A program made the translations under genes and the position numbers. From contig BSYQ01000006.1 in the NCBI GenBank assembly GCA_030272585.1, forward strand, positions 3,125,001-3,189,000: 64,000 nt of DNA, read 5' to 3'. The notes below the pieces were generated by a model. The model searched no databases. It saw only the letters and a program-made list of their open reading frames with translations, and was not told the origin of the DNA. This document shows, piece by piece, positions 1 to 64,000 of this stretch (its first letter is position 1; the number at the start of each line of letters is the position of its first letter). Origin of the DNA: Bryopsis sp. KO-2023 (taxonomy: Eukaryota > Chlorophyta > Ulvophyceae > Bryopsidales > Bryopsidaceae).

Positions 1-3000
1 GGTGCAAAAGCTGTCGATTGGCCAGCCTATCACAAAGCCACCGTTCATGGTTCCCCCTTCATGTTCGACATCGACAGGGATGGGATTTTGGATGTGGGGG
101 TCGCAACCTACGAAGGGGAAATCGTGTGGTTCAATGACAACGTAAGTCTTTTTTTTTTTGCCCCTCCTCTCAAAACAAACACACTTGCAAAAACCAACGC
201 TCTGGAGTAAAGTTTGGGGCCATCAGAGATGATGCAACCCTCCACATATCTTTCGGTGTAACAGGTTAATCATTATTTCAAAATCTTGATGGGCAATGTG
301 CGCAATTGCCGAAAGAAAGGGGTTGGGGGGATGAGGAAGTTACAGTTTGGTGGGTGGATATGAACGTACAATGATGGGGCCAGATGCTTAGGTTCGTATT
401 TGTGGATTTGTTCCAGGCGGACAGGCTCCAGGACACTCTCTTCGTTCCCAAGCTTCGAGTGAAAAAGAATTGGTATGTCGGGTTGAACCCTGATCCGACT
501 GATCACTCGCACCCGGACGTTGGGCAAGGGATATCTTTCGAGGGGCATGGAAAGGTAGGGTTTTTGTTGGGTTTTTTTCTTTTTCTTTTTCTGTGTTCGA
601 ATAACCTTGCTGCTGAATCACAGGGGTTCCTCCGAGTATTTCAGGATATGTTGCACCAACATATGTCTTTTTGTTTGTTTTTTAAATAGAAAATACAGAA
701 CATAAACATAACAAAAAATATAACACATTTTCTTGAGAGATTTTTTTCCTTTTTTCTTTCAAAAAGATTTGTAAATCAGAGGTTAATTTTTTCACATGAG
801 TCGTTTGCCTTTTGCAGCCCGCCCATACAAAGGTTCAAATGGAGCCATCCAATTCAACCTCAAATTCCACCAACACCACCTCGAGAAGAAGACTGTTACA
901 AAACGAAGCAACTGTGGGGGCCACCGTCGAACAAGAACAGGGAAAAGAGGTGTCCCAAGAGGCGGCAGACTCGTTCGAAGTTTTCAACGACGACGAAACT
1001 TTCGAGGATTTGGAAGCCCACCATGGGGATGAGGAGGATGAAATCGACAGAAACGGCATTTACACTCTGGATGAAGATTACGGCGACCTGTACGTTTCCA
1101 TGCAATTCCTTGTGGGTGGGTTGTTTTCTTTCTCTTAATCAGGCCTCTCGTGCAGCTGGCTGGCAGGCAATGCTGCTGGGGTATTTTGATTGGTTGGACG
1201 AGGATGCCACCCCACGGAAATCGATCTGATCCAAATCAGCATCTTCCAACCGCTGTAAAGTTTCAGAAAAAATTAACAAAGGGAGCAAAAAACTACATGC
1301 AACCAGCCTGCCCCAAGAACGAGGGATCTCCATAAAAAATAATGTACAAAGATGTGTGTGTGTGTGTGTTTTGTCATGTGCATCATTGTATTGTACAGGG
1401 CAGGCTTTTCTGTTTTTTTGTTTCATGGGGGGGGTTGTGTTGGCTGGTTCATTTAGGTACGATCATTATGCGGAAGACGATTTCTGGGACCACAAAGAAG
1501 TCCAGAAATATTATAACGCCCAGCCCGGGACGTCGGATTCGGAGGCCGTGTTTTTGGATGCCCATATTTTGGGCACCCCGACGATCGCCGATTTGGACGG
1601 GGACCAAGCGGAAGAGCTGGTGGTGCCAGTCACTTACTTTTTCGACGAGGATCACTACAAGATGCCGGAGCACAAGGACGAACTGAACAAAGACGTCGAT
1701 GTGTTGAAATACCTTGCAAGTATGCCGGTTGATTACGAGAGAAAAAAAAAAACGAAAAAACAAGTTTGTTATATAAAAAAGAAGTTAAGAAAAAAACTAT
1801 GGCGATTGATCAATCGCTGCATGGTGGTTATATATATATATACAGTAGAATTCGGTTACTAAATCACATTCGGGCGGCGGGTTTTTCGCTTTAGTACGCG
1901 GCCGATTTACAAAACAAAGTCCGATATTTCCTCATTCCCAGACGCGCGTCAAAGTGAATCAAACTTTAAAAAACTCTTGAATAGAGTCTTTAGAGGCCTG
2001 GCGCTTCAACTGCGTTCGAAGGAACGCCACGACGATGTCTTGGGCATTCTCGTAGACCTCCATCTTGTCAAAGCCCCGACGCTCCAATCCTACTTCCAAA
2101 CGGCGAACTGCGAACTGCGAAGGATATGACGTACAGATTCTGGACTCCATTCTGTTCATTTCGTTCGACTGTTTCGCATTCCCTTTGCACCGCGCGTCCT
2201 CTCGTTTGACGATTCTTGTAGGAAATTCGTGGGCACCTTGATTTATTACCCGAAATCCAGATTGATAAAACGGCCACCCCCACCCCCTGAAAATTCCGTT
2301 CCTGGCGATTCTGCTGTAGTAGACGGCGTGCTGCAGTAGCCGACGCAATAGTAACCGAATTCTACTGTATATATATATGGGTAAGCGAAAGTGAAAGCTA
2401 CGGGCACACCAACTACAAATAAAAATTATGTAATATACATAATATAGAACCCTGAATCTTTATTACTTATCGATGGCCGGAAAGAGAAAAAAAAGAAAAA
2501 TCCCTGAATACGTTGAGTTTTCGTCTTTTTTTTTACTTGATTTCTGTGTTTAAAAAATCGTAGATGGCCTCGTCGTTTTCGACCTTTTCCACAAGACCAT
2601 CAAGTGGAGCCTGCATTTGGAGCTGACCACCGACACCATCGATTATCGAGCTTACATTTTTGGCAGGCCCACGGTGGTGGATATCGACGAAGACGGTTTC
2701 ATGGAAATAATCGTCGGGACGTCGCAAGGCTTCCTGTATGTGTTGGATCACAAGGGGCGAAACCGCGAAGGCTGGCCGATACAAATGGGGCAGATCGAAG
2801 GCCAAGTGCTTGTGGCCGATGTGAATGGTGATGGGGAAATCGAGATCGTCGCAGGTGGGGTGAGAGGATTGAAGGGGTTTGGGGGGGTGCATACAAAAAT
2901 GAAAAAAAAACACAAAAACATCCATTTGGTTCTGGGATTCAATGTGTTGTTATGGTGTGGGGGAAAAGGTGGTTTTTCGTACGAGGTTTTTCCAAAACAA

Positions 3001-5940
3001 ATTGTTCTTTTTTGAAGTTTTCCAAAACTTGGAGCTGGGTGGTTTCCACTTTTTTTTCCGCAGAAACCACATTTTGGGTGGCCTGGTGGTGCAAAAATTC
3101 TCAGCAGCCAGTTTTGACATCAGAAAGGGGGTGGTCATCTCAAACGAAAGTTCTGCTAAACATACAACTCGCCCCCTTGATCGATCAATGTTGTTTTCCC
3201 CTGACCTCTCACCTTACTTGCTGGGCCGAGTTTTTTGCTTTTGCCAATTCTGACTTCCACACATTTTCTGCGCCCAGCTGATCGACACGGGTCCGTGGCC
3301 ATGTTCAATATTTATGGAAAGGAATTATGGGAGCGGCACCTGAAATCGTCGATTGCTCAAGCCCCCGTTGCTGGAGACATCGACGGGGATGGGCAAATCG
3401 AAATCGTCATCACAAGTCGCAGCGGACATGTGTTTGCTCTGGAAGGTAGGGGCCAGAAAACTCACAATCCTGAAAAGTACATATATGCATACACACATAT
3501 CGTTCAAAGGATGCATCTGCTGAAAAAAAACATATTGTGAATAAGTAATTCAAAAGGGGGAAGGGGGAAGGCGATGGGAAGAATAATTCTAGCGATTTTT
3601 GGGGGGGCACGACAGGTCATCGAATTTGTCTAGCAAGGGTGGAATAACCGAGATCGTCGGTACACTCGCTTGTTTCCTCTCTCCCCCCCCTCCCCTTCTT
3701 TTTATTTTCGATTGTTCCATGCATCGCAAATTGATCTAAAAAAAAAGCCAATAGATCACTGAATTGGGCAACGGAGTCGATGAGACCTGGTGAATTTGTG
3801 CTGCGTTTTTTTTTTTTTTTGACAAAAGGTGCCAATGGCCAGGACAAGGCTCCTTTCCCGTTCAAAACGCAAGGCACCATCGTGGCGCCCCCCTTGATCA
3901 CGAGACTGCAAGACAGCCCCAGTCAACAAATCGTCGTGCCCTCGTTCGATGGATTCTTGTATGTCATCGATGGGGAGACCGGTTGTGTGGATGCCATCGA
4001 TTTCGGAGAAATGAGTTACAGGTATGGTGCAATAATGCATGTTTTTTTTGTTTTTTTTTATGTTGAAATTTTCTTGAAATTCTCATCAATTTTGTTTTTT
4101 AAATATCTGTATTTATGGGTGTGTTGGGGTGTGAAATTGAGGAAAGACATGTGGGCAAAGTTTGGTCGACTTTATGTTTTGATTCTGGTGGGTGTCGTCA
4201 GATCAACCTGCTTGTATTGACTGATTTTTGCATTTTTTGTTCCTCACAGTATGGTCTTGGCGGATGATCTAGACGATGATGGGAACATTGACTTGGTGGT
4301 CACCTCGCTGAATGGCAATGTTTACATGTTCGAGACGGGAGGAGAATATAGCCCCTTGCGAACTTGGACTTCGGAGGTGGGTGTTGGTGGTGTCCCACAA
4401 ATACACTGCTATATTAATATATATATATTCAATCGGGGTCAAATATCCCCCTACAAACTCAGAGGACAGTTATGTAACAGTGTTCGGAGTCCTTGTTGTA
4501 TTTATTCCTGGAAATTGTATGTATGTACCGGCAGATCCTATCATGTTTCAAGCTGCCCTGTCTGTGTGTGAGGAAGTGGGTTGCTGTTTTTTTTTTAGCT
4601 GTGAGTTGCTGTTTTGGGGTGTTTTTTCAGGCACATGGGACGAGTGGGTTGCTGGCTCGAGATCGAATGGTGGGCATCGCTGCAGACAAAGCATCGAGGG
4701 AAAAGAGGGATGTGCGAGGGGACAGGGTTTCCATCACTTTCGAAATCTTGGACAATCGAAATCCCCAAAAGAGGGTTGCCATTCTGGCTGAGGGTTTGGA
4801 AAATCGAGGGGAGCAGCGCTCGACCACCTCCCATGGCCCGTACAATGTCACAGTCCTCCTCAAGGTGATTTTTTTAGTCAGGCATCCAACAGGGAAGAAA
4901 TCGAACATTTGTTTCTTTTTTTTTTATTTCTTGCGATGGAAAGAGCCTGTATCATTTAGGAGTTTTGGTAACAGAACTTTTCTCCCTTCAAATGTAACAA
5001 TGATCGGTGAATTAATGGAAAAAAAAGAAGATTTGGCTGTGACCTTGTTGACCTGGGTTCAAATACTAAAAGGGACTGAAAGCGGATATGCCCTCCAGCC
5101 GCTGAAGGTTCAGGGAATTCAAACATCTCCCGATCGACTCTCTTTTAGTACTTTTTTTGGGGGGTAAACTACTTTTTCCTTTGCAAGCTGTTGTTTTCTC
5201 GGAAGTAATGTAGATGTAATTTGTCCGGTGGGTGTATATGCAGAATGTGGGCGTGAAAGAAATGAACGCTGGCGATGCTCCTGTTATTGGAGTGATGGAG
5301 ACTTACGATTTGCCTGGAACCTACACGGTCACGATCCCTTGTCCAAGGAGCCGCTCCACAGCCCTAGTCAGACTGGAGCTCAAAGACAAGAACAAAATCG
5401 TTTATGTGGATGAATTCAGTCTATCCTTTCACATGCATTGGTACAAGCTCATCAAGGTATAGTCACGGAAGGAATTAAAAACAAAATGTGGAAATACTAT
5501 TTGCTTTCTTTTAGTTTTTTTTCGGGGGAGAATCGGGATTGAAATATTTTCTGCAAGGCAAAATTTCCTGGGTGAAACCCATTGCGCAAATTTTTTATAT
5601 ATATTGTATATATATATTTGCATGCATGTATGATCAACAAAGGATTGAAGCCTTGCCAAAAACTAGAAAGAAAAAGCCGAGAGAAAAACTGCAGGAGAAT
5701 TCCCAGTCCCACCTCGAAAATTTCGAAGAAAACCTGGAAATATCTTATGCGCTCGTTTCCCGCTCGACCAAAATTCTTTCAAATGTTTGTTTTTTTGCTC
5801 GTTTAAAACGATGTGTGTGTTTTGTTTGTTTGTTTTTTTCCTTTTTTTTCTCACAGTGGCTGATCGTGATGCCATTCACAGCAATGGCCCTCGTGGTATT
5901 TTCTGCAAAATCCTCGATATTACCATACCTTCCTTCTTGA
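1..5940 (+). CDS. DEX1: DEX1-like FG-GAP/VCBS repeat membrane protein (5' truncated by window edge)
   Basis: Exons: 1-141, 417-554, 818-1089, 1457-1719, 2564-2854, 3278-3445, 3829-4021, 4250-4376, 4631-4864, 5244-5456, 5857-5940. All are GT-AG with matching phases and give about 707 residues plus stop. Family knowledge: Arabidopsis DEX1 (about 900 aa) is a secretory-pathway/plasma-membrane protein with FG-GAP repeats and Ca-binding-like loops, needed for primexine and exine patterning. Seen here: repeated Asp-rich loops (DIDRDG, DLDGD, DIDEDG, DVNGDG, DIDGDG, DLDDDG), the family signature KNWYVGLNPDPTDHSHPDV, an SMVLADDLDDDGN block and a C-terminal FSLSFHMHWYKLIK block. The last exon encodes a hydrophobic transmembrane segment and a very short tail. 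An acidic low-complexity insert lies before the second repeat group (818-1089). About 190 N-terminal residues lie outside the window. A function in exine cannot be assumed in an alga; a wall or scale secretory role is inference. Identity is near certain from collinearity over the whole length. Confidence 0.93.
1843..2367. mobile_element. 525-bp TA-flanked terminal-inverted-repeat element (MITE-like) in a DEX1 intron
   Basis: Both ends carry the same perfect 18-bp terminal inverted repeat, CAGTAGAATTCGGTTACT (1843-1860, and inverted at 2350-2367). Each end is flanked directly by TA and lies inside a (TA)n run, so the target was probably a TA microsatellite. A CAGT end with TA duplication is typical of Tc1/mariner-type elements (family knowledge). 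The interior has one minus-strand ORF (1959-2348, about 129 codons) that I do not recognise and that shows no DDE transposase signature, so the element is probably non-autonomous. It lies in the 844-bp intron 1720-2563 and leaves the splice sites intact. Confidence 0.75.
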
Positions 5941-7241
5941 CCCCACCGTAGGACGGCAATCACCCGTCAATATATTGTTTTCTTTCGTTTTTTATAATCG
6001 GTCTCCTGGTGGTTTTACCTGATGGCAGAGGGGTGTACCAGGGCTTAGTTTTAATTCGTAGTTTAACTTCACCCCTTCCATTCTCATATTCTTTGGGGGA
6101 GGGTGGGCGAGGGAAATTTCACTGACAGTGCAGCCCTGGTACTGTACTGGTATTATGGCAGATATTGCCTGGGAAAAAAAAATATCCGACCGAAACCCAC
6201 AAACTTCAAAGATTTGTCAGGGTACGCGTCCAGCTCCTTGTCTATTCTATGCCACCCAGGGTGGATGGGTATTTTTTTGCACGTCGCTGTATTCCCACAG
6301 AGAATTTTGAAATCGTTTTCCATCTGGAACGATAAGGAAATTCTGTCTTTTTTGCCTCCCTAGTTTCGTTCACCAGCAATGAACCATATTCAAAAGCCTA
6401 AGACTTTGAAGAAACACACAGCCAGATGCAACAGAAACATTCATGCAGTTATTTCCATAGCTTGATCGTTTGAAGGATGGAGTGTACCCAGTTCAAACAG
6501 AAAAAGAGAACTGCCCACAGTCTGTCACCACACAGGTTTTACTCCTGTTTGATAAAGTCAGGGCGTCGATCAGTCCTGAGGTTTTGTGCATCTCACAGTT
6601 TCCTTTCAGCTGTCTTTTGGCCAGCATGGTTAATACTGCTCATAATTCACGAACAGAAGAATCAGTTGCCTCAGAAAAGCAACCGAGCTCCACCCCACCG
6701 TCACCCAGTGTGGGTGTGCCAAAGTGCAGCTCTCCTGTGGGAGGTAAAAGACGGGGTAGTGTCCCGCGATAATACTGCTTGAGTGCGGCTGGGGCACTCG
6801 TTCTCTCCCCTCCAGTCGCGCAATTCATAACACCACATGGTGGACAATCGCATCATCGCATTCCCCCCCTCTGCCCCCCCAACCGAGAAAAGTTCGAAAA
6901 AGAATTCACTCGATCATTTTAGTAGCGCAACGGGAGTTTCCTTGCTTCAGATCATTGTGTTGGGACCAACACATCCTGTAGCGGTCCACGCGCGAGACGG
7001 TACGCGACTTGTAACGGTGTCAGTTTTTTTCTCTTCTGCTCGTTTCAGCAACGGAGAGAAGTTTTGCACCGCACCCACACGAGTGGGACACAACCCTGAC
7101 GGGGATCCTGGTCACTACCGGAGAAACCCGCTCAACAAAAGTATTTTCTTTCCCCTCCGAACGGAAGCGGACCCAAGGGGAGAAGCCTCCACAGCAGCGT
7201 GACGCGTCCCTGTTTTGCGGACGCTCACAAGTTGAGTTGGG
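5941..7241. other. Intergenic: DEX1 3' flank and 5' flank of the Cys-rich membrane protein gene
   Basis: This 1.3-kb stretch follows the DEX1 stop and precedes the next start codon on the same strand, so it should hold a terminator and a promoter. I see no repeat, RNA gene or convincing exon. Open frames here are short and have no splice-consistent continuation. Confidence 0.5.
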
Positions 7242-10200
7242 ATGAACGACGGGCTACCAAGGAGCCAACTGACTCTGTGGCTGTTGGTGGTCGTTGCAAC
7301 CTCCATTCGCGCTGTAGCGGTGAGGTTTCCGCTGCAGTTCAGTGCGGAAAAACAAACGTGTTACGTGAATTCGGTCGACACCTTTTTTGATGCTCGGTTG
7401 AGTTTCTGGACGAGGAACAACAGCGAAGCAACTGAAAGTGTGATATCGTTTGCCCTCGTCGCAGCTCACGGACGCAAGGAGGTTACCAGCGAACACAGAG
7501 TCAAAACTAAGCAGGTAGTCCATCTCGTTTACACCCTTTCCCATTGGTTTTCTTGGTTGACTGGTATGACATGATATGCATAACCTTGCATTGTTTCCGA
7601 GAGCCAACGCGTTTTGTCAGAGCTTTAAATCAGTTTCCGCCTAAACTTGCCATCACGTCGACGTGGGTCGTTCTTCTTCCTTTGTTCGGTTTGCTGAAAA
7701 ACAGTACTTTGACGCAGGAGATCCTCTCGAGATTTGTTGGGGGTGTATGACGTTACAGCGTGTGCTTGGGTCGAAGGTAAATGGAAAAACAAAAACAAAA
7801 GAAGACACAACAAAGCCACTCTTGTGCACTGCATCACAGAATCTCTTGCAGCTCTATGACTCCACATCCTTTGAGGGACTAAGGGTGCAAGGTGCTATGC
7901 TTTGCAGATGCCATTTGCGAACTATCTCCAGACTATGGGAGACTCTTGTACTCAGAAACTGATGCACCTCTGCAACAGTTGCTTTTCAAGAGGAGCGATT
8001 GTTTCACGTCTCGATTGAGAGGTACTTGCGCAAAATCTTTCGCCCAACCTTCTATGGGTGGTTGGTAAATGACTGACCCTCACAATGCAGAGTTCAAAAA
8101 TTCACATGAAGTGTCATGGGGGGTGGGAGTTGCTGCTGGAATTCGATGCAGGTCGTCTTAGTTTGGCTGCTGTGTGTACAGGTGACTGTGAATCAATTGG
8201 TGCTCTTGAATCTGATCAGTATTGCACATGGAACAAAGAGGGGGGACGATGCAGATACAAGGTTTGCATTTCGCTGTTAACATCTCATGCATTTTCGCAC
8301 TTGAATGAGTGTGTACCACAAAACCTGACAAGCCCAGGTGTTTACACTGGAACCTGTCTTTCATATTTTGCCAACTTTCTCAAGTATCAATACGAGCCAC
8401 CACTGAATGTATGGAGCGCCAGGAATAACTGGAAAAAAAAAGCCAATGCCAGGTCTTATTTTTTGCACATTTTGATATTCCAGACAAAGAACTTTGGGGA
8501 GGATGCTGAAGAATGCTCAGCTCCTGGCATGAGAAAATTCAATTCTCTGGATGCACGTTGCAAAGCATTCACGCACTCCAATTGCCCGACGAAGCTGGGT
8601 TGCACCGTCACCCAAATAGAAGGCGTCGGTCGGGCATGCAGACCTTCAGGAACGGAGGCGGTGGACAGGTTGCTGAATTCTGCAATCAACCAAGCTGATA
8701 TACTCCGGGTGCTCATTAAAGTGAGTGAAAGATGTGGAGGTCAAATATCGGGGGGGGGGGGCAAAAAAACCCAAGATAAATTTGGAGCCACCGAATAGCT
8801 CGTTGCATGTTCATGTGACAATCCAAGAGAGCTGATGAAAAATTATATGCTGTCGGCTTCGTAGGGAGCTGCCTCCATGAAGGACTTGTCTCTGCCGACA
8901 ATTGAAGAGGCTCAGAATGCCACAGGGGAGGAAGATCTTGAGGGAGGGGGCCGTCGGCGACTGACCCAGTCCAATTTAACATTCGGAGGGCTCCAGAGGG
9001 AAAGTTCCAAAGTGCGGTCATCAGGAGTTCTGAGTGTGAGTGATGCTCGTCCGCTGTCAGTATCAGGTGCTGGGGCACAAGCCACGGACGGACAGCGTTC
9101 TTCAGCGACCGCTTCGACTGAGAGGTTCGGCTTGACTGTGGGGGATGAGGGTCTGGGCCCCACGGTGACATCTCTCCTTCCTGGACCTGTGATTGAAATC
9201 ACAGAGAATGTTGTGGAAATCACGGAACCTCCAGCACCCCCCAAAACACCAGCCTCTGCACCAAAGCCACAAAGTCCCAAACCCAGACCTTCATCAAAAC
9301 CTGAACCCCGAGCCTCAATCGTAGGGGACACCAAACCTGCTTCTCGAGCCCAGAAGAACAAGGAAACCGGCGACAGCACAGACGTAACCCCCCCAAAGAG
9401 TGAGAAAGGCGACGGTACTCTGGCGACCACAAACACCCGAGCCAAGAAGACTGCCTCACTCACAGCACCGCAAAAGCAGCCGGGGGCGAAGAAGGCGGTG
9501 GGGACCACCACATTCAATATTGACTCCATCCCACCGATCGAATCAGAAGGCAGGGAGGCCACCGGAACGAAAAGCCCCACCTCCAAGCCCCTCTCGTCGA
9601 CGGAGGGGTCAACCGTCGTGGGGGAAGTCGACAGGGACAAATCTCTCAGTGCAGCCGGTGCGACAAAGAACAAGACACCAGCTGCGTTGGATTTCTCTTC
9701 AGGGGATGACAATCAACTTATCAGGAACCGGGAGCAGCTCCAGAATCTGACGACGGCCGAAGGAGGAAATGAAAACCTCAGAAACCGCCAGAATTTGGAG
9801 GATGGCCTGACCGTCTCTCCCTCTATCTTCTTTAAGACTCAAGACTTAGATTTGGATAAGTCTGGTGGGGGTCTCTTACAGGAGATTGTGGTGAGTCATG
9901 CACCTGTCCGAGTGCATTTCAAATGGATAAAATGGGGCCGGGAAAGCAAATGATTCTTTCTGTCTACGTGCATGTCTGTTCATACATTTTTCAAGTTAGA
10001 AATATGGATCCAATCATTGAATGCGAGAAATTTATGCAAGGAACTACGTAAGGTGAAATTATGGAGCCAAATCTTTCCTTTGTTTTTTCTTTTAATTTTC
10101 AGACAATTATTACAAACCTTTCGACGGTGATGTCCCTGAAGTCGGTCAAACTGACTGGCCCCTCCATCCTGGAAATACAAGAGTCGTTGCGAATAGCGAC

Positions 10201-13200
10201 CCTCCGTCTGGATAACCTTCGTAGAAGTTTGGACTTGAACGATTTTGACGGCTCCGAGCGGCGATACCGACAAGCTGCAGACGAGCTCTGGTGGAAAATG
10301 GAAGTGGGAGCCCAAGAGGGGTCGAAAAAGTTGCAGGGGGTAAGGCATACACTGTTTCTTCTTGTCATCGTTCGATTCTATGTCTGACAAAGACCCCCCT
10401 AGCAATCATACCAATAAAGAAACCGAGAAGAAAAAAAAAATCAAGGGAGGTAGATCTTTGCGCTAGAAGTCGACCATTTACTTACATCAGTGGGATGTTT
10501 CAGACCTCGACCCAATATCAATAGAAACAGCAACATGTGTTTCGAATATCCACCGAATCACCACAGGAATCTTGTCAGGATCTCAGAGCTACACTCAATC
10601 AAAGAATTTTAATGCTTTCTTGAAAAACCCATGGCATCTCACCACCCAGGTCGAGGTGTTACAACCTGTGGTAAGCGTATATTGAGTGGTGGATGGATGG
10701 TGGTTGCAGAGGGAGCTTTCTCGAGCGATCTACAGTGGGGGAATCAAGATAATGGAAGCCTATTTTCAGGCCAACAGGACTTGGCCCGAAGAGGATTTGG
10801 CTTCTTACCGGGGCGAACTGGACACTTCGATAAAGAAGTTGGAGGATGCAATTTTCCAGCATCAAGAAATTCTGGGAGCGGAGGTGGAAATCGAACAGAC
10901 GATGGCCACGGAGGAAATCAAAGAACTGGGGGATCTGGTTTCGCTGTTCATGAAATTCGTGAACGAGAGTTTCCATGAGGTTTATCCAATCCAGTTGGAC
11001 CTCGATTTCGTGGAAGGATACAATCAGACATGGGTGAGGGCAGTCGTGGCCAGGAACCAGCGCTGGCACGATATTAGGCGGACAATAAGCAATATTTCCA
11101 ACATGGGGCAGCAGATTCAGTCCCTTCTTCTTAAAACACACTTGGTGCTGTTGGAGGCGAGTCCAGGAGACATGGATGCTTCGGCGGCAACTGAAGGGCT
11201 GGAAGGCACCGGTCTGGAAAACCTGGTGAATGATATGGTGGGGGCTTTGGTCGCAATATACGATGGTAACTACTCCTTGGCTAATCCTCAGCCGGTTCCG
11301 GACGATGTCTCAGATAAAGCCCTTGACAGGTGGCAGGCAGGGCCTCCCATTTCCAGGGACGACCTGTGGGGTGTTATTCAGAACGTCACGACGCACAATA
11401 GCATCGGGGATTTTCAGAAGCCGATCGATGAACTGGCTAGAATCCTGGAGGCGGTCGTGCTGATGACGGAGGCCAAAATTTACCCCAGGGCCAGTGAAAA
11501 AATCGATCTCCCCCCCTCCCCTCAGGAGAGCAGCATAATGCTCCTGCTAGACAATATTCAGCATTTGGTTTATGAGTGGGCTTTTGCCCGCAACGGAAAA
11601 CAGCGCAACATTTTCGGCAGCTTTGCCCATTCGCGGGAAGAGCTGGATTTGAGTCTGGCGGGATGCGCGGGGCTGGGCGGTATCAACCCCGAATCGTGCA
11701 GCTTTGATCGAACGAACTGTGCAGTCGAGAAGCTGCCTGGGTGGATGCTGGGAGACTCGAAAATTCAAACGCAGACGGATACTTTCTGTTGGCCCAGGAA
11801 TGTGGTATCGAGTCGAATTCTCGATGGCATGACGGAGAAGACGGCCACCTCGGCTCTTTTGTCAGACTTGCTGCAAGCCTCCGTGGTGTGCGTCATGAGG
11901 GAAACGGAGGAGTGCAGAGTGGACGATCTGTGCGAGTTCTCTGGAATAGGCGATTGTCAAATCTCTTCGAACTTCGTGCAATTCGTGTTGCAGGTGTGTG
12001 TGTGTGCAAAATGGGGGTCCAGGGAGGGTTCATTCCTTCTCGACTAACAAAACAGAACGCTTTTTTTTTCTATCAGAGAAAAATTCACGACTTTTGCTTC
12101 CGGAAAGGAACGACATAATGCTGATTATCCCCCCCCCTCTTCCCCCGCCCTCTTTCATACAACAAAAAAAACGAGTAAGAGGAAGGCATATTTAACCAGG
12201 AAATCTGTGTTATCATGGGAATCCCCTTGCAGAACGTCAGCATCGCATCTCTTTCTGCCCCATCCTCCGACGAAGCTTGCATGCGATTCCTGGGCCTCCC
12301 GACATGCCACGATTTCCAGGACGCGAAAGCTTGCCAAGCAACTCATGGATGTGCATGGGCAAACTCCTCGCCACCCAACACCACCTCCTCATATTACGAC
12401 CTGCCTCTCTTGACCGAGACCGAAACTGAGACTGAGACTGATGAGGGGAACTCCACGAAGACCAAGGAGACCGGCCATGAACGATCGGACGTGGAAGAGC
12501 TTGATGGCCCCGGAATCTGCCTGGATGATTGGGTGGAGCAGCTTGTGCACGTGACGGAGTTTGTGAATGAACCTCAAGAGGTAATAAAGGAGTGGCAACT
12601 CGATCCCAGGGATTTGAAACCAGTGAAACATCAAAACTGGCATTGTTCGGCCCCCTGTAGAGACCCTGATGAATGTCTGAATGAACTCGCCTAGTTAAGA
12701 GTGTGCCAAGGTGAAATTTTCCGGGGGGGGGGGGGAGCAGGTCTCCCATGATTCGAGAAGAAGGAATAGAGTGGAAATTGGAAACTTGCCAACAGGTTGT
12801 CGTGTGGATTCTTGCAGAGACAACACCTCCTTCATTCGAAACATGAAGAATGCCTCCAGCAGAGGTCGCTTTCACAATGTCAAAAAGTGGATGCCGATGC
12901 TGAGGACCTGAGACTGCTGCCAAGCAGCGTGCCTCGGGGCTCCGCATCCATCAGCGAATGGGGTCCGGCAGTCATATCCGTTCTAGGGACGGTTTTCATG
13001 GCCGCCATCGCTCTGTTCGCCTGGAAACTGGTCAAACGCAACAGGAAACGCGGGGCCAAGGGAAAGAAAAAGGGTGGCAAGCGTGGTGGCAAGAGGACGG
13101 TGGGGGGTGGTGGTGGAGGCAGACCGGGTAAACCCGCTGGGAAGAAAGGGAAAAAGTTGAGCAGCAAACCGGCGGTGCAAATGATCCGTAAGCCGCCCAC

Positions 13201-13462
13201 ATTCACCACCGTGATATCCCCTAGCGCGGAGACGTCGACGAACATGAAAGAAGCCAACTTTGCTTTCGTTTTGGGTACGATCAGCGGCTCTGCCGATTCG
13301 TCGTCCAGCAACCTGAAAGTGCCTCACTCGCAAGACAATCAAGAAATCAACCCTGTGTCGGAATCGGATGGGGATACTACGGATTCCTCGTGGACCTCCA
13401 CCTCAACGGAGGGGTGGACCGATTCTGAGTCGGAGGGGGAAGGTTACCACCGAGGCCAGTGA
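7242..13462 (+). CDS. Unrecognised large Cys-rich type I membrane protein
   Basis: Exons: 7242-7514, 7705-7776, 7852-7891, 7908-8021, 8182-8261, 8484-8720, 8865-9890, 10103-10339, 10710-11993, 12233-12580, 12818-13462; about 1451 aa with all phases closing. The start ATG opens a signal peptide (hydrophobic core LTLWLLVVVATSIRAVAV). Next come short Cys-rich exons with PSI-like patterns (QYCTWNKEGGRCRYK; later CQATHGCAWAN), then a roughly 340-aa Pro/Ser/Thr/Lys-rich disordered stretch, then a long mostly helical ectodomain with N-glycosylation sequons and clustered cysteines near 11650-11980. The last exon has one transmembrane segment (about 12960-13030) followed by a strongly basic cytoplasmic tail (RKRGAKGKKKGGKRGGKR) and an acidic Ser/Thr-rich end. 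I recognise no family. A cell-surface receptor or adhesin is inference from topology alone. The splice from 10339 to 10710 is the least certain join, because a further short exon near 10567-10674 could exist. Confidence 0.72.
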
Positions 13463-16400
13463 TGGCCGCCATGGGGGAGATCTCTTTTTGTATGTATCGA
13501 GAGGAGTCACTTTTTCAAAATACATATTAAGACAAGAAAAGCGAGAGAACAAAATATGGTTTTGTATAGAAACCCATCATTCTTTTTGCAAGGCGAAGGT
13601 TTTTTTTAGAGAGTTTCGGTTTCTGTTTGGGGGAAGAGGGGTTGGGGGGGACGGAAGCCGATGGAAAAGGTCTTTTTACTCAAAAAAAAAATCATTTTGT
13701 TGCGTATATATATATATAGTATATATTTCTGCCTTGAGAGGTGATTTGGATGGAGGAGATGGATTTTTTCCTCTCGGTTTTCGCGGGTTTTTTAATCTTT
13801 TTCTAGTTTTTAAATATTTGACCAACATGGGCTATGTCACGGAGGAAAAAAAAAAAGATAAAAAGAAATATACTCAACAAAAAAAAAGAAGCAAACATGG
13901 TTAGAACAAAACGAAAGAACTGCGATTGGGGGGGGGGACTCTACATTTGTCGGGGGTGTGTGCAAAACAAAAAGAAGAAAGGAAAAAAAAAGGTTAGGGA
14001 TCTGTTTTTGGTGCAATGACGTGAACTCGCAAATCACGGAGGTTTGATTTTTTTTTTGGTGTGTGTGTTTCGCTGTGGAGACGGGGCTTGCTGGGGAAAA
14101 GGGCAAAAGAAAAAAAAGAAAGGGGAAGAGGGGGGGGGGGATGCATTGGAAATGAAAAGAGATAAAGCAGCCGTTTTGAGTGCTGGGAAAAAACCTTGTC
14201 ACTGGATTTTTCAAAAGAGGTGTTTGTGCGTTTTGTATACTTGTTTTTGGTCAGGGGGTGTGTTTTGTGCCTATGTGTGTGTGTGTGTGTGTGTTATATA
14301 TGCAATCTTGATTATATAGAAACCCATGTATATTTTCGGTGCATTTGTTTTTCTTTTTTTTAGACGGCAGCTGAGCGGAATAATAAGCTAAATGCGTCGG
14401 TGGCGAATGCTAATTTGAATCCCGACAAAATTCTTAGAGAATTTGGAAAGAAAAATGGGTGGACAAGAAAGCTTAAACAAACAAAAAAAAAGGGGGCTGA
14501 TTGAGATACTGAGGAAAGGGGGGGAGGGGGGGGAAGCCAGGGAAAGGAAGGGACTGTAAAATGTGTGCATTGTCCGAACAAGGGAAGGGGGCAGCAAGAA
14601 CAAAAGCCATCATAAAGAGAAACCGACAGTGTTTTGGGTTAACTTTGCTATTTTGCAAAAAAAGAAGGTAAGAAAAAAAAATTAGAGGTCGTGATTTTGT
14701 GGGATGGGGTTCGAAGCATTCAATGGTGGAAGCTAGTTAAGATATATCTTTATCTTGGTTTGGTACAAACGAAGGCAGCGGCTGCTCTAGAAACGACCAC
14801 ACGGTGGTGTGTTCCATCTTGACATGTGTTTTATGACTAATATAATATTTGATCAGAAACAGCTTTCCCTTACAGATTCACACTCGGTGTTGCAATATAA
14901 TATTGCAATCACAATACTGACATCACCTAGTTGTGGACACGGTTCGTTTTGCTTATGAATGTACATTTAGATTCATTTTAAAAACGGATACACACACTCT
15001 TTATTGCTTCAAAGATATTTTCACTGCCTCTTGTGGAATTCACCCCTTTTCTATTTCCACATTGATGGGATAAAACAGTTGAAAGACGGAGAGAGTGTGA
15101 AGTCATTGCACCTCTCTTGATGTGGGGTACAATTAATTACATGTAGTTCCAAATAGTCGCTAGGGCATGCATTAACTGTGCAAAGCTGTTTCTTCTGATC
15201 CTCTGTGCCTTGTTCCTCGGTTTGTTACTTCACAAAATCTGTGGAAACTACAATTCTCTGTTCTAGCCCAATCCGTACAACGAAAGCCGGGGAGTTTTCA
15301 GTCGCAAGCCACTGTTGTATGGGGAAAAACTTCCCAAAAAAACGTCATACTGTTCTGGGAAACCAGGCTCGATTGACTTCACAGAATAATACAGCAGAAG
15401 ACAAACAAACACAACACTCACACCACATACATACAATCAACATCGCATCACCAATAGTCCACTTCCCTCTTATCATGTCTGATCAGAGCAGCATGACTAA
15501 TCCCACAGATTCACTATCCTTGACAGAATAGACTATTCTACCGAGTCACACTTGGTGATGTTGAGACTTTATGTCTGACAGCCCGAAACTGGATTCTCTC
15601 AGGTCCCAACACCACCTTCTAACTTTTGCATGACACAACAATGTTTTCAGCAAAGGGTGGTGATTTGTTCTTGTAAAATGGGTCCAAAAATGTTTCGTTC
15701 AAGGAACAGCTGTCACTGTTAAACCAAAATATCGAAACTTTCAGCAAAGAAAGTCCTTGAACCCTTAAGCAAAAAAACCCGCCATGGTGGCGTCCATCTC
15801 CATCTTTGAATTTAAGCGGGCCTGATTAGTAATCACTGGACGGTGGATCGAACAGGAAAAACTCACAAGGTGTGGTATGCACAGTTTCCTTGGTCATTCA
15901 CTTAACAGTTTACAAGAAGATGTTCCTTCCTAACACAAGCTGCTTTTCTTTCTTTCTAGTAATCGTTTTTTACTTTTTTTTTCAAAAGTCTTTCCAACGA
16001 CTTTTCCCCCCGACCCTTTCCCCCGATGGGTGCCTACACATCTTACATTTTTTTGAAACTGCAAAAAAAACCCAACCATCCCCACTTCGTCCGAAAATGG
16101 AAATCCAAGCTTGCTAAAGCAACCCCCCCTAGAAATTTTAAAACAAAAACAAAAGAACAAAAAAGCAAACATTTAACCCCCCACCCCCTTTCTTGTTAAT
16201 TTTTTTTTCTTTGAATTTGCATAACTGCGAAACACTAAAAACACGACGGGACCTTCCTCTCTATTTTCCAAATCGACTCATGTTTTTTTTTCAAAAGAAT
16301 TAATTTTTTTTTTTTCTGTTCATGCTTGGGGCCATCTTAACCTAAAAAAAACAGCGAAGAAAAAACAAGCACCAAAACAAGAAAGCAAACTACGGTAACC

Positions 16401-16990
16401 TATGGAGTTTGTTTTCAAAAAAGAACAGTATTGAATGTAAGAAAAGAGGTTTAAAATGTAAAAAAAAAAGATCAAAAACAATCCGCTGCTGTACAACAAT
16501 GTCGATCTCCCTCATTCGTCCAGCCTTCAATAGAACCTGAACATAAGCCACCACGCAAAAAATCGACAATGCTCAACACACGGCCCATATCATTCATTTA
16601 CACAGTGGGTGGGCTATATTTGACAATAACTGATAATGATACTCCGACCGCAGTGATTTGGTTCGAGTGGCCAAGGAGAAACACGTCTTTCTTGATCGAG
16701 TTTTCCCCAATGGGTTTCCCCCACTGTAGTGCACCTTCATGAAAAGAAGGTTACGTTTTTATGCAAGAAAAACGGACTGGGATGTAACTTTCTTCATTGT
16801 ATATTTGTATACACTGTTCATATATTGTTCATTCCCCCCCCCTTCTCCCCCTCCTCTAGCAAACATTTGAAACCTCCACAATACACTACGTCTTAACACT
16901 GTATTGTACACTTTCTACAGGAGGGAGGGTTGGGTGGGTGAATGCATAAAACATTCTGAGAAAAGCGATTAAAGCAAATACAACACCTGA
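13463..16990. other. Intergenic 3.5 kb between convergent genes; microsatellites and T/A-rich tracts
   Basis: This lies between the 3' ends of the Cys-rich membrane protein gene (+) and the RRM gene (-), so it should hold both 3' UTRs. It contains TA and TG microsatellites (for example 13706-13726 and 14275-14294) and homopurine or homopyrimidine tracts. Apart from the possible exon at 14364-14504, I see no gene, RNA gene or element. Confidence 0.5.
14364..14504 (+). other. Possible orphan exon (46 codons then stop)
   Basis: A polypyrimidine run ending in TTTTTTTAG precedes an open frame that reads as ordinary protein (for example NLNPDKILREFGKKNGW) and ends in TGA at 14502-14504. It would need an upstream exon ending in phase 0. 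I found none: the last exon of the upstream membrane protein gene has no phase-0 donor near its end. It could be a terminal exon of an unrecognised small gene or of an alternative transcript, or a chance frame. Confidence 0.25.
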
Positions 16991-19118
16991 TTATTTCGTG
17001 TGTGCGTTTGTTCCAGCCATCAGTGGTATCGAAGACAAGTAATGGTCTGCCTTGGCTGCGGTCGCTTCGATGGACTGGTATTTCATGTAGCTTTTCGGGT
17101 GATCCACCAACTGGCCATTCTTGTCTCGTTTCTTGCCCAAAGGATTTTTCGAAAACTCAACCCTTATCGCCCCTTTGTCTGAACTGGCCAACACCGCCCC
17201 CTGATAACAACCAAACCACACCACCTCCAGATATTTCACAACAACATCAAAAAAACAAAAAAACTATGAACACAAACACAAATCCTGGAGTGTCGGCACG
17301 AAAAAGAAGAACTAAAGACTTTTTTTTATAGCAAACTAAAGACTTTTCCACCACCAAAAAAATAAAAATAAAAATAAATCCAGAGACAAACGCACAAGGT
17401 TCTTACCTGGAGTTGTTCCCGTACGGCACGGGCCGTGGATACATCCTCAAATTCGATAAAACAATTCACACCTCGTGGAGCTCTGACCAACTTCATTTGC
17501 AAAAACCCCTGGAAGCAAACGACAGGACATACACTCACAATCACAGTCACACAATATTTCGCTTTCCTCTTAAGCTGGCCAGGCAAAAAAAAAGGAAACT
17601 TTTTTTACTTTTTTTGCAAAAAAGTTCCTAACTTATCGATGACCTTCATTGCACATCAATCCCCGCCCCCCTCCCCTATCCTTATTAACATTAATCTTCT
17701 TTTTGAAACGTAGATCCTTTTTTTTTCTTTTTTCTTTTTTCACTTTTTATTTTTATTTTTTTTTGGGGGGGGGAGGGGTATATCATTTCCCCCACCTTGT
17801 GGTGTGCAAACCGTCCTTCCAATTCCTGCTTGCTGACGCTCTCGCTGAGGTTTCCGATGAACAACGTGTTGCAGGGCGTGGTTTCCCTGGACGATTTCAT
17901 CCCGAGAAGCGCCAGTTGATCCCCTGCCTCCCCATTGCTCAGCCTAGGTCTTTTTGTGCTGTAGTCGTCTCGGATGTACATGTTTTTGCGGGCAAGCTCT
18001 GCACGGAGAATGTTCGACTGATCGAAGCTGAAAAACGAGCACTTGCACGGTTAGATCGCTCCATGTTTTTGCCTTTTAATCTGTTGAGATATTGTCCCCT
18101 CCCCTCCCCTCCTATCCCCCCCCCCCTCAAGAAAAAAGAGAGAAAAAAATGAAACTGATAATAATAATGAAATAAATTGTGTCCTGGAGTCGATTTGTGC
18201 ATGCAATCAGGTTAATACTTTGGAGAAAAAAAAAAAATTGGATTCGGGGTGGAGTTTTATCCACGTTACGAGGGAGGGGGTGGAATTTACCTGGAACATG
18301 CAAATTCTCAAAAAAACAAAAAACAAAGGAAAAAAACAGAAAAATGAAAATATCCATCAGTGCGCTTCTGTTTCGCAATCAAAGAATTCACAGTGACGTG
18401 GAAAATAGAACACACACATGAACCCGTTTCGGAGAAGCAAGAATCGAATTTGTAGGTCGAATGCCATGCGGCGATCGGAGTGTTACCAGAGCGATTGCAA
18501 AGCGTGGATGGCGGACCTCGCCGCGGGGGGGTGCGTGAATAACGCAAACCCCTGGGCCTGAAAAAAAAAAATCGACACGCGCGTCAGAGAGAGGCGAGTT
18601 GGATATTTTTCCACAAAAGAAGGCAAAACGTCAACAACAGCCCAAGCCGCCCCCCACCTGTCCGTTTTTCCAGTTCATCTGAGAAGCCTGCCAAAATGAC
18701 GTCCGTTAGCAACTCCGTTCACCGAGCCCAGGCGAAGAGACAACAACATGCAGTCGGTCGTCGTTGATTCGCGATCGGAGTCGTGGGATGGGGGGAAAAA
18801 GGAGCGAAAACAGAAAATTTAACGCACCTGGTATCCAGGCAAGAACCTGAGCATGTTGTTCAGCTCCCGTTCCCTGACGTTTTCGGGGAACCCGGTGATA
18901 AACACCGTGCGAATCTCCTCCCCACCGTGCTGCTGAGTCGAATAGAGAGCGGCGGAGGGATCGCAAGCGTCCGTTGCTTGCACAGGAAATTCGGGCTGCG
19001 CCTCATACGTGCCATCATCACATTCACCGTTACCACCCCCCGCGTTTCCGTAAGCTGTTCCGGGCTGGACTGTTCCAGGCGCGGCCGTTTGATCCGGAAC
19101 GTATCCGTTCCCGTTCAT
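16991..19118 (-). CDS. Two-RRM RNA-binding protein, Whi3/Scw1/RBPMS type
   Basis: Exons in transcript order: 19118-18828, 18687-18658 (30-nt microexon), 18557-18487, 18027-17796, 17508-17407, 17200-16991; 311 aa. After a Gln/Gly-rich N-terminus, RRM1 begins with RNP2 TVFITGFP and continues through the microexon (ASQMNWKNGQ) to RNP1-like AQGFALF. RRM2 starts NTLFIGNLSESVSKQEL, has NCFIEFEDVSTA as RNP1, and ends in the family hallmark IRVEFSKNPLGKK. Family knowledge: Whi3/Scw1 and plant and animal RBPMS-like proteins bind mRNAs and affect cell-wall, cell-cycle or splicing control. The start ATG is the first in frame and gives a plausible acidic/Gln-rich leader. Each RRM is split across several exons, with donors and acceptors all consistent. 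The biological target here is unknown. Confidence 0.88.
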
Positions 19119-20850
19119 CGTGTGTTGCGGTCACGCTTTATCTCTGTTCGTTTCTCAAGACGCTTCTGCCAGGACGGCTTTGACTGTCTCGTTGGTCATC
19201 CAGTGTGTTGGCGTTTTTTTTTTCTTCCTTCTTCCAAACGAAAATTTGATGGGACTCATTTCTGTATTGCTTCCGACACACAAACCCGTGTTGGGATGGG
19301 TTTGGAATCGGGGTTGAATTCTCTGGAGCCTGTGGCACGTTAAACCAAAAAACAATGAATATGACAGCGCCATTTCGTCCGAAGAACAATTCAATAACTC
19401 GATCCGTCGATTGATCGATTTGTGGATTTGAAAATAGCAAAAACAAAAGAGAGCCAACAATTACATTAAGGCAAAAAGAGGACATCACCTCCCTCCCCCA
19501 ATGCCCAAGAAACACAAATGTGAGAGGCATCGCCCTCCCAACATTGGTGGTGGTGTGGAAAGTGTGAGTATGGGTTTTAGGATCATGGTGTGCATGGAAT
19601 AGCTGATTGATTGGGACTGAAAAACGGCCATAGCAACACACTCAACTGTAAAAATATTCCAGATTTCAGATTCCTCCCACTATGTGACAGTTGTGAAGTG
19701 CAGTCTTGGCTAGTTCCAAACTACCCCAGAATATAGCACATGATTCTTAGTGTATATTTAATGTGGTTTATTTTAGCAATATGGTTTCGCTTGAATGCTT
19801 TCGATTTTTTCTTCTTTTTTTTTAGAGTTTTTGGACAAACTCATCAGCTGCACACATGGATTTTTTTTGCTAGACAAAATTTTCTTGGCCACACCATTGC
19901 CACCATTCGGCATATAAACATATTTTACAGATATTATCGTTGTGATGGAATTAAGAAAAAAAAAAACCGAAACGTTTCAAAATTAGCAAAAATATTTTCC
20001 TATCGCGCTCCCTTTAGTCTGTCTTCCACCATTTATCACTTTTGTGTAACTGAACAAACTTTCACCCTTTAATTTTGTATATATGGTTTTCTCTTTTTGC
20101 GCTCATCGGCCTTATCCCCCGCCCTTTCCCCTGAACAAAACTCGCCGATAAAACCACTAGGAAACTTTTTACTTTTTTTACTTTTTTTTTCTTCTTTGCG
20201 GATGGGGGGCCAGGTAGTGTGGTCTTGCTAACCATTCTCGGAACAAATCTCATCATCGACTCATTCATGAGCCCCGCGCTCGTTTTTTTAAATCTCCCTC
20301 GTTAATAAGCCCCTCACTCTTTTTGTTTTCGTCTCTCTCTCCTTAATGAGCCCCTCACTCTCTTTTTGTTTTCGTCTCTCTCTCATTAATGAGCCCCTCA
20401 CTCTTTTCCTAATCTCATCACTCTTTTTTCAATTCCCTCACTCTTCTTAATCTCCTCACTCTTTTGCCGGCACTCGTCTCCATTGATGATCGGAACCGGT
20501 CTCCTCGTTCAGCCAGACATCAGGTCAAAACGCCCCACTCTCCAACATCAAGCCAACACCCAGCCTTTCCGAGAGGATTTTTTTCTTTGGGGGGGGGGGA
20601 GGGGAAGGATAAAGCCAAAAAAACTCACGCCCCCAAGGTGAAAAAAAAAAAATAACTCTTTTAAAGTTGGTGTTGCTTCTTCTCCACTTTCCACCCGAAA
20701 AGAACGATCTTCGATTTTTCAGAAACCCAACCCAATCCCCACACTCAAGCTCAAGTTAATTTCGGCTCCAGAAGCCCCTGATGGTGGCTTCCTGCAGAAA
20801 GATCGGATGTTGAAATTTTTCAAAAAGCAGTGCATTGCTGCACAGCTTGC
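19119..20850. other. Intergenic: 5' flank of the RRM gene and 3' flank of the deadenylase gene
   Basis: Both neighbours are on the minus strand. The stretch is T-rich, carries the 42-bp tandem repeat listed separately, and shows no open frame with splice-consistent partners or recognisable domain. The RRM gene promoter should lie just above 19118. Confidence 0.5.
20301..20406. repeat. Tandem repeat, period about 42 bp, 2.5 copies
   Basis: Copies start at 20301, 20343 and 20385. They share TTAATGAGCCCCTCACTC followed by a TTTTTGTTTTCGTCTCTCTC-type tail. A degenerate CTCACTCTTT-rich continuation runs to about 20465. It is intergenic. Confidence 0.85.
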
Positions 20851-23800
20851 TTACTTCGGTGCACCCCACTCAAATTCCACACAAACTGCCAGATGATCGG
20901 AGCCATAGTGAACTCCAGGCAGACCGTTTGGTCCGATCTCAGATTCACTGGGCATCATCCAACGTCGGGAGGGTACCAGACCACTTTGCTGCGAAAACCT
21001 GACAGAAAAAAAAACACAAAGATAATGAACGTCTCTTTCTCAAAAAAAAAAAAAGGGGGGGACTCATCGATTTGTGATATGATGGCAGAGCACCAGACAG
21101 AATTTACATTTGACGTGTCCATGCCAATCACACACATGACACTGAACCCCAAACACCTCCTTCCCCATGTCAGACATGAGAGCACGTTTCTGGCGACTTT
21201 CTTTTAGCAACTTCAGGAGCTCGAATGCACCAAACAATTTTTATTATACTTACTCTGTCCGAATTTAACTGTCCACTTATGTTTGGGGTTACAGTTCACG
21301 AATGAGACATCCAATTGATGTGAAATTTTGTGGCCAGCATCTCTGATACACGTAGATGAAGCCCACAAAATTTCAGATCCATTGGTGTAGAGGCTGCGAT
21401 GCAGTGACTCCGAAACCAGAAACGAAGCAAAAACTGGATTTTCACTTCGACGACTTTTACAATTTGCATACTAAAATTGATTCAAAATTGTAAGATACTG
21501 TTATAAAGCAACAATATAGACTTCGTATAGTGTATCCCCAAACTTTGCTCTGAAAATTCCACCTGGCCTCTCGTGTAATGCGCTTGGCATTCCGTATCAT
21601 AATCCCATTTTCTAGGCAGCTTGGTCACTTTCGCTCCGAGCGAACTGGCGCGCAAAGGTCTCTTGAGTTGCGTTCATGACGTTTGTGAGGTCGAGGTGGA
21701 GTTCGCGCGTTGAGCCGCTATTTTCGGTTTCAGAGGTCGACTTTCCTCGGTTTTATAGTCGTCACGATTTACTGAACGACGACATCGTGCTTTACTCACT
21801 GGTTCACTTGCTACGAAATTTTGTGAGCTCGCCACAGAACATCTAAAGAATGTGTTCACAAAAGTTTGTGGCAAACGATGAACGTTTGACGTGTCAAAAC
21901 GTTCACAGGAAGGTGAAAATCGCGGTTTTGCTTCGTTTCTGGTTTCGGAGTCACTGCGTCGCAGCCTCTACACCAATGGATCTGAAATTTTGTGGGCTTC
22001 ATCTACGTGTATCAGAGATGCTGGCCACAAACTTTCATATTAATTGGACGTCTCACTCGTGAACTGTAACCCCAAACATAAGTGGACAGTTAAATTCGGA
22101 CAGAGTAAGTATCAAGGACCACCTAGGGATTTTCTTTTTTTTTTGGATTACTTAAACAGCTGCCTCTTTTTTAAAATTAAATGGTACATCCAAACCAAAA
22201 GCATTTCTCGTACCAAATGTAGTCAATGACACGCTTGGCTTCCCCGCCCGATCTGTGCTTGAACGTAGTTATGAGATCCTCCTCCTTTTCGCCAGACACT
22301 GGAACGTTCCACAAACTCGCCATTCCGAGGGGGCTTTCGGACAGTTGAATGCAGGGTGGGCTCTCAGGAACATCATTAAAATCACCACAGATTATGATGG
22401 CAGGATCCGGAGGGGGGGAGGAGGAGTTGCTCCGCCCAGGTTCGGAGGCTCCGTTTGACTTTGCATCGTCATGCACAGCGATCATGTCCCCGATCCATGT
22501 CGCCATTTGAGACACCTGATTTTGTTTTTCGGAAATCCGAGAAGAAACGGTAAGCCTCTGAATCGAATCTCTCCACAAGGGATACTCGCCAAAAAAAAAA
22601 AGGGAAAATGTGGTGTGATTTTTCACAGACCATGGGTTTGCTTATTGTTTTCCTCTTCTTTTTTTCCAACTAATCAGAAAGGCCAAATTTAAAACCTGGA
22701 GCCTTTCAAGGTGAATTTCGGACCCCCCAAAACATTTTCGGCACGCTCCTTTCTCTATTGGCAAGAATACTGGTTATGCATTTCAGGCGATTATTATCAA
22801 CGGAGTGCTCAACGTGATTACTGATAAACTTTTTCTTTCCAGTCTTGATTTTCACCAAGGGCTGGGGGGGGGGGAGAGCGGTGAAGCCGTTAAAAGACGG
22901 TTCCTATGTGCGACATGGGGAGGGTTGGTTTAGGGTTTAGGGTTGCGCGAGCGACCGGCATGGGGCACATTCGTCAGACATGGGACCACGGTCCTTGGCG
23001 ACTTTTAACGAGACGTGGGGAGCGGGGACGTTGCAGTTGCAGTTGCAGTTGCAGTTGCAGTTGCAGTTGATTAGAACAACTGTTTGGGATCACCTGTTTT
23101 GTTCTGGTGTCCTCATTTCCTTCTCCATTTTTTGCTTTCAGATGAGTGGTGGCCACCAGAACATCCCTGCCAGATTCTTTGTCTTTTAGTCGTAATGCAG
23201 CCACTCCCTGACTCATCATTTTCCCATTGTGGAGGTAGGGTCGACCTGAATAAAGTTCACACACACCAACTCAAATCCATGTCGGAAGCAAACTGCAACC
23301 ACCCTCTAATTGTGTGTTTTGTATTTCATCGAACCTTTCGCATGCGATTGAGTAGTTCGCATTGGACCACTCATAAATGAATACAATTAAATGAATAAAA
23401 GCAGAAAATCAGTATTACTAATGGAAGTACTACTAACAATGACAATAACAACAAGGGTGTTCTTATGGAGTGGGTGAAATTATTCGAACAAGGTTACTGG
23501 GGGCCTCTTTTTTTTCCACAACGGGTGGAATCGATCGATTGTGAATTTGATTGTCTGACTCAGATACATCAACTCAGATACATCACCTCCCCCCTGTTTT
23601 TTTTTCCTTACCCAGAGGTTCATCCACGAGGGAGAATCTATCTGATTTGTAAAACAGAGCTGACCCGTCTTTCTGTTTTCCATATCGTGTTGCTGGGCTC
23701 TGGTTTTTTGGCAAAAAGAAGGAATCGTACCCCTTCGACCGTAGACTAGGCTCCAAGAAATCATCTGGAATGAAAAGCAATTCAAATACATTCCCCCATC

Positions 23801-24735
23801 AACATCAAGATATATATCAACTAATTTTCATCAACATTTATCATTAGCCTCTAACACATTTGCGTGAATGGGCTGCACTCGGCCGTTCGGCATGTGTAAA
23901 ATAGCTTCGATTTTAATTTCAATTTATCGATGTTTGTTTTCTCTATAGAAATAAGCACGCTTTTTCCAAACGTGCTAATTTTTATGAAGGCTGGGCGTCT
24001 CATCAACAAAAGGCACGTTTCAACGATAAAGAGTTTTCTTGGTCATCGATTTCATTTCTGAAACAAAAATATTATTTAAAAAATTTGCTGAATGGGGTTG
24101 GAGTGGCGCACCATAAGTGTTCACTTCTTGCATGCAGATAAGATGGGCCCCTGACTCATCAATTTCTTGTTGAATCAACGGCCATCGAGCCTCCCATTCC
24201 AGAGCGTCCTCCGGCACCTTTCGACAAAAAACCAAAAAGAGAATCGCACACAAAAAAAAACACAGCAACACCTTCTCAAACCAATTTTCCAAAGATTGCT
24301 AACTCTGAAGGAGCCCAAAATTTCAAAAATTCCATTACAAACTGCATCTCAGGAAAACACCGATTTCCAAATAACCTTACTGCACGCATTGCTCGATTTT
24401 GGGGGGAAGAAACTAAGGAGAGATAAATAAAAAACACACAACCAACGCTGACCAGAAAAAAAAAGCCAAATTCCAACCTTGATGAAATCTCCGTTCTGAG
24501 CGAGACCGTCAGCCAAAATATTCCACTGCAGAACCCTGAAAGCGCTGACCCCAGCCGAGCGCCAGGCAGGGTTCCCGAGACTCGTCCACCTCCTGGAGAT
24601 TTTGCTCATCAGGTCGTCGCCAATGGAAGCGACTTCCCTGTTGGAGGAACGGCACGACCCTCCACCACCGCCTTGCTTGTTGTGGGAAAAGCGAGCAGGT
24701 CTGGTGCAACACCACCCAGCGACCGTTAAGCGCAT
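20851..24735 (-). CDS. Nocturnin/CCR4-4-like deadenylase (EEP superfamily)
   Basis: Exons in transcript order: 24735-24478, 24217-24112, 23764-23612, 23245-23094, 22515-22214, 20998-20851; 372 aa with all phases closing. Endonuclease/exonuclease/phosphatase-fold motifs appear in order: FRVLQWNILADGLAQ, then LICMQEVNTY (Mg-binding Glu), KDGSALFYKSDRFSL, VLVATTHLKAK, IIICGDFNDVP (Asp/Asn catalytic pair), RVIDYIW and finally GSDHLAVCVEF (catalytic Asp-His). The closest relatives I know are plant CCR4 homologue 4/hesperin and animal nocturnin, which shorten poly(A) tails or dephosphorylate NADP(H). I cannot tell which substrate applies here. The roughly 55 residues before the domain are basic and Ser/Gly-rich, compatible with a mitochondrial targeting peptide (inference). 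The last intron (1215 bp) is enlarged by a foldback element. Confidence 0.87.
21249..22109. mobile_element. 861-bp foldback/MITE-like element with ~198-bp inverted repeats
   Basis: Left arm 21249-21446 and right arm 21912-22109 are inverted copies, differing at roughly 9-12 positions by eye. Both outer ends read CTTACTCTGTCCGAATTTAA inward and are flanked by TA (21247-21248 and 22110-22111), suggesting TA target duplication. The roughly 465-bp centre has only short unrecognised ORFs, so the element is non-autonomous. It sits inside the last intron of the deadenylase gene, where its transcript could fold into a long hairpin. Confidence 0.85.
22927..22945 (+). repeat. Short interstitial telomere-like motif (TTTAGGG)
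   Basis: GGTTTAGGGTTTAGGGTT matches two to two-and-a-half units of the plant/green-alga telomere repeat. It is in an intron of the deadenylase gene, far too short for a telomere tract, and may be chance. Confidence 0.5.
23031..23069 (+). repeat. Hexanucleotide microsatellite (TTGCAG)n
   Basis: Six and a half perfect units. On the coding (minus) strand this is a CTGCAA repeat lying 24 nt inside the intron after the donor at 23093, so it adds repeated pyrimidine/CAA motifs near the 5' splice site. Confidence 0.95.
23847..23900 (+). repeat. Dispersed repeat, partial copy (right half)
   Basis: Shares GTGAATGGGCTGCACTCGGC and flanking bases with copies at 51951-52055 and (inverted) 29311-29416. 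It lies in an intron of the deadenylase gene. Confidence 0.7.
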
Positions 24736-26751
24736 CGGGAACCTTTACAAAACGTCCAGCTGAACCATTGGGACCCAAAACGCATTTCGCCAGTCCGGTC
24801 GGGTTTCGTTCGGAGCGACGGTTACACAAAAAAATGCTTTGGATGGGTTGGACACGTTTTCAACCGTCTCAACGTTGAGGCGGTCTGTGGGAGGATCTGG
24901 GGTGTTGATTCTCGACCTTAATTTTTGTTCGCTCACCTCTGGAATGACGACAAAAAGCGTTAAAGTGACGACCCCAACCAACCTGCCAAGGATGGGTTTT
25001 TTGCATTACAGAACTGAATCTTAGGAATCTGTTTACACTTGAGAAGGCCGCTGGGGCTGAACACCTAGGGCCTGTTTCAAGTCCAATCAACAATGACAGA
25101 ACTGAATGCTTGGGATGCTTGTATGCGGTTTCGATCCTGCAACCGACAGCCTTTCGGACAATGCTGGGGATCTCTGATTTCAAGCAGATTTCATTGAGAA
25201 GTATTGTGATGCCCTGCCCCATCCATATTGTAAACACTTTGGATTCCTCCAGAAGTGGCCAGGAACTCAAAATGTCGAGAGTACGAAAACAGTTTTGCAC
25301 CCAGCTGGACAAAATTCAGACTTCTCCATTCTTATCCCCTGCCATTAACTTTGTCAACACCCCTTCATTTAAGTTCAGAAAGGTCCATTTCGATACCGAT
25401 CCCACATTCAGGCAAAGCATCCTGGTTCCACTCTTATTGTCCTGACTTGAGAAATTGTTGGAGCCACTTGCAGAACCCAACTCCTCAAAACCAGTTGATC
25501 TGAAATTCTTTTGTGTATGTTATGTTCTATTAGTCAATGTCTGTACAGTTTTGGCTTTACAGACTTAATGTTTTCAGTTTATTTTCCTCCCTTTTCTACA
25601 ATGCCCATCCCAAGAGAATCTTTGTGGATGTTCAACATGGTTGGTTTCTTTCAACAAATCGCGCGAGCTAATAGGTTGATCGGAACCAAGCTAAATTTTG
25701 CTGGAGACTTTTGTGTTTTTTTAGTATTGATTTGTGTAGAGGATACGTTGTCAATTCACAGTTTCGTTGGTAATGAATGAATGAATGATCATTATTTAAA
25801 TTACTCGGGTTTTCTGCGTATCACCACGAGTAATTGTGGGGGGAAAAAAAAGAATCGAAGTTGACTTGTGCAAGTTCAAGAGTTCCAAGCGGAAAAGCGA
25901 AAAATGCAGCTGAGAAAAAGCGTGGGAGAAGTCGTAGACTGCTGGATGACAGGATCATCCTATCACATGACCCTCATGACGGTCAAGGGTGTAACGCTCG
26001 CTTGTGGGGGTTTGCCATTGTTGCAAGGTGTTGGGCCAGGAGCCGGAGTGTGGTTTTTCGGATGTGGGAGTCACGGTTGTCGTTTTCACTGTTCACCAGA
26101 GAGATTAAGATATTTCGGTCGCCTCCGTACTGATTTACTTGTTCTTCTGCGTTTCCCCCGTGCGTTTTCTTTCTGTTGTTTGGACAGACCAGTCGCCCTT
26201 GGCCAAGGCACCCTGCCTAACACAACCACGTCAAATTTCGTGTGGGTACCTACTGAGTGTCAAACAGCAGCCCCAAACTGCCGAAAAGAGAATTCACGAT
26301 CGACTCCGCTGCATACTTATTGCGCCGCCCCACCCACCGCCATGTGAAAGGGTAAAAAAAAGAAACACCAGTGTCGAAACGCCACACGTGAAAAACACGA
26401 TTGTGGCGGTGGAGTGGACAGTGAGCGGGTTGGTGTAAGGAGGGGGTCAATCGAATCGCTTGTGCAGTACGAAGTTCACTGGTCGGACGCACTTGGGGCG
26501 ATTTCCGTCTGGGGCGCTTGATTGCTTTCATTTCGAATTGTGGCAGCGTGCGGGAACTCGTGTTTTTGGTCTTCGTCCGCAAGGTGTATGCCAATTGCTA
26601 GATCTTTATGACATACGCTGCACCAGCGACCTATTGATAGCGCCTCAGAGTTTGCAAGGTTTGTTTATTTTTCCAAAGTTGGTGGGACCAGGCCCAGGAG
26701 GTCTTTAGGTGGAACACACGCAAGTCCACGCTGCCGAGCGCAGGTCGCACC
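24736..26751. other. Intergenic between divergent deadenylase (-) and CHUP1-like A (+) genes
   Basis: It should carry both promoters. It contains a copy of the left half of the dispersed repeat (25023-25084). Several open frames occur around 25830-26440, but none has a recognisable domain or a consistent exon chain, so I call no gene. The CHUP1-like A start has a good context (CGCACCATGAGCG). Confidence 0.5.
25023..25084 (-). repeat. Dispersed repeat, partial copy (left half)
   Basis: Reverse complement matches 51797-51859 at roughly nine in ten positions by eye, including GGCCTTCTCAAGTGTAAACA. It lies just upstream of the deadenylase start. Confidence 0.7.
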
Positions 26752-29700
26752 ATGAGCGGTGAGTTCCAATATTTTCTGAGGAAAAAAAAACCGAAATCTT
26801 TGTCGGTGTGTGGTGAGATTGCGAGGGACGCTGTGCTGCTCTGTTATCACCGAAAACACCGTGGTTTGATTTCGTCGAGAATCGCGCTGTCCAGCGTTCG
26901 TGGACAATTGCAAAAAAAAAAACGAAAAAAAACAAGACGACGCTGAATGAAATGCGAGGCGAGAGAAAGACTGTCCCGTTTGCTGGCGTTGATTCGACGC
27001 GTGCTGTTTCCTCGTGTCTTTCACGACCTTGCTTTGACTGGGCTTCGTACGGCAACATAGCTGTCCGCGCTGATGCTCCTTCGCGAGGAAAACCTGTTGT
27101 GGATTCTGTCTTTGGTTTTCCCCTTCAATGGACTCTATAGTTTCGCAATTTGGGGCATCAATGCTTCACGGTTTTTTTGTGTCCGACAGAAGGAGCAGGG
27201 GAAGTTTCGTTTTCCTTGGAAAACACTGACAGTTTTTTTGTGTTTGGATGTGGATGTAGACCTGAGAAACTGGGACGAGCGGCCCAAGGTCAAGAAGAAG
27301 GCCAAGGGCTTGAAAAAATTGGGTGAGTTGCCCCACTCTTTTTTCGTTTCCACGGATGCTGCACAAGTTCTCTCTTTTTTTTTCAAGGGGGTTACCGCTT
27401 GTCGCGTCGGGTTCGATTGCTGTTGGTCTTGTGGGAGAGTTTGTTGCTTTTTTCCCCTCCTCGCCCTTGTGCTATTTTTTTCTTCGACGTGTTGTGCCAA
27501 TGAGGAACGAGCACGTGGTTCGCGGTCCGAGTGCACGTCAGAAGATTTCCCCTCCTGTTTTTTATTTTTTGAATTTTTTTCACCCCTTTCTTTAGAAACA
27601 GAGGGAGAGAAAGAGAGATAGGGTTCTGTGTCTAGTTTTTTTTGTACCTTTTTCGAGGTTCACTTTATGAATTCTGTTCCCGCAATTCAGTTTATAAGAA
27701 AAAAAACTTGGAAAAAACTTTCTAAACTATCTTTCATCCAGCCTTCCAGAGAAGCAAACAAAAACATACTCACGCTGGAAAAAATACATCATAGTACACA
27801 TAAAAAAAAGACTATGCCACAGAAACGATAACAAAAAAATTTGCACAAACTCGCACAAGAGAGAAACGATAAACCCGTCCGCAGATCGCTGTGAAATTCA
27901 AAAAAACATTCATTCTAGTGGCGTTTTTTTTCCCTTATTTTTGTCCTTTTCCCGCCTTTCTTTCCCCATAGGAAAAATGGTGCTCCGCAAGAGCCCAGAG
28001 GGTGGGAAAAAAACTCCGGAGTTTCGACCCAGGGAGCACAAAAAGCCGCTGTTACCAAACATAATTCCAAGCGATGGGCATGCTCCGGACGGTCGACGGC
28101 ATTACCATCAGTTGGGGGTGCACCCACCTGAGCAACCCCCACTTAGGGAGTTTTCGCCTGTCATCCCAAAGGCACGCAGGATGGAGAATTCCCCCAGCTC
28201 CAGTGCGAGGTTCATTCAAACCAGGAACGGAAACCTCATAAAAACGCCGAGCATTGATATCCACGGGTTTTTGGAGGCACCCCCCGGTACAGCCAGCGGT
28301 GCCCTGACTGCCCCGATGCCTGTGGAGGACTCGGAATTGCCAGATACTGTGATTCAGGTGCACATGGGGGCTTCTTTTGGGAGGGAGGGAGGGAGGGAGG
28401 GGGGGGTAATCATGCCAGAACATAATATTGCTTTTCTGGGAATTGAGAGTGTAGAGCAGGAAGAATTGATATTTTCTTACAGGGAAACTGGGGTGGGCGT
28501 GGATTGGGGGGCCCCAGGAAAACACAATGAATGCGTAATTTGCTAGGAGGGGGATCATTCAAGAACCAAATTTCTATACAGTTGTACACATGTACACATA
28601 TATACATGAATGTCATTTGCTTCTGAAGGGGGGGTGGGGGCGGGGGCAACCAATATTTTTGCATATTTATTATTATTTTTTTTATTATTATTATTTTTTT
28701 TTTGGGGGGGGGGGTACTGTACACATGAAATCCTTTTTTCACAAAAACTTGAAATTGAATAAGTTCAACTAATTCAATCGAATTGAATAGTTGCTGAGTG
28801 GTTTGTTTTCTGTGGATAGGCTTCGAAGGCTCAAGCCAACATGGATGATTTACTCCGAGAGGCAATGACCCTGAGGTTGGACCTGGAGCAAGATCTCAAT
28901 CAAAATCAAACGAAAAAGGTTCGAAACGTTGCAGCTGAATGGGAATTGCTTCTGCTCCATGTGATATTTCATTTTTTCCTTTTGGTTGGCCATGACTCAA
29001 CGTGATTTGTCATCCTTTCTTTTTGTTTATTTTTTAAGTGTGTTGTCTTTTCTTTTTTTTTTTGGCGGGGGTGATTTGATTGACATTGTTGGTTTCGATT
29101 GGACTCGTAGGAGGTGCTTGAGAAAGAGAAGCGTATGGTTGAGTTGCAGATGGCCAGAGCAACTGATAAGAAAGACTCAGATGTTTTATATGACGAAATT
29201 ATCGTCGATCTCTCGACCCAGTACACAGGGATCGTGGGCAAGCTCAAAGGGGTACGTTTTTAAAGGAGTTTTTTTATTTATACATATTCTGAATTGAATT
29301 GAACTTATTTTCACACGCGGCCAACAGACCGAGTGCAGCCCATTCACGGAAATGTGTTATAGGCTGACTCAGAAATAATCCACCGTATCATCTCAAAGTC
29401 CATATCTAGCTCTCTATCCCAAAGTTGAACTAGAAAGACTAGAAAGAAACTGATTCGAGAACCTCCAGTTATATATATATATATATGTGTGTCGGATTTT
29501 CACAGACACACACGCGCACACATGCCTGCATGCTTGTACATAGCAATACTGCAAGTGGAAATGTTCGGTTCCAGTTGCTGTCTTTCGATATCATGGAACG
29601 ATGCCGACTGTCGTCGGCAAAAAATCTTGAAGATTCTGCTGACCTTTTTTTCGGGGGTTTGATTTCTTCCCCCCTGTGGTGTGATGCAGTTGGACTCTCG

Positions 29701-32700
29701 GGTCTACCCCTTGAATCGAGCAATTGATGACCTCGCCAAAGTGGAAGCTTTTATCAGGGATAACAACGTCCCCGCTGACCGAGCCAACGTCATTCTCCAA
29801 GAAATCATGAAAAAGATGTTTGAGGATTTGAACTTGACGTCGCAACCCGAAGCCCTCGGTCCAGGTGGCCAGGTTTCTATGTCAGTCATGGATGAACTCA
29901 AGGTGAGCACCGTTTCCTTTTGGTTTTAAAGCGAAGCTTTTTTTTTTCAACAGCTTGACCTTTTTTTTGTGTCGGAGAGCTGACAACTTTTTTATTTTTT
30001 TTGTGTTTTAGGAAAAAATTGAAAGTCAAAAGAGTGGAAAGAATCTTTTGAGGAGGACAGGTACAAGGCTTTTTGATGCTCCGGCAGCTACAACCAGTGA
30101 AGCCAGTTCGGAATCATCTTGGGTCCAATTCAATGACTCTCCTGCCGATGACCACCTCCAGGTCAATTTCATTCGATTGACCTCCTCAAAATTGAATTTA
30201 AATAAATAAATAATATATAGATATATGTAAAAATATAAATAACAGACTGAGTAATTGTGTTTTGGAAGTATAATAAAACGATTCTTTCGCGGCTCCAGTT
30301 CAGTGCGGAGCAAAGCAACCCCCTTCCCTAGAAAAAAAACAAAACAAACGTTTGTGAAATGAGAAGCAAGGCAACCATTGGAAAACCCGTGAATAAAGAA
30401 ACTTCGCTTTTGCTTTTCTCTTAGCTCATGATATGGGAGCTTCACAAACCCTCCACACAGATGCACATTTTTTTTTAAAACAAAAAATTGAAATCCCGAG
30501 AACAACAATCCTGACACTGGCAGCTTTTTTTTTCCTTGTCTGACTATCCGCAGGTCCAACAATCCAGTGCCTCCGGTTGGAGGAGATCAGAATGGGAACA
30601 GGTATCTGCAAAAATGAACAAAGTCAAAAGAGTCGCCCACGCGTCCGGGAGAAGCAAAACGCCCATTTCGTTCAATCAACCGCCTCGAAGCCAGACTCCG
30701 GAGACCTGCTTTCGGGATGCCGGTCAGTTTCCGGTCAGCTTCCCTATTTACGGTAGGCTATCCCCTGGACCGGCTTCACCCAGTGGAAGGTCGTCCAGAT
30801 TTTCCGACACCAGGAGTGTGTTAACGTTGGAGGAATTGTCTGCAGAAGAGTTTGCTTTTGCTGGGGTGGATCGGCAAGGCCCGCACTCTGTGTTCAATGG
30901 TGGAATGAGGAGCTGCGGAAGTGGGGCGAACCTCAGAATGATGGATTTGGGAGACTCCATGAGCGCATCCTCGAGACTGGGTCACAGCATGATGCCGGAC
31001 GGGTTGGGAATGAGGTCGGGTGGAGGAAATCGATCGCCGCTGCCTCAAGGCCGAGAGGAGGTCACAATAAATGTCAGATTAGCACCGGGGCAAGCGGAAC
31101 AGCCTAGGACGCCACGAGCGGCTCCTTCTCAACTCCACGAGTCCGTCGTCATTCCGATCATGGTGGTCGGGGACGATGGAAAAGCAAGGAGGTTGGATGC
31201 CGGGGTGTCGGGCACCGCCGCTTCATCACAGTCGACCGCATTTAGACAGGGTGGCGGAAACACAGGAGATGGGGAGGGATTCACTGCCGTCTTTCCACCT
31301 CCAGTGGAATCAACTTCAGGAGCAGGAAGAGGTTCTTCAGGTTTGGGTCCTGGGCTTGGTCCAGGTTTGGGTCCTGGCTTGGGGCCAGGTTTGGGTCCCG
31401 GTTTGGGTCCAGGCTTAGGGGCAGGACAGGGTCCTGGTTTGGGTCCTGGTCAAGGTCCCGGTTTGGGTCCTGGTCAAGGTCCTGGTTTGGGTCCAGGCTT
31501 AGGGGCAGGTCAAGGTCCTGGTTTGGGGCCTGGTTTAGGGCCTGGTCAAGGTCCCGGGCAGGGTGCTGGTCTAGGACCAGGGCAAGGTCCAGGTTATGGC
31601 GATGGAAAAGGACGAGGGCAAGGATCTGGTCAAGGCGAAGGACAAGGACAAGGGCCTGGGTCAGGACTAGGGGCTGGCACCGGGAAGGGGGCTGCAATCG
31701 AATTCAACATGAACAAAATGGATGTCGGAACGCTGGTCGCTGCCATTGGTGGTGACAGTCAGAAGGGTAAGCACGAGGAAAGCCACAATACCAAGATTGT
31801 TTTTGCATTTTAAGCATTTTTGGCTTGATTTTTTTGTTTTCGTTTCGGCCCTGCTAGGCGCTGATTCCAAGAAGGAGGAGAAGAAGGAAGCCGAAGTCCA
31901 AGCAAAGGCACGAGAAAATTCCAAGGAGGAGGAGCTCAAAAAGGCGGAGGAGGAAAAGAAAAAGGAAGAGGAGGAGTTGAAAAAGAAGGAAGAGGAGGAG
32001 GAAAAAAAGAAGAGGAAGGAGAAGGAGGAGGAGGAAGAGAAAAAGAAAAAGTTGGAGGAGGAGCAAAAGCTGAAGGAAGAGGAGGAAAAGAAGAAGGCGG
32101 CGGAGGCCGCCAAACCTCCTCCTCCGAAAAAGAAACCTCCCCCTCCGCCCCCTCCGTTGAAAAAGAAGGCTCCCCCACCCCCGCCACCTCCCGGTGGCGG
32201 GAAGGGCATGAAGGGAAAGAGACCTCCACCCCCACCTCCAGGCGGTTTGAAAAAGGGAGCAGCTGGTGGTGTGCAGAGACAACCTCAGGTATGGTTCGAG
32301 TCGAGGGAAGAAACAAAGGATGCCCTGTTTTGATTCTATCTCGTTAATTGTGTTCGAAGGTTGTTTTGGGAGCCCTTCAGCGATTGCATCAGGGGCTTGT
32401 ATTATTGTTTTTCTTTCCCATTTTGGGGAAAAAAGGTGGAGAGGGGATATAGTCTTCATAGACAAAACTACTCCTTTCCTTTTCCTCCTTTTTTGTTTTC
32501 AGCTGTGTCTGACACGGGGTTTCCCTCCCTTTTTTTTCTGTTTTTCCAGGTCATCGAAATGTTTCAGGAGGTTCGAAGAGCTCTCTTGGGCCAGCAGTCT
32601 CAGAAGTCGTCAGGACGGGCTTTCGGTGGAGGCGGCGGTGGGAAAGCTATGGATGCCAGCGATTTGTTCGCTGAGATCTCCAAAAACAGTCAATACGCTG

Positions 32701-33836
32701 TCAGCATTCAGCAAGACATCACCAAGTACGACCAAGTGATCAAGGATTTGATAAAAGAGATCGCGAATTTCAAGGCCAAAGACATGAGGCACCTTCTGGA
32801 GTTCGTGAACAGCACGGATTCTGTGCTGGACGAACTTTCGGACGAAACGGCGGTGTTGAAAAACTTCAGCTGGCCGTCCAAGTATTTCGTTTTCCGGGAG
32901 GCTCGGCACATGTACAACGAACTGGACGCCATGAAGAAGAAATTCAGGGAGTGGAAAAAACACCCGCACCGGTCGAACGCCGATGAATTAAGGGAAATGC
33001 AAAAGTGCGTGGAAAAGACGATCGAACGGATAGATCAGTTGATGAGGACGAAGGATGCCGACGAAAAGAAGTTCAAAGAAGCTGGGATTCCGTGGAATGC
33101 GAAAATCGTGGTGGAGGTGAAGCACGCGTCGTTGCATTTGATGGATGCGTACATGAAGTTGGCTCTGGAAGAGGTGGTCCGAATAGAAGGCCGAGAAAGG
33201 GATGTCGACAAGTGTCGAGAAAAGTGCCTCAACACATTGACTGGTAAATGGGATGACTTGATATATATATAGAGAGAGAATTTGTAAATTTAATGAATTT
33301 TTTTTTGTTTGGATATATGTGCACGCGTGTTGGGTTTTCTGTGTTTTCTGCATCTTTTTATGTATTTATTGGTTTTTATGGAGAACGTTTAAGAAACCAG
33401 TTTTTCGTGAAATAAATTAATTCTCAACGAAAATAGAAGGAACGTCATCCTTGAGTAATATTTTTTTGCTGCTTTTCTTTTATTTTTTTGTGGAATGCTT
33501 TCCTCTTTTTTTTTTCTTTTTTTAATACAAGCGGTTGAAACCTTTTTTGTGTAAGCTTTTTTTTGGGTGGTTCATTGCTTTTTTCGGTGGCTGCTTCTTC
33601 TTTCAATGGAGTCTGACGTTCGGTCTTTTTTTTGTTTTTTTTGCAAACTCCTCTCAGGGACCATTCGATTTTCGTTCAAGGTGCATCAATTTGCTGGCGG
33701 CTTTTCGGAGTCTTGCTCGACCCGATTTGCCGAAATCAGCGCAAAAACGCGCGCATTGACGAAACCTGCTTCGGAACAGGAAGGGAAAGGGAAAGGGAAA
33801 AAGGTTGTTGAAGCAAAGTCTGGAGAAGAAAAATGA
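26752..33836 (+). CDS. CHUP1-like actin-regulatory protein, paralogue A
   Basis: Exons: 26752-26758 (7 coding nt: Met-Ser plus one base), 27260-27322, 27972-28357, 28820-28918, 29111-29251, 29690-29902, 30012-30161, 30554-31766, 31858-32288, 32550-33243, 33658-33836; 1191 aa. Order: basic N-terminus; Pro/Arg-rich region; coiled-coil-like helices (MTLRLDLEQDLNQNQ, then a Glu/Lys/Arg-rich helix); a conserved 71-codon exon (YPLNRAIDDLAKVEAFIRD); a Ser/Arg-rich linker; a GPGLGPG array; a Glu/Lys helix; a polyproline tract; then the CHUP1 C-terminal domain (IEMFQEVRRALLG, AVLKNFSWPSKY, AGIPWNAKIV, IRFSFKVHQFAGGF). In land plants CHUP1 sits on the chloroplast outer envelope and nucleates short actin filaments for light-driven chloroplast movement. 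The N-terminal hydrophobic envelope anchor of plant CHUP1 is not visible here. Identity of the C-terminal domain is confident; chloroplast function is inference. Confidence 0.87.
29311..29416 (-). repeat. Dispersed repeat copy in CHUP1-like A intron
   Basis: Reverse complement matches 51951-52055 over about 105 bp (roughly 85% by eye), sharing CTGAGTCAGCCTATAACAC and GTGAATGGGCTGCACTCGG. It lies in intron 29252-29689. Confidence 0.75.
31345..31682 (+). repeat. Coding minisatellite: Gly-Pro-Gly-Leu/Gln array in CHUP1-like A
   Basis: Degenerate tandem DNA units of about 12-18 bp (GGTCCTGG and TTGGGTCC variants) encode about 110 residues built on GLGPGLGPG and GQGPG units. The array is uninterrupted in frame and lies upstream of the Glu/Lys helix and polyproline tract. 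The composition is elastin/collagen-like and should be flexible and disordered. Confidence 0.92.
31860..32115 (+). other. Encoded single-alpha-helix (E/K/R-rich) segment unique to paralogue A
   Basis: About 80 residues composed almost only of Glu, Lys and Arg with a few Leu, Ala and Gln (for example EEEELKKKEEEEEKKKRKEK). There are no hydrophobic heptads, the pattern expected for a stable single alpha helix acting as a rigid spacer rather than a coiled coil. It directly precedes the polyproline tract. Paralogue B has no equivalent. Confidence 0.8.
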
Positions 33837-36800
33837 GGGGAGTGGGGTGGAAAAAAAAATGTAAGAAAACAAAAAGAAGAGGAGAAAAAAAAGGGAATTT
33901 TCTTGACATAAGGGATGTTTCTTCGAAAAGGTTGAAAAAAAAAAAGGAAAGGAAAAAAAAAATGATGATTTTGGGGGGTGGAGATTGGAGGGGTGGTTGA
34001 ATGTGGGGGAGCTCGATCAACGATTAAAGCAAAGAAGCATAGGCAAGCAAAAAAAAAAAGTGTGAGAGAGAAAAAAAATGAGATTTTTTTGTTTTTTTGG
34101 AGAAAGAAAAGAAAAAAAGAACTTTCTTGCCGTGTATAATATATGAGTTGGTTTTCTTGGGGGGTGTTATTATTATTTTTCTTTTTTTGGTTTTTTGGGG
34201 GAGGGGGAAGCCTATTTTGTCTTCTGGGGGGAGGAAAAAAACAAAAAGAAAAGAAAGGTGGAAAAGGAAAGAAAAAACAAACTCGAGAAAGGGATATCGG
34301 AAAAAGGGAAGGGGAAAAGGGGGGAAAAAAAACAAAAGAAAAGAAAAGAAGTGGTGTTTTTTGTTTTTTTCTTCTCGTATTGGTATGTGTTTTTTGTGGT
34401 GGTGTTTGTTTGTTTGTTTGTGTTTTTTTTCCCTCATCAAGACGGTGGATATATGTATGTGTGTGTGTGGTTTTTTTTTCCCTCATCAAGACGGTGGATA
34501 TATGTACGTGTTTTGTTTTGTTGTTCTTTTTTGGGGGAAAAAAGGAAAAAAAAAGATAGAGATGACAAAAGCCCCCCTTTTTCCCAAAAAGAAAAAAAAG
34601 AAAGCAAGAAGGAAGGGGAAAAGAAAAAACAAAGGTTATGTGTTTCGACTTGCATATTCGGAGAAAAAAAAGGTTATGTGTTTCAACGGAGAAAAGGAAG
34701 CGTGTGGTGGTGTTGTGTTTTTTAAGGCCAAGAGAAACAGACAGACGTCCCAGACTTGCCATAAAAAAAGTTGAAAAAAAAGAAAAGTATAAAGAAAGAA
34801 AAAGACAAAGAAAAAACTACTTTCATCAAAGGGGAGAATATCGCTTTTGTTGTTGTTCTTTTGTTGGACATCGCATCCTGGAAAAAAAAAAATTCTCATT
34901 CGGACTGGTGGCTTTTTTTTTGTACATACGTTGTTTTTATTATTGTTCGGCTGGTATCCATTCTTATGTTGGTTTTTTTCTTCCTTGAATGGAAGTTGAG
35001 TTTTGGTGGGGTGTATTTAAAAAGAATAGGGAAATAAAGCACACCAAAAAAAAAGAATTAAAAAAAAAAAAAAGAATATCAGGAAAAAAAAAACAGAAAA
35101 ATATAATACACAGGAAAAAATTATCATATTCACTCGTCTCTCTCTGTCCTGCTGTCCCTACTGGCAAAAAAAAAACAAAAAAACATTTCAGGATGCATAT
35201 TATCTGTTATTTTCAGCGAAAAAAGAAAAAGGAAGAAAGAAAAAATAAAATAAACAATCAAGAGGATAATTGTTTGCATATTTGTACTGTTTTCTTTCTT
35301 GTGTTTTTTGTCCGGGGGAGGGGGTTTTAAGTTCTCTTTCGAGAAATGGAAAAGAAAAAATTATAAGAAAAAGTGAAAAGATAATGAGGGGATTTTTTTT
35401 TTTTTGGCAAGATCGGGAAAAAAAAAGAAAAAACTCTTCATAAACTGTTTTATGTACGTATTTTTTTTCCTTTTCTGTTTGTCATCTTTGATCATTCTTT
35501 CTCTCACACTCTTGGATCAATTTGAAAAAAAAAAAAGAAAACGCACACCAGCAGGAGAGTTTTTTTGTGTTTGTTTTTTTTTGCGATATTATTTTTTCGG
35601 ATATTCTTTTTTGATTCCCCTTTTTTTTGGTCGTATTTTTTTTCCCGTCTTTCGAATGTGCTGTTTTTTGGGGGGTGGATTTGCGGGAAATGATTAAAAT
35701 GGGGGTTGGTGGGGAGAGGAAAATTATTGGAAAGAAACAAACAAACTGTAAGCGGATGATAAAAGGAAAAAGAAAAATAGTTTTTTCTTTTTTAAATGGA
35801 TACAATGGAGTATGAAAAGAGCCAAAACATTTGGTCGATGATTATTTTTTTTCCCGCTTTTCGGGAAGAGTGGGGGTCGTTGTACATGCGTGTGTGTGTG
35901 TTTCTTTTTGAAATGATGTGAGTTTCTGGATTTGCATTTTTGGGGAGAAGGACGCACTGGAGGAAAGAGAGGGGGGGGGGTAACCGGGAGGGAGGGGGGA
36001 CATAAACAAATATTGATTTGGGTGGTTTTTAAGAAAAGATAGCTTTCAGTCAATTGTATAAAAAACCCCAATGAACTGACCGAAAAACAAAGACGGAAGA
36101 AAAAAGAAAAATATTGGATTCGTGGTGTGAAGAGAGAAAAAGAAATGAAGAAGAAAGATAACCTTATTTGATATGTTCGTTCGATTTCTTCCCTTCCCCT
36201 CCCCACCCCGAAAATATCTTTTTTTTGGGGCTGACTTGAATCCATCTTTCGCAGGCTTTGTTCTTGTGTCCTACATGCAGCCCTTTGTATCGTACATCTG
36301 GCTTTCCTCCCACTCCCCCTTTTTTGTATAAGAAAATAGTGTTTCTTTCTGCGTTGCTTTCCCTGGTTCGATTGTCTCGTCAATTTTCGTGAAAAAAAAA
36401 GAAAAAAAGAAGAAGAAATATAGGGGTCAAGAAATCTGAACAAGAAAAAAAAGGGGTCGGGGAAAAAAAATATAGAAGACCTACAATCAAGGTCGGAAGG
36501 AAGTGTCAAGGAAAAGGGGGGGGGGAGGAGGGGGGTTGATTCAAGGTCCCCCCCCCCCCTTTTTGTTGGATTTGTTTTTTTTATTTCAAGCTTCCTTTCT
36601 TCCCCCCTTGATAAGTAACTCTTACAAGAAGAAGAAAAAAAAAGCAATCGTGAATCAATCGAAATGTGTTTTCAATTTGAGGTGTTAATTTGCTGCCTTG
36701 TCGGATAATAGAAAATAGTGCAAGGGAATTTTTGTGGGTCTTTTGCTTCTCTGTGTGTGTGTGGCTTTGGACTGGCTTTTTTTTTTGTGGAAAGAAAGGG

Positions 36801-38005
36801 ATGAATATATTATATTCAAGATGCTTTGATTGTGTGTATTTGGTAGTTTTGTGTGTGAATCGGGACTGTTGTTGAGAATTATTGGGACTACAGGGAATGT
36901 TCATAACGAACAATAAAAAAAGGGCTGGGGTTTCATTCTCTGATAGATGGATGGATGTCTGTAGGTCCATGTGCATACAGAACACTTTTTTTGCTTTGCA
37001 CTCCAGAAATCTGCTACGTTTTGGTTTTTCACACATCGATTCACATAAAGACTGCCAGCCGTACTCATTCAAAATTGAATATAATAGGCGTTGGGTGGTT
37101 TGTGAATCTGTTTGTTCTGACCCATGAAAGGAGGCAGGTTTTTACTGGCGATTAAGAAAAAAAAGTCGGCCTTCATGACTTCCTAAAACAATGCCACTCA
37201 AAATGACAACAAACGGTCTGATATATTTTCTCCGAGCTGAAACTTAAGGGGAGTGCTCTGTTTGCTGGGGAAAAGGAAGGTTATGTGCTGATACATAGAA
37301 ACTATCTGCTGAGTTCTTTATTCAACAAAGTTGTGTGGTATGGTTGGTGCATAACAGCGCCATCGATGTCCTCTTTTGTGAAATCAGGTTAGAATAGGGG
37401 GGCGCTGTTTGTGCTTCAGATCTACGTGGTGGGTAATACTATGGATTTTATGGAATTGCGCTGGCGACCCTCCAACATGGTGGTGAGCTCAGCTACCCCT
37501 ATCCCCCGACAGGACGAACAAACAACAGAACTGTACAGATGAGTTCATAAGTTCTTACCATCAAGATGGTTTTCCCAACGCTAATATTGATGTCATAACT
37601 CTAAACATCGTGGATGCACAGTTTTCGTTCCTCACAACACTCAATCATAGCATTCTGGGGAAAAACATTTGCCATCTGACTACATTTTGTGTCAGACCAG
37701 TAAATATCACCCCTTGAGTTTTACATCCTTGACTTGCATCCAACAACCTTCTGCCTGCTTGATCGAAGTCGAAACAGATGCACAAGTGGGGGGGACCAAA
37801 AAAAATTTCACAAGTGATGGTGTCAGACTAGGAAGCAATCAACCGTGGCTTTTTTGGTGTTTTTTTGTTCTGGAGGAAACCGTTTTCCGCTTCCCCATCC
37901 TCTCGTCGTCAGACTCCGAGTTGCTGTCTTTACGAGGTAAAGGTTCAGCTTTCTGTCCTCACTGGTGCACTGCTTCAGCAGCGCGCGAAAAGGGTTGCGA
38001 CCAGA
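33837..38005. other. Intergenic 4.2 kb, homopolymer-rich, between CHUP1-like A and the SWT1-like gene
   Basis: Dense A- and T-runs dominate 33840-36660, which gives long spurious open frames. A roughly 50-bp direct duplication containing CATCAAGACGGTGGATATAT occurs at 34435-34455 and again at 34484-34504. GGTTATGTGTTTC recurs at about 34634 and 34672. I find no gene, RNA gene or element. The end of the stretch (about 37000-38005) should hold the SWT1-like promoter. Confidence 0.5.
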
Positions 38006-41000
38006 ATGGAGAGCTCGGAGTCGATCATGTTCGTGCCGACGGACAAGGTAGCGTTTCTGAAAGCGCGGAAAGAATTGGGTGATGTTGGAAAGTCAACGCA
38101 GACGAACGGAGTTGATGCGCAACAGGCCCTTCGAAAGCTAACGAGCAGATCCCTTGGGGAAGCTTTGACTTGGGGGCTTGGGAATTCTGCGGAAGAGTGG
38201 CGTCATGGGAGATGACGTTCGTCGTTCTTTTCTTTGTTGGTGCAGGCCCTCGCTCACTTGCGAGGATACGGGGATCCACCGACGCAATTCCAGCACGAGT
38301 CGGGATTGACTGTGAAGGTGTGCACCGAGAGTTTCTTATTTCTCCTGCTGTCATCAGAAAAGGTCTATTTTTTTTTCCTCAGCGAGATCTCAACCTTCCA
38401 CCTGGCGGTCGCAAGCTGCGCGCTATATTGCGAAGGCGGCCTCCTCCGTCCGTTTCCCTAGCGCTCGCGCTCTGAGCTCGAATCCCCCCAGCATTCTTTG
38501 TTCTGACGACTTTAATGGAGACATCCGCCGTCGTCGAGCGTCGGCTGAGTGGCAATGCGCGCTCGTTCTCTTCGTTGTTTTTTTTGGTGTTTAAGTTTTT
38601 TTTGAACTTGTATGCGTCGGTGTCCGCAGTTCGAAGCAGCCCTGACTCCGTTGCGTGGCGTCTCGGGATTCATCTTGACCATCCCGGAGGAGGGCTTGCT
38701 CACCAGGCAGACGATAAAACATCTTTTAGCTAAAGTCGGACTCACAGGTACGTTTCTGGGTTTTCCTTCGGTGTCTGGCGTTTTTGCTGTTGGCTGCAGT
38801 AACAAGAACGGATGCTGATTGAGCTTTTGTCGCACCTCCACAGACCTCGACTCCAGCACAAAAGAGTGGAAATACGAAAATCACCTGAAAGTAGGTCAAA
38901 AAAACCCACCACTCTGAGAAACCCAGTCATAATAGAAACTCAACCCTGAGTAATTGTCCATTTTCCAACATGACCTCTTCAAATTTTCTGCGCATCTCCA
39001 TGTCCAATCCTCTCCAGCAACACGGTGAATCAATGTATTGATTGTCCCTGCAGGAATTTTTTGGGCCTTACGAGTACTCGAGAATCTGCGACTGGTTCGA
39101 CCAAGGACTGCAGGGGCTGTTCATCCACCACGCGCCCACAGGGGTTTGGATAAAATCAAACGATGTGGTGGGCTTGCACGAAATTCCAGACCTCGGCAGT
39201 CAACCGCACATCCAGCAGCAAATCGTTCCTCCGATCGCTGCCCTGCAAGCTATCCCAGCGCTTCTCAATGGGGCCGGTGGGAGTAATGTGGCGAGCAGTC
39301 ACATGGATGTGACAGTTACGGAGGAGGTGGAATGTATCGATGTGGAAATGGAGGATGTTGTTCCAGAAGAGATTGCGGAGTGGGTTGCTGGGCTCAGAAG
39401 TCAAGGGGGGGACTTGGTAAGTCCAGCTTTTGAGGTGGGATATCTAGATTCCGGTGCTGGCAGGTTTTTTGTTTTTTATCGGGGCTGCCACCATGTAGGG
39501 ATTTCTCCGTAATTATGATAGCATGAACTGGGGTGTTCAAGAAATTCACGTCTCGGTGAAATCGACCTGGTGGAGTGGCGGTGTGGGTTTCGACATTTTT
39601 TTTTCTTTTCTGTGGAGTGAAAAGAGTGGACTGCTCCAAGCTGACCTTTCGATTGTTTTTTTTTAAATCAAATTTTTGTAGGAGACGAATGATGCGATGG
39701 AGGATGTCCAAATGTCTGACATCTGCCTGATGGAGGTCTCCATGGCTAAGGAAATCTCTTCCACACGGCGAATGTATCTGATCGTCGACACCAACGTTTT
39801 CTTGTCCAACCTGTCGCTCATTACGGCGCTCCATCAAATGTATCAGCCTGAAAGGAAAGCTGGAATGGACCCCGCTCCCCCAGAGCTGGTGGTTATAGTG
39901 CCTTGGACGGTGATTTCCGAGCTGGACAAGCTGAAAATGAGAAAATCGATGCACGAAACCAAAACCGGGAAACAGATCCCCGTGGCAAAGTTGGCCAAGA
40001 AAGCGATCGACTGCCTTTTCAGAGCACAGATGCGAAAAGATTCGTTTTACCGGGGGGAAACCGTGGTGGAGTTCAGAGAAGCAAAACGACTGACGGAGGA
40101 GTATGGGATGGCCACGAACGACGACAAAATCTTGAGGTCTTGTTTCTACTTCGGCAAGCAGCTTCTGGAGAGCTGTTCAGGAGGGGTGGTCATGATGTTG
40201 ACCAATGACAAAAACCTGGGGTTCAAGGCCATGAGTCATGGGGTCCTGGCAAAGAGCTCGGACAAGATGCAGGCGACTTGGGAAATGGTGGAGGCCGTCA
40301 TTCATGAGGCGGATGATTTGTCGGGCACTCTCAGACAGCTGCTGGGCCTGCCACTGCCAGATGCAACTATGGGGGAACCCAATCCAGTCCAGCGGAAAGC
40401 TGCACCGAGTGCACCACAGAAAAATACCGTGCCAATGGAAGGGATCAGTCGAGAGTCGGGCCCACCACCGCAAACGCTCCCTGCGGTCAAACCAAGGACT
40501 CAGGAGAATGCCAATGGGCATGGGTATCACAGTGGCGATGCCATGCAGGTGGACACGCCCAGCAACTTGGGGTACAAGAAGGATAAGTCGTCGTATTTTA
40601 GTCCGGCAAACACAGTAAGCACTACTGCTCCGAGCCAGCAACACTATCAGCCGCCAAGCCAGGAACACTATCAGCCGCCTGGCCAGGAAGCCTATCATCA
40701 GCCGCCTAGCCAGGAACCTTATCATCAGCTGCCTAGCCAGGGACACCATCAACCGCCTAGCCAGGAACACCAGCAGCCGCCAATCCAACATCATCAGCAG
40801 CCACCAATCCAGCAACACCACCATGTTCCAAGCCAGCAACAAATGCAGGGTCCAAGCCAGGAACACTATAAGCCACCTGGCCTGGAACCCTATCATCCGC
40901 CTCCAATCCAACAACACCAGCCGCCACCAATCCAACAACACCAGCCGCCGCCAATCCAACAACACCAGCCGCCGCCAATCCAGCAACACCAGCCGCCGCC

Positions 41001-42973
41001 AATCCAGCAACACCAGCCGCCGCCAATCCAGCAACACCAGCCGCCGCCAAGCCAGCAACAAATGCAGGGTCCAAGCGGCGAAACAAGTGATGTGACTCCG
41101 ACAACTCCAGTGCGCCAGGGGGGGCACATGGAGCGAGGGGGTTACAGCAGTGGAAGGGGGGATGCTAGCAGGGGTGGTCGAGGCCAGGGAGATGGTAGTG
41201 CCATTCGTCCCATGATGAGTCCTGGTCAGCGCTCCCGAGGTTCCAGTGCGGATTCACCAGTGAGGGGTGGTCGAGGTGGTCGTGGGCGAATGCCGAGGCT
41301 GCGAGGCAGGGGAGAGCCCCGGGCTCAAGCAAGAAGAAACTCGAGGAACTTGTACCAGCCAGACCCCCGCACCGCAAGGATACTGGCCCAACTGGAATCT
41401 GGTGGCGATTTCCCCTCGTTCAAACATTCACAAATCCTGTCCCGTGCGAAGCAAGTCCTGGAAACTGGCTTGCCTGGTGTGCTTCAGTACTACTTGCAAC
41501 AAGACTTCAAAAACTTGTGGACGGATATTGTGGTTGTGCCGCCTCCTTGGATGTTCAGGGATTGTTTGTCGGTGGCGGAGAAGCATTGGAACTCAGTGTA
41601 CGGCAGCTACTGTCCAGGACCAATCAGGGCATGTCTGGATGAGATTATCATTGGCACAAAGACGGAGCGCAGTGGGGTATCATCTGGGACCGCCCTCAAA
41701 ATCATTGCATGCTCCAGGGACATGCTGAATGCTTTCAAACCACCCCGTGGTGATATCGATAAGCACCTGGGGGGACTGGAGTACCCACCGATTTCGGCGG
41801 ACGAGGCCGGGAGGATGTTGTACGAGGCTCAGCAACAGATCAGTGGGATCTATGAGGAGTTTTGCAATGAATTGGATGGGGGAGCGAGTGGTGGGTATGG
41901 CCAGGGTTACGGTGCTGGTGGGTATGGCCAGGGTTACGGTGCTGGTGGGTATGGGGATGGATATGGGTATGGATATGGCAGAGGAGGTGGGGATGGAGGC
42001 CGAGGTCGAGGATTTGGGAGGGGAAGAGGAGGCCGAGGGGGTGAGTCGGGATATGGCCATGGTGGATATGGTGGAGGGTATGGAGGAGGTAGGACTGGCC
42101 AACAAGACAGCTATGGGGGCAGTAATGGATACGGTGCTGCTCAGCCAGAGGGGAACGGGAATGATGGGCAGGGGCTTTCTTTACCTCCCCCCAGGGCAGA
42201 TCTGTCATGGGTGAGGATGGCGACGAATAATGTACATGGTGGGAGCAAGACAGGGAAGGAGATCCTGGAGTTTATAGCCAAGCTCCAGGCTGCAATTCAG
42301 GAGGCTGCCGATCGTGATAGCAAAGCGATCTTGGAAACCCCAGGTAAAAAATCGGGTCTGGAGAAGGTGGTGTTGGCAATGAAAGAGCTTTATGACAGTG
42401 TGTGCTGGGTGACGTATGAGTTAAGGGAGGGTGGCGAAAAAATCAGCGATGAAACTCTTGGCGAACTTATCAAAAAGATGCAGGGATTCGTTTCCCAGGT
42501 AGGAAGGCTGCAGCACTGTCCAAAGAAACGATAAAATGAAATGAAGAAAATAGTACAAGGCATGTTTCTTATATCATAATAGTGTGTGCATTGTTGCTAG
42601 CATGCAATCTACGCACACTCAAAAAATCCCCAAGAAGAGCTCCTTTGTTCGTCGCATTTGAGAAGGGATGCTTTCCTCGATTGTGTCTTAAAAGTTCGAT
42701 GAATGTGAATGGATTAGTGGTTTCCCCTACAGTGGATCGCTGAAAGGCCTGTGTGTTTCATTCATCGTGTACTTTCAGGTGTATACCGACTCCAACAGAA
42801 TCTGTGGTAAGACACTCAGCATGCCAACGGACATGTTCAAGGCTCAATTACGATCCGACATCGTCGGTCTCTACAATGCCGGGCAATTCTACGATATGCA
42901 GCTGGTATGGGAGAAGCGCTACGACCATTTTATCAAGAATTTTGATCTTGTTTTTGGGACCAATGCCAGCTAA
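38006..42973 (+). CDS. SWT1: SWT1-like endoribonuclease with GYF domain, PIN domain and HEPN-like C-terminus
   Basis: Exons: 38006-38047, 38246-38317, 38630-38747, 38844-38890, 39054-39416, 39682-42498, 42779-42973; about 1217 aa. A GYF-type domain spans three exons (KEWKY, then FFGPYEYSRICDWFDQG), comparable to CD2BP2-type GYF domains that bind proline-rich ligands. The PIN domain follows, with YLIVDTNVFLSNL (catalytic Asp), VPWTVISELDKLK (catalytic Glu/Asp) and VMMLTNDKNLGFKAMSHGV (third acidic site). A long Gln/Pro repeat and an RGG-rich stretch come next, then the Swt1 C-terminal helical domain (KNLWTDIVVVPPPWMFRDC, AEKHWNSVYG). Family knowledge: yeast and human Swt1 are nuclear-envelope quality-control endoribonucleases acting on mRNPs with TREX. 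A YG-rich insert interrupts the C-terminal helices. If the last intron is retained, the protein ends at 42534 with a different tail. The first exon boundary (38047) is the least certain. Confidence 0.82.
40620..41075 (+). repeat. Coding minisatellite: Gln/Pro/His repeat in the SWT1-like gene
   Basis: Degenerate units of 18-27 bp encode SQEHYQPP and then IQQHQPPP motifs. The last six or so units (about 40900-41050) are nearly identical 24-bp copies of the CAACACCAGCCGCCGCCAAT type, suggesting recent expansion. It forms a disordered linker after the PIN domain. Confidence 0.92.
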
Positions 42974-43417
42974 TGTGTGGCTTTTTCTGTTGGGCTTTAT
43001 TTAGTCATTTTTGCATGAATTGGGGAGGGAATCATTTTGTAGATAAACGATTGTATATGTTGAAAGGTCAGATAATGGACGGAGAACTGTAGAGTTAGGG
43101 AATCATCCGTGTGGACTGCACAGGTCTTTTGCGGACGGGGTAGCTAGTTGGGATCGGTAGTGATGAATACGAACAGAATTGATTGTGAACTCTTGGATTT
43201 TGAATACATTTTCGTCCACAGTGACTGGCTTTGCTTGGTTTTGAGATGACAGGGGGGTCTCCATTAGACTTCCCCAATCAGTTAATTTCCCTAGGCATGC
43301 ACGACAAACAACATTCCCAACGCCTTGCCTTCGCCCAACTAAAAGCCACTCTCCATTCCAGTCGTTCATAAATTTGCAGCTGACCTTCCCCAATAGCTAC
43401 CTAGGATTCTGAAAGCT
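42974..43417. other. Intergenic 0.44 kb between convergent SWT1-like (+) and ZMYND12-like (-) genes
   Basis: It should contain both 3' ends. I see no repeat or open frame of note. Confidence 0.5.
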
Positions 43418-45072
43418 TCACATGGACATGAACTGTAAGTCGTCTCTCTGGGTTCGCTGGATCGCTGTCAGAATCATCAACATTCCTTCCGTATCCTCTG
43501 TTGAGCACATCTTTTTGGCTTCTTTCAAGTGTTGAAGGGCTCCATTGAGATCACCCAATTCGATCAATGCCAAGCCAGTGACCACATCTGCTTCCCACGG
43601 TTCACTGTCAGCCGAAATTTTAGACATTGTGGCTCCGATATCTTGCAACATGTCCACAACCTCCAAAAGCTGCATGCGACCGAGAGGGAGCGATGGTGAT
43701 TCGGCTTCTTCTTCACCGCTTTGATCGCCTGCCGTGGCTTTTTCCACTTCCTGGTTGAGCCAAATCAGAAAGCATGGTCAGGTGCCGACAATGTGGAGCT
43801 TTTCTTTGCTGAGTGAGAGAAGCAGCCACCACCAGACAGACATCCAACCTGCACTTGTGCCCATGTCTCGCCTAGTGCCGGATTACCTGATGGGTTCCCA
43901 GCACCACGACAGACAGAGCCTCTGTCCAAATGCGAAGGACGAGCTTGAAGCACGCCACCGCTCTTTCCAGCCGCCCCATTGTTTGAAACACCTTTCCGAG
44001 GTTGTAATAACCCAGCGACGTCCTGATCTCGTTCGGGCCGTACTCCAGCGACGAGTAGTATACATCTTTCGCAAACGCGGAAAGTGCGTTATCGAATTGT
44101 GACTGCGCTGTGTACATTTGGCCGTAGAGGCGGTAGAGTTGAGAATGCATCACATTGGTCGTCAAGTCTGGCTCCCGCATGGCCAGCCAAGAGGCCATCC
44201 CAAGGAATTCTTCGCATTTTTTGGGTCGTTTCAGCCCCAAGTTTGCCTGGAGGAAACCATTCAGAGGGATCACAATTGGCTTGAAGCAAATCGAATTTCG
44301 AAACGCGAGCGTTCTGTCTCAGAATTGCTTTTCTCCCGAGTTACCTGCGCGACCAGAAGATAGAGTGGAAAAAGCTGCAGAGCTGGGGAGGGTTTGAACA
44401 AGGATTGGCCTTGTTTGACGGCGTCGACAGCGATGGGGAGTGCTTTCTCATACTCCCCAGCCGCCATTAGACGCGCCGCCTCTTGGGAGGACAGTTTTAG
44501 CAGAGCGAGTTTGAATGGTTGTATCAGCTCCAAACGCCTTCGATCGTGCAGGAGCTGCTCGACTGTTTGCGCTGTGATGAGGGTCACTCCAACGCTGGAA
44601 ATGTTATTCTCAGTAGGAAGCTCAAGCTGGAGGATTGTGTTCAATATGTCTCTGTTCTTGCTGGAGATCTTGGGGTACTTTCCTCGCCGCAGCTCCTGGA
44701 CCGTCACTGTTAGTTTTTTTTGGGGGTGGAATTCACGCACTCACTGTTCGCTGCAAGATTCAAGAGCGTTACGAGCGCTATAATCGCTTTACCCGAAGAA
44801 AAGCAGGCGGCCCTTCCTGAAGCAGCTCCACCGCAACCTCCCCAGCAACGAACAACTGTTACGCACAACAAGAAAAGCGATCACGGGCAGCGCCTTGCTA
44901 TGAAACGCTTTCAAAACACATGCATCCGACATCCTTGCGGTTGAAATCGGACAATGGCTGTGGACGGTATCGAATTTGCTACACACACACACACCTCCCC
45001 CTCTGGAGCTGTGATCTGGTGAAGCCTCGCATCTCCCAGCGCGAACACCGTGTATGGAAGAATGTTGGCCAT
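43418..45072 (-). CDS. ZMYND12: ZMYND12-like TPR protein (ciliary), lacking a MYND finger
   Basis: Exons in transcript order: 45072-44995, 44855-44793, 44695-44345, 44246-43887, 43750-43418; 394 aa, every junction phase 0. The central part aligns by eye with animal ZMYND12: LMAAGEYEKALPIAVDAVKQ, LQLFPLYLLVAQ, then LYRLYGQMYTAQSQFDNAL and EIRTSLGYYNLGKVFQTMG, i.e. helical TPR repeats. Family knowledge: ZMYND12 partners TTC29 in the axoneme and its loss causes sperm flagellum defects; the trypanosome orthologue is TAX-1. Animal ZMYND12 begins with a C2HC MYND zinc finger. The N-terminus here (MANILPYTVFALGDARLHQI) has no Cys/His cluster. Presence of the gene implies a flagellated stage. The first two exons are small and supported by phase and splice sites only. 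Confidence 0.78.
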
Positions 45073-45132
45073 CGTTTGTTGCAACCAACCGAAACACACA
45101 CGCTTCACCCCCCCAGACAAACGGGATATTTT

Positions 45133-45508
45133 TTACAGGTTTGGAGGACTTAAGTCCTTTACGTCCCCCCCAGACTCTCTGAACTCGAGAAAAATGGCAG
45201 TCAGTGGTTCTACGATTCGTTGCATATGATGACCATCCACAAATAGAAACGATTGCCAGAATCTGGCCAATTCGTCGAACCCTTGGTGCGGAGTTTTTGC
45301 CTTAACAACACCATTCCAGGACATTCACCACTGCTTGGAATGCAGTCGAGGTGTTTGGACGTTTCGACATACAGCGTAAAATATGGTGGTGGCCTCCAGT
45401 GTCGGAAATATGATCGGCTCCGTGACGTCTGCGTGAGGAGGAGGTGGGGTGAAGTTTTTTGCGTTTGGAAACCGTTGCACTCCAATCAAACAACGCTTTA
45501 TCGACCAT
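45133..45508 (-). CDS. Tentative small gene, 83 aa, unrecognised
   Basis: Three exons in transcript order, 45508-45481, 45428-45373 and 45300-45133, join in frame with GT-AG introns of 52 and 72 nt and end in TAA. The last exon reads like real protein (ELARFWQSFLFVDGHH, IVEPLTAIFLEFRES). No family is recognised. Its start lies 424 bp upstream of the CPBP exon 45894-45982, on the other strand. It could instead belong to another minus-strand transcript, or be chance. Confidence 0.33.
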
Positions 45509-45893
45509 GATTTCAACAGACTTGGCACTTCTGTGCCAAAGAGGTTTTCAGCATTGGGTTTGGCTGATTGATGATGTTGGTCCCCTCTCAGTGTGCTTTG
45601 AGAAAAAAAATGGGGAAAGGGTTTTTGAAGGGAGACTTTTGTGTGCAGGAAGGCAGAGCTTTTGCTGAAGCCGACAACCCTCATCGTCTGTAAAGCAAGT
45701 AAGGAGTTCATCTCTTTTTGACTGGCAAGCTTGGTTTGTTTGAAACCAGTGATCTCCATTGATCCAGGGGGAAAGGGTGAAAAAATGCATTTCATCTGGA
45801 AATAGAGACCGTGTGCGAGGATGGGGGGAAAAATTTGATGTTGCTGGAAGGGGGGGGGGGGGTCGAAATTATCTGAAAATGCATGTGCTTTAG

Positions 45894-48832
45894 GAAAATC
45901 TGATGAAGGCGATACAACTGGATTCCAGTTTCCCTGGGCTTCAGCCCGGATCGAAAAGAGCACTTCCGTTGCAAAAAACCAGGTACATGATTATGGTAGC
46001 AACTGAAGGCGATCGATGTTAAGCCAACACTTATCAGAATCCGATATATATATATATTTTTTTGCTTTTAAAATTTCTGCCAGAATCGTTGGTGTTCCTT
46101 GGATGCTTTTGTCTCAAAAATCCTTCCAAGCATGGAAAACGAAATCAAAGTGAATCGAAGCACAGCACATTATTTTTTCGATTGGACCTCAACAAAAACA
46201 GCCATTGAAACCGTTATTACAAGGGGAATAAAAAAGTGAGGAGTTGACTTATTGTTTCTGTTGAATTATTGTTTCCTGTTGATGTCAACAATGATCAAAA
46301 TCCTATCACAACGAAAAGGGAAAAAATCTGTGCCGTTATTGTTGGTTGGTTGTTTTGCAGGATCCTGAGGAGGACACCGAGAAATGGGGCATCTTCGACT
46401 GGGGAGCATATGGCGAAAAATGGAATGTATGTAACACACTTATGGTGGAATGACATTAGTTTGAGATGGTCCTTATATATAATTCATTGATCGCTGCAAT
46501 AGAGAATCAATTTTTTCCAGCCTTTTTCCCCGAAAAAATGTTATCGACATGTATGCATCTGGTTTCGAAAAAAATCAAATATCTGTGCTGTTTGGGTGTT
46601 GATAGATTCTGCCCAGTTTTGTTTTTCTTTTTTCTTTTGGGCACTCTGTGTGATTGGTTTTTGCCTCGGACAAGACATTTCATGGGTGGCATGTTTTCGT
46701 GAGCAATATAGGTATCAAATTCAAAAAAAAAGGGGGGATGGGGGTGTCCCACGCCACAATGGGTTTCAAACATTTTCTTGAATTTCCGTTTTTTGTGTCT
46801 GTGTTTTTTTGAAAAACCAGGTGCCTTGGGGGGGAGGGACCGTAGCTCTCGGCATGGGTGCGTGGGTTGTGGCTGCGCTGGTGTTGGGTTTTGCTTTCAT
46901 TCCTCAAGCGGTGAAATCCATGGGGATATCATCCATGTCAGCAATGACCCAGCGAGATCAGGCATTCATTCTTCTGGAAACTCAGGTGATCTATACATGT
47001 GCAAGCTTTTTTTGTTTTTTCCGATATCGACATGCTCCACACACCAGGGGGGGAAAATTGCCGAGTGGAGTCGTCCTCGCAGGAAAACTTATGCCCGTAA
47101 TTTTTACGTAATTTTTTCGGTTTTTTTTTGGGGGGCATCAGATGTTCCTTGCAGAACGGATATCCCTTCCTTAACCACAAGAGAAAAAAAAATCTGGGGC
47201 ATGACTGTGTTAGGGTGTGTCAGGTTTTAGAAACAGTTGTGGGGCTTGCCATCGTATTTATCGCCGTCCGAGGCTGGCAAACGCTTCCGGATGATCTGTT
47301 CAGATATTCTTTGAAAGAACCTTTCAAAAAACCTCGAGGGTGGGTGATTTGGGCTGGCATTGGAATCCTGGCTTCGCTGGCAGCCAATGCAGGGCTCTCC
47401 TCGTTGGTATCTTTTGCAGGATATCAGGTGAGAGGAAAACCACTCCTTTGTCACTCTTTCTTTTAGGTTCTTTCCCCCCTCTCCAGTCAGACTGCAATCC
47501 TGACCTGGAGCGAGGCCTTGGTACAGCGAAATTCAGGGGTTTGCTTACATAACTAGATGCGCTCTTGTACATTATTCACAGTTTAGCTATGAATGGGGGC
47601 TTCATGAGTGTTTGGATGACTGACATGGGGGTTTTTTGAAGGAGCCCACAGGTCCTGGAACTGTGGATGCTGTAGCCAACATGATATCAGTCGACTTCGC
47701 CACATATGCAAGTCTCATTTCTGTGGTTGGGATTCTGGCTCCGTTGCTCGAGGAGGTGAAAAAAGCACTGCGAAATGGCTTATCTGATAAACAGTGATTT
47801 TGTTTCATTTTTTTTCTTCCTTAATTGAATTTGAAATCAAATGCAAAATTTTTTATAATTTTTTTTTACTCATTGGGAAATCATGAGTAAGGTTTCTTGT
47901 TGAGGAACCCCACTCTCTGGCATAGAAAGGAGACAAGAAATTGAAGGAAGTTTTGAATTGTGATTATGTTGGTGGTGTTTTTGTTTGGATGTACGTTTAG
48001 ACAGTGTTTCGAGGATTCTTGCTGACCTCTCTGACGAAATGGATGCCTACCCCAGCAGCCGTCGTCTTGAGCAGTGTATCTTTTGGATTGGCACATCTGT
48101 CCATCAAAGACTTTCCTTATTTGACGGCAGTGGGGTGAGAAAAAAAGAGGGGAAAAGAAGCCCCATGCATCTCAGCTGTTGGAGTGGTTAGGGCAGCCCG
48201 ATTTAATTCGTTATTTTGGCTTACATTTTGATGAAAAATAAAAAAGATAAAAAAAAATGTGAAGGAATAAATACATGAATAATCTGGGCGGGGGGGGGGG
48301 GGGGTGTTAGCCGAAAAAGTTAATTGAATCTGCCTGTCCCTTAGCCCTGCAAGGAAATTGTTCATGTTTTGGAACATTGAGGTAAAGAAAACAGCTGGCT
48401 AACCGAGCGAAACTTAAAATAAAACGTTTGTTGTGTATGTGGTCAGGATGGTGTGGGGCTTCATGTACGTCCGGTCGAGAAATCTGTTCACCCCAATGCT
48501 GATGCATTGCGTCTGGAACTCGGTGAGTGTGTTTGGACGAAACAAGCCAAAGCAAGCCTCCATTTGAGAGAAACCAGAATGGCTGCCCGGAACACTCGAA
48601 CTTTTTCTTCAACATAGAAAGAAGCATGTTCTGGATTTGAACGGGACTCCATTTTTTTCGGTTTCGCTCCTCATTCGTTTGAGGACTGTGGTTGGCTATG
48701 ATGAATGATGACTAATTCGTTTTTTGGGATGAGATTTCCGACGCTCCATCTGTTTTTCGTTTTTTGCAGACGGTCTTGTCAATTTTGTTCGCTCTGGTTT
48801 CTGCCGGCGTGGATCTTCGACAAGTTTTGTAA
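45894..48832 (+). CDS. Chloroplast-type CPBP (CAAX protease/bacteriocin-processing) intramembrane protease; first exon(s) not resolved
   Basis: Exons: 45894-45982, 46361-46426, 46821-46985, 47224-47427, 47642-47755, 48001-48134, 48447-48522, 48770-48832; phases close throughout. The first listed exon needs one base from an upstream exon that should carry the start and probably a transit peptide. Conserved blocks: WNVPWGGGTVALGMGAW before the first membrane helix, LPDDLFRY, then motif 1 APLLEETVFRGF (EExxxR), motif 2 FGLAHL and motif 3 MHCVWNS. These are the glutamate/histidine/asparagine sites of CPBP (Abi, Rce1-like) glutamic intramembrane proteases. At least five hydrophobic segments are visible. 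The whole length is collinear with plant plastid CPBP proteins. Some plant members lack proven proteolytic activity and act in chlorophyll or thylakoid protein homeostasis, so the substrate is unknown. Motif 1 is split across the junction after the Glu-Glu pair. Confidence 0.85.
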
Positions 48833-50760
48833 TACCAAGGAAAAGAGCATTTTTTTTTCGACAGGGCAAAAAATCGTTGCACCCCAATATCGTTGTGAAT
48901 TCTCTTATCAGTCCCTTGGACATTCTTTTCAGCAGTGGTCTCGTTTTTGTTTCTTTTTTTATATGACTTTTAAAAATCTTTGCCGAAAAATCGAATTACC
49001 TTTTTTGGATATCCTGTTGTGGTTTCTTCCCCCGCTGTCCCTATAACAAGGTTGTATCGATATTGAGCGATGGATCATGCTTTCTTTGCTGCTTTTTTTG
49101 TCCTGAAATGTAATTGTGTAATGCATCAAGACTGACATGTGGGTTAATTTGATCTACAGTATTTCCATCGATCCGCGTCTCTAAATAAGAAAAAAATATT
49201 TTTTTGTGTGTTTTTTTTCAACTGGTTCATTCGAGGTCTCTGTTCCTTTCGAGCACCATAAAAAAACAAACAGCAAGGAAAAAGGGTCAAAAAAAATCTG
49301 AAAAATGGTGAATTATATAGGACAAGACAGTGGTGGTGTCACTGGTCGGATTAGAAGTCTGCAAGCAATGCTTTCTGTTTTTTGTTTTTTTTTGCTGATC
49401 CGCATCTTATCAACCTTGAAATTCTCTTTTCCTTGTGGATGAATGTTGGAACAGCTTTTCACTGGAGCTATTATGAGTTGGTTATTTTTTTTCTTTACGA
49501 TCACTCTATGATTTCACACTGGTTGGAAATCCAACACATCAAAACGAAGAGAATTGTCAAAAAATTGGAATCAACCTCTCAACAAACACACAACTTTCCT
49601 CTTTTTTTTTTTTTTTTTGGGGGGGGGGAGATCATTCATTATGCTTGCATGGCACATTGAACAGAACTACTATTGAACAGAACTACTGCAAGCCGAATCA
49701 TAACATAACACCACCACGAAGAATGAAAATCTTGCAGCGGTGAATTTCAGCGTGCAAATTTCAGCCCACGGGCGTCCCCCGCTGTTGACTGTTTTTTTGC
49801 AAGCATTTAGAGACGGACTGTGATGCATATTTTTGGGCAAAAAACACCGCGGATTGCATTCTGATCGACTTCGGGAGCGGATGCCAAGCATCAACATAAA
49901 GCCAAACCCACACGATTGACTACAAAACAACAAGAAGAAAAGAAAGAAACTTTCAACAGCTTTTTCCAGAAGCAAATTTGTTGGCTTGAATTTTTTGTTT
50001 TTTTCTCCATATCGATAAGGAGAAGCAGTAGGCTTGACGGTTTTTCCTGGGAAAGACATCAGTTGTTGTTTTTTTGCCTGCCGAGTACGCATCGCAATCA
50101 GCGTAAGGTGCGGACCTTCTTTTTTGACGTCGAGTTTGCCATCCCTTGTTCGCGCGTATCGAAAACTTCCTTCGATCAGCATCCGAGTTTTGTTTCGCTT
50201 TTTTCCCAGACCCCCCCCTCGATGAAACCTTTTTTTTTTTCTTAACCTGTTTTCGTTTTCGCTCCCCCGCTTCGTTCGGGTTTTACAGAACACGCCAGCG
50301 ACGAGGGATAGGTTCGTTCAGCGGAGCCAGTTTAACGCTCCCTCCGTGAGAAGGTGTGCAGCAAGTGCTTGTTGGAAGTCGAATAACAACCTATTCATGA
50401 TCCCTCAACCCTCATTTTTTTCTTTTTAAAACTGTTTTTCATTGTCTTGGATGAAACTGCAGCATCCTATTTTATTCTGCAGCATTGATTTTCCAGATCT
50501 GCAAATTCCATGTGATTCTTGATCAAGTCTCGGAAGCTTCGTATGGCGAGTCCTAAAGGACCTGCCATTTGATTTCCTTGTTTTTTTGTTCAAGGAATAA
50601 TGACGATTTCAATTTTTTGTTCTGCTCCCTTTTTCATGGGTTGTATTTTCTTAAGGTCCCTTTTCTTTTTTTTAGGGTCTTTTTTTTCTGTTGTTTCTCT
50701 ATTGTGACACGAGGGATGTTTTTTTGTGTTTTTTTTTTTAATCCAGGGAAATTTGCAAAC
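48833..50760. other. Intergenic/5' leader between CPBP and CHUP1-like B genes
   Basis: The stretch includes the CPBP 3' end and the CHUP1-like B promoter. A possible non-coding 5' exon of the latter runs from about 50289 to 50346. It begins after TTTTACAG, and neither donor choice (50346 or 50363 region) gives a phase that fits the next coding exon. A 16-bp direct duplication (ATTGAACAGAACTACT) lies at about 49657-49688. Nothing else is recognisable. Confidence 0.45.
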
Positions 50761-53700
50761 ATGGATAAAATGGAAAGTCTGAAGGCTGAGGCCTTCAAAC
50801 TGAGAAGGGACCTGGAGCAGGAATTGAGGAATCACCAATATCAAAGGGTGGGCTGCGTTTCGTGTGTGTGCTGTGCAGGAATTTTCTCCTCATTAAAACT
50901 CATATTTTTTTCCTGTTCATTTTTCGACAATTCTCTGTGCATTATTTCAATTTTAACAAGGCCTTGTGAAAAAAACTGGTGCTTGGTTCGACATTCGCTC
51001 TGCTGTTCGTGAGGTGGAATGAATATGTTTCTAGTTATCATATTGGACAGCGTTTCTCATGGAGGCCATCCACATGCCTATGGATATACATATCTATAAT
51101 ATATCATGCGATCTATCATGCTTTCCAGTCATTTCTAGAAAGAGAAATTATCCTGACACATGTTTGTTTCTTGGCGACCTCCAGGAAGACCTCATGAAGG
51201 ACAAACGCCACATCGAATTGGATATCACGAAAAACCGAGCCTCGCAATTCCGTCGGAAATCGTCCCACCACGAACCCGACGACGAAATGATAGAACTCAT
51301 GGACAAACTCAGCACGCAAGAAAACTTGATCAGAAAGGTGGGGGGAAAACTTGGGGCAATGTTAGCCGAGTCCGAATATTTTCCACCAACTCCAGCAACG
51401 TCCAAGCTTCTTTTCAGAACGAAACAAAACATACACGCCGCAGCACAGAATAATTTTCTCGTCTTGGTTTGACGAAGGGGGGATTTGGTGTTTCTGAAAA
51501 TGGCTTGGCAGGTAGATGCCAAGATTTTTCCGTTGGAAAGGGCTTTGGGGGATCTTGGGCAAGTTTCCACCATCATGGACGACAGGGAGCTGTCGTACGA
51601 GGATGCGGCCCAAGAAGTGGAGGACATCATGGCGAAAATGTTTGGGGACCTCAACCTCTCCAAAGAAACAACATCCACCACGTCTGTCGGGCACATGCCG
51701 AAAAGCTTGATGGAAGAGTTGAAGGTGAACCATTCTTTGGCCGTTGTTTTCTTTTTTCTTCTTCTTGTGTTTTTTCATGAATGGCTCATTGATTGAGACT
51801 TGAAACAGGCCCCAGGGTTACAGCCCCAATGGCCTTCTCAAGTGTAAACAGATTCCTTCTTCTGTTTTTATTTTCCTTTTGAAAAGAATAAGTTGCACAG
51901 ATCTCCATTTATATAATAAACACTAACTGTGATATTACTCATCTGGGGTAGAGAGCTAGATACGGACATTGGGATGAAACGGTGGTTTTCTTCTGAGTCA
52001 GCCTATAACACGTTTCGGTGAATGGGCTGCACTCGGCCTTTTGGCGTTGTGTAAACTACTTTCAACTCAATTATTCATCTGATGAAGGTTTTCTCTCTTG
52101 GTTTTTTGCCCCCCTCTTGGATCCAAATATCCAAGCAAACATCCTCAGCTTTTTCTTTTCTTTTTTTTTTTTAAGGGAAAAAGAGCGAGAACAAATTTTG
52201 CGAAAGTTATTATTAGTATATTTAAGAGGATTGTAGTGTTTGATTCTCGATCTTTACAGTGTCCCTTTTTTGTTTTTCGACTTTTGTTTTCCAGGAAAGG
52301 CTCGAACAGGGCTCCTTGAGACGGCAGAGGGATGCCCTGTCTTCCGTTTCCTCCACCAATTTGGACGTGGATGACTATTCTTACGACACCAAAATCGTCA
52401 CCAGCAAGACGATCCAGCCAAAAAAAATGTGGCACAAACATGATCTCGCCAGGGTTTCCATGAAATTGGACAGGATCAAAGGGGTGTCCAAAAAACAGCA
52501 GCTGGGAGGAGTGAGCAGGACCCAGGCGTTCAACTTCCCGGCGGTCGATCGTGCAGATGCTTTCAAGGACCCGGATTACTGGCCCACCGATATTGAAGAG
52601 CCTCCCAGTGACGACTCTTCTGATGGCATGTCAGCCATACACGAGGAGACATCGTCTCAAGAAAGTCTGCCATACGTTCCGAAAGACAGCATAGATGAGG
52701 ATGTAATGATGTCTCTGGGACTGGAGCTGGACGAATATGAGCCTGCCAGGGATCCTTTCCGCAGCGACAATCTCGTGTCACTGAACATCAACGTGGGGGA
52801 CTCACAGGATGCCCCTGCATCACGCAGCGGTACAGGGACTGGGACGGCAGCAGGAGCAGACAATCAAGGTGGTCAATCAGGGATGGGCGACAGCTTGGGT
52901 TCTGGTGAAGGACCTGGGTTAGGTCCTGGAAAAGGCCCGGGACAGGGACCAGGATTAGGTCCAGGTGATGGAGCGGGATTGGGGCCAGGCATGGGTCCTG
53001 GGAAAGGCCCTGGACTGGGACCTGGTGGTGGTCCTGGATTGGGACCAGGCGATGGTCCTGGATTGGGACCAGGTTTGGGGCCAGGCGATGGACCTGGGAA
53101 AGGTCCTGGGTTGGGACCTGGTTTAGGGCCAGGCGATGGACCTGGGAAAGGTCCTGGGTTGGGACCTGGTTCAGGGCCAGGCGATGGTCCTGGCTTGGGT
53201 CCGGGTGGTGGACCTGGCTTGGGTCCTGGTTTAGGGCCGGGCGATGGACCTGGCTTGGGGCCTGGTTTAGGGCCGGGCGATGGACCTGGCTTGGGTCCTG
53301 GGTTAGGGCCTGGTGATGGACCTGGCTTGGGGCCTGGGTTAGGGCCTGGCGATGGTCCTGGGTTGGGTCCAGGTTTAGGGCCTGGCGATGGTCCTGGCTT
53401 GGGTCCTGGCTTGGGTCCTGGTGAGGGGCCTGGATTGGGTCCGGGAAAAGGGCCTGGCTTGGGCCCAGGATTAGGGCCTGGCGATGGTCCGGGATTGGGT
53501 CCGGGATTGGGTCCGGGTTTAGGGCCTGGATTGGGTCCTGGACTGGGACCAGGCTTAGGACCGGGCTTGGGTCCTGGTGATGGCACGTTTTCACTGAATC
53601 TGAACATCATGGGTGATGGAGCTGGGGTGGCAGGCTCAGAAAGAAGTGGTCCTGGGGGAGCAGGTGGTAACGCAGGGGGTGGGGATACTACGGTCAACGT

Positions 53701-56643
53701 CCCCATCAGCGTTAGCGACTCAGGAACAGCCAACGTTGGCCAGGGCTTTGGAGGGCCAGCTCCTGCTGGGAAAGGTCCCCCAGGTTCAAGTCCAGTGGGT
53801 GGTGCTGCCCATGGCGGTGATATGCAATCTGGGCCTTCTGTTGGGTCGACCCCTGGAACTGGTGGTGGTGGGGGCAATGCTGCTGGCCCAGGAGGTGGTG
53901 CACCTGGCACGGGACCTGGAGAAGGGAATCAAACAGGACTGTTGTCAGATGGTTCTGGAGCAGGAGCCGGTACAGGTGCCGGTACAAGTGCTGGTATAGG
54001 TGCTGGTGCAGGCGGCTTTCTTTTTCGCAGCAAAGCTGCAAAGCCATCAGAAGCGATGCAAAAATGGTATGGCCTCCTCGAAAGGGCGTTCAAAAAGAAA
54101 AGCGAAATCCCTGTTGGACTCGTCGCTCAAGCAGTCAAAGAGAAGAACGCGGTCCCCACAGAAGTTCTGCCAACAGTGGACCTCAAGGGGATGAAGCTCA
54201 ACATAGACCTGCATGACCCTACAAACCGTAAGCCACCATTCTTCAGTCAATCACGATTTTTGTTGGTTAAATCACTCCTCTGCCATGCCATTTCCATCAT
54301 AACCAATTTTTGTGTCGTTTTTCCAGTTCCAAAACCCACAGGACCACAGATTGAGCTGGAAGTTACTGCTGAACCACTGCCAGAGCTGAAACCTACACCA
54401 CCACCAGCTCCTCCAAAACCTACAGCACCACCCCCGGTGCCCCCTCCTCTGAAACCAGCAACAGCACCCCCACCACCCCCACCTGCAAAGCCCAAGACAG
54501 CACCCCCACCCCCTCCCCCTGGCGTCAAAAAGGGTGCACCGCCGCCTCCCCCTCCTCCACTCAGAGGCAAAGGTGGTGGGCGAGGCCCACCCCCTCCCCC
54601 ACCTGGTGGACGGGGTAGGGGCCGAGGTCGGGGGGGTCCACCCCCACCTCCAGGAAGGGGCAGAGGCCGTGCAGGTGGTCTGAAGCGGCAGCCAAAGGTA
54701 CCTAGATCGGCATATTCATGGATATAATGTACTGCAATGCAACCCCCCATGTCTTACATACATTCATGCTGAGAACAATCGTGGTTTATGTTACGGAGCT
54801 GCCAGTCTACGTTGCTAGCAAGAACTGATGGAGTCGATTTTATGGGCTCAAGAAACCTGTTTTTTCATAAAACGGTGAGAAATATTGACCTGAAGTACAA
54901 TGATATGTCTGACAGGTCATCGAGATGTTTCAAGACATGCGCCGCCAACTGCTGGGTAACCAGAAAGGCGGTGCCGGCAGGAAAGGGGGGGGTGCGAAGA
55001 GCAATGAGCCGGTGGATGCAAACGCCTTTGTGGCAGAAATGCAAAAGCATAGCCCTTATCAGCAGCGGGTGAACGACAACATCATCAAATACGGCCCAAT
55101 TATCAAGGATCTGGCAAAGGAGGTGGCGAATTTTGCTGCCACGGACATCAAGCATCTGCTGGAGTTCGTGGAAAGCACGGATGCGCTGCTGGAGGAGTTG
55201 GAGGATGAGTTTGCTGTGCTGAAGAATTTTGATTGGCCCAAGAAGTATCAGACTTTCAGAGAAGCGAAGGTCATGTATGGAAAGCTGCAAGAGATGAAGA
55301 AGAAATTCAAGGAATGGCCCAGGGTGAAAAACAAGACGGCGACGATGGAGCTTGCGGACATCCAGAAATATATGGTGAGCTGATACCGTTTTTGAGAAAT
55401 GTATGGTGAATTTTTTTGTATTGGACTCGGGGTTTTTGCGACTCGGGGTTTTTAAATAAATATGTTTTGTTACCATGTGGAGTCGGGGGTTTTGAATCCT
55501 GACAGAAGCTTTTTTTTTTCTGCTGTGATGAAATCTTCTGCAAAATTTTGTTTGATCCAGAAAAGGCTGTCTCGTATCTGTTGAAACAAAATCATGGTCG
55601 ACAGTATGTGGGTTCGTCGCTTTCTTTTTACTTTTTCCATGATCGTCCGAGTCCCCCTTCACTTTTTCTCTATCTGTAGTGTGCATTGCAAATGTCGATT
55701 GCTTATTGAGTGCTGTGGGCCCCCCGCAATACGTCGTCCAAACTACCCATTCTCACAGTCAAACTCCCCAAGACGTCCTGCTGAGTCGTTCATATTGTAC
55801 AGTCTGTCACACCTGCCGGCATGTGCTTATTTTTTTATTAATTCATTCACTTTTTTCTTTCGTTTTTGTCTTTTTGTTCCCTGCAATCAGGAACAAACGA
55901 TCGACGCCATCGATAAGCTGGAACGCACAAGAGAAGGGGACGAAAAGAAATACAAGGAGGCCAAAATTCCGTGGAACAACAAAATCATAACCGAAGTCAA
56001 AGTGAGCTCTCTTGCTTTGATGGACACGTACATGAAAGTCGCCCTGGAGGATGTGGGGAAGCTTCTGGCAAACGAATCCAATGCAGCAAAGCTTAAGGAA
56101 AAGGGAACCAAGACATTGAACGGTGAGCACCGGTGACTTGCCACCCAGATGTTTTTTAAAAGTTTTTTCTTTGAAATTTAGTTTGCAATTTGGATGTCGT
56201 TGGTTTTTTTTGCTTCCCCACGTTAGGAAAGAAAATTTGAATTCTAAAAAATTTAATAAAAAAGATTCGGTTGGCTGTCCACAGAATATATGATATGTGG
56301 ATATTTTGTTTCCTCTGCCATTTTTTTGTGCAATTTTTTATAGGAAAAGAGAAAATTGAAGAAAAAAACTGGTGCATTTTTTTAAGTGTTTGTTTGTTAG
56401 GGAAGATAGAGTGCTCTTTTGAGGTGAAATTTTTCTTATTCTCCCTATCTTTTTATTACTTTTTTTTCTCCAAAAAAAAAGAGATTTCAGGTGATGATTT
56501 AACTTTTGTTTTTTACACCGTTTTTTCCAGGAACGCTTCGGTTTGCATTCAAGGTCCATCAATTTACAGGGGGATTCGACGATGATTGCAACGCACGATT
56601 TTTTGAAATTTGCGACAAGGTCAAAGAATTTCAAGCTATGTGA
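50761..56643 (+). CDS. CHUP1-like actin-regulatory protein, paralogue B
   Basis: Exons: 50761-50847, 51185-51337, 51512-51724, 52295-54227, 54327-54697, 54916-55374, 55891-56122, 56531-56643; 1186 aa. ATG 50761 is the first in-frame Met after a TTTAATCCAG acceptor and matches an internal Met of paralogue A, so upstream coding exons like those of A are absent or unrecognised. Order: two helices (MESLKAEAFKLRRDLEQEL), the shared 71-codon exon (FPLERALGDLGQVSTIMDD), a linker, a roughly 225-aa GPGLGPG/GDGPG array, a Gly/Ala-rich stretch, a conserved helix (MQKWYGLLERAF), a long polyproline and RGG tract, then the CHUP1 C-terminal domain (IEMFQDMRRQLLG, AVLKNFDWPKKY, IPWNNKIIT, LRFAFKVHQFTGGF). 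The last blocks match land-plant CHUP1 (AVLKHFDWPE; VRFAFRVHQFAGGF). Proposed function by homology is actin filament nucleation. It lacks the Glu/Lys helix of A. Confidence 0.87.
51797..52055 (+). repeat. Dispersed repeat, longest copy (SINE/MITE-like), in CHUP1-like B intron
   Basis: 51797-51859 matches 25023-25084 inverted, and 51951-52055 matches 29311-29416 inverted and 23847-23900 direct. The copy therefore appears to span about 260 bp with a diverged middle. There are no open frames, and I see no clear terminal repeats or pol III boxes, so its class is unknown. It lies in intron 51725-52294. Confidence 0.65.
52900..53585 (+). repeat. Coding minisatellite: GPGLGPG/GDGPG array in CHUP1-like B
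   Basis: About 225 residues of GPGLGPGLGPGDGPG-type units are encoded by tandem DNA blocks of roughly 30-45 bp (GGGCCTGGCGATGGTCCTGG variants), the most homogeneous around 53200-53420. Asp and Lys punctuate at regular spacing. The frame is fully preserved. Confidence 0.93.
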
Positions 56644-58030
56644 AACAAAGATGAGATTTTTTTTTTGAAACGGGGTGGGGAAAGGAAATTCACCTTTATT
56701 TTTTTTTCTTTTGAATTTTAATCAATGGGGACAGAAAAAAAAAAAAAGAATCAATTTTTCAGCCAAGAGAATCAAAAGGCACCAGATTTTGTTTTCTCTT
56801 TCTTTTCAGGGGGTAGTTAATTTGACGGACGATATATATATTTTTTTCTTCAGCGACGTTTGTGTGGGGAAAATGAATGCTTTTGTTCAAAATCGATCAT
56901 GGCTCCCTTTTTCACTTTATTTTTGGCATGGAGTTTGCTTTCTTCCTCAATTTTTCGAACATCTCGGTGGTTGATGAAGGGGGCATATGTACGGAGAGGG
57001 GTTGGAATTGGAGATTTTCAGTAACTTCAACAAACGATTATCTGCATGCAGAAAAGTTCTGGTGTGGTAGTTTGGCTAGGGGTAGTTGGTTCCGAGGGGT
57101 ATTGTGGTTTTTTTTGGGGGGGGGCAAGATTCTGGAATTTTGGTTCAAAATGTATGTAAACCTCAAAAATAGTGGAGGAACTGACGATGACTTGCTTAAT
57201 CCACTTTTTTCAAGGAGAAATGTTATCCTGATGTTTCACTGGTTTCCTTCACAATTCTTTCACTCTGGTTTACTCTCATCTCATCCCATTTTTCCACAGG
57301 AAATATCATCATCATTTCTTCAATCGTTGCACCACATGTCACTGGTAGTTTCAGGTTCATGGAAATTATCCTTGATAAAATTCCACATACAGCAGAATAT
57401 CAATCCACCCAAATGCGCGGTGGTTTTCAGAAACATTAACCCTCGTATCGGGGTGGTGATTCGGTCAAAAATTGTACAGACGTGGCAAGGATAAGAGGAT
57501 GAACAGGGTTTGTTATTGGCCTGTGGGTAGCACATGGCTTCGAACAGCAGGTTTCTGTTTCATGAGGTTTTTTCTTTTTTTGTCTTTGTTAAAGCAAAGA
57601 AAGCTTTACTGGGAATGTCTTCCCAGTGAGTTCCCACTGGTGCAGAAGGACTAACAAGGGAATATAAATCTAATTTTATATATTTTCTGCAACAGTACTT
57701 TTGGAACGTTCTTTTGGGAAAAGAGCTTGAATCCCTGGGTTTGGGTGGGGTTTATTTTTCCCTGTGTCAGAATCTTTCATATATATATATATTTTTTATC
57801 CACAAAAAATCGAGAAGTGAAAAAGTGGGCCAGGATGACCTTTTCCCAGGTAGAAGTTTCAACGCCCGATGGTGAAGCTGCGGTCCTTTCTTTTTCTTGT
57901 TTTCGCTGATCAGCTCTTTTCATTTATGAAATGATTTCAGATGCAAATCATTAGCGGCATCATTGTCCCGAGAGCGTTCAAAAACGGCGGGGTGGAGGGA
58001 AAAAGTCACTCGCGCAGGTGAAGTTTTTTC

Positions 58031-58500
58031 CTTGGCGGCCAAAAAACAGTTTCCGCTTTCGACCGTCTTCCACGGTTCGAGCTCCGTCCCAGGATCCTGC
58101 GAAGGAAAGAAATAGAACTGAAGCGGTGCGGCACCCAGGTTGCGACGACGGTTAAGTTATCATGGGCGATGATGTTTTTTGATGTTTTTCCTTGGCGGCC
58201 AAAAAAAGGTCCACTTTCGACGGTCTTAAACTGCTCGTGCTTCGTCTCAGACTTCGCTGAAAGGAAAGAAATGGACCAGGAGCGGTGGGGCACCCAGGTT
58301 GCAACGACGGTTAAGTGATGATGCGCGATGATGTTTCGTGATTCTTTCCTTGGCAGCCAAAAAAGGGGTCCACTTTCGACGGTTCTGCACTGATCGTGCT
58401 TTGTACCAGGCTTCGGCGAAGGAAAGAAATGGAACTGGAGCGGTGCGGCACTCAGATTGCGACGACGGTGAAGTGATGATGCGCGATGATGTTTCGTCGT
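58031..58500. repeat. Tandem repeat, period 158-159 bp, three copies
   Basis: Unit starts (CCTTGGCGGC or its variant CCTTGGCAGC) lie at 58031, 58190 and 58348. Each copy contains CACTTTCGACGGT-like, GAAGGAAAGAAATGGA-like and GCGACGACGGTTAAG-like blocks in the same order. A minus-strand frame (58006-58536, 176 codons) stays open across all copies and encodes a diverged repeat (NIIAH..LTVVATWVPHR). Confidence 0.9.
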
Positions 58501-58859
58501 GTTTATCCCGTGGCTGGCCGAAGATCGTGACCACAAACGTGGAAAGGTTCTTTTGTCTTCGCAAACAACGCGATCCTCTTACTCTCTTTTTTGTTTTGCT
58601 GTTTCTGTCGTGATGTTTTTCCATATCATCGTGATGCTTTTCTTTTTCTGTCGGAGTTTTTTTTTTCTCTTTTTGTTTGTTTGTGCGTTTGTGTTTCGTG
58701 TTGTGTTGTCTGGCAGAGGTGTCTAGTGACGCCAAAAAAACAGCGGGCAGCGACCCCTTACCCCCTCCCCTGTGGACGTCTAGATTGCTTTCACGTGTTT
58801 TATTTTATCTTGTTTTTTTGGTCGACGTCCACGAGGGGAGCTCTGGGGCAAGTGGAGGG

Positions 58860-58884
58860 GGACAACCCCCTAGGGGGGTTGTCC
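58860..58884. repeat. Perfect 11-bp inverted repeat with 3-nt loop
   Basis: GGACAACCCCC (58860-58870) is followed by TAG and by its exact reverse complement (58874-58884). It would form a very GC-rich hairpin on either strand. There is no adjacent U-tract, and it is intergenic. Confidence 0.85.
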
Positions 58885-59130
58885 AGGCACTCATCCCCAA
58901 CCCTCACTACCTATGCGGTAAGGGGTTGTTTAGGAAAATTATTTAACTGAGAAAAAAACCCTCCGCGGACCACGACGTGACGAGAAGAGAAGAGGCCACC
59001 TGCCGCCACCGTTCCTCCAAAGCTCAGCCAAGCAAAATTTCGTTCCTTTCAGTTTTACTAAGTTTTTTTTCTTTCTTTAGGTGGGTTGCTTTTCTGGGCA
59101 GCCTCCTCGTGGCGCAACCTGGACGGTCAG

Positions 59131-59170
59131 GCCATTTTTCATCTGAACCATCCCTTTGATGAAAAATGGC
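59131..59170. repeat. Perfect 13-bp inverted repeat with 14-nt spacer
   Basis: GCCATTTTTCATC at 59131-59143 is exactly inverted at 59158-59170. It lies in the 3' region between convergent genes. It could be a palindromic element remnant or an RNA hairpin. Confidence 0.8.
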
Positions 59171-59704
59171 TTGACTGACTAATGGCCCAGTCCAGTTAGT
59201 CCAGTTTAATTTCAAGTGGTACCTAAGCTCAAATAAAAAGTATCTTATGAAGTCTTCCAAGCTTGAATTTGAAGACATTGAGTTCAAATGTTGCTGTTAT
59301 TGACAGTCTGACAGTTGTTGGCATCCAAAAAATTCATTGTCTCCACTCATTCATTGATTGGTTCACTTATGTTTGTGGTTACTGTGGAGCCCTGTGGAGT
59401 TTGCTGGTGGTGACTCTAGATATATATAGAGTCTTTGTTGCATGACAACTACCATTTCTGGAGGACAGGCTTTCCCAAACAGCACTTCTTCAGCACATTT
59501 CGTTTTTGTTTTCAAAAGCCCAATTATGAGGCAAGCTGACACTACACCCCCCAATCATTCTCGCCCAACACCCAATGCCCTCCATCAAATTCCCCCTGGC
59601 TCCCCCTGTCCCTAAAAACCCCCCGATTCCTTTTCGCTCGCTAACCCTCAGTCCACTTTCCAAATTAGCATACTACAAACCATAATCGACATTTGCCACA
59701 CCAA

Positions 59705-62099
59705 CTAATCCTGACCCCCTTCCGACTGTTTCACTATCGTCTCGATTTCCTCCTTGTCCAATGCCACCTCATAACAGTCCCCCTCCCCCCCCTTCTTCAA
59801 CTGCACCATCCGGTGGTCTTTGAATTCCGTCAAATGAGCTTTCAGCGTCATTTCATTGGAACACAGAAATCTCTCCCGACACATGCGAAACAGTTGATTG
59901 TGAGGAAGCCCTGAATCACCCTCGTCCAACTGATACCTAGCAATCAGAAGGAAAACTTCTCGGGCGTTCTGCGTCAAGGTTTTCAGCACCACCGCTGCCC
60001 CACGTCTTTCGGATTCTTGGCGCCGACCTGGGATATTTAAATTGCTTTTTATCAGTCACCAAAAAAATGTTGATATAACCGCACAAAGCATACACCAAAC
60101 ATGAGCAACAATCTGAGAGTTCAATCTGTCCCAGCCCGCATCCACTCTAGAAAACCCCCAACCCAGCGAGCCCTCACTCCATACAAGAAAAAACATGCGC
60201 TCCGGTTGTGTTTCGACCGCCCGGATTTCAGCAAACTACTGCCATACCACCAGAATGAACGGCGCACATCACTCATCCCCACAATGGACAGGCTACATGG
60301 GTCGATTGCCTCGGTGTAGCAAAAATTTGAACTTAGTATCGACATTTTCTCATGGCCTCACCAGCAATCAATAGAGGAAGCTCCCAAGTTTCGGCGGTGT
60401 AGGGAGCGTACGTGGTGATGTCATGCATGGACCATTTGAAAGTGGAGAAGGTTTGCATGTCCCACAACATCATGGCATTCGCATGATCCATGGATGCAAG
60501 GATCCGGATGTTGGGACAGGCAGCCAAGTGAGCCAGAGCCACTTGATCCTCACTGCATCTCATCCCTGACCAAAAACAAACCATATTCTTGCAACCAGTG
60601 CATTCCTGAGAGAATTTATTCTTTGTTTTAAAAAAAAAAAAAAAATGCCCTTGGTGGTGGCTGTGGGAAAAGCCAAAAAAAAACAAAAAAAGAGAAAACA
60701 TTGCCCAACGTCTTGGCGAAAAAAGCCAATCGAAGCTGGTTATTTCCACCATTGTTTCGCTATGATTGATTCTGCAAAGAAGATCGGTGAATTGGACGGC
60801 AGCTGGGAGGTAAGATCAACATCAGTTGCTGCTCACGTGGTCCATCGATGTTGTGGATGGCTATGTACAGTGTCTGACTGCTCCCCCTGATGCTTTTGAT
60901 CATTTCTTCGCAGGAAAGCACCCTAACCACCAAAAAAAAAATCAAAACGACGCACCTGAAATTTTTTTCCCAGAATCGACATCACAAGCCCACTTTTTTT
61001 CCCATTGCTGTGAAAAATGCCTGCAGTCATTGACCCTTCTTTGTGGCTTACTGGAGCTGGTCTAAAAATAGATATGTACATAAGGCGGGGAAATTGCGAT
61101 AAATCACCTCGTTGTGGGCGGCCTTCGTTGGGCAAGCTTGCCTAATCTAAATTCAACATTCATTCAAGGTATTTCCACACCTTGATAAACCGGCCCCCCA
61201 GAATGCATCCATCCAGCTCACCTCATATTGCCTGCCTGGGAACCCAGTATTGCTTTGTTTGCACCCATGATGATTTTCTTTGCAGTGATGCCGCCCAGGA
61301 AGCCATTTGCCACCATCACCCCCCCATCATCCAGTGTGGAGCAGAAATCCTCCACCAACTTTCTCTTAGAACCCAATCCGTAGAACAGCAGATTGAAGCC
61401 TGCCCTAAGACAAAACCCTTTTTATCACCACCGGAGAAAAGAAACAGAAGAAAAAAAGAAAAGAAAGAAAAAGAAAAAAAGAAAAAGAAAAGAAAGAGTA
61501 ATTTCCACTGGAAAATTCTGCAATGTTTGAGCAAACCGACCAACTTACTTCAGCTGCAGTCTCCATAACGAAAACTGCTTTTTGTGATCGTAGTTTAAGG
61601 CGTTTTTTGCATTTATATTGGTTTCTGGCAGCGCCCCGATGTCTTCTCGAACCTCGGCTTGATGGGGGACGTCGACGCTCAAATCTCGAAAGCGGTTGTT
61701 GCTGCTCTTGACACGAGCGACTCTGGCAAAGTAGTTGATGTCATTCAATGCCTCCGGTTTACCTTTCCAGACAATCGATACGTCACTCGGGGCCCCTTTT
61801 CTTCCGTTCATTCGAAAGCATGCACGTCACTCAAGGACGTCGTTTTCTCTAGAGTGTTCAGACGATGCTTTTTTTGAGGAAAGCAGACCAAAACATGACA
61901 GAATCGATTATCTCAACGAGCTGCGAAGATGTAGGGCACCATTTCCAACACGGGATGTCGAAGGTGGGGGCTCTTTTTCGAAGGTCTCCGACGACTCGTT
62001 GGCACCCCTTGACGGTCCTTGCGTTTTCCGTTTTCTCCGTGCAGGCGATTCGTTCGCTTCGACGCCACCAGCGGCAGACCTTGTGCGTTTCTTGGGCAT
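59705..62099 (-). CDS. ORC2: Origin recognition complex subunit 2
   Basis: Exons in transcript order: 62099-61940, 61795-61549, 61404-61222, 60922-60837, 60565-60362, 60027-59705; 400 aa with all phases closing. ORC2 blocks in order: AGFNLLFYGLGSKRKLVEDF, NGFLGGI, YIAIHNIDGP, IRILASMDHANAMMLWD, FKWSMHDITTYAPYTAET, then the C-terminal winged helix VLKTLTQNAREVFLLIARYQ ... CSNEMTLKAHLTEFKDHRMV. ORC2 is a core subunit of the six-protein complex that marks replication origins; its ATPase-like fold lacks catalytic Walker motifs. The N-terminal tail is short, basic and disordered (MPKKRTRSAAGG), nearer the plant length than the animal one. The donor at 61939 (GTGCCC) is weak, so the first junction is the least certain. 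The start is the first ATG that avoids an implausible GC-rich leader frame. Confidence 0.9.
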
Positions 62100-62783
62100 T
62101 GGCAGCTTGTCCCTCTTTCCTTTCGCGCGCGTTTTCGACCAGCTCCAGCTCGTGTGGGATTGGCTGGCAGCGCGCGTGGATGCCAATGTATCGTAACGCG
62201 CACAACTCGTAACGGTTACGTTACTAAATATGACGCCCAAACTCGTCAACTCCTCGTTTCACACGTGGAATTATTCCAACCCAGCAACAGCTGATCCCCC
62301 AAACGCATCTTCGACGTTCGTTTGTTGTGTTTGTTTCTGTGTGTGGGCGCCCGAAACGAAAAAACCTTACTAGCCCAGTCGATCGTTTTTGTCTCGAGTG
62401 AAACGAAATTGATCTGGAAAGGAAAATTTAGAGCGAAAATTTGCGAGTTTTTGTTTTACGCATCCTGTATCTGGCAAGCAGCCATCCCGTCAGACAAGAC
62501 TGGAGGGGGAACACCATCTGCTCGCGTTTTTTTCGCACCACCCCCGTTCCCTTGTTGGGTGCACTGTATACCGTCCACGTATCGCCTTGCCAACAATATA
62601 TCCACCTACTCTTCCTGGTCGAATACCTACCGTCGTGCATCTTCCGAGCAGAAACCGTGGGAATCCGTGCTCATCACGGTGGACGTGTTGTACCTTCTTG
62701 AAACGCGAGAGCGTCGAGAAACGATTCGTTCGTCCGGATTTGACTTGCCAAGAGAGAGAGAGATCTGAGGGGAAGACGGGAAA
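62100..62783. promoter_or_regulatory. Shared bidirectional promoter region of ORC2 (-) and ATG14-like (+)
   Basis: Two divergent start codons are 684 bp apart with no other gene between them. The segment is less T-run-rich than other intergenic DNA here, and contains a CG-rich stretch near 62125-62215. No individual motif is claimed. Confidence 0.45.
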
Positions 62784-64000
62784 ATGAAACCCGCGGAATT
62801 TTCGGTGGGTTGCCGCGTGTGCGGGGCCGCCCACAGACCGTGGACGTGTCCGGCGTGCGTGAATGGTGGAGCCATGAGCTCGAAGAAAAGACAGCTGCAA
62901 AAATTGAAGCAATCGAGAGATGAACTTTTGGAGAGGTTGGCTGCGAAACTGAAACAGCAAGTATGTGCTTGGAGCAAAAAACGGTTGACGACCCGTGGAA
63001 AAAGAAACAAAAACGTCTTTTTTTTTCCGTCCGCCACAAAGAAAACGTCGCGATGCGTTGGGATTGCCACGTGTATCGATATCGTATCGAGGGTGCTGTT
63101 CTGAGATTCGCGACAGGTGTTTTGGACTGGGAATGCATGGATGGATGCAAACCCTATGCATGTGCATGTTCTGTTATGGCACTCCCATGTCAAGAAACCT
63201 TTCATCCATTGGGTATTTGGATATTAGTCAGATCCACCAGCAGCATAGGTGTAATGGGAAGCGAAATTCGGACTGTGGGTGGGTGTTTTTTTTTGTGCTT
63301 TCAGTAAATTACGTAGCAGGCAGAGCCGATGTTCAAAAAAATGCACCACCACAGAAAGTCATTCGTTATTATTATTATTATTTTATCAAGTAGGCTCTTT
63401 GGTTTTTTTAGTTAAAAATTTTCAAAAAATTTATAGAGACTTCAGTAAAATATGCAGCAGGCAGAGCTGACGTTCAAAAAAAAACAAAACCCACCAAACA
63501 TCGCTGGAATCATATAGTCTGGGGCAACCCCTGTTTTTAACTTATAGTTTTTGAAGCATCATTTTGATGCTAAGGGGGGGGCTGTGATATGCTAATAATA
63601 GATTGTAATGCACCCAAATCGAAACAAGCTCCTTTGCTGTGCACTTTCTGCAAATACATCCGTATAAACACAAAAATAAATGTGTTTAAATCTGTATTTA
63701 ATATCGTTCTGACTGATGGAGCGATTGGATGGGTGGATGCATGATACACAGGTGGTTCAAAACCAGCGTGAAATCGAACGAAGCCATCAGCTGATCAACC
63801 TCCAGAATTTCTCGGAGCGGGCCAGCACAGCGGATGAAAAATTGAAACGCTGTGAGTTCATGTTTTATGTACTTTCATCGAAGCATGTTTCGTCGAATCT
63901 GTCCTCCATGTCGTTTCTGTTTCTTTTTATTCATAGTAATAATTGCAGTTTAATAAACACTCTGCTTTATTTTTCTTGGAGGATAATTTGGCCTGGTTTA
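62784..64000 (+). CDS. ATG14: ATG14/Barkor-like autophagy protein (3' truncated by window edge)
   Basis: Exons: 62784-62960 and 63752-63851, ending in phase 1; no later exon is visible before the edge. The N-terminus has a Cys pair array CRVCGAAHRPWTCPACVNGG, with the C-x2-C-x8-C-x2-C spacing of ATG14 (UVRAG/ATG14 superfamily). It is followed directly by a basic, leucine-repeating coiled coil (KRQLQKLKQSRDELLERLAA, then QREIERSHQLINLQNFSERA). Family knowledge: ATG14 targets the class III PI3-kinase complex I (VPS34-VPS15-Beclin/ATG6) to autophagosome formation sites; its Cys motif and coiled coil mediate membrane recruitment and Beclin binding. A Vps38/UVRAG relative is less likely because those lack the Cys motif. 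Only about 92 residues can be seen. Confidence 0.72.

Follow-up and report, generated by a model that had tools for sequence, protein, structure and literature searches.

The question raised by this locus is whether two genes of the green alga Bryopsis sp. KO-2023 (Chlorophyta, Ulvophyceae) encode actin assembly factors related to CHUP1, and what such proteins would do in a chlorophyte. Published work presents CHUP1 as a lineage-specific actin nucleator (PMC11853071), and the 2016 survey of Suetsugu and Wada states that chlorophytes have no orthologues of CHUP1, KAC or PMI1 (PMC4853393). The window, i.e., the whole stretch of 64,000 nucleotides that was analyzed, corresponds to C6:3125001-3189000 in a genome of 91,088,769 bases on 28 contigs. 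A sequence-only reading of it had proposed a pair of CHUP1-like paralogues, in which a GPGLGPG array and a polyproline tract stand before a CHUP1-type domain. We consider it most probable (about 0.65) that the two genes, designated A and B, encode CHUP1/IPGA1-type (PF26700-type) profilin-fed actin assembly factors with an extended spacer, the actin activity and the location being predicted.

Gene models and the C-terminal domain

Both genes were modelled by hand from GT-AG introns, from which the splicing of the mRNA is deduced (Table 1). The models place A (28841-33836, 982 aa) and B (50761-56643, 1186 aa) on the same (+) strand, as had been proposed, and the segments 32550-33836 and 54916-56643, previously named as encoding the C-terminal domains, coincide with the terminal exons of A and B. 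The proposed start of A at 26752 was not borne out: the coding sequence is modelled from 28841 onwards, and a further coding exon may start at 27977. Six introns are common to the two genes with identical phases (0, 0, 0, 1, 0 and, for the last one, 1), B having one further phase-0 intron within the C-terminal domain, and the start codon lies in the context AACATGG in both. The encoded proteins share the order of N-terminal region, low-complexity linker, Gly-X array, polyproline tract, RQP-Q/K-VIEMFQ motif and C-terminal domain. P0004, a relative 86% identical to the domain of B, spans both splice junctions of B exons 6-8 (991-base contig). Upstream of A, the stretch 27974-28409 scores 0.195 bits per codon versus 0.198 for A exon 3 under a coding model whose training set consisted of A, B and the PIN gene, and its two other frames are negative. 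No convincing similarity was found between the possible extra exon of A and the region upstream of B; comparison of the two upstream regions gave no DNA match and a best protein match of E 0.027.

Table 1. Positions of the modelled features in the window
Feature	Position	Strand	Remarks
Gene A, possible extra first coding exon (uncertain)	27977..28357	+	Open frame; donor CAG/GTGCAC at 28358
Gene A exons 1-3, N-terminal charged, helical-looking region, start MDDLLREAM	28841-28918, 29111-29251, 29690-29902 (28841..29902)	+	Three phase-0 introns, GT-AG type, follow the helical region's exons in the usual way
Gene A exon 4, low-complexity linker and (Gly-X)n array (31340-31690)	30554..31766	+	
Gene A exon 5, Lys/Glu-rich stretch, polyproline tract, QRQPQ motif	31858..32288	+	
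Gene A exons 6-7, CHUP1-type C-terminal domain	32550-33243, 33658-33836	+	Stop codon 33834-33836
PIN-domain gene between A and B	39682..42534	+	PF13638, E 7.5e-21; context, not part of the A/B finding
Gene B exons 1-3, N-terminal helical-looking region, start MDKMESLK	50761-50847, 51185-51337, 51512-51724 (50761..51724)	+	Phase-0 GT-AG introns, matching A
Gene B exon 4, linker, (Gly-X)n array (52910-53584), Gly-rich stretch	52295..54227	+	
Gene B exon 5, polyproline tract and KRQPK motif	54327..54697	+	
Gene B exons 6-8, CHUP1-type C-terminal domain	54916-55374, 55891-56122, 56531-56643	+	Stop codon 56641-56643

Regarding the other contents of the window, the PIN_4-domain protein encoded between A and B combines a QHQPPPIQ repeat region with a Gly/Arg-rich part in one 950-codon frame. 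Frames at 2554-5164 probably belong to a DEX1-like gene, as they match both the DEX1 beta-sandwich (PF23722) and FG-GAP repeats (PF13517), and a 158-base unit is present at 58027-58497 in three tandem copies with 82% matches.

The C-terminal domains proved to be CHUP1-like, as the earlier reading had held. A phmmer search of PDB with the A domain gave Arabidopsis CHUP1 (8wag) as the top match (E 1.6e-31). Alignment to Arabidopsis CHUP1 scored 311 for the A domain (83 identical of 265 columns; best of 200 shuffles, 56) and 285 for the B domain (85 of 263; best of 200 shuffles, 61), i.e., 31-32% identity, and the predicted fold is that of the CHUP1 C-terminal domain. P0004 bears the precomputed Pfam label PF26700, and plant proteins named IPGA1-like (387-440 aa) bear PF26700.1. 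In a paper on Chara, the domain is named CHUP1/IPGA1-like (IPR040265), and an N-terminal hydrophobic signal is ascribed to CHUP1 (PMC12086157). Judged by sequence, A and B are thus members of the CHUP1/IPGA1 C-terminal domain family (PF26700, IPR040265). Other Pfam matches all fell below the cut-offs, comprising 11 weak families for the A domain (best, 16.9 bits) and an ALIX_LYPXL_bnd match of 20-21 bits in the domains of B and P0004.

Formins (FH1-FH2) also carry polyproline followed by a helical domain, and an FH1-like polyproline tract ahead of an all-helical domain is what FH2 formins with a diverged FH2 domain would show. The earlier reading had itself named a better score against true FH2 formins as an outcome that would speak against CHUP1. 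However, neither domain gave a PF02181 match at E up to 1, a search in which the HMMER filters drop most matches above about 0.1. Formin chains were likewise not among the matches listed for the domain, an absence that by itself excludes nothing. Moreover, the detected FH2 locus of the same genome lies elsewhere, at C1:4366854-4367865, with a polyproline frame immediately upstream. A diverged formin was therefore rejected as an extremely improbable identity for A and B.

Distribution of the domain in the genome and its phylogeny

A genome search for the CHUP1 domain gave 27 exon-level matches, which were grouped as 18 loci on five contigs: C3 carries five of them, C6 four (A and B among these), and C4, C13 and C14 three each. 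The proposed pair of paralogues is real but does not stand alone, so that the earlier interpretation, right on the domain, was too narrow on the family and is supported in part. The 16 loci other than A and B were fetched and modelled. A phase-0 intron within the domain is present in 14 of the 16 loci whose models span that point, the exceptions being A and L012, and 12 of 17 loci have a last intron of phase 1. In-frame stops occur in the models of L012 and L022, and stops were flagged at C3:5855013 (L012), C14:2280653 (L019) and C4:3632310 (L018); therefore, some of the 18 loci need not be working genes. Exon-level searches of the genome also detected one FH2 locus, one profilin and one ARPC2, and all such exon-level family counts are minimum estimates, as short exons may escape detection.

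Phylogenetic analysis was performed with 25 rows, consisting of 14 of the 18 Bryopsis loci, five relatives (P0004-P0008) and six plant sequences (five of 27 plant hits and the Arabidopsis PDB sequence); L012, L013, L018 and L019 were left out as partial or damaged. The six plant rows formed one group (100/100), implying that A and B do not fall within any one plant branch. A and B formed a group with the five relatives (84/82 on the branch), and the 12 other Bryopsis loci formed a third group (96/93), at which the program warns of long branches meeting. Within the second group, P0008 is the partner of A (93/92) and B groups with P0004-P0007 (92/94), suggesting that the duplication which gave rise to A and B probably predates the split of the lineages holding P0004-P0008.

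The (Gly-X)n array and the polyproline tract

The array described as GPGLGPG repeats is real and stricter than had been reported, with Gly at every second residue without exception (59 of 59 positions over 117 aa in A and 113 of 113 over 225 aa in B). Among codons that differ 36 nt apart, 39 differences are synonymous versus 25 non-synonymous in A, and 105 versus 25 in B, compared with a ratio of about 30:70 produced when these codons are given random single mutations. The unbroken Gly alternation together with the synonymous excess indicates that the array looks translated and constrained at the protein level. The tandem units at the DNA level and the unequal lengths of the arrays in A and B would also be expected if DNA slippage had produced the array in a tolerant linker without giving it any function. 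This explanation seems rather unlikely, given that the differences between units are mostly synonymous, that the Gly alternation is unbroken in both genes, and that a genome-wide search with the B array (E up to 1e-6) recovered, besides itself and A, four weaker places that are only 52-58% identical.

The array and the polyproline tract of B lie within a single 827-codon open frame, and those of A are joined across a 91-nt GT-AG intron with both ends in the same phase. The tract reaches 22 Pro in A and 25 Pro in B per 40-residue window and precedes the C-terminal domain in both, so that the order of array, polyproline and CHUP1 C-terminal domain put forward earlier is present in both models. 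For strict Gly-X alternation, A and B score 20 of 20 and the fetched upstream stretches of the 16 other loci 4 to 8 of 20, and among the 18 CHUP1-domain loci no strict Gly-X array was found upstream outside A and B. Within 2.5 kb upstream of these 16 loci, the proline maximum ranges from 9 to 20 per 40 residues, values taken without a chance control. Long poly-G DNA runs upstream of L012, L013 and L017 would translate into polyglycine, a repeat different from the Gly-X array. A search for the linker in other species with residues 15-190 of P0001 found no homologue. Among five plant relatives that were read (P0011, P0015, P0017, P0022 and P0030), polyproline precedes the domain in four, and the Gly-X array is absent from the four that extend upstream of the domain.

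The N-terminal region and the proposed reading

The N-terminal region of A and B is charged, helical-looking and about 145-150 aa long, with 38% identity between the two proteins. Nothing in PDB matched it at E up to 1; in Pfam (E up to 0.1), A had none and B two matches below the cut-off. A genome search with the region of B (E up to 0.01) recovered only B and one exon of A. No hydrophobic envelope anchor was found in the models, the highest 19-residue Kyte-Doolittle mean being 0.85 in A, 0.83 in B and 0.57 in the possible extra exon of A. The N-terminal hydrophobic envelope anchor of CHUP1 proper thus appears to be absent from A and B as modelled, with predicted 5' ends, and attachment to the chloroplast is accordingly not assumed. 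In contrast to Arabidopsis CHUP1 (PDB 8waf/8wag), a streptophyte protein, the chlorophyte models have no such anchor and have the (Gly-X)n array in addition.

If A and B were true CHUP1 orthologues, they would be anchored in the outer envelope through a missed N-terminal segment and would drive light-dependent, actin-based chloroplast movement. The homology of the C-terminal domain, the possibility of an unmodelled 5' coding exon in A and an open frame with two LOV-like matches in the genome (C1:8100555-8101262) agree with this, but the hydrophobicity values given above do not, and chloroplast accumulation in Bryopsis is reported to result from a slowing of microtubule-dependent streaming (PMC4853393). 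Such orthology is consequently judged unlikely; on the models, A and B appear to be members of the domain family and not CHUP1 proper. As orthology to CHUP1 proper is not established, the statement of the 2016 survey is challenged and not refuted (PMC4853393).

The plant IPGA1-like proteins P0017 and P0030 have a short N-terminal helical region without an anchor, followed by polyproline and the same domain, indicating that this layout is not specific to CHUP1. IPGA1 is microtubule-associated. By this likeness in anchor-less polyproline and PF26700 layout, A and B could be IPGA1-like, acting in the cytoplasm on cortical microtubules or on membranes other than those of the chloroplast. A and B are, however, two to three times longer; no similarity was detected between the N-terminal regions (hhalign probability 0.1%), and the plant sequences of the tree all fall into one group, leaving A and B with no single plant branch. 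Hence, an IPGA1-like identity is conceivable and falls clearly short of an even chance.

In the reading that we prefer, namely a profilin-fed actin assembly factor with an extended spacer, the C-terminal helical domain would bind actin and promote filament assembly, as the domain of Arabidopsis CHUP1 does, and the polyproline tract ahead of it would recruit profilin-actin. The long and probably disordered (Gly-X)n array would serve as a flexible spacer, allowing the actin-assembling end to reach away from the N-terminal anchorage, and the N-terminal helical region would give the location by binding an organelle, the cortex or microtubules. The suggestion made from the letters of the sequence, that A and B bear on the origin of chloroplast photorelocation, remains an inference. 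A wider reading, which we regard as tentative and on balance doubtful, is that CHUP1-type factors took over the formin role in this giant coenocytic alga (18 loci versus one detected formin locus). A and B would then be an old subtype, with the (Gly-X)n spacer letting one end grasp an organelle or the cortex while the other builds actin at a distance; the CHUP1 domain would either predate the split of streptophytes and chlorophytes or have been transferred between the two lineages, with chloroplast photorelocation as a later use. If the 18-locus chlorophyte family holds, the domain would extend across the deepest split of green plants, and Bryopsis, as a giant single cell, would provide a system for asking which function of the domain came first, general actin assembly or the positioning of chloroplasts. 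A literature search over titles and abstract openings, with the Bryopsis genome paper and the paper on actin polymerisation by CHUP1 outside its scope, found neither a CHUP1 from a chlorophyte nor an experiment on this domain in a chlorophyte.

Several other features of the genome were observed. The two LOV-like matches on contig C1 lie in open frames of 518 aa and are 66% and 47% identical to the query, a phototropin LOV domain. A LOV-like frame is expected in this genome because phototropin is reported to be present in chlorophytes (PMC4853393). An unusual clustered family of ten ubiquitin-like matches lies at C17:134906-198226, and all but one of the matches are in open frames of 279-355 aa. 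A piece of this region, L041, holds three such frames, and the two examined have PF00240 and a PARP-like match below the cut-off. In polyubiquitin, the units are spaced exactly 228 nt apart without an inserted residue, which led to the rejection of a chlorarachniophyte as the source, Cercozoa being carriers of such an insert. Green-type LHC genes gave 107 exon-level matches to PF00504. One Lhcb is identical at 222 of 223 residues to "Bry-Lhcb1" (PDB 8hlv, from Bryopsis corticulans), a match that points to Bryopsis or a very close bryopsidalean, and chain d of 9jzr is equally close.
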